Shown: positions 1-64,000 of the stretch, piece by piece
How the letters are laid out: each line of letters starts with the position of its first letter
Position numbering within the stretch: position 1 is the first letter of the stretch
Assembly (NCBI GenBank): GCA_037042915.1
Contig: CM073194.1
Span: 2,480,001-2,544,000, forward strand
Direction: 5' to 3'
Length of the DNA stretch: 64,000 nt
DNA from: Auricularia sp. M13
Lineage: Eukaryota; Basidiomycota; Agaricomycetes; Auriculariales; Auriculariaceae
Made by a program: the position numbers and the translations under genes
The notes under the pieces: generated by a model
Databases searched by the model: none
What the model saw: the letters and a program-made list of their open reading frames with translations, nothing else
What the model was told of the DNA's origin: nothing

Positions 1-365
1 GCTGAATACGTTCTTCCGACTTGGTCTCGTCAGCTAAGCCGATTGGAAGCGTGCCCGTCTTTCTCGGCGATCGTGATGCCGCATGTCTGATCTGCGACGA
101 GAAAAATTCCAGCTCCCGGAACAGTTTCAACCGTGCGAATCGGTGCACCGGTCGCGCCGCTGCGAGTGGGCCGAGGTCCCGGAAGATATTAATATGTCGC
201 CCGGATCTCATGGTATGAGATCCAAAAGGTTCCTGCGCCACGGAAACGAGGAAGGGGGCTTGGCGCTGACTCGCAAAATTATGTTGGGCCCGGCAGTTCG
301 ATTGAGGGTTGGTGCCGGAATTTTGCGAGCCCCACGGCACTCTGCGTGCAAAGCGCGTTTTGGCC

Positions 366-431
366 TTGTCCATCACTTGCCCATCATTTGTCCATCACTT
401 GTCCGTGATTTGTCCATCATTTGTCCGACAA
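366..431 (+). repeat. Direct 11-bp iteron block (6 copies), present in every satellite unit
   Basis: Six back-to-back 11-mers: TTGTCCATCAC, TTGCCCATCAT, TTGTCCATCAC, TTGTCCGTGAT, TTGTCCATCAT, TTGTCCGACAA. The 11-bp spacing is close to one DNA helical turn, so equivalent bases fall on one face of the helix, as in iterated protein-binding sites. The block recurs at the same place in each full unit (for example 1925-1990). No bound protein is known; binding is inference. Confidence 0.85.
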
Positions 432-681
432 GAGACCGTCAAGAGCTTCCAGGGACTCCAAATGAGAGCAGACACCCCGACACCCATATATCTCCGGAAG
501 GCTGACGATCGTGGCTACGCGATGGTGTCGCTACCTCGGCCGTCCGTTGCCAAAGCAACCCGGAATACCTGCCGATGTCACGAAACCCGGACAAGGAGCC
601 GTATCTCCGCGAGGGGAGCAGCTAAACTCGCGGGACGACGAGCGAACGCATTCTGGACGAGAGCCCAACAAATCCCGACAA

Positions 682-703
682 ATGATGGACAAATGATGGA
701 CAA
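682..703 (-). repeat. Inverted iteron pair, first cluster
   Basis: Two copies of ATGATGGACAA, the reverse complement of the iteron TTGTCCATCAT, with a partial third just before at 676-681. This is the first of two inverted clusters in the unit and could pair with the direct block at 366-431 to form a long hairpin or cruciform. It is preceded by AATCCCGAC in copies 1-5 and AATCCCCGAC in copies 6-26. Confidence 0.85.
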
Positions 704-803
704 GGCGTCGACAAGGAGCCGTATCTCGACGAGGAGTGCAGCTGAAACCGCGGGACGAAGTGCAAACACATTCCACACCTGAAGGCCGACCGATCACCAA
801 CAA

Positions 804-825
804 ATGATGGACAAATGATGGACGA
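804..825 (-). repeat. Inverted iteron pair, second cluster
   Basis: ATGATGGACAA followed by ATGATGGACGA, again the reverse complement of the direct iteron. It lies at the end of the second ~120-bp internal duplicate, at the position equivalent to the first inverted cluster. Confidence 0.85.
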
Positions 826-3800
826 GGGACCGACAAGAGCCAATTGCGACCCCAGTTGGACCCCGATCGTCGGACACCCATATATCTCCGTGGAGCTCTC
901 GCCGAGGTCTACGCGATGGTACCCTTCGCGATGCAGTGCGCCGTCATGGCAACGCGCAATTTCCGCCGACGCGACAAAATCCGAAATGGGCGACCGCAGA
1001 CCCTGCCGAGGTTACCTTCCGGAGTCTTCCCGGCGTGCTGGACGACCATCCGATGGCCGGCGCCAAAATACGAACCCTGCCGATCGAGTTTTGACTGCGC
1101 TGTGAAGTGCCGAAGGCAGCTCGTGAGACTTGTGGGACCGAGTCAGAGACATCCATATATGACCTGAGAGCTGCCGAAGACGCCGATCCGATGCACAGGA
1201 AGCCTTGGATCTGCAGGGACCGTGTCCAGACCTGATCGCACTCTGCCGCAGGATTTGCAGATGCCGAACTGGGTCTCGCTTTGTCCCTGGCGCTCGTCGA
1301 GGCCTGAAACTTCTCTGCGCACCATGTCGGGACACTGGGGGCTCATATCCAGGGAAAAGGCACAAAATTGCAGAATCCGAAGCCCGCCGACGCTGTCGGA
1401 CTGGCCTCGATTTGGGGGTTTGGGGTGCGCGGCTCAGGGAGCCTGTCGGTCTGCCCACCGATCGGCTGTGTTTGGCTGGCAGAAGGCAAAAGGACTCTGC
1501 CGATAGTCCGATCGTCCTCGACCTTTGGCCAGGAGAAAGGAAGTCACACTCAACCGGGGCTGAATACGTTCTTCCGACTTGGTCTCGTCAGCTAAGCCGA
1601 TTGGAAGCGTGCCCGTCTTTCTCGGCGATCGTGATGCCGCATGTCTGATCTGCGACGAGAAAAATTCCAGCTCCCCGGAACAGTTTCAACCGTGCGAATC
1701 GGTGCACCGGTCGCGCCGCTGCGAGTGGGCCGAGGTCCCGGAAGATATTAATATGTCGCCCGGATCTCATGGTATGAGATCCAAAAGGTTCCTGCGCCAC
1801 GGAAACGAGGAAGGGGGCTTGGCGCTGACTCGCAAAATTATGTTGGGCCCGGCAGTTCGATTGAGGGTTGGTGCCGGAATTTTGCGAGCCCCACGGCACT
1901 CTGCGTGCAAAGCGCGTTTTGGCCTTGTCCATCACTTGCCCATCATTTGTCCATCACTTGTCCGTGATTTGTCCATCATTTGTCCGACAAGAGACCGTCA
2001 AGAGCTTCCAGGGACTCCAAATGAGAGCAGACACCCCGACACCCATATATCTCCGGAAGGCTGACGATCGTGGCTACGCGATGGTGTCGCTACCTCGGCC
2101 GTCCGTTGCCAAAGCAACCCGGAATACCTGCCGATGTCACGAAACCCGGACAAGGAGCCGTATCTCCGCGAGGGGAGCAGCTAAACTCGCGGGACGACGA
2201 GCGAACGCATTCTGGACGAGAGCCCAACAAATCCCGACAAATGATGGACAAATGATGGACAAGGCGTCGACAAGGAGCCGTATCTCGACGAGGAGTGCAG
2301 CTGAAACCGCGGGACGAAGTGCAAACACATTCCACACCTGAAGGCCGACCGATCACCAACAAATGATGGACAAATGATGGACGAGGGACCGACAAGAGCC
2401 AATTGCGACCCCAGTTGGACCCCGATCGTCGGACACCCATATATCTCCGTGGAGCTCTCGCCGAGGTCTACGCGATGGTACCCTTCGCGATGCAGTGCGC
2501 CGTCATGGCAACGCGCAATTTCCGCCGACGCGACAAAATCCGAAATGGGCGACCGCAGACCCTGCCGAGGTTACCTTCCGGAGTCTTCCCGGCGTGCTGG
2601 ACGACCATCCGATGGCCGGCGCCAAAATACGAACCCTGCCGATCGAGTTTTGACTGCGCTGTGAAGTGCCGAAGGCAGCTCGTGAGACTTGTGGGACCGA
2701 GTCAGAGACATCCATATATGACCTGAGAGCTGCCGAAGACGCCGATCCGATGCACAGGAAGCCTTGGATCTGCAGGGACCGTGTCCAGACCTGATCGCAC
2801 TCTGCCGCAGGATTTGCAGATGCCGAACTGGGTCTCGCTTTGTCCCTGGCGCTCGTCGAGGCCTGAAACTTCTCTGCGCACCATGTCGGGACACTGGGGG
2901 CTCATATCCAGGGGAAAAGGCACAAAATTGCAGAATCCGAAGCCCGCCGACGCTGTCGGACTGGCCTCGATTTGGGGGGTTTGGGGGTGCGCGGCTCAGG
3001 GAGCCTGTCGGTCTGCCCACCGATCGGCTGTGTTTGGCTGGCAGAAGGCAAAAGGACTCTGCCGATAGTCCGATCGTCCTCGACCTTTGGCCAGGAGAAA
3101 GGAAGTCACACTCAACCGGGGCTGAATACGTTCTTCCGACTTGGTCTCGTCAGCTAAGCCGATTGGAAGCGTGCCCGTCTTTCTCGGCGATCGTGATGCC
3201 GCATGTCTGATCTGCGACGAGAAAAATTCCAGCTCCCCGGAACAGTTTCAACCGTGCGAATCGGTGCACCGGTCGCGCCGCTGCGAGTGGGCCGAGGTCC
3301 CGGAAGATATTAATATGTCGCCCGGATCTCATGGTATGAGATCCAAAAGGTTCCTGCGCCACGGAAACGAGGAAGGGGGCTTGGCGCTGACTCGCAAAAT
3401 TATGTTGGGCCCGGCAGTTCGATTGAGGGTTGGTGCCGGAATTTTGCGAGCCCCACGGCACTCTGCGTGCAAAGCGCGTTTTGGCCTTGTCCATCACTTG
3501 CCCATCATTTGTCCATCACTTGTCCGTGATTTGTCCATCATTTGTCCGACAAGAGACCGTCAAGAGCTTCCAGGGACTCCAAATGAGAGCAGACACCCCG
3601 ACACCCATATATCTCCGGAAGGCTGACGATCGTGGCTACGCGATGGTGTCGCTACCTCGGCCGTCCGTTGCCAAAGCAACCCGGAATACCTGCCGATGTC
3701 ACGAAACCCGGACAAGGAGCCGTATCTCCGCGAGGGGAGCAGCTAAACTCGCGGGACGACGAGCGAACGCATTCTGGACGAGAGCCCAACAAATCCCGAC

Positions 3801-6800
3801 AAATGATGGACAAATGATGGACAAGGCGTCGACAAGGAGCCGTATCTCGACGAGGAGTGCAGCTGAAACCGCGGGACGAAGTGCAAACACATTCCACACC
3901 TGAAGGCCGACCGATCACCAACAAATGATGGACAAATGATGGACGAGGGACCGACAAGAGCCAATTGCGACCCCAGTTGGACCCCGATCGTCGGACACCC
4001 ATATATCTCCGTGGAGCTCTCGCCGAGGTCTACGCGATGGTACCCTTCGCGATGCAGTGCGCCGTCATGGCAACGCGCAATTTCCGCCGACGCGACAAAA
4101 TCCGAAATGGGCGACCGCAGACCCTGCCGAGGTTACCTTCCGGAGTCTTCCCGGCGTGCTGGACGACCATCCGATGGCCGGCGCCAAAATACGAACCCTG
4201 CCGATCGAGTTTTGACTGCGCTGTGAAGTGCCGAAGGCAGCTCGTGAGACTTGTGGGACCGAGTCAGAGACATCCATATATGACCTGAGAGCTGCCGAAG
4301 ACGCCGATCCGATGCACAGGAAGCCTTGGATCTGCAGGGACCGTGTCCAGACCTGATCGCACTCTGCCGCAGGATTTGCAGATGCCGAACTGGGTCTCGC
4401 TTTGTCCCTGGCGCTCGTCGAGGCCTGAAACTTCTCTGCGCACCATGTCGGGACACTGGGGGCTCATATCCAGGGAAAAGGCACAAAATTGCAGAATCCG
4501 AAGCCCGCCGACGCTGTCGGACTGGCCTCGATTTGGGGGTTTGGGGTGCGCGGCTCAGGGAGCCTGTCGGTCTGCCCACCGATCGGCTGTGTTTGGCTGG
4601 CAGAAGGCAAAAGGACTCTGCCGATAGTCCGATCGTCCTCGACCTTTGGCCAGGAGAAAGGAAGTCACACTCAACCGGGGCTGAATACGTTCTTCCGACT
4701 TGGTCTCGTCAGCTAAGCCGATTGGAAGCGTGCCCGTCTTTCTCGGCGATCGTGATGCCGCATGTCTGATCTGCGACGAGAAAAATTCCAGCTCCCCGGA
4801 ACAGTTTCAACCGTGCGAATCGGTGCACCGGTCGCGCCGCTGCGAGTGGGCCGAGGTCCCGGAAGATATTAATATGTCGCCCGGATCTCATGGTATGAGA
4901 TCCAAAAGGTTCCTGCGCCACGGAAACGAGGAAGGGGGCTTGGCGCTGACTCGCAAAATTATGTTGGGCCCGGCAGTTCGATTGAGGGTTGGTGCCGGAA
5001 TTTTGCGAGCCCCACGGCACTCTGCGTGCAAAGCGCGTTTTGGCCTTGTCCATCACTTGCCCATCATTTGTCCATCACTTGTCCGTGATTTGTCCATCAT
5101 TTGTCCGACAAGAGACCGTCAAGAGCTTCCAGGGACTCCAAATGAGAGCAGACACCCCGACACCCATATATCTCCGGAAGGCTGACGATCGTGGCTACGC
5201 GATGGTGTCGCTACCTCGGCCGTCCGTTGCCAAAGCAACCCGGAATACCTGCCGATGTCACGAAACCCGGACAAGGAGCCGTATCTCCGCGAGGGGAGCA
5301 GCTAAACTCGCGGGACGACGAGCGAACGCATTCTGGACGAGAGCCCAACAAATCCCGACAAATGATGGACAAATGATGGACAAGGCGTCGACAAGGAGCC
5401 GTATCTCGACGAGGAGTGCAGCTGAAACCGCGGGACGAAGTGCAAACACATTCCACACCTGAAGGCCGACCGATCACCAACAAATGATGGACAAATGATG
5501 GACGAGGGACCGACAAGAGCCAATTGCGACCCCAGTTGGACCCCGATCGTCGGACACCCATATATCTCCGTGGAGCTCTCGCCGAGGTCTACGCGATGGT
5601 ACCCTTCGCGATGCAGTGCGCCGTCATGGCAACGCGCAATTTCCGCCGACGCGACAAAATCCGAAATGGGCGACCGCAGACCCTGCCGAGGTTACCTTCC
5701 GGAGTCTTCCCGGCGTGCTGGACGACCATCCGATGGCCGGCGCCAAAATACGAACCTGCCGATCGAGTTTTGACTGCGCTGTGAAGTGCCGAAGGCAGCT
5801 CGTGAGACTTGTGGGACCGAGTCAGAGACATCCATATATGACCTGAGAGCTGCCGAAGACGCCGATCCGATGCACAGGAAGCCTTGGATCTGCAGGGACC
5901 GTGTCCAGACCTGATCGCACTCTGCCGCAGGATTTGCAGATGCCGAACTGGGTCTCGCTTTGTCCCTGGCGCTCGTCGAGGCCTGAAACTTCTCTGCGCA
6001 CCATGTCGGGACACTGGGGGCTCATATCCAGGGGAAAAGGCACAAAATTGCAGAATCCGAAGCCCGCCGACGCTGTCGGACTGGCCTCGATTTGGGGGTT
6101 TGGGGGTGCGCGGCTCAGGGAGCCTGTCGGTCTGCCCACCGATCGGCTGTGTTTGGCTGGCAGAAGGCAAAAGGACTCTGCCGATAGTCCGATCGTCCTC
6201 GACCTTTGGCCAGGAGAAAGGAAGTCACACTCAACCGGGGCTGAATACGTTCTTCCGACTTGGTCTCGTCAGCTAAGCCGATTGGAAGCGTGCCCGTCTT
6301 TCTCGGCGATCGTGATGCCGCATGTCTGATCTGCGACGAGAAAAATTCCAGCTCCCCGGAACAGTTTCAACCGTGCGAATCGGTGCACCGGTCGCGCCGC
6401 TGCGAGTGGGCCGAGGTCCCGGAAGATATTAATATGTCGCCCGGATCTCATGGTATGAGATCCAAAAGGTTCCTGCGCCACGGAAACGAGGAAGGGGGCT
6501 TGGCGCTGACTCGCAAAATTATGTTGGGCCCGGCAGTTCGATTGAGGGTTGGTGCCGGAATTTTGCGAGCCCCACGGCACTCTGCGTGCAAAGCGCGTTT
6601 TGGCCTTGTCCATCACTTGCCCATCATTTGTCCATCACTTGTCCGTGATTTGTCCATCATTTGTCCGACAAGAGACCGTCAAGAGCTTCCAGGGACTCCA
6701 AATGAGAGCAGACACCCCGACACCCATATATCTCCGGAAGGCTGACGATCGTGGCTACGCGATGGTGTCGCTACCTCGGCCGTCCGTTGCCAAAGCAACC

Positions 6801-9800
6801 CGGAATACCTGCCGATGTCACGAAACCCGGACAAGGAGCCGTATCTCCGCGAGGGGAGCAGCTAAACTCGCGGGACGACGAGCGAACGCATTCTGGACGA
6901 GAGCCCAACAAATCCCGACAAATGATGGACAAATGATGGACAAGGCGTCGACAAGGAGCCGTATCTCGACGAGGAGTGCAGCTGAAACCGCGGGACGAAG
7001 TGCAAACACATTCCACACCTGAAGGCCGACCGATCACCAACAAATGATGGACAAATGATGGACGAGGGACCGACAAGAGCCAATTGCGACCCCAGTTGGA
7101 CCCCGATCGTCGGACACCCATATATCTCCGTGGAGCTCTCGCCGAGGTCTACGCGATGGTACCCTTCGCGATGCAGTGCGCCGTCATGGCAACGCGCAAT
7201 TTCCGCCGACGCGACAAAATCCGAAATGGGCGACCGCAGACCCTGCCGAGGTTACCTTCCGGAGTCTTCCCGGCGTGCTGGACGACCATCCGATGGCCGG
7301 CGCCAAAATACGAACCCTGCCGATCGAGTTTTGACTGCGCTGTGAAGTGCCGAAGGCAGCTCGTGAGACTTGTGGGACCGAGTCAGAGACATCCATATAT
7401 GACCTGAGAGCTGCCGAAGACGCCGATCCGATGCACAGGAAGCCTTGGATCTGCAGGGACCGTGTCCAGACCTGATCGCACTCTGCCGCAGGATTTGCAG
7501 ATGCCGAACTGGGTCTCGCTTTGTCCCTGGCGCTCGTCGAGGCCTGAAACTTCTCTGCGCACCATGTCGGGACACTGGGGGCTCATATCCAGGGGAAAAG
7601 GCACAAAATTGCAGAATCCGAAGCCCGCCGACGCTGTCGGACTGGCCTCGATTTGGGGGTTTGGGGGTGCGCGGCTCAGGGAGCCTGTCGGTCTGCCCAC
7701 CGATCGGCTGTGTTTGGCTGGCAGAAGGCAAAAGGACTCTGCCGATAGTCCGATCGTCCTCGACCTTTGGCCAGGAGAAAGGAAGTCACACTCAACCGGG
7801 GCTGAATACGTTCTTCCGACTTGGTCTCGTCAGCTAAGCCGATTGGAAGCGTGCCCGTCTTTCTCGGCGATCGTGATGCCGCATGTCTGATCTGCGACGA
7901 GAAAAATTCCAGCTCCCCGGAACAGTTTCAACCGTGCGAATCGGTGCACCGGTCGCGCCGCTGCGAGTGGGCCGAGGTCCCGGAAGATATTAATATGTCG
8001 CCCGGATCTCATGGTATGAGATCCAAAAGGTTCCTGCGCCACGGAAACGAGGAAGGGGGCTTGGCGCTGACTCGCAAAATTATGTTGGGCCCGGCAGTTC
8101 GATTGAGGGTTGGTGCCGGAATTTTGCGAGCCCCACGGCACTCTGCGTGCAAAGCGCGTTTTGGCCTTGTCCATCACTTGCCCATCATTTGTCCATCACT
8201 TGTCCGTGATTTGTCCATCATTTGTCCGACAAGAGACCGTCAAGAGCTTCCAGGGACTCCAAATGAGAGCAGACACCCCGACACCCATATATCTCCGGAA
8301 GGCTGACGATCGTGGCTACGCGATGGTGTCGCTACCTCGGCCGTCCGTTGCCAAAGCAACCCGGAATACCTGCCGATGTCACGAAACCCGGACAAGGAGC
8401 CGTATCTCCGCGAGGGGAGCAGCTAAACTCGCGGGACGACGAGCGAACGCATTCTGGACGAGAGCCCAACAAATCCCCGACAAATGATGGACAAATGATG
8501 GACAAGGCGTCGACAAGGAGCCGTATCTCGACGAGGAGTGCAGCTGAAACCGCGGGACGAAGTGCAAACACATTCCACACCTGAAGGCCGACCGATCACC
8601 AACAAATGATGGACAAATGATGGACGAGGGACCGACAAGAGCCAATTGCGACCCCAGTTGGACCCCGATCGTCGGACACCCATATATCTCCGTGGAGCTC
8701 TCGCCGAGGTCTACGCGATGGTACCCTTCGCGATGCAGTGCGCCGTCATGGCAACGCGCAATTTCCGCCGACGCGACAAAATCCGAAATGGGCGACCGCA
8801 GACCCTGCCGAGGTTACCTTCCGGAGTCTTCCCGGCGTGCTGGACGACCATCCGATGGCCGGCGCCAAAATACGAACCCTGCCGATCGAGTTTTGACTGC
8901 GCTGTGAAGTGCCGAAGGCAGCTCGTGAGACTTGTGGGACCGAGTCAGAGACATCCATATATGACCTGAGAGCTGCCGAAGACGCCGATCCGATGCACAG
9001 GAAGCCTTGGATCTGCAGGGACCGTGTCCAGACCTGATCGCACTCTGCCGCAGGATTTGCAGATGCCGAACTGGGTCTCGCTTGTCCCTGGCGCTCGTCG
9101 AGGCCTGAAACTTCTCTGCGCACCATGTCGGGACACTGGGGGCTCATATCCAGGGGAAAAGGCACAAAATTGCAGAACCGAAGCCCACGACGCTGTCGGA
9201 CTGGCCTCGATTTGGGGGTTTGGGGTGCGCGGCTCAGGGAGCCTGTCGGTCTGCCCACCGATCGGCTGTGTTTGGCTGGCAGAAGGCAAAGGACTCTGCC
9301 GATAGTCCGATCGTCCTCGACCTTTGGCCAGGAGAAAGGAAGTCACACTCAACCGGGGCTGAATACGTTCTTCCGACTTGGTCTCGTCAGCTAAGCCGAT
9401 TGGAAGCGTGCCCGTCTTTCTCGGCGATCGTGATGCCGCATGTCTGATCTGCGACGAGAAAAATTCCAGCTCCCCGGAACAGTTTCAACCGTGCGATCGG
9501 TGCACCGGTCGCGCCGCTGCGAGTGGGCCGAGGTCCCGGAAGATATTAATATGTCGCCCGGATCTCATGGTATGAGATCCAAAAGGTTCCTGCGCCACGG
9601 AAACGAGGAAGGGGGCTTGGCGCTGACTCGCAAAATTATGTTGGGCCCGGCAGTTCGATTGAGGGTTGGTGCCGGAATTTTGCGAGCCCCACGGCACTCT
9701 GCGTGCAAAGCGCGTTTTGGCCTTGTCCATCACTTGCCCATCATTTGTCCATCACTTGTCCGTGATTTGTCCATCATTTGTCCGACAAGAGACCGTCAAG

Positions 9801-12800
9801 AGCTTCCAGGGACTCCAAATGAGAGCAGACACCCCGACACCCATATATCTCCGGAAGGCTGACGATCGTGGCTACGCGATGGTGTCGCTACCTCGGCCGT
9901 CCGTTGCCAAAGCAACCCGGAATACCTGCCGATGTCACGAAACCCGGACAAGGAGCCGTATCTCCGCGAGGGGAGCAGCTAAACTCGCGGGACGACGAGC
10001 GAACGCATTCTGGACGAGAGCCCAACAAATCCCCGACAAATGATGGACAAATGATGGACAAGGCGTCGACAAGGAGCCGTATCTCGACGAGGAGTGCAGC
10101 TGAAACCGCGGGACGAAGTGCAAACACATTCCACACCTGAAGGCCGACCGATCACCAACAAATGATGGACAAATGATGGACGAGGGACCGACAAGAGCCA
10201 ATTGCGACCCCAGTTGGACCCCGATCGTCGGACACCCATATATCTCCGTGGAGCTCTCGCCGAGGTCTACGCGATGGTACCCTTCGCGATGCAGTGCGCC
10301 GTCATGGCAACGCGCAATTTCCGCCGACGCGACAAAATCCGAAATGGGCGACCGCAGACCCTGCCGAGGTTACCTTCCGGAGTCTTCCCGGCGTGCTGGA
10401 CGACCATCCGATGGCCGGCGCCAAAATACGAACCCTGCCGATCGAGTTTTGACTGCGCTGTGAAGTGCCGAAGGCAGCTCGTGAGACTTGTGGGACCGAG
10501 TCAGAGACATCCATATATGACCTGAGAGCTGCCGAAGACGCCGATCCGATGCACAGGAAGCCTTGGATCTGCAGGGACCGTGTCCAGACCTGATCGCACT
10601 CTGCCGCAGGATTTGCAGATGCCGAACTGGGTCTCGCTTTGTCCCTGGCGCTCGTCGAGGCCTGAAACTTCTCTGCGCACCATGTCGGGACACTGGGGGC
10701 TCATATCCAGGGGAAAAGGCACAAAATTGCAGAACCGAAGCCCGCCGACGCTGTCGGACTGGCCTCGATTTGGGGGTTTGGGGGTGCGCGGCTCAGGGAG
10801 CCTGTCGGTCTGCCCACCGATCGGCTGTGTTTGGCTGGCAGAAGGCAAAAGGACTCTGCCGATAGTCCGATCGTCCTCGACCTTTGGCCAGGAGAAAGGA
10901 AGTCACACTCAACCGGGGCTGAATACGTTCTTCCGACTTGGTCTCGTCAGCTAAGCCGATTGGAAGCGTGCCCGTCTTTCTCGGCGATCGTGATGCCGCA
11001 TGTCTGATCTGCGACGAGAAAAATTCCAGCTCCCCGGAACAGTTTCAACCGTGCGAATCGGTGCACCGGTCGCGCCGCTGCGAGTGGGCCGAGGTCCCGG
11101 AAGATATTAATATGTCGCCCGGATCTCATGGTATGAGATCCAAAAGGTTCCTGCGCCACGGAAACGAGGAAGGGGGCTTGGCGCTGACTCGCAAAATTAT
11201 GTTGGGCCCGGCAGTTCGATTGAGGGTTGGTGCCGGAATTTTGCGAGCCCCACGGCACTCTGCGTGCAAAGCGCGTTTGGCCTTGTCCATCACTTGCCCA
11301 TCATTTGTCCATCACTTGTCCGTGATTTGTCCATCATTTGTCCGACAAGAGACCGTCAAGAGCTTCCAGGGACTCCAAATGAGAGCAGACACCCCGACAC
11401 CCATATATCTCCGGAAGGCTGACGATCGTGGCTACGCGATGGTGTCGCTACCTCGGCCGTCCGTTGCCAAAGCAACCCGGAATACCTGCCGATGTCACGA
11501 AACCCGGACAAGGAGCCGTATCTCCGCGAGGGGAGCAGCTAAACTCGCGGGACGACGAGCGAACGCATTCTGGACGAGAGCCCAACAAATCCCCGACAAA
11601 TGATGGACAAATGATGGACAAGGCGTCGACAAGGAGCCGTATCTCGACGAGGAGTGCAGCTGAAACCGCGGGACGAAGTGCAAACACATTCCACACCTGA
11701 AGGCCGACCGATCACCAACAAATGATGGACAAATGATGGACGAGGGACCGACAAGAGCCAATTGCGACCCCAGTTGGACCCCGATCGTCGGACACCCATA
11801 TATCTCCGTGGAGCTCTCGCCGAGGTCTACGCGATGGTACCCTTCGCGATGCAGTGCGCCGTCATGGCAACGCGCAATTTCCGCCGACGCGACAAAATCC
11901 GAAATGGGCGACCGCAGACCCTGCCGAGGTTACCTTCCGGAGTCTTCCCGGCGTGCTGGACGACCATCCGATGGCCGGCGCCAAAATACGAACCCTGCCG
12001 ATCGAGTTTTGACTGCGCTGTGAAGTGCCGAAGGCAGCTCGTGAGACTTGTGGGACCGAGTCAGAGACATCCATATATGACCTGAGAGCTGCCGAAGACG
12101 CCGATCCGATGCACAGGAAGCCTTGGATCTGCAGGGACCGTGTCCAGACCTGATCGCACTCTGCCGCAGGATTTGCAGATGCCGAACTGGGTCTCGCTTT
12201 GTCCCTGGCGCTCGTCGAGGCCTGAAACTTCTCTGCGCACCATGTCGGGACACTGGGGGCTCATATCCAGGGGAAAAGGCACAAAATTGCAGAATCCGAA
12301 GCCCGCCGACGCTGTCGGACTGGCCTCGATTTGGGGGTTTGGGGGTGCGCGGCTCAGGGAGCCTGTCGGTCTGCCCACCGATCGGCTGTGTTTGGCTGGC
12401 AGAAGGCAAAAGGACTCTGCCGATAGTCCGATCGTCCTCGACCTTTGGCCAGGAGAAAGGAAGTCACACTCAACCGGGGCTGAATACGTTCTTCCGACTT
12501 GGTCTCGTCAGCTAAGCCGATTGGAAGCGTGCCCGTCTTTCTCGGCGATCGTGATGCCGCATGTCTGATCTGCGACGAGAAAAATTCCAGCTCCCCGGAA
12601 CAGTTTCAACCGTGCGAATCGGTGCACCGGTCGCGCCGCTGCGAGTGGGCCGAGGTCCCGGAAGATATTAATATGTCGCCCGGATCTCATGGTATGAGAT
12701 CCAAAAGGTTCCTGCGCCACGGAAACGAGGAAGGGGGCTTGGCGCTGACTCGCAAAATTATGTTGGGCCCGGCAGTTCGATTGAGGGTTGGTGCCGGAAT

Positions 12801-15800
12801 TTTGCGAGCCCCACGGCACTCTGCGTGCAAAGCGCGTTTTGGCCTTGTCCATCACTTGCCCATCATTTGTCCATCACTTGTCCGTGATTTGTCCATCATT
12901 TGTCCGACAAGAGACCGTCAAGAGCTTCCAGGGACTCCAAATGAGAGCAGACACCCCGACACCCATATATCTCCGGAAGGCTGACGATCGTGGCTACGCG
13001 ATGGTGTCGCTACCTCGGCCGTCCGTTGCCAAAGCAACCCGGAATACCTGCCGATGTCACGAAACCCGGACAAGGAGCCGTATCTCCGCGAGGGGAGCAG
13101 CTAAACTCGCGGGACGACGAGCGAACGCATTCTGGACGAGAGCCCAACAAATCCCCGACAAATGATGGACAAATGATGGACAAGGCGTCGACAAGGAGCC
13201 GTATCTCGACGAGGAGTGCAGCTGAAACCGCGGGACGAAGTGCAAACACATTCCACACCTGAAGGCCGACCGATCACCAACAAATGATGGACAAATGATG
13301 GACGAGGGACCGACAAGAGCCAATTGCGACCCCAGTTGGACCCCGATCGTCGGACACCCATATATCTCCGTGGAGCTCTCGCCGAGGTCTACGCGATGGT
13401 ACCCTTCGCGATGCAGTGCGCCGTCATGGCAACGCGCAATTTCCGCCGACGCGACAAAATCCGAAATGGGCGACCGCAGACCCTGCCGAGGTTACCTTCC
13501 GGAGTCTTCCCGGCGTGCTGGACGACCATCCGATGGCCGGCGCCAAAATACGAACCCTGCCGATCGAGTTTTGACTGCGCTGTGAAGTGCCGAAGGCAGC
13601 TCGTGAGACTTGTGGGACCGAGTCAGAGACATCCATATATGACCTGAGAGCTGCCGAAGACGCCGATCCGATGCACAGGAAGCCTTGGATCTGCAGGGAC
13701 CGTGTCCAGACCTGATCGCACTCTGCCGCAGGATTTGCAGATGCCGAACTGGGTCTCGCTTTGTCCCTGGCGCTCGTCGAGGCCTGAAACTTCTCTGCGC
13801 ACCATGTCGGGACACTGGGGGCTCATATCCAGGGGAAAAGGCACAAAATTGCAGAATCCGAAGCCCCCCGACGCTGTCGGACTGGCCTCGATTTGGGGGG
13901 TTTGGGGTGCGCGGCTCAGGGAGCCTGTCGGTCTGCCCACCGATCGGCTGTGTTTGGCTGGCAGAAGGCAAAGGACTCTGCCGATAGTCCGATCGTCCTC
14001 GACCTTTGGCCAGGAGAAAGGAAGTCACACTCAACCGGGGCTGAATACGTTCTTCCGACTTGGTCTCGTCAGCTAAGCCGATTGGAAGCGTGCCCGTCTT
14101 TCTCGGCGATCGTGATGCCGCATGTCTGATCTGCGACGAGAAAATTCCAGCTCCCCGGAACAGTTTCAACCGTGCGAATCGGTGCACCGGTCGCGCCGCT
14201 GCGAGTGGGCCGAGGTCCCGGAAGATATTAATATGTCGCCCGGATCTCATGGTATGAGATCCAAAAGGTTCCTGCGCCACGGAAACGAGGAAGGGGGCTT
14301 GGCGCTGACTCGCAAAATTATGTTGGGCCCGGCAGTTCGATTGAGGGTTGGTGCCGGAATTTTGCGAGCCCCACGGCACTCTGCGTGCAAAGCGCGTTTT
14401 GGCCTTGTCCATCACTTGCCCATCATTTGTCCATCACTTGTCCGTGATTTGTCCATCATTTGTCCGACAAGAGACCGTCAAGAGCTTCCAGGGACTCCAA
14501 ATGAGAGCAGACACCCCGACACCCATATATCTCCGGAAGGCTGACGATCGTGGCTACGCGATGGTGTCGCTACCTCGGCCGTCCGTTGCCAAAGCAACCC
14601 GGAATACCTGCCGATGTCACGAAACCCGGACAAGGAGCCGTATCTCCGCGAGGGGAGCAGCTAAACTCGCGGGACGACGAGCGAACGCATTCTGGACGAG
14701 AGCCCAACAAATCCCCGACAAATGATGGACAAATGATGGACAAGGCGTCGACAAGGAGCCGTATCTCGACGAGGAGTGCAGCTGAAACCGCGGGACGAAG
14801 TGCAAACACATTCCACACCTGAAGGCCGACCGATCACCAACAAATGATGGACAAATGATGGACGAGGGACCGACAAGAGCCAATTGCGACCCCAGTTGGA
14901 CCCCGATCGTCGGACACCCATATATCTCCGTGGAGCTCTCGCCGAGGTCTACGCGATGGTACCCTTCGCGATGCAGTGCGCCGTCATGGCAACGCGCAAT
15001 TTCCGCCGACGCGACAAAATCCGAAATGGGCGACCGCAGACCCTGCCGAGGTTACCTTCCGGAGTCTTCCCGGCGTGCTGGACGACCATCCGATGGCCGG
15101 CGCCAAAATACGAACCCTGCCGATCGAGTTTTGACTGCGCTGTGAAGTGCCGAAGGCAGCTCGTGAGACTTGTGGGACCGAGTCAGAGACATCCATATAT
15201 GACCTGAGAGCTGCCGAAGACGCCGATCCGATGCACAGGAAGCCTTGGATCTGCAGGGACCGTGTCCAGACCTGATCGCACTCTGCCGCAGGATTTGCAG
15301 ATGCCGAACTGGGTCTCGCTTTGTCCCTGGCGCTCGTCGAGGCCTGAAACTTCTCTGCGCACCATGTCGGGACACTGGGGGCTCATATCCAGGGGAAAAG
15401 GCACAAAATTGCAGAATCCGAAGCCCGCCGACGCTGTCGGACTGGCCTCGATTTGGGGGTTTGGGGGTGCGCGGCTCAGGGAGCCTGTCGGTCTGCCCAC
15501 CGATCGGCTGTGTTTGGCTGGCAGAAGGCAAAAGGACTCTGCCGATAGTCCGATCGTCCTCGACCTTTGGCCAGGAGAAAGGAAGTCACACTCAACCGGG
15601 GCTGAATACGTTCTTCCGACTTGGTCTCGTCAGCTAAGCCGATTGGAAGCGTGCCCGTCTTTCTCGGCGATCGTGATGCCGCATGTCTGATCTGCGACGA
15701 GAAAAATTCCAGCTCCCCGGAACAGTTTCAACCGTGCGAATCGGTGCACCGGTCGCGTCGCGCCGCTGCGAGTGGGCCGAGGTCCCGGAAGATATTAATA

Positions 15801-18800
15801 TGTCGCCCGGATCTCATGGTATGAGATCCAAAAGGTTCCTGCGCCACGGAAACGAGGAAGGGGGCTTGGCGCTGACTCGCAAAATTATGTTGGGCCCGGC
15901 AGTTCGATTGAGGGTTGGTGCCGGAATTTTGCGAGCCCCACGGCACTCTGCGTGCAAAGCGCGTTTTGGCCTTGTCCATCACTTGCCCATCATTTGTCCA
16001 TCACTTGTCCGTGATTTGTCCATCATTTGTCCGACAAGAGACCGTCAAGAGCTTCCAGGGACTCCAAATGAGAGCAGACACCCCGACACCCATATATCTC
16101 CGGAAGGCTGACGATCGTGGCTACGCGATGGTGTCGCTACCTCGGCCGTCCGTTGCCAAAGCAACCCGGAATACCTGCCGATGTCACGAAACCCGGACAA
16201 GGAGCCGTATCTCCGCGAGGGGAGCAGCTAAACTCGCGGGACGACGAGCGAACGCATTCTGGACGAGAGCCCAACAAATCCCCGACAAATGATGGACAAA
16301 TGATGGACAAGGCGTCGACAAGGAGCCGTATCTCGACGAGGAGTGCAGCTGAAACCGCGGGACGAAGTGCAAACACATTCCACACCTGAAGGCCGACCGA
16401 TCACCAACAAATGATGGACAAATGATGGACGAGGGACCGACAAGAGCCAATTGCGACCCCAGTTGGACCCCGATCGTCGGACACCCATATATCTCCGTGG
16501 AGCTCTCGCCGAGGTCTACGCGATGGTACCCTTCGCGATGCAGTGCGCCGTCATGGCAACGCGCAATTTCCGCCGACGCGACAAAATCCGAAATGGGCGA
16601 CCGCAGACCCTGCCGAGGTTACCTTCCGGAGTCTTCCCGGCGTGCTGGACGACCATCCGATGGCCGGCGCCAAAATACGAACCCTGCCGATCGAGTTTTG
16701 ACTGCGCTGTGAAGTGCCGAAGGCAGCTCGTGAGACTTGTGGGACCGAGTCAGAGAGACATCCATATATGACCTGAGAGCTGCCGAAGACGCCGATCCGA
16801 TGCACAGGAAGCCTTGGATCTGCAGGGACCGTGTCCAGACCTGATCGCACTCTGCCGCAGGATTTGCAGATGCCGAACTGGGTCTCGCTTGTCCCTGGCG
16901 CTCGTCGAGGCCTGAAACTTCTCTGCGCACCATGTCGGGACACTGGGGGCTCATATCCAGGGGAAAAGGCACAAAATTGCAGAACGAAGCCCACGACGCT
17001 GTCGGACTGGCCTCGATTTGGGGGTTTGGGGTGCGCGGCTCAGGGAGCCTGTCGGTCTGCCCACCGATCGGCTGTGTTTGGCTGGCAGAAGGCAAAAGGA
17101 CTCTGCCGATAGTCCGATCGTCCTCGACCTTTGGCCAGGAGAAAGGAAGTCACACTCAACCGGGGCTGAATACGTTCTTCCGACTTGGTCTCGTCAGCTA
17201 AGCCGATTGGAAGCGTGCCCGTCTTTCTCGGCGATCGTGATGCCGCATGTCTGATCTGCGACGAGAAAAATTCCAGCTCCCCGGAACAGTTTCAACCGTG
17301 CGAATCGGTGCACCGGTCGCGCCGCTGCGAGTGGGCCGAGGTCCCGGAAGATATTAATATGTCGCCCGGATCTCATGGTATGAGATCCAAAAGGTTCCTG
17401 CGCCACGGAAACGAGGAAGGGGGCTTGGCGCTGACTCGCAAAATTATGTTGGGCCCGGCAGTTCGATTGAGGGTTGGTGCCGGAATTTTGCGAGCCCCAC
17501 GGCACTCTGCGTGCAAAGCGCGTTTTGGCCTTGTCCATCACTTGCCCATCATTTGTCCATCACTTGTCCGTGATTTGTCCATCATTTGTCCGACAAGAGA
17601 CCGTCAAGAGCTTCCAGGGACTCCAAATGAGAGCAGACACCCCGACACCCATATATCTCCGGAAGGCTGACGATCGTGGCTACGCGATGGTGTCGCTACC
17701 TCGGCCGTCCGTTGCCAAAGCAACCCGGAATACCTGCCGATGTCACGAAACCCGGACAAGGAGCCGTATCTCCGCGAGGGGAGCAGCTAAACTCGCGGGA
17801 CGACGAGCGAACGCATTCTGGACGAGAGCCCAACAAATCCCCGACAAATGATGGACAAATGATGGACAAGGCGTCGACAAGGAGCCGTATCTCGACGAGG
17901 AGTGCAGCTGAAACCGCGGGACGAAGTGCAAACACATTCCACACCTGAAGGCCGACCGATCACCAACAAATGATGGACAAATGATGGACGAGGGACCGAC
18001 AAGAGCCAATTGCGACCCCAGTTGGACCCCGATCGTCGGACACCCATATATCTCCGTGGAGCTCTCGCCGAGGTCTACGCGATGGTACCCTTCGCGATGC
18101 AGTGCGCCGTCATGGCAACGCGCAATTTCCGCCGACGCGACAAAATCCGAAATGGGCGACCGCAGACCCTGCCGAGGTTACCTTCCGGAGTCTTCCCGGC
18201 GTGCTGGACGACCATCCGATGGCCGGCGCCAAAATACGAACCCTGCCGATCGAGTTTTGACTGCGCTGTGAAGTGCCGAAGGCAGCTCGTGAGACTTGTG
18301 GGACCGAGTCAGAGACATCCATATATGACCTGAGAGCTGCCGAAGACGCCGATCCGATGCACAGGAAGCCTTGGATCTGCAGGGACCGTGTCCAGACCTG
18401 ATCGCACTCTGCCGCAGGATTTGCAGATGCCGAACTGGGTCTCGCTTTGTCCCTGGCGCTCGTCGAGGCCTGAAACTTCTCTGCGCACCATGTCGGGACA
18501 CTGGGGGCTCATATCCAGGGGAAAAGGCACAAAATTGCAGAATCCGAAGCCCGCCGACGCTGTCGGACTGGCCTCGATTTGGGGGTTTGGGGGTGCGCGG
18601 CTCAGGGAGCCTGTCGGTCTGCCCACCGATCGGCTGTGTTTGGCTGGCAGAAGGCAAAAGGACTCTGCCGATAGTCCGATCGTCCTCGACCTTTGGCCAG
18701 GAGAAAGGAAGTCACACTCAACCGGGGCTGAATACGTTCTTCCGACTTGGTCTCGTCAGCTAAGCCGATTGGAAGCGTGCCCGTCTTTCTCGGCGATCGT

Positions 18801-21800
18801 GATGCCGCATGTCTGATCTGCGACGAGAAAATTCCAGCTCCCCGGAACAGTTTCAACCGTGCGACCGGTGCACCGGTCGCGCCGCTGCGAGTGGGCCGAG
18901 GTCCCGGAAGATATTAATATGTCGCCCGGATCTCATGGTATGAGATCCAAAAGGTTCCTGCGCCACGGAAACGAGGAAGGGGGCTTGGCGCTGACTCGCA
19001 AAATTATGTTGGGCCCGGCAGTTCGATTGAGGGTTGGTGCCGGAATTTTGCGAGCCCCACGGCACTCTGCGTGCAAAGCGCGTTTTGGCCTTGTCCATCA
19101 CTTGCCCATCATTTGTCCATCACTTGTCCGTGATTTGTCCATCATTTGTCCGACAAGAGACCGTCAAGAGCTTCCAGGGACTCCAAATGAGAGCAGACAC
19201 CCCGACAGCCATATATCTCCGGAAGGCTGACGATCGTGGCTACGCGATGGTGTCGCTACCTCGGCCGTCCGTTGCCAAAGCAACCCGGAATACCTGCCGA
19301 TGTCACGAAACCCGGACAAGGAGCCGTATCTCCGCGAGGGGAGCAGCTAAACTCGCGGGACGACGAGCGAACGCATTCTGGACGAGAGCCCAACAAATCC
19401 CCGACAAATGATGGACAAATGATGGACAAGGCGTCGACAAGGAGCCGTATCTCGACGAGGAGTGCAGCTGAAACCGCGGGACGAAGTGCAAACACATTCC
19501 ACACCTGAAGGCCGACCGATCACCAACAAATGATGGACAAATGATGGACGAGGGACCGACAAGAGCCAATTGCGACCCCAGTTGGACCCCGATCGTCGGA
19601 CACCCATATATCTCCGTGGAGCTCTCGCCGAGGTCTACGCGATGGTACCCTTCGCGATGCAGTGCGCCGTCATGGCAACGCGCAATTTCCGCCGACGCGA
19701 CAAAATCCGAAATGGGCGACCGCAGACCCTGCCGAGGTTACCTTCCGGAGTCTTCCCGGCGTGCTGGACGACCATCCGATGGCCGGCGCCAAAATACGAA
19801 CCCTGCCGATCGAGTTTTGACTGCGCTGTGAAGTGCCGAAGGCAGCTCGTGAGACTTGTGGGACCGAGTCAGAGACATCCATATATGACCTGAGAGCTGC
19901 CGAAGACGCCGATCCGATGCACAGGAAGCCTTGGATCTGCAGGGACCGTGTCCAGACCTGATCGCACTCTGCCGCAGGATTTGCAGATGCCGAACTGGGT
20001 CTCGCTTTGTCCCTGGCGCTCGTCGAGGCCTGAAACTTCTCTGCGCACCATGTCGGGACACTGGGGGCTCATATCCAGGGGAAAAGGCACAAAATTGCAG
20101 AATCCGAAGCCCGCGACGCTGTCGGACTGGCCTCGATTTGGGGGTTTGGGGGTGCGCGGCTCAGGGAGCCTGTCGGTCTGCCCACCGATCGGCTGTGTTT
20201 GGCTGGCAGAAGGCAAAAGGACTCTGCCGATAGTCCGATCGTCCTCGACCTTTGGCCAGGAGAAAGGAAGTCACACTCAACCGGGGCTGAATACGTTCTT
20301 CCGACTTGGTCTCGTCAGCTAAGCCGATTGGAAGCGTGCCCGTCTTTCTCGGCGATCGTGATGCCGCATGTCTGATCTGCGACGAGAAAATTCCAGCTCC
20401 CCGGAACAGTTTCAACCGTGCGAATCGGTGCACCGGTCGCGCCGCTGCGAGTGGGCCGAGGTCCCGGAAGATATTAATATGTCGCCCGGATCTCATGGTA
20501 TGAGATCCAAAAGGTTCCTGCGCCACGGAAACGAGGAAGGGGGCTTGGCGCTGACTCGCAAAATTATGTTGGGCCCGGCAGTTCGATTGAGGGTTGGTGC
20601 CGGAATTTTGCGAGCCCCACGGCACTCTGCGTGCAAAGCGCGTTTTGGCCTTGTCCATCACTTGCCCATCATTTGTCCATCACTTGTCCGTGATTTGTCC
20701 ATCATTTGTCCGACAAGAGACCGTCAAGAGCTTCCAGGGACTCCAAATGAGAGCAGACACCCCGACACCCATATATCTCCGGAAGGCTGACGATCGTGGC
20801 TACGCGATGGTGTCGCTACCTCGGCCGTCCGTTGCCAAAGCAACCCGGAATACCTGCCGATGTCACGAAACCCGGACAAGGAGCCGTATCTCCGCGAGGG
20901 GAGCAGCTAAACTCGCGGGACGACGAGCGAACGCATTCTGGACGAGAGCCCAACAAATCCCCGACAAATGATGGACAAATGATGGACAAGGCGTCGACAA
21001 GGAGCCGTATCTCGACGAGGAGTGCAGCTGAAACCGCGGGACGAAGTGCAAACACATTCCACACCTGAAGGCCGACCGATCACCAACAAATGATGGACAA
21101 ATGATGGACGAGGGACCGACAAGAGCCAATTGCGACCCCAGTTGGACCCCGATCGTCGGACACCCATATATCTCCGTGGAGCTCTCGCCGAGGTCTACGC
21201 GATGGTACCCTTCGCGATGCAGTGCGCCGTCATGGCAACGCGCAATTTCCGCCGACGCGACAAAATCCGAAATGGGCGACCGCAGACCCTGCCGAGGTTA
21301 CCTTCCGGAGTCTTCCCGGCGTGCTGGACGACCATCCGATGGCCGGCGCCAAAATACGAACCCTGCCGATCGAGTTTTGACTGCGCTGTGAAGTGCCGAA
21401 GGCAGCTCGTGAGACTTGTGGGACCGAGTCAGAGACATCCATATATGACCTGAGAGCTGCCGAAGACGCCGATCCGATGCACAGGAAGCCTTGGATCTGC
21501 AGGGACCGTGTCCAGACCTGATCGCACTCTGCCGCAGGATTTGCAGATGCCGAACTGGGTCTCGCTTGTCCCTGGCGCTCGTCGAGGCCTGAAACTTCTC
21601 TGCGCACCATGTCGGGACACTGGGGGCTCATATCCAGGGGAAAAGGCACAAAATTGCAGAACCGAAGCCCGCCGACGCTGTCGGACTGGCCTCGATTTGG
21701 GGGTTTGGGGTGCGCGGCTCAGGGAGCCTGTCGGTCTGCCCACCGATCGGCTGTGTTTGGCTGGCAGAAGGCAAAAGGACTCTGCCGATAGTCCGATCGT

Positions 21801-24800
21801 CCTCGACCTTTGGCCAGGAGAAAGGAAGTCACACTCAACCGGGGCTGAATACGTTCTTCCGACTTGGTCTCGTCAGCTAAGCCGATTGGAAGCGTGCCCG
21901 TCTTTCTCGGCGATCGTGATGCCGCATGTCTGATCTGCGACGAGAAAATTCCAGCTCCCCGGAACAGTTTCAACCGTGCGAATCGGTGCACCGGTCGCGC
22001 CGCTGCGAGTGGGCCGAGGTCCCGGAAGATATTAATATGTCGCCCGGATCTCATGGTATGAGATCCAAAAGGTTCCTGCGCCACGGAAACGAGGAAGGGG
22101 GCTTGGCGCTGACTCGCAAAATTATGTTGGGCCCGGCAGTTCGATTGAGGGTTGGTGCCGGAATTTTGCGAGCCCCACGGCACTCTGCGTGCAAAGCGCG
22201 TTTTGGCCTTGTCCATCACTTGCCCATCATTTGTCCATCACTTGTCCGTGATTTGTCCATCATTTGTCCGACAAGAGACCGTCAAGAGCTTCCAGGGACT
22301 CCAAATGAGAGCAGACACCCCGACACCCATATATCTCCGGAAGGCTGACGATCGTGGCTACGCGATGGTGTCGCTACCTCGGCCGTCCGTTGCCAAAGCA
22401 ACCCGGAATACCTGCCGATGTCACGAAACCCGGACAAGGAGCCGTATCTCCGCGAGGGGAGCAGCTAAACTCGCGGGACGACGAGCGAACGCATTCTGGA
22501 CGAGAGCCCAACAAATCCCCGACAAATGATGGACAAATGATGGACAAGGCGTCGACAAGGAGCCGTATCTCGACGAGGAGTGCAGCTGAAACCGCGGGAC
22601 GAAGTGCAAACACATTCCACACCTGAAGGCCGACCGATCACCAACAAATGATGGACAAATGATGGACGAGGGACCGACAAGAGCCAATTGCGACCCCAGT
22701 TGGACCCCGATCGCCGGACACCCATATATCTCCGTGGAGCTCTCGCCGAGGTCTACGCGATGGTACCCTTCGCGATGCAGTGCGCCGTCATGGCAACGCG
22801 CAATTTCCGCCGACGCGACAAAATCCGAAATGGGCGACCGCAGACCCTGCCGAGGTTACCTTCCGGAGTCTTCCCGGCGTGCTGGACGACCATCCGATGG
22901 CCGGCGCCAAAATACGAACCCTGCCGATCGAGTTTTGACTGCGCTGTGAAGTGCCGAAGGCAGCTCGTGAGACTTGTGGGACCGAGTCAGAGACATCCAT
23001 ATATGACCTGAGAGCTGCCGAAGACGCCGATCCGATGCACAGGAAGCCTTGGATCTGCAGGGACCGTGTCCAGACCTGATCGCACTCTGCCGCAGGATTT
23101 GCAGATGCCGAACTGGGTCTCGCTTGTCCCTGGCGCTCGTCGAGGCCTGAAACTTCTCTGCGCACCATGTCGGGACACTGGGGGCTCATATCCAGGGGAA
23201 AAGGCACAAAATTGCAGAACTGAAGCCCGCGACGCTGTCGGACTGGCCTCGATTTGGGGGTTTGGGGTGCGCGGCTCAGGGAGCCTGTCGGTCTGCCCAC
23301 CGATCGGCTGTGTTTGGCTGGCAGAAGGCAAAAGGACTCTGCCGATAGTCCGATCGTCCTCGACCTTTGGCCAGGAGAAAGGAAGTCACACTCAACCGGG
23401 GCTGAATACGTTCTTCCGACTTGGTCTCGTCAGCTAAGCCGATTGGAAGCGTGCCCGTCTTTCTCGGCGATCGTGATGCCGCATGTCTGATCTGCGACGA
23501 GAAAATTCCAGCTCCCCGGAACAGTTTCAACCGTGCGAATCGGTGCACCGGTCGCGCCGCTGCGAGTGGGCCGAGGTCCCGGAAGATATTAATATGTCGC
23601 CCGGATCTCATGGTATGAGATCCAAAAGGTTCCTGCGCCACGGAAACGAGGAAGGGGGCTTGGCGCTGACTCGCAAAATTATGTTGGGCCCGGCAGTTCG
23701 ATTGAGGGTTGGTGCCGGAATTTTGCGAGCCCCACGGCACTCTGCGTGCAAAGCGTTTTGGCCTTGTCCATCACTTGCCCATCATTTGTCCATCACTTGT
23801 CCGTGATTTGTCCATCATTTGTCCGACAAGAGACCGTCAAGAGCTTCCAGGGACTCCAAATGAGAGCAGACACCCCGACACCCATATATCTCCGGAAGGC
23901 TGACGATCGTGGCTACGCGATGGTGTCGCTACCTCGGCCGTCCGTTGCCAAAGCAACCCGGAATACCTGCCGATGTCACGAAACCCGGACAAGGAGCCGT
24001 ATCTCCGCGAGGGGAGCAGCTAAACTCGCGGGACGACGAGCGAACGCATTCTGGACGAGAGCCCAACAAATCCCCGACAAATGATGGACAAATGATGGAC
24101 AAGGCGTCGACAAGGAGCCGTATCTCGACGAGGAGTGCAGCTGAAACCGCGGGACGAAGTGCAAACACATTCCACACCTGAAGGCCGACCGATCACCAAC
24201 AAATGATGGACAAATGATGGACGAGGGACCGACAAGAGCCAATTGCGACCCCAGTTGGACCCCGATCGTCGGACACCCATATATCTCCGTGGAGCTCTCG
24301 CCGAGGTCTACGCGATGGTACCCTTCGCGATGCAGTGCGCCGTCATGGCAACGCGCAATTTCCGCCGACGCGACAAAATCCGAAATGGGCGACCGCAGAC
24401 CCTGCCGAGGTTACCTTCCGGAGTCTTCCCGGCGTGCTGGACGACCATCCGATGGCCGGCGCCAAAATACGAACCCTGCCGATCGAGTTTTGACTGCGCT
24501 GTGAAGTGCCGAAGGCAGCTCGTGAGACTTGTGGGACCGAGTCAGAGACATCCATATATGACCTGAGAGCTGCCGAAGACGCCGATCCGATGCACAGGAA
24601 GCCTTGGATCTGCAGGGACCGTGTCCAGACCTGATCGCACTCTGCCGCAGGATTTGCAGATGCCGAACTGGGTCTCGCTTGTCCCTGGCGCTCGTCGAGG
24701 CCTGAAACTTCTCTGCGCACCATGTCGGGACACTGGGGGCTCATATCCAGGGGAAAAGGCACAAAATTGCAGAACCGAAGCCCGCGACGCTGTCGGACTG

Positions 24801-27800
24801 GCCTCGATTTGGGGGTTTGGGGTGCGCGGCTCAGGGAGCCTGTCGGTCTGCCCACCGATCGGCTGTGTTTGGCTGGCAGAAGGCAAAAGGACTCTGCCGA
24901 TAGTCCGATCGTCCTCGACCTTTGGCCAGGAGAAAGGAAGTCACACTCAACCGGGGCTGAATACGTTCTTCCGACTTGGTCTCGTCAGCTAAGCCGATTG
25001 GAAGCGTGCCCGTCTTTCTCGGCGATCGTGATGCCGCATGTCTGATCTGCGACGAGAAAAATTCCAGCTCCCCGGAACAGTTTCAACCGTGCGAATCGGT
25101 GCACCGGTCGCGCCGCTGCGAGTGGGCCGAGGTCCCGGAAGATATTAATATGTCGCCCGGATCTCATGGTATGAGATCCAAAAGGTTCCTGCGCCACGGA
25201 AACGAGGAAGGGGGCTTGGCGCTGACTCGCAAAATTATGTTGGGCCCGGCAGTTCGATTGAGGGTTGGTGCCGGAATTTTGCGAGCCCCACGGCACTCTG
25301 CGTGCAAAGCGCGTTTTGGCCTTGTCCATCACTTGCCCATCATTTGTCCATCACTTGTCCGTGATTTGTCCATCATTTGTCCGACAAGAGACCGTCAAGA
25401 GCTTCCAGGGACTCCAAATGAGAGCAGACACCCCGACACCCATATATCTCCGGAAGGCTGACGATCGTGGCTACGCGATGGTGTCGCTACCTCGGCCGTC
25501 CGTTGCCAAAGCAACCCGGAATACCTGCCGATGTCACGAAACCCGGACAAGGAGCCGTATCTCCGCGAGGGGAGCAGCTAAACTCGCGGGACGACGAGCG
25601 AACGCATTCTGGACGAGAGCCCAACAAATCCCCGACAAATGATGGACAAATGATGGACAAGGCGTCGACAAGGAGCCGTATCTCGACGAGGAGTGCAGCT
25701 GAAACCGCGGGACGAAGTGCAAACACATTCCACACCTGAAGGCCGACCGATCACCAACAAATGATGGACAAATGATGGACGAGGGACCGACAAGAGCCAA
25801 TTGCGACCCCAGTTGGACCCCGATCGTCGGACACCCATATATCTCCGTGGAGCTCTCGCCGAGGTCTACGCGATGGTACCCTTCGCGATGCAGTGCGCCG
25901 TCATGGCAACGCGCAATTTCCGCCGACGCGACAAAATCCGAAATGGGCGACCGCAGACCCTGCCGAGGTTACCTTCCGGAGTCTTCCCGGCGTGCTGGAC
26001 GACCATCCGATGGCCGGCGCCAAAATACGAACCCTGCCGATCGAGTTTTGACTGCGCTGTGAAGTGCCGAAGGCAGCTCGTGAGACTTGTGGGACCGAGT
26101 CAGAGACATCCATATATGACCTGAGAGCTGCCGAAGACGCCGATCCGATGCACAGGAAGCCTTGGATCTGCAGGGACCGTGTCCAGACCTGATCGCACTC
26201 TGCCGCAGGATTTGCAGATGCCGAACTGGGTCTCGCTTGTCCCTGGCGCTCGTCGAGGCCTGAAACTTCTCTGCGCACCATGTCGGGACACTGGGGGCTC
26301 ATATCCAGGGGAAAAGGCACAAAATTGCAGAACCGAAGCCCGCGACGCTGTCGGACTGGCCTCGATTTGGGGGTTTGGGGTGCGCGGCTCAGGGAGCCTG
26401 TCGGTCTGCCCACCGATCGGCTGTGTTTGGCTGGCAGAAGGCAAAAGGACTCTGCCGATAGTCCGATCGTCCTCGACCTTTGGCCAGGAGAAAGGAAGTC
26501 ACACTCAACCGGGGCTGAATACGTTCTTCCGACTTGGTCTCGTCAGCTAAGCCGATTGGAAGCGTGCCCGTCTTTCTCGGCGATCGTGATGCCGCATGTC
26601 TGATCTGCGACGAGAAAATTCCAGCTCCCCGGAACAGTTTCAACCGTGTGAATCGGTGCACCGGTCGCGCCGCTGCGAGTGGGCCGAGGTCCCGGAAGAT
26701 ATTAATATGTCGCCCGGATCTCATGGTATGAGATCCAAAAGGTTCCTGCGCCACGGAAACGAGGAAGGGGGGCTTGGCGCTGACTCGCAAAATTATGTTG
26801 GGCCCGGCAGTTCGATTGAGGGTTGGTGCCGGAATTTTGCGAGCCCCACGGCACTCTGCGTGCAAAGCGCGTTTTGGCCTTGTCCATCACTTGCCCATCA
26901 TTTGTCCATCACTTGTCCGTGATTTGTCCATCATTTGTCCGACAAGAGACCGTCAAGAGCTTCCAGGGACTCCAAATGAGAGCAGACACCCCGACACCCA
27001 TATATCTCCGGAAGGCTGACGATCGTGGCTACGCGATGGTGTCGCTACCTCGGCCGTCCGTTGCCAAAGCAACCCGGAATACCTGCCGATGTCACGAAAC
27101 CCGGACAAGGAGCCGTATCTCCGCGAGGGGAGCAGCTAAACTCGCGGGACGACGAGCGAACGCATTCTGGACGAGAGCCCAACAAATCCCCGACAAATGA
27201 TGGACAAATGATGGACAAGGCGTCGACAAGGAGCCGTATCTCGACGAGGAGTGCAGCTGAAACCGCGGGACGAAGTGCAAACACATTCCACACCTGAAGG
27301 CCGACCGATCACCAACAAATGATGGACAAATGATGGACGAGGGACCGACAAGAGCCAATTGCGACCCCAGTTGGACCCCGATCGTCGGACACCCATATAT
27401 CTCCGTGGAGCTCTCGCCGAGGTCTACGCGATGGTACCCTTCGCGATGCAGTGCGCCGTCATGGCAACGCGCAATTTCCGCCGACGCGACAAAATCCGAA
27501 ATGGGCGACCGCAGACCCTGCCGAGGTTACCTTCCGGAGTCTTCCCGGCGTGCTGGACGACCATCCGATGGCCGGCGCCAAAATACGAACCCTGCCGATC
27601 GAGTTTTGACTGCGCTGTGAAGTGCCGAAGGCAGCTCGTGAGACTTGTGGGACCGAGTCAGAGACATCCATATATGACCTGAGAGCTGCCGAAGACGCCG
27701 ATCCGATGCACAGGAAGCCTTGGATCTGCAGGGACCGTGTCCAGACCTGATCGCACTCTGCCGCAGGATTTGCAGATGCCGAACTGGGTCTCGCTTTGTC

Positions 27801-30800
27801 CCTGGCGCTCGTCGAGGCCTGAAACTTCTCTGCGCACCATGTCGGGACACTGGGGGCTCATATCCAGGGGAAAAGGCACAAAATTGCAGAACGAAGCCCG
27901 CGACGCTGTCGGACTGGCCTCGATTTGGGGGTTTGGGGGTGCGCGGCTCAGGGAGCCTGTCGGTCTGCCCACCGATCGGCTGTGTTTGGCTGGCAGAAGG
28001 CAAAAGGACTCTGCCGATAGTCCGATCGTCCTCGACCTTTGGCCAGGAGAAAGGAAGTCACACTCAACCGGGGCTGAATACGTTCTTCCGACTTGGTCTC
28101 GTCAGCTAAGCCGATTGGAAGCGTGCCCGTCTTTCTCGGCGATCGTGATGCCGCATGTCTGATCTGCGACGAGAAAAATTCCAGCTCCCCGGAACAGTTT
28201 CAACCGTGCGAATCGGTGCACCGGTCGCGCCGCTGCGAGTGGGCCGAGGTCCCGGAAGATATTAATATGTCGCCCGGATCTCATGGTATGAGATCCAAAA
28301 GGTTCCTGCGCCACGGAAACGAGGAAGGGGGCTTGGCGCTGACTCGCAAAATTATGTTGGGCCCGGCAGTTCGATTGAGGGTTGGTGCCGGAATTTTGCG
28401 AGCCCCACGGCACTCTGCGTGCAAAGCGCGTTTTGGCCTTGTCCATCACTTGCCCATCATTTGTCCATCACTTGTCCGTGATTTGTCCATCATTTGTCCG
28501 ACAAGAGACCGTCAAGAGCTTCCAGGGACTCCAAATGAGAGCAGACACCCCGACACCCATATATCTCCGGAAGGCTGACGATCGTGGCTACGCGATGGTG
28601 TCGCTACCTCGGCCGTCCGTTGCCAAAGCAACCCGGAATACCTGCCGATGTCACGAAACCCGGACAAGGAGCCGTATCTCCGCGAGGGGAGCAGCTAAAC
28701 TCGCGGGACGACGAGCGAACGCATTCTGGACGAGAGCCCAACAAATCCCCGACAAATGATGGACAAATGATGGACAAGGCGTCGACAAGGAGCCGTATCT
28801 CGACGAGGAGTGCAGCTGAAACCGCGGGACGAAGTGCAAACACATTCCACACCTGAAGGCCGACCGATCACCAACAAATGATGGACAAATGATGGACGAG
28901 GGACCGACAAGAGCCAATTGCGACCCCAGTTGGACCCCGATCGTCGGACACCCATATATCTCCGTGGAGCTCTCGCCGAGGTCTACGCGATGGTACCCTT
29001 CGCGATGCAGTGCGCCGTCATGGCAACGCGCAATTTCCGCCGACGCGACAAAATCCGAAATGGGCGACCGCAGACCCTGCCGAGGTTACCTTCCGGAGTC
29101 TTCCCGGCGTGCTGGACGACCATCCGATGGCCGGCGCCAAAATACGAACCCTGCCGATCGAGTTTTGACTGCGCTGTGAAGTGCCGAAGGCAGCTCGTGA
29201 GACTTGTGGGACCGAGTCAGAGACATCCATATATGACCTGAGAGCTGCCGAAGACGCCGATCCGATGCACAGGAAGCCTTGGATCTGCAGGGACCGTGTC
29301 CAGACCTGATCGCACTCTGCCGCAGGATTTGCAGATGCCGAACTGGGTCTCGCTTGTCCCTGGCGCTCGTCGAGGCCTGAAACTTCTCTGCGCACCATGT
29401 CGGGACACTGGGGGCTCATATCCAGGGGAAAAGGCACAAAATTGCAGAACCGAAGCCCCGCGACGCTGTCGGACTGGCCTCGATTTGGGGGTTTGGGGTG
29501 CGCGGCTCAGGGAGCCTGTCGGTCTGCCCACCGATCGGCTGTGTTTGGCTGGCAGAAGGCAAAAGGACTCTGCCGATAGTCCGATCGTCCTCGACCTTTG
29601 GCCAGGAGAAAGGAAGTCACACTCAACCGGGGCTGAATACGTTCTTCCGACTTGGTCTCGTCAGCTAAGCCGATTGGAAGCGTGCCCGTCTTTCTCGGCG
29701 ATCGTGATGCCGCATGTCTGATCTGCGACGAGAAAATTCCAGCTCCCCGGAACAGTTTCAACCGTGCGATCGGTGCACCGGTCGCGCCGCTGCGAGTGGG
29801 CCGAGGTCCCGGAAGATATTAATATGTCGCCCGGATCTCATGGTATGAGATCCAAAAGGTTCCTGCGCCACGGAAACGAGGAAGGGGGCTTGGCGCTGAC
29901 TCGCAAAATTATGTTGGGCCCGGCAGTTCGATTGAGGGTTGGTGCCGGAATTTTGCGAGCCCCACGGCACTCTGCGTGCAAAGCGCGTTTTGGCCTTGTC
30001 CATCACTTGCCCATCATTTGTCCATCACTTGTCCGTGATTTGTCCATCATTTGTCCGACAAGAGACCGTCAAGAGCTTCCAGGGACTCCAAATGAGAGCA
30101 GACACCCCGACACCCATATATCTCCGGAAGGCTGACGATCGTGGCTACGCGATGGTGTCGCTACCTCGGCCGTCCGTTGCCAAAGCAACCCGGAATACCT
30201 GCCGATGTCACGAAACCCGGACAAGGAGCCGTATCTCCGCGAGGGGAGCAGCTAAACTCGCGGGACGACGAGCGAACGCATTCTGGACGAGAGCCCAACA
30301 AATCCCCGACAAATGATGGACAAATGATGGACAAGGCGTCGACAAGGAGCCGTATCTCGACGAGGAGTGCAGCTGAAACCGCGGGACGAAGTGCAAACAC
30401 ATTCCACACCTGAAGGCCGACCGATCACCAACAAATGATGGACAAATGATGGACGAGGGACCGACAAGAGCCAATTGCGACCCCAGTTGGACCCCGATCG
30501 TCGGACACCCATATATCTCCGTGGAGCTCTCGCCGAGGTCTACGCGATGGTACCCTTCGCGATGCAGTGCGCCGTCATGGCAACGCGCAATTTCCGCCGA
30601 CGCGACAAAATCCGAAATGGGCGACCGCAGACCCTGCCGAGGTTACCTTCCGGAGTCTTCCCGGCGTGCTGGACGACCATCCGATGGCCGGCGCCAAAAT
30701 ACGAACCCTGCCGATCGAGTTTTGACTGCGCTGTGAAGTGCCGAAGGCAGCTCGTGAGACTTGTGGGACCGAGTCAGAGACATCCATATATGACCTGAGA

Positions 30801-33800
30801 GCTGCCGAAGACGCCGATCCGATGCACAGGAAGCCTTGGATCTGCAGGGACCGTGTCCAGACCTGATCGCACTCTGCCGCAGGATTTGCAGATGCCGAAC
30901 TGGGTCTCGCTTGTCCCTGGCGCTCGTCGAGGCCTGAAACTTCTCTGCGCACCATGTCGGGACACTGGGGGCTCATATCCAGGGGAAAAGGCACAAAATT
31001 GCAGAACTGAAGCCCGAGCGACGCTGTCGGACTGGCCTCGATTTGGGGGTTTGGGGTGCGCGGCTCAGGGAGCCTGTCGGTCTGCCCACCGATCGGCTGT
31101 GTTTGGCTGGCAGAAGGCAAAAGGACTCTGCCGATAGTCCGATCGTCCTCGACCTTTGGCCAGGAGAAAGGAAGTCACACTCAACCGGGGCTGAATACGT
31201 TCTTCCGACTTGGTCTCGTCAGCTAAGCCGATTGGAAGCGTGCCCGTCTTTCTCGGCGATCGTGATGCCGCATGTCTGATCTGCGACGAGAAAATTCCAG
31301 CTCCCCGGAACAGTTTCAACCGTGCGAATCGGTGCACCGGTCGCGCCGCTGCGAGTGGGCCGAGGTCCCGGAAGATATTAATATGTCGCCCGGATCTCAT
31401 GGTATGAGATCCAAAAGGTTCCTGCGCCACGGAAACGAGGAAGGGGGCTTGGCGCTGACTCGCAAAATTATGTTGGGCCCGGCAGTTCGATTGAGGGTTG
31501 GTGCCGGAATTTTGCGAGCCCCACGGCACTCTGCGTGCAAAGCGCGTTTTGGCCTTGTCCATCACTTGCCCATCATTTGTCCATCACTTGTCCGTGATTT
31601 GTCCATCATTTGTCCGACAAGAGACCGTCAAGAGCTTCCAGGGACTCCAAATGAGAGCAGACACCCCGACACCCATATATCTCCGGAAGGCTGACGATCG
31701 TGGCTACGCGATGGTGTCGCTACCTCGGCCGTCCGTTGCCAAAGCAACCCGGAATACCTGCCGATGTCACGAAACCCGGACAAGGAGCCGTATCTCCGCG
31801 AGGGGAGCAGCTAAACTCGCGGGACGACGAGCGAACGCATTCTGGACGAGAGCCCAACAAATCCCCGACAAATGATGGACAAATGATGGACAAGGCGTCG
31901 ACAAGGAGCCGTATCTCGACGAGGAGTGCAGCTGAAACCGCGGGACGAAGTGCAAACACATTCCACACCTGAAGGCCGACCGATCACCAACAAATGATGG
32001 ACAAATGATGGACGAGGGACCGACAAGAGCCAATTGCGACCCCAGTTGGACCCCGATCGTCGGACACCCATATATCTCCGTGGAGCTCTCGCCGAGGTCT
32101 ACGCGATGGTACCCTTCGCGATGCAGTGCGCCGTCATGGCAACGCGCAATTTCCGCCGACGCGACAAAATCCGAAATGGGCGACCGCAGACCCTGCCGAG
32201 GTTACCTTCCGGAGTCTTCCCGGCGTGCTGGACGACCATCCGATGGCCGGCGCCAAAATACGAACCCTGCCGATCGAGTTTTGACTGCGCTGTGAAGTGC
32301 CGAAGGCAGCTCGTGAGACTTGTGGGACCGAGTCAGAGACATCCATATATGACCTGAGAGCTGCCGAAGACGCCGATCCGATGCACAGGAAGCCTTGGAT
32401 CTGCAGGGACCGTGTCCAGACCTGATCGCACTCTGCCGCAGGATTTGCAGATGCCGAACTGGGTCTCGCTTGTCCCTGGCGCTCGTCGAGGCCTGAAACT
32501 TCTCTGCGCACCATGTCGGGACACTGGGGGCTCATATCCAGGGGAAAAGGCACAAAATTGCAGAATCCGAAGCCCGCGACGCTGTCGGACTGGCCTCGAT
32601 TTGGGGGTTTGGGGTGCGCGGCTCAGGGAGCCTGTCGGTCTGCCCACCGATCGGCTGTGTTTGGCTGGCAGAAGGCAAAAGGACTCTGCCGATAGTCCGA
32701 TCGTCCTCGACCTTTGGCCAGGAGAAAGGAAGTCACACTCAACCGGGGCTGAATACGTTCTTCCGACTTGGTCTCGTCAGCTAAGCCGATTGGAAGCGTG
32801 CCCGTCTTTCTCGGCGATCGTGATGCCGCATGTCTGATCTGCGACGAGAAAAATTCCAGCTCCCCGGAACAGTTTCAACCGTGCGATCGGTGCACCGGTC
32901 GCGCCGCTGCGAGTGGGCCGAGGTCCCGGAAGATATTAATATGTCGCCCGGATCTCATGGTATGAGATCCAAAAGGTTCCTGCGCCACGGAAACGAGGAA
33001 GGGGGGCTTGGCGCTGACTCGCAAAATTATGTTGGGCCCGGCAGTTCGATTGAGGGTTGGTGCCGGAATTTTGCGAGCCCCACGGCACTCTGCGTGCAAA
33101 GCGCGTTTTGGCCTTGTCCATCACTTGCCCATCATTTGTCCATCACTTGTCCGTGATTTGTCCATCATTTGTCCGACAAGAGACCGTCAAGAGCTTCCAG
33201 GGACTCCAAATGAGAGCAGACACCCCGACACCCATATATCTCCGGAAGGCTGACGATCGTGGCTACGCGATGGTGTCGCTACCTCGGCCGTCCGTTGCCA
33301 AAGCAACCCGGAATACCTGCCGATGTCACGAAACCCGGACAAGGAGCCGTATCTCCGCGAGGGGAGCAGCTAAACTCGCGGGACGACGAGCGAACGCATT
33401 CTGGACGAGAGCCCAACAAATCCCCGACAAATGATGGACAAATGATGGACAAGGCGTCGACAAGGAGCCGTATCTCGACGAGGAGTGCAGCTGAAACCGC
33501 GGGACGAAGTGCAAACACATTCCACACCTGAAGGCCGACCGATCACCAACAAATGATGGACAAATGATGGACGAGGGACCGACAAGAGCCAATTGCGACC
33601 CCAGTTGGACCCCGATCGTCGGACACCCATATATCTCCGTGGAGCTCTCGCCGAGGTCTACGCGATGGTACCCTTCGCGATGCAGTGCGCCGTCATGGCA
33701 ACGCGCAATTTCCGCCGACGCGACAAAATCCGAAATGGGCGACCGCAGACCCTGCCGAGGTTACCTTCCGGAGTCTTCCCGGCGTGCTGGACGACCATCC

Positions 33801-36800
33801 GATGGCCGGCGCCAAAATACGAACCCTGCCGATCGAGTTTTGACTGCGCTGTGAAGTGCCGAAGGCAGCTCGTGAGACTTGTGGGACCGAGTCAGAGACA
33901 TCCATATATGACCTGAGAGCTGCCGAAGACGCCGATCCGATGCACAGGAAGCCTTGGATCTGCAGGGACCGTGTCCAGACCTGATCGCACTCTGCCGCAG
34001 GATTTGCAGATGCCGAACTGGGTCTCGCTTGTCCCTGGCGCTCGTCGAGGCCTGAAACTTCTCTGCGCACCATGTCGGGACACTGGGGGCTCATATCCAG
34101 GGGAAAAGGCACAAAATTGCAGAATCCGAAGCCCGCCGACGCTGTCGGACTGGCCTCGATTTGGGGGTTTGGGGGTGCGCGGCTCAGGGAGCCTGTCGGT
34201 CTGCCCACCGATCGGCTGTGTTTGGCTGGCAGAAGGCAAAAGGACTCTGCCGATAGTCCGATCGTCCTCGACCTTTGGCCAGGAGAAAGGAAGTCACACT
34301 CAACCGGGGCTGAATACGTTCTTCCGACTTGGTCTCGTCAGCTAAGCCGATTGGAAGCGTGCCCGTCTTTCTCGGCGATCGTGATGCCGCATGTCTGATC
34401 TGCGACGAGAAAAATTCCAGCTCCCCGGAACAGTTTCAACCGTGCGAATCGGTGCACCGGTCGCGCCGCTGCGAGTGGGCCGAGGTCCCGGAAGATATTA
34501 ATATGTCGCCCGGATCTCATGGTATGAGATCCAAAAGGTTCCTGCGCCACGGAAACGAGGAAGGGGGCTTGGCGCTGACTCGCAAAATTATGTTGGGCCC
34601 GGCAGTTCGATTGAGGGTTGGTGCCGGAATTTTGCGAGCCCCACGGCACTCTGCGTGCAAAGCGCGTTTTGGCCTTGTCCATCACTTGCCCATCATTTGT
34701 CCATCACTTGTCCGTGATTTGTCCATCATTTGTCCGACAAGAGACCGTCAAGAGCTTCCAGGGACTCCAAATGAGAGCAGACACCCCGACACCCATATAT
34801 CTCCGGAAGGCTGACGATCGTGGCTACGCGATGGTGTCGCTACCTCGGCCGTCCGTTGCCAAAGCAACCCGGAATACCTGCCGATGTCACGAAACCCGGA
34901 CAAGGAGCCGTATCTCCGCGAGGGGAGCAGCTAAACTCGCGGGACGACGAGCGAACGCATTCTGGACGAGAGCCCAACAAATCCCCGACAAATGATGGAC
35001 AAATGATGGACAAGGCGTCGACAAGGAGCCGTATCTCGACGAGGAGTGCAGCTGAAACCGCGGGACGAAGTGCAAACACATTCCACACCTGAAGGCCGAC
35101 CGATCACCAACAAATGATGGACAAATGATGGACGAGGGACCGACAAGAGCCAATTGCGACCCCAGTTGGACCCCGATCGTCGGACACCCATATATCTCCG
35201 TGGAGCTCTCGCCGAGGTCTACGCGATGGTACCCTTCGCGATGCAGTGCGCCGTCATGGCAACGCGCAATTTCCGCCGACGCGACAAAATCCGAAATGGG
35301 CGACCGCAGACCCTGCCGAGGTTACCTTCCGGAGTCTTCCCGGCGTGCTGGACGACCATCCGATGGCCGGCGCCAAAATACGAACCCTGCCGATCGAGTT
35401 TTGACTGCGCTGTGAAGTGCCGAAGGCAGCTCGTGAGACTTGTGGGACCGAGTCAGAGACATCCATATATGACCTGAGAGCTGCCGAAGACGCCGATCCG
35501 ATGCACAGGAAGCCTTGGATCTGCAGGGACCGTGTCCAGACCTGATCGCACTCTGCCGCAGGATTTGCAGATGCCGAACTGGGTCTCGCTTTGTCCCTGG
35601 CGCTCGTCGAGGCCTGAAACTTCTCTGCGCACCATGTCGGGACACTGGGGGCTCATATCCAGGGGAAAAGGCACAAAATTGCAGAACCGAAGCCCCGCGA
35701 CGCTGTCGGACTGGCCTCGATTTGGGGGGTTTGGGGTGCGCGGCTCAGGGAGCCTGTCGGTCTGCCCACCGATCGGCTGTGTTTGGCTGGCAGAAGGCAA
35801 AAGGACTCTGCCGATAGTCCGATCGTCCTCGACCTTTGGCCAGGAGAAAGGAAGTCACACTCAACCGGGGCTGAATACGTTCTTCCGACTTGGTCTCGTC
35901 AGCTAAGCCGATTGGAAGCGTGCCCGTCTTTCTCGGCGATCGTGATGCCGCATGTCTGATCTGCGACGAGAAAAATTCCAGCTCCCCGGAACAGTTTCAA
36001 CCGTGCGAATCGGTGCACCGGTCGCGCCGCTGCGAGTGGGCCGAGGTCCCGGAAGATATTAATATGTCGCCCGGATCTCATGGTATGAGATCCAAAAGGT
36101 TCCTGCGCCACGGAAACGAGGAAGGGGGGCTTGGCGCTGACTCGCAAAATTATGTTGGGCCCGGCAGTTCGATTGAGGGTTGGTGCCGGAATTTTGCGAG
36201 CCCCACGGCACTCTGCGTGCAAAGCGCGTTTTGGCCTTGTCCATCACTTGCCCATCATTTGTCCATCACTTGTCCGTGATTTGTCCATCATTTGTCCGAC
36301 AAGAGACCGTCAAGAGCTTCCAGGGACTCCAAATGAGAGCAGACACCCCGACACCCATATATCTCCGGAAGGCTGACGATCGTGGCTACGCGATGGTGTC
36401 GCTACCTCGGCCGTCCGTTGCCAAAGCAACCCGGAATACCTGCCGATGTCACGAAACCCGGACAAGGAGCCGTATCTCCGCGAGGGGAGCAGCTAAACTC
36501 GCGGGACGACGAGCGAACGCATTCTGGACGAGAGCCCAACAAATCCCCGACAAATGATGGACAAATGATGGACAAGGCGTCGACAAGGAGCCGTATCTCG
36601 ACGAGGAGTGCAGCTGAAACCGCGGGACGAAGTGCAAACACATTCCACACCTGAAGGCCGACCGATCACCAACAAATGATGGACAAATGATGGACGAGGG
36701 ACCGACAAGAGCCAATTGCGACCCCAGTTGGACCCCGATCGTCGGACACCCATATATCTCCGTGGAGCTCTCGCCGAGGTCTACGCGATGGTACCCTTCG

Positions 36801-39800
36801 CGATGCAGTGCGCCGTCATGGCAACGCGCAATTTCCGCCGACGCGACAAAATCCGAAATGGGCGACCGCAGACCCTGCCGAGGTTACCTTCCGGAGTCTT
36901 CCCGGCGTGCTGGACGACCATCCGATGGCCGGCGCCAAAATACGAACCCTGCCGATCGAGTTTTGACTGCGCTGTGAAGTGCCGAAGGCAGCTCGTGAGA
37001 CTTGTGGGACCGAGTCAGAGACATCCATATATGACCTGAGAGCTGCCGAAGACGCCGATCCGATGCACAGGAAGCCTTGGATCTGCAGGGACCGTGTCCA
37101 GACCTGATCGCACTCTGCCGCAGGATTTGCAGATGCCGAACTGGGTCTCGCTTTGTCCCTGGCGCTCGTCGAGGCCTGAAACTTCTCTGCGCACCATGTC
37201 GGGACACTGGGGGCTCATATCCAGGGGAAAAGGCACAAAATTGCAGAATCCGAAGCCCGCCGACGCTGTCGGACTGGCCTCGATTTGGGGGGTTTGGGGG
37301 TGCGCGGCTCAGGGAGCCTGTCGGTCTGCCCACCGATCGGCTGTGTTTGGCTGGCAGAAGGCAAAAGGACTCTGCCGATAGTCCGATCGTCCTCGACCTT
37401 TGGCCAGGAGAAAGGAAGTCACACTCAACCGGGGCTGAATACGTTCTTCCGACTTGGTCTCGTCAGCTAAGCCGATTGGAAGCGTGCCCGTCTTTCTCGG
37501 CGATCGTGATGCCGCATGTCTGATCTGCGACGAGAAAAATTCCAGCTCCCCGGAACAGTTTCAACCGTGCGAATCGGTGCACCGGTCGCGCCGCTGCGAG
37601 TGGGCCGAGGTCCCGGAAGATATTAATATGTCGCCCGGATCTCATGGTATGAGATCCAAAAGGTTCCTGCGCCACGGAAACGAGGAAGGGGGCTTGGCGC
37701 TGACTCGCAAAATTATGTTGGGCCCGGCAGTTCGATTGAGGGTTGGTGCCGGAATTTTGCGAGCCCCACGGCACTCTGCGTGCAAAGCGCGTTTTGGCCT
37801 TGTCCATCACTTGCCCATCATTTGTCCATCACTTGTCCGTGATTTGTCCATCATTTGTCCGACAAGAGACCGTCAAGAGCTTCCAGGGACTCCAAATGAG
37901 AGCAGACACCCCGACAGCCATATATCTCCGGAAGGCTGACGATCGTGGCTACGCGATGGTGTCGCTACCTCGGCCGTCCGTTGCCAAAGCAACCCGGAAT
38001 ACCTGCCGATGTCACGAAACCCGGACAAGGAGCCGTATCTCCGCGAGGGGAGCAGCTAAACTCGCGGGACGACGAGCGAACGCATTCTGGACGAGAGCCC
38101 AACAAATCCCCGACAAATGATGGACAAATGATGGACAAGGCGTCGACAAGGAGCCGTATCTCGACGAGGAGTGCAGCTGAAACCGCGGGACGAAGTGCAA
38201 ACACATTCCACACCTGAAGGCCGACCGATCACCAACAAATGATGGACAAATGATGGACGAGGGACCGACAAGAGCCAATTGCGACCCCAGTTGGACCCCG
38301 ATCGTCGGACACCCATATATCTCCGTGGAGCTCTCGCCGAGGTCTACGCGATGGTACCCTTCGCGATGCAGTGCGCCGTCATGGCAACGCGCAATTTCCG
38401 CCGACGCGACAAAATCCGAAATGGGCGACCGCAGACCCTGCCGAGGTTACCTTCCGGAGTCTTCCCGGCGTGCTGGACGACCATCCGATGGCCGGCGCCA
38501 AAATACGAACCCTGCCGATCGAGTTTTGACTGCGCTGTGAAGTGCCGAAGGCAGCTCGTGAGACTTGTGGGACCGAGTCAGAGACATCCATATATGACCT
38601 GAGAGCTGCCGAAGACGCCGATCCGATGCACAGGAAGCCTTGGATCTGCAGGGACCGTGTCCAGACCTGATCGCACTCTGCCGCAGGATTTGCAGATGCC
38701 GAACTGGGTCTCGCTTTGTCCCTGGCGCTCGTCGAGGCCTGAAACTTCTCTGCGCACCATGTCGGGACACTGGGGGCTCATATCCAGGGGAAAAGGCACA
38801 AAATTGCAGAATCCGAAGCCCGCCGACGCTGTCGGACTGGCCTCGATTTGGGGGTTTGGGGGTGCGCGGCTCAGGGAGCCTGTCGGTCTGCCCACCGATC
38901 AGCTGTGTTTGGCTGGCAGAAGGCAAAAGGACTCTGCCGATAGTCCGATCGTCCTCGACCTTTGGCCAGGAGAAAGGAAGTCACACTCAACCGGGGCTGA
39001 ATACGTTCTTCCGACTTGGTCTCGTCAGCTAAGCCGATTGGAAGCGTGCCCGTCTTTCTCGGCGATCGTGATGCCGCATGTCTGATCTGCGACGAGAAAA
39101 ATTCCAGCTCCCCGGAACAGTTTCAACCGTGCGATCGGTGCACCGGTCGCGCCGCTGCGAGTGGGCCGAGGTCCCGGAAGATATTAATATGTCGCCCGGA
39201 TCTCATGGTATGAGATCCAAAAGGTTCCTGCGCCACGGAAACGAGGAAGGGGGCTTGGCGCTGACTCGCAAAATTATGTTGGGCCCGGCAGTTCGATTGA
39301 GGGTTGGTGCCGGAATTTTGCGAGCCCCACGGCACTCTGCGTGCAAAGCGCGTTTTGGCCTTGTCCATCACTTGCCCATCATTTGTCCATCACTTGTCCG
39401 TGATTTGTCCATCATTTGTCCGACAAGAGACCGTCAAGAGCTTCCAGGGACTCCAAATGAGAGCAGACACCCCGACACCCATATATCTCCGGAAGGCTGA
39501 CGATCGTGGCTACGCGATGGTGTCGCTACCTCGGCCGTCCGTTGCCAAAGCAACCCGGAATACCTGCCGATGTCACGAAACCCGGACAAGGAGCCGTATC
39601 TCCGCGAGGGGAGCAGCTAAACTCGCGGGACGACGAGCGAACGCATTCTGGACGAGAGCCCAACAAATCCCCGACAAATGATGGACAAATGATGGACAAG
39701 GCGTCGACAAGGAGCCGTATCTCGACGAGGAGTGCAGCTGAAACCGCGGGACGAAGTGCAAACACATTCCACACCTGAAGGCCGACCGATCACCAACAAA

Positions 39801-40558
39801 TGATGGACAAATGATGGACGAGGGACCGACAAGAGCCAATTGCGACCCCAGTTGGACCCCGATCGTCGGACACCCATATATCTCCGTGGAGCTCTCGCCG
39901 AGGTCTACGCGATGGTACCCTTCGCGATGCAGTGCGCCGTCATGGCAACGCGCAATTTCCGCCGACGCGACAAAATCCGAAATGGGCGACCGCAGACCCT
40001 GCCGAGGTTACCTTCCGGAGTCTTCCCGGCGTGCTGGACGACCATCCGATGGCCGGCGCCAAAATACGAACCCTGCCGATCGAGTTTTGACTGCGCTGTG
40101 AAGTGCCGAAGGCAGCTCGTGAGACTTGTGGGACCGAGTCAGAGACATCCATATATGACCTGAGAGCTGCCGAAGACGCCGATCCGATGCACAGGAAGCC
40201 TTGGATCTGCAGGGACCGTGTCCAGACCTGATCGCACTCTGCCGCAGGATTTGCAGATGCCGAACTGGGTCTCGCTTTGTCCCTGGCGCTCGTCGAGGCC
40301 TGAAACTTCTCTGCGCACCATGTCGGGACACTGGGGGCTCATATCCAGGGGAAAAGGCACAAAATTGCAGAACCGAAGCCCGCCGACGACGCTGTCGGAC
40401 TGGCCTCGATTTGGGGGTTTGGGGGTGCGCGGCTCAGGGAGCCTGTCGGTCTGCCCACCGATCGGCTGTGTTTGGCTGGCAGAAGGCAAAAGGACTCTGC
40501 CGATAGTCCGATCGTCCTCGACCTTTGGCCAGGAGAAAGGAAGTCACACTCAACCGGG

Positions 40559-40934
40559 GCTGAATACGTTCTTCCGACTTGGTCTCGTCAGCTAAGCCGA
40601 TTGGAAGCGTGCCCGTCTTTCTCGGCGATCGTGATGCCGCATGTCTGATCTGCGACGAGAAAATTCCAGCTCCCGGAACAGTTTCAACCGTGCGAATCGG
40701 TGCACCGGTCGCGCCGCTGCGAGTGGGCCGAGGTCCCGGAAGATATTAATATGTCGCCCGGATCTCATGGTATGAGATCCAAAAGGTTCCTGCGCCACGG
40801 AAACGAGGAAGGGGGGCTTGGCGCTGACTCGCAAAATTATGTTGGGCCCGGCAGTTCGATTGAGGGTTGGTGCCGGAATTTTGCGAGCCCCACGGCACTC
40901 TGCGTGCAAAGCGCGTTTTGGCCTTGTCCATCAC
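40559..40934. repeat. Truncated terminal satellite copy and array boundary
   Basis: The 27th copy follows the consensus for about 376 bp and stops after TTGTCCATCAC at 40924-40934, the first complete 11-bp iteron of its block. From 40935 (ACAGCGGCGG) there is no match to the unit. It carries the six-G variant of the GAAGGGGGG run also seen in copies 18, 22 and 24. Confidence 0.95.
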
Positions 40935-41540
40935 ACAGCGGCGGATCTTGAATTTTCCGAGACCTCGGGAAGAGGACACTTTTTGCCAACCTGGTAAAAG
41001 TTTGATTTAGGATTTTGCGAGTGGCGGACACAATTGCCTTGCACAGTAATGGAGAAATTTTGAGTATTACGGTTATCAACAGTCAGAAATCCGCAATTTA
41101 TGGGATACTGTGATTATCCAAATTGGCCAAAGGCCGGATTTCACGTGTTTCGGAACTTGAACACAAGTCCGACGAGGAATAGATCAGTTATAGCGGAAGC
41201 ATCAATATGCACATTATTGCGAAAAGTACAATGTTATCTTTCCCGACGCCCCAGAAATCTTGATTTATAGTACGAGGGAAAGTCCAATTCTTGTTGCTAG
41301 TGGGATAGACTAACTTTTCCGACCGGGAAAACCTCGGCATTTGCGAGCACAGGAAGATGTCAGATGTGCCGCTTCGGGATATTTGTAGTTTAATCTGCTT
41401 CGGAAAAGTCGAAGTTTAGCGGCCGAGGGAAATTGGTCCATAATGCGAGACAGGGAAAAAACCTATATTTTCAGCCAGAAAAAGTCTATTTTGCGTGTAA
41501 GAGAAAAAAATGTAGCATCTCCGAGACATACCAAGTTCTA
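40935..41540. other. AT-richer transition zone next to the array, no gene seen
   Basis: About 600 bp with base composition unlike either flank. Short related words recur in both orientations: TTTTCCGA, CGGGAAAA, CGGAAAAGTCG, CGAGGGAAA, ACAGGGAAAAA and TTTGCGAG. I see no sustained reading frame with splice signals. It may be a worn remnant of another repeat family or a spacer bordering the satellite. Confidence 0.5.
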
Positions 41541-43246
41541 ACTTGACGGGCCAGCGGAAAAGTCGGTCGTTCTGGTTTCGCAAAATTCGGCACCGACTCG
41601 TTCACGCTGTGCTGCCGCGCGTGCTCGCCAGCCCGGCTTACAGAACTGAGTCCGCGTCTCTCGCCTCGAAGCCGACCTTGTCCTTCGCGCGGATCACCTC
41701 GACCACGCGCACTGCGCTCTTCTCGTCCGAGTCCACCACTCATGATCATCCCCGCGAGCCAAGCTTTCCCGCACGCTCGTAGGTTCGCGTCAACGTGCGC
41801 TGTCGATTGCTCGCGAATAGAAGCTGCAAAGTGCGCTCGTCAGCGCGATCGCGACCGGAGAGGGCCGATCTCGACCTGGCTCTCACCGTTGTTCACCACT
41901 TCGAACCGCCGCAAATTTGGCCCGCTTGGATGAGCCTCGTTCTGCGCTACCGATGAGTACAATTTTCTTGTCAATGGGTAAAGAGTCAAGATTTACTCAT
42001 AATTACCTCACGTTTCCCTTGCGGACTTGCGTCTGCCGACTTATAATTATCCACCCCGTCTCCCGTCTCCTCCTAACGCTCTCTGGTACCGAGTACGGCC
42101 CTTTCTTCTGCTCTCCGCATGTCGTCCATCGCCGTCAAAGTCAGTCTCGACGGTGGACTCCAAGTCCGCCAAACGCCCGCGTCTGACTCAGCTTGACGAA
42201 GCGCACCGAATGGTACGTTCCAAAAGTCTCCGTGTGTCCGGGGCGAGGTGCGTATGATAGAGATCCGCCCTTCCAATCGTGCAAGCACGAAGCCTGACAC
42301 GTCCTGTAGCTATTGTCGGCCTTGGGACGCATCACTCACGATCGCGACAAGAGCCCTCGCCGCGCTAAACGGCGACCGCTGCGTGATGCCAGAGGGCATA
42401 GGACGTTACCCCGACCTTCAAATCGCGTGCGCAAGTCGCTACGCGAGTGCGCTGGTCCCGGATGTCAACCTCGGACGACCAAGTCGCGATCGGCCCAACT
42501 CCAGCTCAGCTCCGAGCAGACGTGGGCTGGAGTGGACGTTTGCGTATACAGTACATCCCCAGGCCCGTCATACAGCGCTCGCAAGATACGCTGCGCGATT
42601 GGCAGCATTTCGTGGACGTCCGATCCTCTCCAGTGCCAGCGCCCCCACGATCCGCGCAACGCGATAAATCCGTGCATTCGATCGCACGGATAGGAATTTT
42701 ATACTCTAATCCAACACCCCCGCAAGCGTTGAAAGCTCCGGGCTGATGTGGACGCTGCTGACTCGGTGTGTGAGCTCGGGCACTCCGCTGCACACCGCTG
42801 ACGCCAGATTTCATTTCACGCGATTCGGCGCTCACATTCATTGTGCAGGACCTTGGTCCACTCACTCGCGAGCTCGGCTTCGCGCCTGAATGCGATTCGA
42901 GGCACGCCGACTCGGAGTCCACCTCGGTGAGCACGCGTCGGCTTCACCGACGGTAAGCTCATTATTCGCGCGATTTTGCACTCATATTCCCGATGCATGA
43001 CATCGAGTCAATCACCCTCGACCGCGATAGCGCGCCCGAGATCGATTCAAGGTGCGCCGAGTCGGTCGGTCTGCACAGCGGTAGACGGACTCGAGAACGC
43101 CACGGGCGCCACCCTGCACTCGCCACGCGAACCGTCACACTGCCGTCCCCTGCGCGCAGAAGCTGCCCCGAATCGGCGTAAACGCGGCGAGTCGGTTTGT
43201 ACGCGGACGACCAGTCGGCGTCACCGACGGAATTCTCGCCATCGCG
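41541..43246. repeat. GC-rich degenerate repetitive region, no convincing gene
   Basis: Many short words rich in CTCG, GCGC and CGAC recur. Three loosely similar segments start near 42795, 42928 and 43209: each has a CGRCKYCACCGACGG-like or related word, then a GCGCGATT/GCGCTATT word, then GCACTCATATTC-like sequence, later followed by CGACTCGG. CTGCGCGATTGGCAG occurs near 42590 and again near 43430. Open frames here are long only because the DNA is GC-rich, and none shows consistent start and splice signals. Confidence 0.4.
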
Positions 43247-44168
43247 CTATTCCACGCTCATTTTCGCGCTCAGGACACTCGCTTCAACCACCCACGGCCG
43301 CGCGGAACGCGACGTGCGCTCGGAACGCGAGGTACGCCCTCCGCTGGTTCTGCACGCTGGCCGACTCGGCTCACAGCGTCGCGCAGACGTCTGGGCCGCG
43401 TTAGCCTGCGCGCGTCGTACTCGCGGTGTCCTGCGCGATTGGCAGGACACGCGCCGTGACGCGGTGCGGTCGGTTTGCCCGTCAGGCGACCGAACCGACT
43501 CGGACACGCAGCAACGCCAAAAGCGTGTTCCGGCCGAGATTGTGGGCGCGGGAGGTGCGCATGGGGTGCAGTAACGACGTGCGGGTGTTGCGGGCGTGGG
43601 GGATGAAGCAGGGACTGTGTACGTACCTTTTCCGTAGTTTGCCAATACACATGCACTTGCACCTCCTCCGAACCGAGGCTCTTCGCGCGGCGCGGCGCGA
43701 AGGCAGTGTATGAGTCTATTGAATGCAAAGATTGATTAGCTGCGGGGATAACGACGATATGAAGAAAACTGAAAAACGCACTTGTGTGTCGATCGAATGT
43801 TCATCGCGTTGTGCAGCGTACGGCGCGCGCTGGACGGCGTCTGCGGTGTGACAGTACGTCAGTATTGTATAGGGCAGCGTCATAAACACAGTACATACGC
43901 ATATGCAGCCAAAACCGCGAGGAGATGGATTAGACGTTGAACGCGGGTCTTGCGATAGGATGTCTTGCACGCCAGTTGACGGATTCCTGAATGGATTCCA
44001 AGAGATGATGATGTATCAGATGTATACACGGAGATAAGACAGTTAATTAACGTACCTCGTTGATCCACCAGCCTGCGCCGACGATTGTGGAAACGCGACG
44101 GGTCGATGTCGAACGTCGTTGCGAGCGAACGCAACGTCGCATCGCGGTCGTTCGCCGGCGAGCAGCAT
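43247..44168 (-). CDS. Candidate spliced orphan gene (about 242 residues if the last exon is unspliced)
   Basis: Minus-strand model with exons 44056-44168, 43899-43986, 43782-43840 and 43247-43715. All three introns keep phase: 43987-44055 (donor GTACGT), 43841-43898 (donor GTATGT, CTGAC branch site) and 43716-43781 (donor GTGCGT, acceptor AATAG). A TATAAA box lies at 44305-44310, about 137 bp upstream of the chosen ATG at 44166-44168. The N-terminal part has no recognisable domain. The last exon runs into GC-rich degenerate repeat sequence and becomes Arg/Ser-rich, so it may really end by splicing at the GTACGT donor near 43635. No function can be assigned. The opposite strand is also open here because of GC content, so strand choice rests on the splice signals. 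Confidence 0.4.
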
Positions 44169-44704
44169 CGTGCACAGCTCGAAGGTGGCAACGAGCAGTG
44201 TTGCGCAGGCTTGCGAGAGCCGGTGCAGAGCCGTGAGCGGGAGGAGAGGACGAGGGAAGGGAGAGAAAGGCCGATGGCGAGTCTGACCCGCTTCCGCACC
44301 GACCTTTATACCCTCGCAGAACATCGCGCCGGCGACATCTTCTCCGGCAGACGGCTGCGGAGGCTGACAGGTGCACTATCGTACGAGATGTACCGTGGGA
44401 AGGGCGACGCGTCGGCGCCGAGACCGCCGGGCCCGCTCGCAACGACGATTCCTCGCCGCCCGACGCGTCCCTCGCCTCCCTCTTTCCCGCGGGGCAGCGC
44501 GCGCGGCGCGCGCGGGACGATCAAACTGCGGTGCAACGTGCAATATGCAGCAATAGATTTGGCAACGAAGTCGGGGCACACCCGCCGGTCGCGGCAAAGA
44601 TCACATGACATGACAAAGTTTACTCATTTCATCTCCGTTCGCGCCTTGCCAACCGCATAAAAATCCCCAACGCCCTGTCCGTCTCCTCAGTCAAGTTGTC
44701 CGCC
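44169..44704. other. Divergent intergenic region between two candidate genes
   Basis: It holds the minus-strand TATAAA at 44305 and, on the plus strand, CATAAAAA at 44656-44663 about 42 bp upstream of an ATG at 44705. The piece in between is GC-rich with an Arg/Gly-coding open frame on the plus strand that I do not accept as a gene. Confidence 0.35.
44305..44310 (-). promoter_or_regulatory. TATA box of the 43.2-44.2 kb candidate gene
   Basis: TATAAA on the minus strand within GAGGGTATAAAGG, 137 bp upstream of the proposed ATG, followed by a pyrimidine-rich stretch typical of fungal leaders. Confidence 0.45.
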
Positions 44705-45434
44705 ATGCTGCCGTGCTGCCAGACACAGGTGGGAGTCGATGCTGCGGTCCACGCTGGACGTCCGATCCCGACAGCGTTCGCATGCCGGCTGTTTCCGCAT
44801 CTCTGCTCCCAACCCCCACCATCCCCGATTCATCGACCGTTCCTTCGCTCACGGCGAAGATATGCTGCCCTCGTCGATGCACTCTTATTGCACAGTTGGC
44901 GACGGCGTTGGAGAAGGCCAATATCAGGTGAGTTTTTCGTGACCTCCTCGGACTCGCAGCGACATCTGACGGGACGGGCGTACACTCGCAGCGCGGCCGC
45001 ACGCTCTACTGTGCCGCAGTACCCAGCCCATTCTGCATGTCCAATCAAGCTTGGAAATGCATTCTTGAATAGTGAGTTCCGTCTCCTTGGTGCTGGTGTC
45101 CACCCCATCCACTCGTCCCTTCCCTGCACACCCGCCGCCCTCGTTGAACGGATTTTCTCGTTATTCCCACATCATTCTACCAGGTCTGGTGCGCATGACG
45201 TGCACGCCCACTCATTTCGCGGTGTTTCGGCGCGATGCAGCAGCTTCAGCTGCCGCGGTCATTCACGTGTGCCCTGCGAGCATCCTGCTAGGGTGCAGCG
45301 TTGCACTTTCCCATCAAAAAATGCGTTTTCCCATCAAAATTTGCTGCACGACCGACTTTTTTCTGGGAAGCGCACCGCGCGGAGCGCGCCCACTGATTTG
45401 GCCCAGCCTGCGTGATCAGCAGCACTGCTGCTGA
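44705..45434 (+). CDS. Candidate small spliced gene, frame unresolved
   Basis: A TATA-like CATAAAAA sits at 44656-44663 and the first ATG is at 44705. A strong donor GTGAGT at 44928 pairs with the acceptor at 44991, giving a 64-nt intron with a CTGAC branch site. A second GTGAGT donor at 45070-45075 can pair with an acceptor near 45182. Because all three frames stay open through the first exon, at least two products are possible: a short one ending at the TAG near 45070, starting from the ATG at 44705 or 44739, or a longer one starting at the ATG at 44779 and ending at 45434 in a Cys-containing tail. I recognise no domain. The 3' part contains a repeated TTTCCCATCAAAA word (45307, 45328). Existence of a spliced transcript is more likely than any particular protein. 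Confidence 0.3.
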
Positions 45435-45640
45435 ACAGCTTGTGCTCTCCCTGCCGTCGTGGACATGGTACGCCCGCGTCATCTCGTTGTTGCTTTTTTC
45501 TGACATCCGCCTGCAGTCCATCTCGCTGAATTTTGCGAGACGGCGCAGAGCGGTGTTCCGGCTCTGCTGTATCTGAGGAGCTAAAGATTTAAAAAATGAA
45601 TTCAGTGCTATTGTAGACGTTCAAGCGCCTGCAGACTCAC
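45435..45640. other. Spacer between candidate gene and SAM synthetase fragment
   Basis: No supported gene. The side next to 45641 begins as the donor end of an intron of the SAM synthetase fragment (GTGAGT on the minus strand at 45635-45640), but no continuation of that gene follows. Confidence 0.4.
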
Positions 45641-45823
45641 GATAGCATCGGAGACCTGGTCGCAAATTTTTTCTGTCGTACGAGGTCAGTCCGTGACGAG
45701 ACGCCGGCCGAAAAGCGGTCCAAGCGCACCAGGGTGGCCCTCGCCGACAGACTCGGACGTGGAGAGGAAGTGGCCAGGAGGCAGTGCAGCGGCGTGAGCA
45801 ACTCCGTTGGGGGCCGTTGGGAT
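45641..45823 (-). pseudogene. Broken 5' fragment of an S-adenosylmethionine synthetase gene
   Basis: Minus-strand exon 45730-45823 encodes [17 protein letters not shown]. A 57-nt intron (45673-45729; donor GTGCGC, CTGAC branch, CAG acceptor) joins in phase to exon 45641-45672, which encodes KICDQVSDAI followed by a GTGAGT donor. This matches the N-terminus of eukaryotic methionine adenosyltransferase ([20 protein letters not shown]), the enzyme making S-adenosylmethionine from methionine and ATP. The rest of the enzyme (normally near 390-400 residues) is absent downstream. The expected start reads ATC CCA instead of ATG CCA, the usual Phe of FLFTSES is Ser, and the Asp of GHPDK reads as Glu (split codon G|AA). 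A pyrimidine-rich leader-like stretch precedes the coding part, so the piece seems to carry its own 5' untranslated region. I read it as a truncated, non-functional copy, with the true gene elsewhere in the genome. Confidence 0.8.
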
Positions 45824-46495
45824 GAAGGGAGGATGGAGGGAGTGGAGGAAGGAGGAGGCTGGGATGCGGAAGAAAGCAGACCAGGCAGGAGTCGCGTTGA
45901 CGTCAAGTCCGAAGTGCAAAACGGCAAATCGCGCACCGCCACCGTTCTCTTCTTCTTGCACGCGGGCGGCGGCGCGCCAGCGCCGTCCGCCCTCAGCAGG
46001 GCGTCCTCGCTGCTGCCCGCGGCGTCGTCGTCACAGACGGACAACGGGCGGCGGAAACCGTGGGCAAGGGCGTTGCGGTCGCCGTAGCTCAGGAAGAGCA
46101 CCGTCCCAGCTGCGCGTCGTCACGCTCGAGCAGGCGTTGCCGGTGAGCTCGCCGTCGAGCAGGACGTTAACGCGATGATGGCGTGCGCAAAAATCGTCGT
46201 GGGAGGGCGCGCCGAGAGCGCGTGGAGGGTGCGCCTGTCGAGGGCGCGTGCGGACGTCGTGCAAGTGCAAAGATTGTGGCAATGCACCGCCGACTCCGCC
46301 CGTGCCGTGATCTCGGCGCGATCAACACAGATCGCGCCGAGTCGTGTGCCTATTCCTTCGAAAAATCTTCAATTTGCAAGCTGATAAGTCAGATAAACAA
46401 GATAGAGACGCATTAATTCAATGGAAATGCTCCAAAAAGCCATGAGCTGAGTTACAAGAGTGACAGCTCACTCTTGTTTCTTTACTTCTTACGCG
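45824..46495. other. Region between the SAM synthetase fragment and the acidic-repeat gene
   Basis: The side next to 45823 is the pyrimidine-rich leader of the fragment on the minus strand. Further up, both strands have GC-rich open frames, including a minus-strand frame around 45980-46280, but start, splice and frame do not fit together. Toward 46400 the DNA becomes AT-richer, probably promoter of the plus-strand gene starting at 46496. Confidence 0.35.
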
Positions 46496-47749
46496 ATGCC
46501 CGTCAACGACTCGTCCTGCGCGCCCGTGGGCCCCTCCTCTGTCGATGGCGCTAGCATAAGCAAGAGATGCCGCGCTGCACATGGCGCTCACGTCGACGCG
46601 GACTCTCGGAACAAGGGGAGGTCCTGCGGCGGAGGCGCGCGCGTCAAGCACCTAGACCCCAGCATCGGCCACAAGTCCCGCGTCAACGACAACGCCCGCG
46701 ACGACGCCAACGACGTCAGTGGGTCTGTCAAAAATGGTGCTGGCGTCGACGACGGCGCTCGCGCTGAGGACGGCGCTCTCGTCGACGACACCACCAGCGC
46801 TGAGGACGGCGCTCGCGTGGACGACGACGCGAACGTTGACGACGTCACCCGCGCCGAGGACGGGTCCAACGCCGAGGACGGATCTCGTGCCGACGAGGAC
46901 GTTCGCGTCGACGACGTCACGAGCCCCGAGGACGGGTCTCGCGTCGATGATGGCGCTGGCGTCGACGACGTCCCGAGCGTCGACGACGTTACGAGCGCTG
47001 AGGAGGGGCCTCGCGTCGACGACGACGCTGGCGTTGACGTCGCTGGCGTCCAGGATGGCGCTCGCGGCGACGATGGCCCTGGCATCCAGGATGGCGCTCG
47101 CGGCGACGATGGCCCTGGCATCCAGGATGGCGCTCTCGACGACGCCGTCGCTCGTTCCGAGGACGACACTGGCGCCGAGGACTACACTCGCGCCGAGGAT
47201 GCGCGCGCCGACGCCGACACTGGCGCCGAGGACGACATGGGCGCCGACGAGGGGTCTCGCGCCAACCATGGCGCTCACGGCGACGTCGTTATAACTGTTC
47301 AGCCGATGCAGCTGGTAAGCTATGGGCCTCTCTTTTCTAATTATTATATTTGCTCACCGTCGCCGAGGCCGACGCGGGTGCGGACCCACAGGACTTCAAT
47401 GTCCCAGCCGGTACTGGACAACTGCAGGTATGTTTCAGTTTGGCCAATAGATTCGTATTGCACTCACCATTATCAGGCGATTTGTCTTGTTCTCTGGTGG
47501 TTCTGGATCGTCCTGCGTGGCGATCGACTTGCGTTTCCACCGTACTGCGTGGCGACGGTCGTCTTACTTTCCCTCGTGCTCACCATCTTTGCGGGTGCCG
47601 CCTTACTCAACGCCGTGTATCCGGGGCACCAGGCTGCGATCAACAATGTCGCTCGCACTGCGGGCATTATTGTTGGGATTCTCGGCTACTTCGCAGCTAA
47701 AGCCTGCGTAGATGCTGTCCGCTCCCGCGCCGCTGCGAGTCCTGTCTGA
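46496..47749 (+). CDS. Acidic-repeat protein with hydrophobic C-terminus (383 residues)
   Basis: Exons 46496-47314, 47368-47427 and 47477-47749. Introns of 53 nt (donor GTAAGC) and 49 nt (donor GTATGT, acceptor TATCAG) both fall between codons. I chose the ATG at 46496; the frame is open further up only from a GTG at 46460. Residues ~70-260 are imperfect repeats of about 10-12 residues built from VDD, AEDG, SRVDDG and similar words, giving a strongly acidic stretch. The 36-bp unit encoding ARGDDGPGIQDG occurs twice in tandem at 47065-47136. The last ~90 residues hold three hydrophobic stretches (AICLVLWWFWIVL; ATVVLLSLVLTIFAGAALL; TAGIIVGILGYFAAKA), so a membrane protein with a long acidic domain on one side is likely. 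I do not recognise a family. Intron 1 could alternatively end at 47391. Confidence 0.6.
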   Translation: MPVNDSSCAPVGPSSVDGASISKRCRAAHGAHVDADSRNKGRSCGGGARVKHLDPSIGHKSRVNDNARDDANDVSGSVKNGAGVDDGARAEDGALVDDTTSAEDGARVDDDANVDDVTRAEDGSNAEDGSRADEDVRVDDVTSPEDGSRVDDGAGVDDVPSVDDVTSAEEGPRVDDDAGVDVAGVQDGARGDDGPGIQDGARGDDGPGIQDGALDDAVARSEDDTGAEDYTRAEDARADADTGAEDDMGADEGSRANHGAHGDVVITVQPMQLVSYGPLFSNYYICSPSPRPTRVRTHRTSMSQPVLDNCRYVSVWPIDSYCTHHYQAICLVLWWFWIVLRGDRLAFPPYCVATVVLLSLVLTIFAGAALLNAVYPGHQAAINNVARTAGIIVGILGYFAAKACVDAVRSRAAASPV

Positions 47750-47921
47750 GAATCTCGTGAGCTCATGGTTACTATTCAGTAATCATTTCTTGTTGTAGCC
47801 ATACGCCCTTTTTCTTGATCGTGCTGTGTCCAGCTGCCATGCATTGACCTGCTTTCTTGACTCACGTAATCCTCGCAATGATGCTTGATATGTCTTGTAT
47901 TACTACCCGGAAAATGAATTG

Positions 47922-48813
47922 TCATATATGAACATCCACTGTATACACGACCGTCAGCTAATCCGCATACCGTGACACTCAGGTTGGAACTTACTATCAT
48001 CACACGTCCCGGATGCGAGCTCGATAGCGGCGGGGGTAAACCAACGGGAATATCGATCCTTCGCGCTGCACAGCAGCCCATTGAATTGATATTATTTGCT
48101 TTTCATAATTTAGAAAAAAAGCTGAGTTGATTCACGCACCGCCCGCAGTAGGCGGGCTTTCCCGGCGTGTTCCCCGGCGCTTCAACCACGAGTCCGCGGA
48201 GAAGCGGAAAAACCGCAGGGACCTCAGCATCTCTTCCTCGAGCAGTGCTCGAGACAAAGGACCTGTTTGAATTGTTCGGGCCTGTTGTACCTGTCGTCGT
48301 TCACGAAAGAGCCGGGGAGAGCGAGTGCGACGTCTGCAGTGTGAGACTCATCGGAAGCGCTGGCATCTTCGTCATCGCCCGGGCCGCCCGTAGCCTGGAA
48401 CAGCGTCGCAAACGTAGATAGCTGCCAGCTACGCCACGCTCTTATCCTGTGAAGAAGGCCGCCCTGTTTCGAATCGATGTCGTCCCGCTGAGAATCGTTT
48501 TTTTGCGCCTCCCGCGGCAAACGAAGCTGAACTCTGAGCGCCGTATCTAATGTCAGTAATTGCGAGGACGACGGCGAAGGTGTAGACGACGAGCATACCC
48601 ATGCTCAGGCTGCCAAAAGTGTCCGTGCATTGCTCATTGCCCATGGCGCCACCTGACGCAATTTCTAAGCTGCTGGCCACAGGAAAGGTAGTCAGCCGCC
48701 TATTCGTCAGAAACACGGAAACGCACTTACATTTGTCTGGTCGTAATCGTGCGAGAGCCTCGTCTGCCCCTAGATGATCTGGTAGCTGATTTGTACCACC
48801 AGCCGCTGCTCAT
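47922..48813 (-). CDS. Spliced orphan gene, about 203 residues
   Basis: Minus-strand model: exons 48731-48813, 48599-48672, 48263-48546, 48140-48222, 47995-48065 and 47922-47938. Introns at 48673-48730 (GTAAGT, CTGAC branch), 48547-48598 (GTATGC, CTGAC) and 47939-47994 (GTAAGT, CTGAC, ACAG) are strong; 48066-48139 (GTGCGT) is reasonable; 48223-48262 (40 nt, GTCCTT) is weak. All phases agree. The product starts MSSGWWYKSATRSSRG and is polar and charged in the middle (KNDSQRDDIDSKQGG; GGPGDDEDASASDES). No domain is recognised. A different middle splice would place the last exons in another frame, ending near 47776. Read without splicing, exon 2 and intron 2 mimic a membrane segment, which I think is an artefact of reading through the intron. 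Confidence 0.5.
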
Positions 48814-49405
48814 CTGACTCGCGCTGCACGCAGTGGTTACTCGTTGGCTCGCAATCGAAACAGGCGCCACTGACTTGGCCAGCAGCAGCTCATTCGGTAC
48901 ATGACCCTGGGAGCCGTGCCCGACGACGTGAACGAGATCTGAGGGTCTGGGCTTCCGATTTTACACGCGCGCTACCCAATTTTTCAGCCGTACTGCGTTC
49001 AGCTCGCCGAGAGCGCGTCGAGCTCTTTGATGGCGATGAGCTCGACATGGTTAGAAAACCACGCGTGTTTCTGGTGGGACTGGGACTCCTTGCGCAGCTA
49101 CGCGACCACCACCGCGCGCCCGTCTTGCTCCGCGCTAAATCGATGTGCCGCGCTACCATGCGCAGTCGATTGACGAGCTCGCCGGCGGTGGCTTGGTGCT
49201 CACCCCGCTCGCCATCGCCGTAACTTCACGCTACAACACCCTTGGAGATGGTCTTGACGCCGCGGTCGACAATCACGACGCTCTGCCCGACGCGCTAACC
49301 GGCGAGCAGGATATTGCAGACGTGTTGCTCTGTGGGTCGGGTCGCTCTCCGCGCGCGTCCAAACCTGCTGCCAATTCGAGTTCGCTGCATCAGCAACCTC
49401 GCGAA
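48814..49405. other. Region upstream of the 203-residue gene; coding traces only
   Basis: Minus-strand traces such as KHAWFSNHVELIAIKELDAL (near 49010-49070) and GQSVVIVDRGVKTISKG (near 49230-49290) look protein-like but are interrupted and I could not splice them into a model. They may be further exons of the gene ending at 49406 or decayed coding sequence. The plus strand has one long frame here, opening from GTG, which I do not accept. Confidence 0.3.
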
Positions 49406-49992
49406 TCAGCGTCGCCCACGACTAACGACGACGCTGCTGACCACCGTGTCGTCGCTCGGGATGATTTGGACGCAATCCACGACGACGTCGTCGACACTTT
49501 TGTTGGTTATTGGGCAAAAATTCTTGCAATTCTTGCATTTCTTAAGCGGGTGGTCGAGGTTCGCGTCCACTGGTAGTTGTTTGACCGCATGCTCACCTTC
49601 GGCAGATAATCGGGACCCAGCTCGCCACTCTGTGCGTGCGCGTGGGGATAGTACGCCCTGCCATGTACGCGAGCAAGCTTGAGATGGCGGCTCTGTTTTG
49701 CTACAGCTTGGTCGTCCTTTTCATCGAGGGCAAATCCGGCGTTTTTCCTTCGCGGCACTCCTCGGCGCCGCTGTGTTCGGGTATTCTGCAAAGAAATTGG
49801 TCAGGACTCGCGGTTCGTGAGGACGGCGCATCTCACTATCCTGTCTTGATGTATCGATATCGCTGCATGGTGTTTCTTCTTGTTCCGCATCTGTCTTAAT
49901 AAGACAACCAAATTGTAATGGTGTTTTTTTGAACAGTAGTTGACTTGATATAGTGGCTGACACTGGAGGTCTGCTATAGCCGTCAGTAACAT
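49406..49992 (-). CDS. Basic orphan protein with a small Cys cluster (159 residues)
   Basis: Exons 49837-49992, 49597-49785 and 49406-49540 on the minus strand; both introns lie between codons. Intron 49786-49836 has donor GTGAGA, a CTGACC branch site and TTTGCAG acceptor; intron 49541-49596 has donor GTGAGC. The start is the ATG at 49990-49992. The N-terminal half is rich in Lys, Arg and His (RQMRNKKKHHAAISIHQ; NTRTQRRRGVPRRKN), suggesting a nuclear or nucleic-acid-binding protein. The last exon opens with KCKNCKNFC, a compact C-x2-C-x3-C cluster, then a Val/Asp-rich tail. A GTTAGT donor 24 nt before the stop could extend the gene further left. No family recognised. Confidence 0.5.
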
Positions 49993-50374
49993 GAAAACGC
50001 AACGGGATTAACTCACAGATAATGCCGAGCAATCAGCCACCGCGGGATACTCCGATATCATCTCTCCGATGTCATCATTACGAGAACGGAATCCCGCCGC
50101 GCGCGTTAATTCCCTGGACTACATCCCGGCGCGGATACAAGAGTAACATAAATTTCTCGGTGTACAATATCGTGGTATGTACATCGAATATTGGGCCGGG
50201 ACGGTGATGGCGGCGTATGGGATGCGGCGGCAGGAGCGCGCGGACCGTCCGCGCAGCCGAGCGATGTGGGGAGCACACAGTTGTTTGTGTGCCCCGGGTT
50301 ATGCGCAGTGAGAGAATGCAGATCAGCGACGGACGGGTGTCAGAATATGGTGGGTTCTGAGATTCTTGAAGCAT
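49993..50374. other. Intergenic region, no firm gene
   Basis: Likely 5' region of the minus-strand gene starting at 49992 and 3' end of the next minus-strand gene. A short minus-strand reading frame from an ATG near 50072 with a GTGAGT intron can give a 40-residue peptide, too short to call. Confidence 0.3.
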
Positions 50375-50903
50375 TCAACGACGGTGGTCGCGAGAAGCTG
50401 CTGGAATGGATGGACAGCATGGAGACCTGCAAGTGGAAAACGTCAGCCACGGCCGCAGAGGTGGGGAGTGCTGCGGGGACGTCGCGCTGTACGGGACGTG
50501 AGATTCGCCCTCGAGGTTTTCCTTGTCATTGGTACTAGGCATTTCCGATTGTGCCACCAAGGATTCTGCCCAAACCTGGCATTCAGAATCGCGCTCAAGC
50601 CGCGCGGTGAACTAATACTTCATTTAGGCTCATTTTATTGCCGACAATCAACACATGTACATGCTCACCATGTAGTAGCTCTGATGATATCCCGTGAAGC
50701 ATGCCTCGGCGCGAGAGCGGGTTGGAATGCTGAAAAGAAATTGGCAACCAGTTGGCGGGGAAGTCGGCCGGACGAGAATTAGTGTGCGACGGACCAGCTG
50801 CAGGATACGGAACTTCGGCGGGCACAACGGAGCCAGTTGCGACGACGCGATGTGCATCGTCGTGCTGATAATACTCAGGCCGTAGAGCGTGGGGATGGAA
50901 CAT
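50375..50903 (-). CDS. Pro/His/Ser-rich orphan protein (about 141 residues)
   Basis: Exons 50669-50903 and 50375-50565 on the minus strand, joined across a 103-nt intron (donor GTGAGC, acceptor GGGCAG) that splits a codon after its first base. Start is the ATG at 50901-50903. The product begins MFHPHALRPEYYQHDDAHRV and contains MPSTNDKENLEGESHVPYSA, the composition of a disordered regulatory protein. A good acceptor (branch GCTGACG, TTTTCCACTTGCAG) inside the last exon near 50430 suggests a further intron, which would give a different C-terminus ending near 50345. No domain recognised. Confidence 0.42.
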
Positions 50904-51879
50904 TCCGCGAGCAAAGCCTTGAACCGGTCGCGTGTCCGGTTGTCGGCGCGAAGGCGCGTCTCAGGCTGCTTGAGCCATCGGTCGTCCTGGACTTAGATAA
51001 TCATGACCGGTCATTCTTGCGTATTCGAGTAGAAAATATGCAATTGTAAGACAGCGTAGTTGGAGCCACAACATAGTTCCAGTCTAGGGGTGGGAAGCAG
51101 CACGCCGCGAAGAGCGTGATGCATGCGCCGTTGTAGCAGTTCTTATATCGCGAGTCTTTGTCGTGGGGGCATTTGTTACGCGTCCGGTCGCCGCGACGCT
51201 CTTCGCCGAACTGTTTGGTGGCTGTCAATCGCTGTCGGTGAGCGAACTCTCCCTCCTACACTCACCATGTTCCGCCCAGCTCACCGCACGTCCACGTCGT
51301 CGTGCCACGGCGCGCGCGAATAAGCCCGTCCTGGCGTGCTCGACGCGCCGCAGCGCGACGACGAACTGGACCAACCGCGCTCTCCTCCAGCTGCTTTCTA
51401 TTCTCGCAATCGCGCTCCTGGACAAGCTCATCCTACGTCATCGTCTTCGCGGTCGCGCGCGGCGATGTTGCTGGTTCTCGCGAGCTACATGCGCGTGCTG
51501 TCATCGCGCCCTATCGTTCTGGGGAATACCAGATATTCAAAGAGAGCATGCCTTCGTGGCAGACGCGATGCATTTGTCTACAGACATGTCAATGACACAG
51601 GGATGCAATCAGGCCCGAATCTGTGCTCAGCGGGTCAGAATTCAAGCGCCTGAATTATTTAGTCGTGTAGATCAGGATGATGTGGCCATCCATATCGCGT
51701 ACGCATTCATAAACACAGGATAGAACGCAGCCTCGACAACTATCAAAGCAGGCGGGCCAGATATCGTAGCGCATGCGACTTGCATGAACCAGGCGTAAGG
51801 CGATTCACAGCTCGACAGTAAGGATGGACAGGCTCGGTGCGCGGAACGCAGAGCGCACGAGGAAGGGCGACAGCCCAGC
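50904..51879. other. Gene-poor region with GC-rich frames
   Basis: 51160-51720 has overlapping open frames on both strands caused by GC-rich composition; none has a consistent ATG, splice set and stop. 50904-51100 is probably promoter of the minus-strand gene at 50903. I could not support a gene here. Confidence 0.35.
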
Positions 51880-52345
51880 CTGTAATGTCACGATCATGAC
51901 TGGACGCAGCGGCCCAGCCGTTCGAGCGGCAAGCGCTGGCGCAAGCGGCGAGCGCTAGCATCACTCGTAGGGCTACTTGGTAGCGGGTATTGAGCGTTAT
52001 CCGGTGTCCATGCGCCTGGATAGCGCAGTGCGCGCGGTGGCCTGGGTGCTGCTTTCAATGGAAAGGAGAAAATCGAAAGACAAGACCGTCACGGTTCGGC
52101 TTGCTACGAACTCCGACGGTAAGTATCTTCTTGCCCGCGCCAGAACGTCGGCTGGCTCGCACTATTGTTTATCGCGAGGGAGTATCGAAAGGGTTGCGCA
52201 ATCAGGACCGGGAATGGCGCTGGTGGAACGTGATACACTACGTGCGACCAAGTCGCCCTCCACGCACAGCGTGCAAACGGCCCTGCGCCAGCTGTATTGG
52301 GCTCACGATTATCACATAGTCTGACTCGGAATCGAACTTTGCACT
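51880..52345 (+). repeat. Dispersed ~0.45-kb repeat, copy 1
   Basis: Matches the reverse complement of 60380-60790 over about 400 bp, at roughly 80 percent identity by eye, and the end of the window at 63895-64000. Shared words include GAGCGCTAGC, CACTCGTAGGGCTACTTGGTAGCG, TTCAATGGAAAGGAGAAAATC, GAACTCCGACGGTA, CGAAAGGGTTGCGCAAT and GACCAAGTCGCC. Toward its right end, the complement of GTTCGATTCC looks like a worn RNA polymerase III B box, but no tRNA folds. Family unknown: a SINE, MITE or solo terminal repeat would all fit. Open frames through the copies are not conserved. Confidence 0.75.
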
Positions 52346-52636
52346 GGTATCCACTTATGTCTTATCTCCAGGCAGATCGTCGCGGCCATATTCAGATCGT
52401 GCTGCCTATATAACCAATGAAGCGCCAAGATTCGCCGAACCTTTCAGACGTCCATATTACTGCTCTCATCCGTGCACAGGCGTACTATATAGGTCCATGT
52501 CCATCATCATTATCACAGGCGTACTATATAGCCTCATGTCTATCGTCATTATCATCGCTCTCTTCACGTTGAGCAGTTCCTTCGCAGCAGATTCGGCCCC
52601 TGGTAACTCGTCAGAATGTGATAACTCGTGGCGCGT
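52346..52636. other. Downstream spacer with a tandem duplication
   Basis: Lies between the repeat copy and the stop codon of the 413-residue gene; likely its 3' flank. Contains the 39-bp duplication described separately. Confidence 0.4.
52475..52553. repeat. Two tandem copies of a 39-bp sequence
   Basis: CACAGGCGTACTATATAG occurs at 52475 and 52514, each followed by a similar TCATGTCYATCRTCATTAT stretch. Two adjacent diverged copies, each with a TATATA core. Confidence 0.8.
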
Positions 52637-54116
52637 TCAGATTAACCTGATCTTGGACAGGAACGGCCGAAGATCGACCGCTGGTCGACGTTTCAGCTCC
52701 GCAAGTTCTGCTGGGGAAAGGGTCTGTATCCAGAGCGGATTGTAGAAATTCTCCGGCAGTCCGACAACGACGTCGTCATCCACGACCAGCTTTGGAGGAT
52801 GGTTGATTCGTCGTCGAAATTGGTTTCCGGGTCCGCCTTCACCATATAGGTTAGTAGCCGAGAGGTGTGGGTCAAGGAGCAAATGAAAGATCCGGGTAAC
52901 CTCTGGATTGACCCAGAACCTCTCAATTCGTCGAAAAACCTTCATCCCGGGCTTAGATGCCTCTTTGTCGGTCTCGTCTTCACTAATCATCTCGTCGTCG
53001 ACCTTGCGATAGATGGCATAGAAGCTGTACAACGTTTCAAAGCAAATGCGAAGGCGAAGCTTTGCCAACTGGAACTTTTGTCACTCATCACGTCGCGAGT
53101 CATTGCACGGCGCACACACCGATGCTCGCCGGCCATTTTTCCGGCGGAATGACCGCAGCTCGTAGCTTTCGCGGTCGGCCAGTGGGAAGTAGAGGTTCTG
53201 GTACAACGTAAAAAAATATCTGATCTTGCTCAGGAATAGATCTCTAATGTTGTCAGGCTCTAGGTCCCTTTCCACAAATGCGTCCTCGGCAAAATGAACT
53301 TTTTTGACACGCTCTAGAAAACCAGTTGCAAAGAGGGTTCCTGCTTTGATGTTCCAGTGCGACTGTTGGCCATCCGGAGTAGTCACAAGGTCAAGCTGCA
53401 AATATTTCATGCTGGGGCCCGGCCCGCCCTCGAGAAATGTGAGTATGTCTTCGATTGAGGCCGGTGGATGAGGCCGACAATTGGGACGGTTCTTGACGCC
53501 GAATCCTAGATCCTCTCTCATGGCCAATCTGATGGCAGTCTAAGACGAATCCAGCTATCAGTATGACTACGACCGCATACTGGGGTGTGGCTGAGATGCC
53601 ATCCCGACAGGATAACATACATGGAGCCTGTTTGCCGTGATCTCCTTCGGCACACGATTATGGGGCAAGTTGAGTCCTTGAAACGCTGGCGGGAGCGGCG
53701 CTGCCCGTCTCCGTGGTCGCTCGAAAGCATTCTTAACGATACCCTATCGAATAGCATTAACGGTTCAGCTCAAGCGATAAGCGTGCCGACGCGACCTACT
53801 TCGACGTCGGAGGTAGACTCGTTCGTAGCAGTCGTTGGTGTGCCGAAATCAAAACTTTCGTATGACGCCTGCCTGCGAGACGGGTTACTGGGCGGCTGGC
53901 CTGGCCCGCGATAGAAATTGACCTGGGGTCGATGGTCGTCGGTGTGAGAGTGTTCGCTGGGCAGTTTCTGAGGGTGGTGCGATCCAAGGAGAGACTGCAC
54001 GTTCAAAATTAAGCAATGCCAATCTGAGACGAGAGGAAACTCGCTGGGACTGGTTTCTGCGCTTTACGAAGCTGCCTTGGAGGTGGGGGTCCCATCTGTT
54101 CAGGAGACACGTCCAT
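52637..54116 (-). CDS. 413-residue orphan protein
   Basis: Six exons on the minus strand: 54041-54116, 53923-53994, 53800-53872, 53581-53743, 53120-53539 and 52637-53074. Introns of 46, 50, 56, 41 and 45 nt keep phase throughout; best signals are 53744-53799 (donor GTAGGT) and 53540-53580 (GTATGC, ACTGA branch). The ATG at 54114-54116 begins MDVSPEQMGPPPPRQLRKAQ, and a TATATA lies 134 bp upstream. Residues 1-90 are polar, Arg/Pro-rich and probably disordered. Residues ~100-268 (GWHLSHTPTAIRLAMREDLG; PGPSMKYLQLDLVTTPDG; DLFLSKIRYFFTLYQNLYF) and 269-413 (AKLRLRICFETLYSFYAIYR; acidic SEDETDKEAS; FWVNPEVTRIFHLLLD) look folded and helical. The last residues echo an earlier word (FLSKIR occurs twice). 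I recognise no family or catalytic motif. Intron 1 has a weak GTTTCC donor. Confidence 0.72.
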
Positions 54117-54249
54117 GGGTGACTTGAATAGAATGTCAACGCGTATTCAGTTCGGAATTCCTAGGAGATTCTCACCGAGTGCAAGACCTCGCGCGGCCGG
54201 TGGCTCAAAATGGAACTGGACCTGCGTCGGGGCTCTACCGTGGGGGCGC

Positions 54250-54255
54250 TATATA
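54250..54255 (-). promoter_or_regulatory. TATA box of the 413-residue gene
   Basis: TATATA in the context GTTCGTATATAGCGCC on the minus strand, 134 bp upstream of the proposed ATG at 54116. Confidence 0.5.
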
Positions 54256-54421
54256 CGAACCGAGGGTGGCTATTCATTGATCCTTCGCCGAAGCGACTTG
54301 ACCGATCGTTTCGCGGCGTCTGAGGCCAACGCTGGCTTGATGAGATAATTCTGCATCTTTCCATTCGGCGACTTTGGGGAGTGTGAGGCGCGTCCTCCCG
54401 CTTTCTCTCGTTGGTTGATCA

Positions 54422-54752
54422 TCACGACACGGCTCGGTGTTGACGCCCCTCTGGACGTGGGTACGTTTTGCGAGACGATGGTTGCCGGCGTTCGTTGGCT
54501 TCGTCAAGCTCGCAGATGCGTGCGATTGTAGGTATTGAAAACTACCCGCCGAATTTCTTAACGACCAATGATTATTACCAGCTTTCACATGTTTGAGTGG
54601 GCCTTCTAGTGCGGCCAACTCGTGATCGTCAGTTTCCCGCTTTCAGACCAGTTAGCAAACGTGGAGTGCACTCTGTGAAAGCCATACCAGATCGACAGAA
54701 GCTTTGGGGATGGGCTAGCCGCGGTGTGCTTGTGAGCAAGGTGAATCTGCAT
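54422..54752 (-). CDS. Candidate small gene upstream of the 413-residue gene
   Basis: An ATG at 54750-54752 opens a minus-strand frame MQIHLAHKHTAASPSPKLLS that runs to a stop near 54607. Further left the same strand has a good frame, IARICELDEANERRQPSSRK, ending in TGA at 54422-54424 and preceded by an acceptor-like TAG at about 54545. I could not find one splice path joining both parts without a stop, so this is either a gene with an exon I misread or two unrelated frames. No domain recognised. Confidence 0.25.
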
Positions 54753-54976
54753 CAGTAACAGGACGCACGCCTGAGAAATTTTGCGTCTGAGAGATGGTCT
54801 GGTCGGGCTTGAGGCGCTTCATCTCGGTTGGCGCGCGATCGATTTCCTGCGAAGTACACCGTTTCCTATGTGCCGACATCTACGTATACCCAACCTCCAT
54901 GCAAACGCAGGCCATCTGACCCCGTTATATACAATGCAGGGCTCGAACAGGCTGTGCTATCGACGCAATCAACCAC

Positions 54977-55160
54977 AAGCATGCAGGTCGGCTTGAGATC
55001 CACCGACAGGAGGCTGTGATCTGATCTCACAAGGATGCAGGTTGGCTTGAGATGTTCCGATCCGGGATTATGCACCGACAATGCTGTGATCATGCACAAG
55101 CATGCGGCATAGCTTGTGATCGTCGGATCCGGAATAGTGCTCCGATAAGGGGGCTGTGTA
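54977..55160 (+). repeat. Three imperfect tandem copies of a 54-67 bp upstream element
   Basis: Copies start at 54977, 55031 and 55098. Shared skeleton: AAGSATGCRG, then GGCTTGAGAT or AGCTTGTGATC, then (in copies 2 and 3) TCCGATCCGGGATTATG or TCGGATCCGGAATAGT, then a CACCGAC-GCTGTGATC or GCTCCGATAAGG-GCTGTG ending. The block ends just before a TATA box. Confidence 0.75.
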
Positions 55161-55165
55161 GGTAG

Positions 55166-55173
55166 TATATAAG
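55166..55173 (+). promoter_or_regulatory. TATA box of the 533-residue gene
   Basis: TATATAAG, 72 bp upstream of the ATG at 55238 and directly downstream of the triplicated element, followed by a CT-rich leader. Confidence 0.65.
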
Positions 55174-55237
55174 AAGGAGACCATCGTCCTTCACCGTCCA
55201 AACTCCACATTATTTCCTTCCAGAAGTGGCATAGACT

Positions 55238-57092
55238 ATGTCGCCATCCGCCAACGACTCGGACGCCGAGGCTCGTGGCAAAAGCTATAAACATAGTTCG
55301 TCAGGTCAGCCTTGATCAACCTTTAGACGATCTTCATTGAACATAGCTGGCATCCAAGGTTCGAAACTGCGAGTCAAGGTCCCAAAGTACTCCGGCCCTC
55401 TCTCCACAACCGGCGGAAAAAGTCGGCGGAGGGAGGAAGTCAGCGACGATGATAGTTGGGAGTCCAGTGAACTTTCCTTGCAGGCACGTACGGGGCTACA
55501 GCTTTGCCTATCGCTTCATTGACCAAGGTTGCAGAACGGCGAAATCGGCGGCAATCTTCAGTCCTTGGATCATGTCGAGTATGAATCGGATGCGTGCTAT
55601 GATCGGCGCTATGATTCGGATGTCGCCATGCAGGATGAGCCTCCGGTGCAGGTACGGTAGTATGATTGCTGTATCGCTTTACTTTCTCAAACTTGGCTTG
55701 CCAGCCGTCGCCGGAAACCGGAAATGTAGAGGTGAACTGCAATCCAAACTACTTGAACGCTTCTGATCATGACACCAAACAGGATGCCTCGGCGACAGCG
55801 GGTGCAACTGCACAGGTGAGACCCACTTTGACCCACGTACTGCTCTTTGACGCAGACATCAGCGCGATGAAGCCCGCGTACGATGTCCCTCTGATGGTAG
55901 CGCCGCACATGCTTCGGAAGCGGACGAGGTGCGTGTCCAATGCCATGTCCTATATGTCCTACAGCGACTACAGGACTATCTCGACGGTGAACGTCAAGCT
56001 CTGCAACAGAAGTACTATTATTTGGCGCGGACTTCTACCCGCAGGTCTCGAAAGTTAAACCGAGCAGCGGATAATAGTCCCGTGGTCGGGAAGTCTTTCC
56101 ATCCGTTTCATCAAAGGGTGATAGCCGCCAATAGAGCCTACAGGGGGTTAGGGGCCACGAACGCTGATACCGACGAAGTTGGGGTTCCCGAACGTGATCA
56201 GCGTCCCCGCCGCAGTGGCGCACAGCGTGACAGACATGAAGTTGATTCTGGGAGGTAAGCATACTACGTTACACCCTAAAGCACATCTTTAAAGGACATT
56301 AACTCCGTGATCAGGCATGTTAATCAGCGACCTCCGAGTCTGAGAAATGCGTCTCTGCACGCAAATTATTATGCATCAGATGACTCACGCCAGCATCAAG
56401 AACGCAGCCAGCATCCACAACGGGTCCTCGAACCTCGAGACGAGATATCGCAGCGTGAAAGGCTCGACAGAAGACAATACTTGCCGGGAATGAGCTCACG
56501 CGCACGCGCGGACAGCTACGATTTCCAGACGCAGGTGCCCCTTGCAATGCGTGAGCATGGATCTCAGGCTAGAGAGAGATCTTATCACTTGCCTGGAATC
56601 CACTATGCCAACGCAAATGTCTGGGTGGAAGAAGAGGACCTGAGAAGACACCGCCATCGTGCAGCTGGTCATGCGAAAAGATCTACCCGGATGCGTTCTC
56701 CGAGCTCCGAATATTCATACCCACAAGATGATGACAGGTACTACGGGCGGGCACGTCGTGGCAATGACAGGTACAGTGGTGATCATGATCAGGCACAATA
56801 CGACATGCAGGAATACGGGACCAGGCATACGGATCGCAGGGCACGAGCAGAACCGTCGGAAGAAGGATCCTGGATAGATGACCTCACCGAAAGGCGGGAC
56901 GCACGCTCAAATCTGGTATCCCAACGTTGGCACGACGAAAACGGGTACAACAGCCTAGTTGAACAAGATCGCCGCATGACGCGCCGCAAAGCGGATGAAG
57001 ATGGAACTTGGATCAAGGACCATGCCAAGAGGCAGAGCGCACAGTCAAAGCAAGCGGTCATTGGACTACACAGGCGAGAGCGGGCGCATTGA
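55238..57092 (+). CDS. 533-residue highly charged orphan protein, six exons
   Basis: Exons 55238-55304, 55347-55483, 55535-55651, 55705-55815, 55863-56254 and 56315-57092. Introns are 42, 51, 53, 47 and 60 nt; all phases agree and every unspliced frame hits stops. Intron 2 appears to be a GC-AG intron (CAG|GCACGT ... TTGCAG). Intron 5 has a perfect GTAAGC donor. The N-terminus (MSPSANDSDAEARGKS) is Ser/Asp-rich. Residues ~165-200 (VLQRLQDYLDGERQALQQKY) could form a coiled coil, though an optional 45-nt in-frame intron lies inside (55929-55973). From residue 275 on the protein is extremely rich in Arg, Asp, Glu, Gln and Tyr. EEGSWIDD (near residue 457) and EDGTWIKD (near 503) mark two copies of a repeat about 46 residues apart. 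Probably disordered, perhaps nucleic-acid-binding. No family recognised. Confidence 0.75.
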
Positions 57093-57664
57093 CCGATCCA
57101 CGTGAGTCGAGGGCGGAGATGATCATGATAGGAGAAGTTCGTGGACAGTGACTGAGGACACCTGTCATACTTATATCTCGGATAATGCACTGTAAGAATT
57201 TTATAATTTGATACGCAGACAGCTGGCAGCTGTCTGCCCAGACGAAGGTGATGCAGAGGAGTGAACCCATCCGAAGATGCGAGTTGCGTATTACGAGCCA
57301 CGAACGACCGGGCTGATCAGGCTGCGAGAAGTTCCACGAGATATAGCCCTGTTCCACCATGTGCCGCTTCAGAGTTCTCCAAGTCTCGCCTTGTCACCAT
57401 CCCACTTGTCGTCTGTTTCCCGTCGTCGCTGGCACTGTTTCTCCAATGTCCTCTCATCTGCGCGAATGACGCTGGCAGGAACGCTTCATCGCACAGGCTT
57501 GGTTTCCCTGCCTCTCTCTGTACATCTTATGGTGCATAATCAAAATGAGGCAGAGTGCATACGTTCTTGTTTCAAGCATGTTAGGACGCAACCGTGGGAC
57601 ATGTACAATCATTCATCGCGAGTCCAATCAGAATTCGAACGGGATACATGGAACCAGATCGAGA
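57093..57664. other. Convergent 3' region between two genes
   Basis: Lies between the stop of the 533-residue gene and the stop of the zinc-finger gene on the other strand, so it holds both 3' ends. A plus-strand frame of about 130 codons crosses it but begins with a non-ATG codon and has no splice support. A perfect hairpin lies at 57215-57237. Confidence 0.45.
57215..57237 (+). other. Perfect hairpin in the 3' flank
   Basis: GCAGACAGCTG and CAGCTGTCTGC are exact reverse complements (11-bp arms) separated by one G, 123 nt past the stop of the 533-residue gene. It could be an RNA structure in a 3' untranslated region or a palindromic protein site. Confidence 0.5.
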
Positions 57665-58931
57665 TCACATAGTTTTTACAAATCTTGAGTACTGTGGAAG
57701 GTCAGCCTGCGAACTGCGTTCCAAAGTGATATCTCACCTGAGCTTGGCGATACATGCTCCGACTTGCCCTGGTTACACAGCCGACCCGCTCCAACTCATC
57801 GTCGCTCATTCGCTCCTGAAGTCTGATGCAAGCCTTTGAGTGAAGTTGGTGCGGGCGCAGTGAGCTTTTGATCGTTCTGGACGTTGAGGGTAAGAAGACG
57901 AGTACGATGCGCAAACCATAGGCGACGCACACATAGCAAACGGGGCACGTCACCCGACGATCGATAATGGGAGCATGGGCCCGCATATGCACTCGTAGAC
58001 CATTGCTGCGCGTGAAGCGGAGGCCGCACCCTGGATATCCACACGCGAACCAGTCCGCGTCCTGAATGGGCTTCGCCGGGTTCGCGATAGGCGTAGGACT
58101 GCGCGGGTATGCCAAACCCTCTTCGTTGCGAGCGGCCGGGATGGGGTGCGCGTCGGGGTCGAACGTCGCTGGACTGCTAGATGACTGCGTAACTAGAGGA
58201 GGTTCGAAAGTAGGGAGGGACGCCTATTTGTATCAAGCGTCAAGAAGGGTTGCGGACGGCGAGGGGAATTGATGCTCACCATGACAGAGAGCTCGGGCGG
58301 TGTAAAGAGCCCGGGGCCAGGCATTTTGGCCGGAAGTACCGTGTTCGTCGGAGGCGGCGGAGAGCTCGGCTGGGTGGTTGGCTAGGGAGCAAATTAAAGC
58401 AGTCATGACCGGGAAGTTAAAGAAGACGGAAAACTGGCCACCCACCACATCGACGACCGAAGGCGGCGTGGAGACGCGGGCCTGGGGCGCTGTCAGGGGT
58501 ACATCCTGGGAGATTTCCGCGCCGAGTTGGATGTGGGAGGCCGAGTGCACGTTGTACGACTCGGTACCAGGCTCCGAGGGATGCGCAAGGGTAGCGACGG
58601 ATACATCGCGGTCGACATGTGGCGGCTCCGCGGTCGGCTGCAGCAATAGATGTGATCAGAACGCGGGAGAGACTCTAGCGGGTGAAAGCACCTGGGAGGC
58701 GACGACGGCATGGAGGTCCTTGCGAAACACGCGTCAGTGGCAGCAAAGACCCATCGGCGAACAGACTCACCGCAGACGCGTGCGCAGCGAGATTATCATA
58801 GGCCTTGGTTGGACGCTGCGCTCGTGGACCAGTAGCGACGGCCTGTACAGCGGTCAGCAGTTGCACGCGCTGCCAGAAAGTTTAGGCCGGCAGCAGACCT
58901 TGTTCGTGCGTTGACTCGAGATCTTGCCCAT
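57665..58931 (-). CDS. C2H2 zinc-finger protein (294 residues), probable transcription factor
   Basis: Eight exons on the minus strand: 58899-58931, 58771-58842, 58692-58718, 58446-58637, 58280-58381, 57931-58223, 57738-57876 and 57665-57691. Seven introns of 46-64 nt keep phase; five have clear CTGAC-like branch sites. It starts MGKISSQRTNK. Residues 36-200 are Pro/Ser/Ala-rich and likely disordered (TTQPSSPPPPTNTVLP). The first finger is classical: Cys203-x4-Cys208-x12-His221-x3-His225 in FACGYPGCGLRFTRSNGLRV. A second, less regular finger follows: Cys235-x2-Cys238, His249 or His252, and Cys256 (RPHQLHSKAC), split by an intron inside its loop. Such pairs are typical of fungal DNA-binding regulators in the nucleus. 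A perfect palindrome sits in its own promoter. The target is unknown. Confidence 0.78.
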
Positions 58932-59447
58932 CGTAGTGTGCCGCGGTGGGTTGTATGCAGCAGCAAGAGAAGCGCAGAGCAGCGTCGTTATAAGTTGGCC
59001 CCATCTTGGATTATGGGATAATCCAAGTCCCCGTGCGCTTGGCCAAGCGGGCGCCTCCGAGTCGGTCCACGCCGGCACTAACAGGATCGGCGAATGTTCG
59101 CCAACCCCTGCATGGCTGCTGCGGATAGTGATCAGACTGCATTGTGTACGCTTCTGTCCAGGCTGTTCGCCACGCCGCCGCGCCGCGCGCGCCTAGTAGA
59201 TCCCGCGTACTCGACTTCCGCTCATTCTGGATGCGAGGATCACAGTTGGTTGCTCGGGACTCCGATATACATCTGGATCGTGCAATAAACGGCGCGCAGA
59301 TACAATTGGGTTGCAACTGAAAAGCATAGACAGGCCAGATTTCATGGACTGACAAATTGTAACAGAACATATTGCACGGTCAACAGTCTTCGCGGCAGTG
59401 TCCTTGGGATCAATTGACGGGAGAACGTAACGCGAAAGGCAGAAAAA
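58932..59447. promoter_or_regulatory. Promoter of the zinc-finger gene and 3' flank of the next gene
   Basis: No gene supported. Next to the zinc-finger ATG there is a TATA-like CTTATAACG (minus strand, near 58990) and the palindrome at 59006-59026. The remainder probably belongs to the 3' flank of the minus-strand gene ending at 59448. Confidence 0.45.
59006..59026. promoter_or_regulatory. Perfect 9-bp palindrome upstream of the zinc-finger gene
   Basis: TTGGATTAT and ATAATCCAA are exact reverse complements around GGG. It lies 75-95 bp upstream of the zinc-finger ATG and next to its TATA-like sequence. The half-site contains GGATTA, a classic core for paired DNA-binding proteins. Function as an operator, possibly for autoregulation, is inference. 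Confidence 0.6.
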
Positions 59448-59947
59448 TCAGTCTTGAAACCCGCAAAACCTTCGTTCATGAGTCAGGTTTCGCGCCAACC
59501 GTCGCTTGGCCATCGTAGAACTCACCTTGCCTCCACTCCAATCGTTTGCTTCTCCACCTCAGCCAACTTGATCCTGCATCCCAATGCGTGGGCATCGCGG
59601 GACAATGCGGAGATGTTTCCGAAGGCCTGGCATCGGGCCCAGACGGCTCTGGCGACGCCGACGACGCGTTCTTTTCCGACGAGTATATCAGGATAAAGAA
59701 CGGCCAGTACGTGTTCGTTTTCGCGCAAGATCTGCAGAAGCTGGGCTGTGAAAGCGTAATACGGGCTCTTGTCATTCTCCTGCGGCACAGCAAGGCGAGA
59801 TCGTCCTTTCCACGTCATAATAAAGGCTGGACAATCCGAATTCTTGAGACGGGAGAGTGTCTTGTGAGCCACAAATATGCAGAATTCGGTGCGGATGTCC
59901 TGGATGCTCGACGTGGGGGTTGACATCGCTGCTGCTGCTGCACGCAT
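59448..59947 (-). CDS. 147-residue orphan protein
   Basis: Exons 59526-59947 and 59448-59469 on the minus strand; the intron 59470-59525 (56 nt; donor GTGAGT, CTGAC branch, AAG acceptor) splits a codon after its second base. Two in-frame starts exist: ATG at 59947 (MRAAAAAMSTPTSS) or 59926 (MSTPTSS, 140 residues). A 50-nt GTGAGT intron further up could make 59926 the first ATG of the mature message. The protein is compact and mixed helix/strand in appearance (IRTEFCIFVAHKTLSRLKN; AFTAQLLQILRENEHVLAVL; RVVGVARAVWARCQAF). It ends FCGFQD after splicing. No domain recognised; the opposite strand is also open over part of it. Confidence 0.6.
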
Positions 59948-60379
59948 GAGCAGTCTCCCTGCGTCTGGTTGACCATAAATCACTCACAATGTTAGATCTT
60001 CAGCGAAATGTGCACCACGAGTTGTCGAATATGAGGCAGCAGCAATGGTGTCGTGAAGTACAAGGTGGAAGAAGGCAAGGACGACTCAACAACGCAGCAG
60101 CACAACGTCGTTCGGGTGTAAATCCGTGACAACAATGTAAGTCGGACCGGTCCGCCTTCCGCAAAGGCGCGTATCGTGGATCCGGCGGGAGGAGGCCGAA
60201 AGCAGCGCCGAGGCATGCTGTACATGTACGCCAATTCAGAGAAAGAACCCCATGTTTCGAAGGCAGTGAGAATGAGAAGTATATTAGATCTGGTGGCCGC
60301 TGGCACTATCAAAGCTGATGTAAGCCGGATGGCGTCGGAAGCTAAAGCGCTAATGACTTGGCGCATTTTAAGTCCAACC
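59948..60379. other. Spacer between the 147-residue gene and repeat copy 2
   Basis: Frames of about 70-125 codons exist on both strands (a plus one near 60176-60397 and a minus one near 59992-60364) and look protein-like, but neither has decisive start or splice signals. I leave it unassigned. Confidence 0.3.
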
Positions 60380-60790
60380 CGCATGATGGACCAGTAGAGG
60401 TTGCGCCGGGGCGTTTGCACGCTGTGCATGGAAGGCGACTTGGTCGCATGAATCAGAATCCACCAGCACCATTCCCCGGTCCTCATTGCGCAACCCTTTC
60501 GATTTTTCGCGCGCAACGAACGACAGTGCGAGCAGGCTGACGTTCTGGCAAGAAGATACCGTCGGAGTTCGGAGAAAGCCGAACCGTGCCTTGTCTTTTG
60601 ATTTTCTCCTTTCCATTGAACGCCCTGGTCGCCGCGCGCACTGGGTTATACCGCTATTCGGCCACATGAACCCCGGAAAATACTCGATACACGCTACCAA
60701 GTAGCCCTACGAGTGACGCTAGCGCTCGTCGCTTGCGCCAGCGCTGGCTGCTCGAATGGCTAGAGCGCTGCGTGCAGTCGTGGCATTACA
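60380..60790 (-). repeat. Dispersed ~0.45-kb repeat, copy 2 (inverted relative to copy 1)
   Basis: Reverse complement of 51880-52320 with many substitutions and small indels. Shared words in this orientation include GGCGACTTGGTCGC, ATTGCGCAACCCTTTCGAT, TACCGTCGGAGTTC, GATTTTCTCCTTTCCATTGAA and CGCTACCAAGTAGCCCTACGAGTG. Its left end fades near 60380, about where copies 1 and 3 continue, so it is slightly truncated or more diverged there. Confidence 0.75.
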
Positions 60791-61783
60791 CTCTCGGAAT
60801 ATATGGACGTGTTATTGTCTGTGGTATATCCTGCATCTTTCTAGCATTCTACTTCATCAGTCGTCCTGTCAGCTGGCCGTCGTTGACTTTCGCATGCACT
60901 AGCTCGCCGCAGGCGCTCTGAACCGGGATAAGTGTCAGCATTTTGCCGCAGCTCTCATGATCATGCATGCCTGTCCAAATCCTAGGGCGCATACCGCACA
61001 AAGTTGCCAGTGTTCTGTGAGATGTTTCGCCTCGCGGGCCATTCGAACTAACATCAGAGTGACCCGTTTCGCCACACAATTCATGAGCTAATCTCAGCCT
61101 TCAGAGCGTTTACGAGGAGCCACACATCGTTGTAACGCTTAACAGGCAGTGCAAACGCGCTCCTACCTTGCTCTCGTAGTCTGAACGTCATAATGGCGTA
61201 AAGCACAGCTCACCAAAAGCCGGGAAGCTCACCGCGGGAGTCAGTGTGAGACATGGGTATCCTGTGCTACATGCATATGCATCTTTTAGAAAACCTTCAG
61301 CGCGTTTCAGGATCGCGCATGGCCTTGAGAGCGTGAGGGTGGCGCTGACGTAACAAGAGAGCGTTCTCGAACACTTCGTAAACCCGGCGAGCGGGCTGGC
61401 AGGATTAAACAGTATCAGCCTTCATAACTTGACCTTTGTGAACGTGAGGAGGACTGCTGCGCGAGCATAGAGCTTCAGCTATGCTGACTTCGCTGCGGCA
61501 GCTTCCATTTGCTACAAACTCCAATAATATTCGTCACGACGGGGTACGTATTTCCTCACATGCACCACCGCGACCCAGCGGACGATTCATCATGCACGGG
61601 ATTAAAGTTATTACGACATCCTCAGCAGGGTCGACGACGCAGGGGCGATGCCTCTGACAATCACCGCCACCTTAGCCGAGGATTGTCAATCCATCGCCTC
61701 GCATCAACACCGCTCTGCTGCTTTCCGGGGATGTCATATAAAACCCCACATTGCAGTCTTGCCATCGCCTACTTCAAGTAATC
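60791..61783. other. Intergenic region upstream of the 227-residue gene
   Basis: Mostly without sustained frames or splice signals. The last ~100 bp are the promoter and leader of the gene starting at 61784. I see no repeat or RNA gene. Confidence 0.4.
61737..61743 (+). promoter_or_regulatory. TATA box of the 227-residue gene
   Basis: TATAAAA, 47 bp upstream of the ATG at 61784, a spacing that leaves a very short leader. Confidence 0.65.
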
Positions 61784-62616
61784 ATGGCAGAACTTGACGC
61801 CTTAGCGACTGCTGCACATCCACTCTCTTCCCATTATGATGATTCCTCCGACGATGACGATCGAGAGCTGCTGGACGATATTGTGAGTTCAGGTTGTTCA
61901 AAGTATCACAGGGATCTCGCCTAACTTTTTCTCAGCCTGAGGCGACGCTTTCCGCTGATAAATTTATAGTTCGCGAGAAGGGCGCCTGGTCCTATGAGCA
62001 GTTTGGTCGACGTGTTCTCGACATTGCAGATGAGCAAGGCAACGATGCCGCTCTTGCTCACGTTAGGAATAGCTTCTCGCGGGTCAGCATGGAAGATGCG
62101 ATACTTTGGCTACTGTACCTCAAGTCCGCGCGTGGAAAACCTCTCGATCGCTGCATTATGAACGGGTTCCGAAGCACCTTTTCGTTCTATCAAGCCTTAC
62201 GGAATGCGCAAACAGCGCATGTTCTTTTTGTGGGTTTCAGAAGCTTCGGGATCAACGGTGCTCATTGTACCTCAATATAGCCAGAGCTTTCGCAGCTCAT
62301 GAACGAAATGCCACCGGTTTGTCGATGACCCATCATTCCTCCAAACCTCATCCATTTCTAGGCACAAGATCTCGCTTCTAGCAGTCATCCCTCAGCTCGG
62401 TCAGTTCCAACTGCTCGGACGAACGAGGCTGCCGCAGGGAGCGGGCGAAGATCGTTCCCAAGTGATCGGGCGACCGAGTATCCGAGGACCGAGCAGAGAT
62501 CAATCCGGACTTCTCAGATGAGTGGCGGTACCACTAGAAGTGAGCAGAGGCCATTTCCAACGACGCGTGGGACGGATAGGGTACGAACCTATATACTCAT
62601 TGATGCGCGTGTTTAA
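61784..62616 (+). CDS. 227-residue orphan protein, four exons
   Basis: Exons 61784-61882, 61936-62229, 62281-62316 and 62362-62616. Introns of 53 nt (GTGAGT, CTAAC branch, CTCAG), 51 nt (GTGGGT, ATATAG) and 45 nt (GTTTGT, TTTCTAG) all lie between codons. The N-terminus MAELDALATAAHPLSSHYDD leads into a run of acidic residues (DDSSDDDDRELLDD). Residues 34-145 are helical in look (WSYEQFGRRVLDIADEQGND; EDAILWLLYLKSARGKPLDR; FYQALRNAQ), loosely recalling the N-terminal core-binding region of tyrosine recombinases, but no catalytic domain follows. The tail is Ser/Arg/Thr-rich. A further optional intron (62581-62626, GTACGA) would replace the last 11 residues by 22 others ending at 62695. Confidence 0.65.
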
Positions 62617-63894
62617 TTGCCCATAGCATCCGATATTCGCCTCAACACGCGTACAACGTGGTTCTGTGAGCAATTGTAGACCGAAACCCCCTTAAATCCA
62701 ATGCTGATTAAATGTGCAGGACCCATATCTACACCTTCGCGGCAACATCGTGAACGTAGTATATGGTGGAGTGACCATACATAACATCACGATTAACCAA
62801 GGCCGTCAGTCCTAGCCTCTTGATCATGAACAACTCGTCGTTCTCCTTATGTTTGTAATGATGTGATCACGGACACTGGAAATTTTTAGCATGGACACTT
62901 CTGCTGCAGATTCTTTAGCGTGCCCAAATGTTTATCTAGTCGTTGATCGATGCTAAACTCGGAGTATTGTTGTTTTCTCTCTCGAATGGTTATGATGGAA
63001 GTCGGCCCAAATGTCAAACTGGTTCGCATTCCAGCTTCTCGACTTAGCTTCGACACTATGCCAATCAATAAGCAAGTGAAAGGACATGATTCATGTTCCG
63101 GAAGCTGATAGGCGGTGCTCGGATGGAGAACTCTGTACGGGGGATTGATCTGGGAGCGCAGCGAGCCCCGTGCGGGGGGGACGATTTTGCGAGCGAAGCG
63201 AGCGTGTGGAGAGACTCTTACGAGCGAAGCGAGCTCCTCGACTTGGTCGGCCACCTCAGTCGGCATGGGTCGGTCACCTATTGAGAGACTGCCGAAGATT
63301 GCACGAGGCGGAGTGCGCTAGGACTGCTGCGAGCGTGCATTTCGGAAAGCCAAGTGCGTCGGACAAAGCACCGGCCAACCAGCAGCGAGCATGGAAGTAA
63401 TATAGACATCTTTGCGTGAAACCCGAGAATCCTGGAGGATGAAACGGTTAATCACTATTACAGGATTACCACCACGAATATATATCGGCAATGAGGACAT
63501 CATAGCACTGGGAGGAAATAGGCGGTCCCCAGAGCAGCTCCCCGCGTCCATCAACTTCCAGGCTGGCGCGAGCAGATACGTTTGCGAGACGATACTGATA
63601 CCGTGGCGCCGGAGCGCGCGCCGACAAGCCTGCTGATAGTACAGATTCTATCCGCCGGACGAGGACCATTCAAGGTCCGACACCCACTGATGCGCCCTGC
63701 CGTTGAGACCTTCCGGGCAGTTCTATGAAGGACCGCATGCCTGTATACTACTACTACTACCCGGTGCACAAGGATGGAAATGCTTCGACTGCCAGACAAT
63801 GTCAGTAAAACAGCCTGTGCCTAGACTTGAGACCGGAAATGGGAAGAGGTACAGAGACAGTGGCACTACGAGCTGTCTGAGTTTGAGACATTAG
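62617..63894. other. Right flank, no gene supported
   Basis: The first part is the 3' flank of the 227-residue gene. 62700-63100 is AT-richer and empty of sustained frames. Around 63160-63240 there are CGAGCGAAGCGAGC direct repeats. Short plus-strand frames near 63430-63636 and 63703-63894 have no supporting signals and may be exons of a gene running off the window. Confidence 0.35.
63190..63234. repeat. Two copies of a 14-bp word 31 bp apart
   Basis: CGAGCGAAGCGAGC occurs at 63190-63203 and 63221-63234; the word is itself made of near-repeated GCGAGC/GAGCGA steps. The 31-bp spacing is about three helical turns. Confidence 0.7.
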
Positions 63895-64000
63895 GTGATT
63901 CCAGTGCAGACTTCAATTCTGAGCCAGGCTATGCAATAATCGTGAGCCCAATAGGGCTTCCGCCGGGGATTTGGCACGCTGTGCGTGAAGGGCGACTTGG
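63895..64000 (-). repeat. Dispersed ~0.45-kb repeat, copy 3, cut by the window end
   Basis: Same orientation as copy 2. Matches the complement of copy 1 from CCAGTGCARAST through ATAATCGTGAGCCCAATA to GCACGCTGTGCGTG and GGCGACTTGG at the last base. This copy shows that the family extends about 70 bp beyond the truncated end of copy 2. Confidence 0.7.

Follow-up and report, generated by a model that had tools for sequence, protein, structure and literature searches.

The analyzed window, 64,000 nt of scaffold C2 of Auricularia sp. M13, begins within an uninterrupted head-to-tail array (positions 1–40934) that contains 27 unit starts and 26 complete units of 1555–1564 bp each. The mean pairwise identity of the 26 units was 99.57% (minimum 98.9%, gaps counted), which bears out the sequence-only reading of a long, homogeneous satellite of at least 26 uninterrupted copies. 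The variable columns among the array units are mostly indels, many lying within homopolymer runs. At position 40934 the array ends abruptly, inside 11-bp sub-repeats, and on the left it extends beyond the window to C2:2434987; the whole array (C2:2434987–2520934) has a length of 85.9 kb and comprises, in copy number as assembled, 55 full units and a 191-bp partial unit. In addition, a four-unit higher-order pattern was detected in the C2 array (8 of 100000 permutations were as extreme in a post hoc test), which supports block copying. The coordinates of the features are given in Table 1.

Table 1. Features of the analyzed window (positions in the window).
Feature	Position	Strand	Remark
Satellite array	1..40934	+	Right part of the 85.9-kb C2 array
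Tail of a unit	1-186		Unit 29 of the C2 array
26 complete units, each taken to start at the fixed terminus	187..40743	+	Units 30-55 of the C2 array
First copy of the 15-nt terminus in the window, TATTAATATGTCGCC	187..201	+	Recurs in every unit
Hairpin by the terminus, 9-bp arms GGATCTCAT / ATGAGATCC	203..223	+	Recurs in every unit; folded as reverse complement, z -3.0
Forward CCATCA sub-repeat block, first unit	370..419	+	Four CCATCA
Reverse CCATCA block, first unit	683..821	-	Two pairs of TGATGG (four in all) on the + strand
Truncated last unit (191 bp), broken off within CCATCA sub-repeats	40744..40934	+	Distal array end
Right flank	40935..64000	.	Start of the repeat mosaic between the array and the opposite-strand satellite at C2:2593-2599 kb

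It had been claimed that the unit holds no credible gene. Nine ORFs of the first two units showed no Pfam match at E ≤ 0.1, and the window had no Rfam match at the gathering threshold; the presence of a gene or a known structured RNA in the unit is thus unsupported. The satellite itself was undescribed among the literature matches listed (open-licence papers only). The assignment to a fungal genome is supported by F-box-like ORFs on the left side of the array and a tnp2 transposase on its right side. The F-box-like match was obtained for four of the five scanned C2 ORFs left of the array at E ≤ 0.01, and two of these matches were above Pfam's cut-off.

A search of the unit against the whole assembly, one of the checks suggested by the sequence-only reading, revealed related arrays on other scaffolds. 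The arrays on C2 (55 units), C3 (14 units read) and the left end of C4 (9 units read) differ pairwise by 3–4 fixed substitutions, which shows that the assembler did not generate them by duplicating a single array; the satellite array is confirmed as real. The strong homogeneity had been taken as a sign of recent expansion or exchange, and recent homogenisation is indeed supported, each array having its own fixed differences. It is very improbable that the length of the array or its mid-scaffold place is an assembly artefact caused by scaffolding or by collapse or expansion. Since the arrays differ by fixed substitutions, the satellite itself was not invented, and no N was found in the window or in C2:2546001-2586000 (2544001-2546000 and 2586001-2612800 lay outside the reading). 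On C3, however, a telomere tract is directly followed by 100 N, indicating that scaffolds were joined end to end in this assembly, and the middle of C2 may be such a join.

The 1.56-kb unit is one of several element types with unrelated bodies, namely a long type (1.56 kb), a short type (1.15 kb) and a third type (at least 6 kb). The long, short, third and L040-type copies have in common a proximal terminus, T[A/C]TTA[A/C]TATGTCGCC, which is followed by a hairpin. The hairpins occupy the same place beside the terminus and differ in sequence between types; that of the short type is weak (z -0.8). The motif CCATCA is enriched 9–50-fold in four element types. The long-type start had no exact match in viral contigs. 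The fixed start is set in unrelated flanks on C2, C3, C4, C6, C10 and C13. The terminus preceded by CC (CC type) occurs 66 times in 18 clusters, with no occurrence in the reversed control. Thirteen of these clusters are located no more than 100 kb from a scaffold end, and 12 of the 13 read outward; the exceptions are one end cluster that reads inward (C5, 58–60 kb) and five internal clusters.

At all 18 insertion junctions read, CC precedes the terminus (12 of them are in loci collected before CC served as a search criterion), and the flanks are dissimilar all the way to the fixed base, with TTAGG directly before the terminus at none of these CC-type junctions. At the distal end, the point of truncation varies from copy to copy, and another element or a (TTAGG)n telomere is joined there. 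Stacks of elements were found in loci L040, L047, L048 and L050, and the right part of C11 contains short fragments in series. A separate TTAGG-initiated element is interleaved with the CC type, matching its orientation in 8/8 shared blocks; telomeric repeats at the proximal end were seen in the TTAGG-initiated type only and at no CC-type junction.

These junctions bear on the view that an ordinary subtelomeric satellite, like TelKO or Y' units, was spread by recombination only (break-induced replication, unequal exchange, circle copying), the fixed starts being one ancestral edge that was copied. Recombination or block copying is evidently at work, as within-array homogenisation and the four-unit pattern show, and a precedent is given by the TelKO arrays of Naumovozyma castellii, according to the available part of the source (PMC6778800). 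Nevertheless, a single copied edge accounts neither for the 18 junctions with flanks that differ as far as the fixed base nor for unrelated element bodies with a common terminus, and recombination as the sole cause seems unlikely.

The telomere repeat of the host is TTAGG; the TTAGGG variant was rejected, with no matches to its five-fold repeat. As for the location of the satellite relative to telomere repeats, which the sequence-only reading had also proposed to check, the satellite at the right end of C4 lies approximately 2–24 kb (one copy 47 kb) inside the terminal (TTAGG)n tract, the nearest units being about 2.3 kb from it. At the C4 end, a third-type copy breaks off near its position 1678, where (TTAGG)n caps it. 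Satellite is present at both ends of C4 and at both ends of C7. Among CC-type clusters, only C4 right was observed to reach a telomere, and scaffold ends may be array breaks instead of chromosome ends. The satellite is a tandem array close to telomeres, and among the roles that had been listed for it, that of a subtelomeric satellite fits best.

The centromeric role in that list is not supported. A centromeric or pericentromeric nature of the C2 array would agree with its mid-chromosome position (2.43–2.61 Mb of 5.18 Mb), where two arrays face each other round a repeat-rich core with a piece of LINE and a piece of transposase. However, the core also contains an amine oxidase and a RING-finger ORF, and outward end elements with TTAGG face it from the right. 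The satellite reaches the telomere at C4 right and occupies both ends of C4 and C7 instead of one site per chromosome; for this reason a centromere is disfavoured and appears very unlikely. The mid-scaffold site of C2 has the appearance of two chromosome ends put together, whether through real fusion or scaffolding error, and caution is advisable, as arrays that resemble a centromere within a scaffold may mark such end-to-end joins. On the whole, the sequence-only interpretation is partly supported; it missed that the unit belongs to a set of elements that have a fixed terminus in common and occur in stacks at many chromosome ends.

In a search for an enzyme with the RVT_1 model, none of the 150 matches scored (of 348 candidates) was located within a CC-type cluster; the nearest is at C4:65123, 14 kb proximal to a cluster. 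The LINE of the C2 core was rejected as a partner enzyme: 68 matches including itself were obtained (120 of 130 candidates scored), none of them in a CC-type cluster, and the nearest of the others (C5:48469) lies at a distance of 9.5 kb from the inward cluster. A comparison with solved structures gave no relative for the protein of this LINE at E ≤ 0.1. Neither poly(A) nor any other hallmark of retroelements was observed; at each start read, the common terminus forms the proximal end. In L051 (third type), the six longest ORFs read outward, whereas those of a retroelement would be expected to have the reverse sense; 6 of the 41 ORFs (≥75 aa) of L051 were without a Pfam match.

The direction of these ORFs would suit movement of the same elements as DNA by a rolling-circle (HUH, Helitron-/IS91-like) enzyme, in which the fixed 5' terminus is joined to the chromosome 3' end, the circle is paid out in tandem and the distal end varies because insertion is one-ended. 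The fixed terminus with its hairpin, the constant dinucleotide target, the variable far end and the unit-length tandem copies all fit this scheme, and the genome contains Helitron_like_N domains, 60 candidates having yielded 51 matches. Yet none of the 51 lies in a CC-type cluster, and a Helitron partner was therefore rejected. Helitrons have TC...CTRR ends and an A|T target, which the terminus and the CC target lack. The location at ends and the outward bias require an extra assumption, and rolling-circle movement is considered rather improbable.

We regard it as fairly probable that the array is a subtelomeric satellite that grew from a chromosome-end-attaching element, copied to ends by reverse transcription in the manner of HeT-A and MoTeR and then amplified. 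At an uncapped chromosome end, terminal target-primed reverse transcription would copy an RNA with the 3' end ...GGCGACAUAUUAAUA onto the exposed chromosomal 3' end, and a further GG on the RNA perhaps pairs with CC of the chromosome strand. A partner encoding reverse transcriptase would carry the 3' end GGCGACATATTAATA. Tandem growth could proceed by recombination or by copying of a multimeric or circular template, and telomerase would later re-cap the new end, so that the satellite would serve chromosome ends as a patch and a buffer. Outward stacking from one common start base suggests an end-patching route besides the ordinary telomere. More tentatively, the genome may possess a second end-patching system beside its TTAGG telomeres, consisting of unrelated, mostly non-coding elements that have only the 15-nt terminus, the hairpin and CCATCA (in at least three) in common; these would be copied in trans onto broken CC ends, stack outward and be able to become satellites of at least 85 kb, that is, replacement subtelomeres.

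Attachment of elements to ends without telomere repeats is the solution of Drosophila, a lineage that lost telomerase. If the above scheme is true, a Drosophila-like logic operates alongside ordinary telomere repeats, and the elements concerned turn into satellites. The species would then offer a test system for the coexistence of retroelement and telomerase ends, for the seeding of satellites and for the marking of broken ends for healing.

Known systems are compared here as described in the available parts of the cited sources. Tandem subtelomeric units added to chromosome ends are a feature of TelKO of N. castellii (PMC6778800) as well; TelKO units bear telomere repeats and arise without telomerase, whereas here a fixed non-telomeric terminus is joined to unrelated flanks. 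Attachment to exposed ends and truncation resemble endonuclease-deficient Penelope-like elements, Athena and Terminons (PMC5537684), and Penelope-like elements are reported at two ends of Agaricus bisporus (PMC7473861). The proximal telomeric repeats of this group recall the TTAGG-initiated type, while the CC type is without them; no reverse transcriptase was found in an element here with the general RVT_1 model.

Features shared with MoTeR1/MoTeR2 of Magnaporthe (PMC7367193) and FoTeRs of Fusarium (PMC12857005) are termini common to long and short elements, a head-to-tail order within arrays, the re-capping of truncated copies by telomeres and tandem amplification by copying. MoTeR and FoTeR copies, in the excerpts of these papers, lie within telomere repeats, an insertion site matched here only by the TTAGG-initiated type; CC-type junctions are without telomere repeats, and the arrays reach up to 55 units. 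The HeT-A, TART and TAHRE elements of Drosophila encode proteins and end in poly(A) in the available part of PMC5537684; the element sequences examined here yielded no enzyme, the 15-nt terminus and its adjacent hairpin take the place of poly(A), and TTAGG telomeres coexist. Common to both systems, within the same part of that source, are end arrays of one orientation with elements arranged head to tail, the fixed end towards the centromere, distal truncation and the joining to non-telomeric ends.

The entire satellite array on scaffold C2 comprises 55 full 1.56-kb units (long type) and a 191-bp partial one, with a mean substitution identity of 99.83% among units. The sequence-only reading had claimed at least 26 uninterrupted tandem copies, and the window (C2:2480001-2544000) indeed begins with an uninterrupted row of 26 full units. 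At one site, units 4–28 of the C2 array vary with a period of four (lag-4 agreement 0.81, lag-2 agreement 0.09); 8 of 100,000 permutations were as extreme in a test run after the pattern had been noticed, on a stretch picked by eye. This pattern points to copying in four-unit blocks.

In the genome searched (14 contigs, 52.1 Mb), a 40-mer of the long unit had 107 exact matches (74 forward, 33 reverse), and among the 100 listed, at least 55 belonged to C2, at least 19 to C3 and at least 26 to C4. The search of the unit against the whole assembly, which the sequence-only reading had proposed, revealed related copies on further scaffolds: a 95-mer with up to three mismatches matched at 168 places, and the 100 matches listed added C4 right, C5 right, C7 left, C9, C11, C12 and an opposite-strand group on C2. 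In addition, a short type was found with a unit of 1151 bp, of which about 920 bp are 88% alike to the long unit and the remainder is unrelated. Its 32 matches were located on C7 right (18), C13 left (7), C10 right (4), C2 (1), C6 (1, with one mismatch) and C7 left (1, with two mismatches). Each pair of the C2, C3 and C4-left arrays is separated by 3–4 fixed substitutions, and the single full C7-left unit differs from these arrays by 44–47, in a comparison that took in 14 C3 units and 9 C4 units.

Long-type edges on C2, C3 and C4 start at an identical base and have unrelated flanks; short-type edges on C6, C10 and C13 likewise have one fixed starting base. The terminus preceded by CC, CC + T[A/C]TTA[A/C]TATGTCGCC, occurs 66 times in the genome (41 plus, 25 minus; reversed control, 0). 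These starts were grouped into 18 clusters, 13 of which lie less than 100 kb from a scaffold end, which alone is no proof of a chromosome end because assemblies tend to break within arrays. Twelve of the 13 read outward, the exception being the inward cluster at 58–60 kb on C5; the remaining five are located at 1.08 Mb on C1, in the middle of C2 (two), at 0.94 Mb on C6 and at 2.01 Mb on C11. In the loci read, the starts inside arrays (84 of the long and 2 of the short type), which have AAGA or AACA in front, were excluded from the junction count. The other starts represent 19 distinct 25-nt contexts, all 19 with CC directly before the terminus. One context is the usual junction within short arrays, leaving 18 insertion junctions: 12 from loci taken before the CC search and six (L050, L051 twice, L052, L053, L058) from loci taken with or after it. 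A hairpin follows the terminus, with a different sequence in each type (z of -3.0 for the long, -0.8 for the short, -2.65 for the third and -2.25 for the L040 type, the four types folded).

On C13 and C6, a new start directly follows a truncated short unit, and on C11 right serial fragments of 21 bp, ~190 bp and then ~25 bp (TTAGG-initiated) precede the next start. A truncated long unit on C1 precedes (TTAGG)3 and then a different element. On C4 right, the third-type copy that comes after a truncated long unit breaks off at about position 1678 (C9 copy as reference), and (TTAGG)n begins within ~10 bp of the cut and runs to the scaffold end. The C9 copy of the third type is at least 5.96 kb long and, across 3350 bp, shares 99.6% identity with the copy on C2 left. 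At the third-type start, the C9 chromosome looks as if it had been broken within a gene and healed at that point. The GAGIS stretch of the open frame cut there resembles sirtuins; no Pfam match was found for this frame. The TTAGG-initiated element found on C1 occurs in 16 places (7 plus, 9 minus) and is co-oriented with the CC type in 8 of 8 shared blocks (C1, C2 left, C4 left, C5 left, C5 right, C6, C11 middle, C13), from which we infer that internal and inward blocks are displaced pieces of chromosome ends.

Telomeres at C5 left (L017), C2 right (L032) and C4 right (L033) consist of the five-base unit TTAGG, interspersed here and there with variants such as TTGGG. Among the matches listed, some interstitial tracts form facing or back-to-back pairs 15–56 kb apart. 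The five-base telomere is not new in itself, since (TTAGG)n is reported for Boletus edulis (PMC12134998) and Rhizoctonia (PMC7884421, though the methods there name TTAGGG); a Ganoderma source gives CCCTAA (PMC10817607).

Left of the C2 array, four of five scanned ORFs are F-box-like, several of them related, and a short-type copy at the left edge is interrupted by an insert. The mosaic of repeats on its right includes pieces of an RNase H and of a tnp2 transposase as well as an amine oxidase and a RING ORF; beyond it come opposite-strand satellite and left-facing end-type elements with TTAGG. The C2 middle looks like two chromosome ends facing each other and may be a real end fusion or a scaffolding misjoin. 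On C3, a ~440-bp telomere tract directly abuts 100 N, which indicates that the scaffolder joined chromosome ends elsewhere in this assembly; no N was found in the 63 kb read past the C2 array (rest of the window and C2:2546001-2586000). No Pfam match was obtained for a repeat-bearing open frame in the mosaic.

Location of features in the scaffolds and loci read
Feature	Coordinates	Remark
Entire C2 array	C2:2434987-2520934	
Clean array in the window	window 1-40934	
F-box-like ORFs	C2:2380-2430 kb (L006-L010)	
Insert in short-type copy	C2:2429685-2434600 (L006:9685 to L005:4600)	~4.9 kb; inverted ends (by eye)
Opposite-strand satellite	C2:2593-2599 kb	
Left-facing elements with TTAGG	C2:2612.9-2614.8 kb	
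Inverted repeat, C2 core	window 57259-58783; L055:1938-3462	1525 bp, 100% identical, 34 kb apart
Open frame	window 46451-47749	432 aa; long imperfect Asp/Ala-rich repeats
Repeats of this frame	window 46677-47247	18- to 72-bp periods
Tandem repeat close to C2 left end	L011:2080-2780	154 bp, 4.5 copies
C3 telomere tract	C3:2317201-2318400 (L044)	
Interstitial (TTAGG)n	C1:2341243/2390723; C1:8998551-9073750; C2:1898930; C2:2979807/3035640; others	among matches listed
Open frame cut by third-type start, C9	L051:1-230	
Nearest RVT_1 among those scored	C4:65123	14 kb proximal to CC-type cluster
Nearest core-LINE match	C5:48469	9.5 kb from inward cluster

The hexamer CCATCA (either strand) showed the highest joint excess among hexamers found in all four element types, with 5.1 per kb in the long unit, 5.2 in the short unit, 25.0 in the first kb of the third type and 4.5 in the TTAGG-initiated type, versus 0.5 in arm and core DNA. 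The respective counts of 8, 6, 25 and 20, in which copies within one element are non-independent, being part of sub-repeats, exceed the maxima of 5, 5, 7 and 13 in first-order simulations (1000 per element). No excess was detected in a fifth element (L058; 2 observed, mean 1.2) or in the third type beyond the first kb (3 in 4962 bp).

No enzyme for the CC-type elements was identified in the searches made (RVT_1, Helitron_like_N, core LINE, third-type ORFs). Inside CC-type clusters there were no RVT_1 among 150 scored of 348 candidates, none of 51 Helitron_like_N matches and none of 68 matches to the core LINE. Six of 41 ORFs (≥75 aa) in the third-type locus L051 were scanned and gave no Pfam matches; the six longest run outward, which counts against a retroelement read inward.

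The elements were compared with MoTeR (PMC7367193), FoTeR (PMC12857005), Drosophila elements (review PMC5537684, also treating Giardia elements, Athena and Terminons), TelKO (PMC6778800) and Agaricus bisporus (PMC7473861). The CC-type elements probably work in the manner of HeT-A or MoTeR. They are not classed as members of either, since the searches made found no enzyme, poly(A) is absent from the proximal end and CC-type junctions are without telomere repeats.
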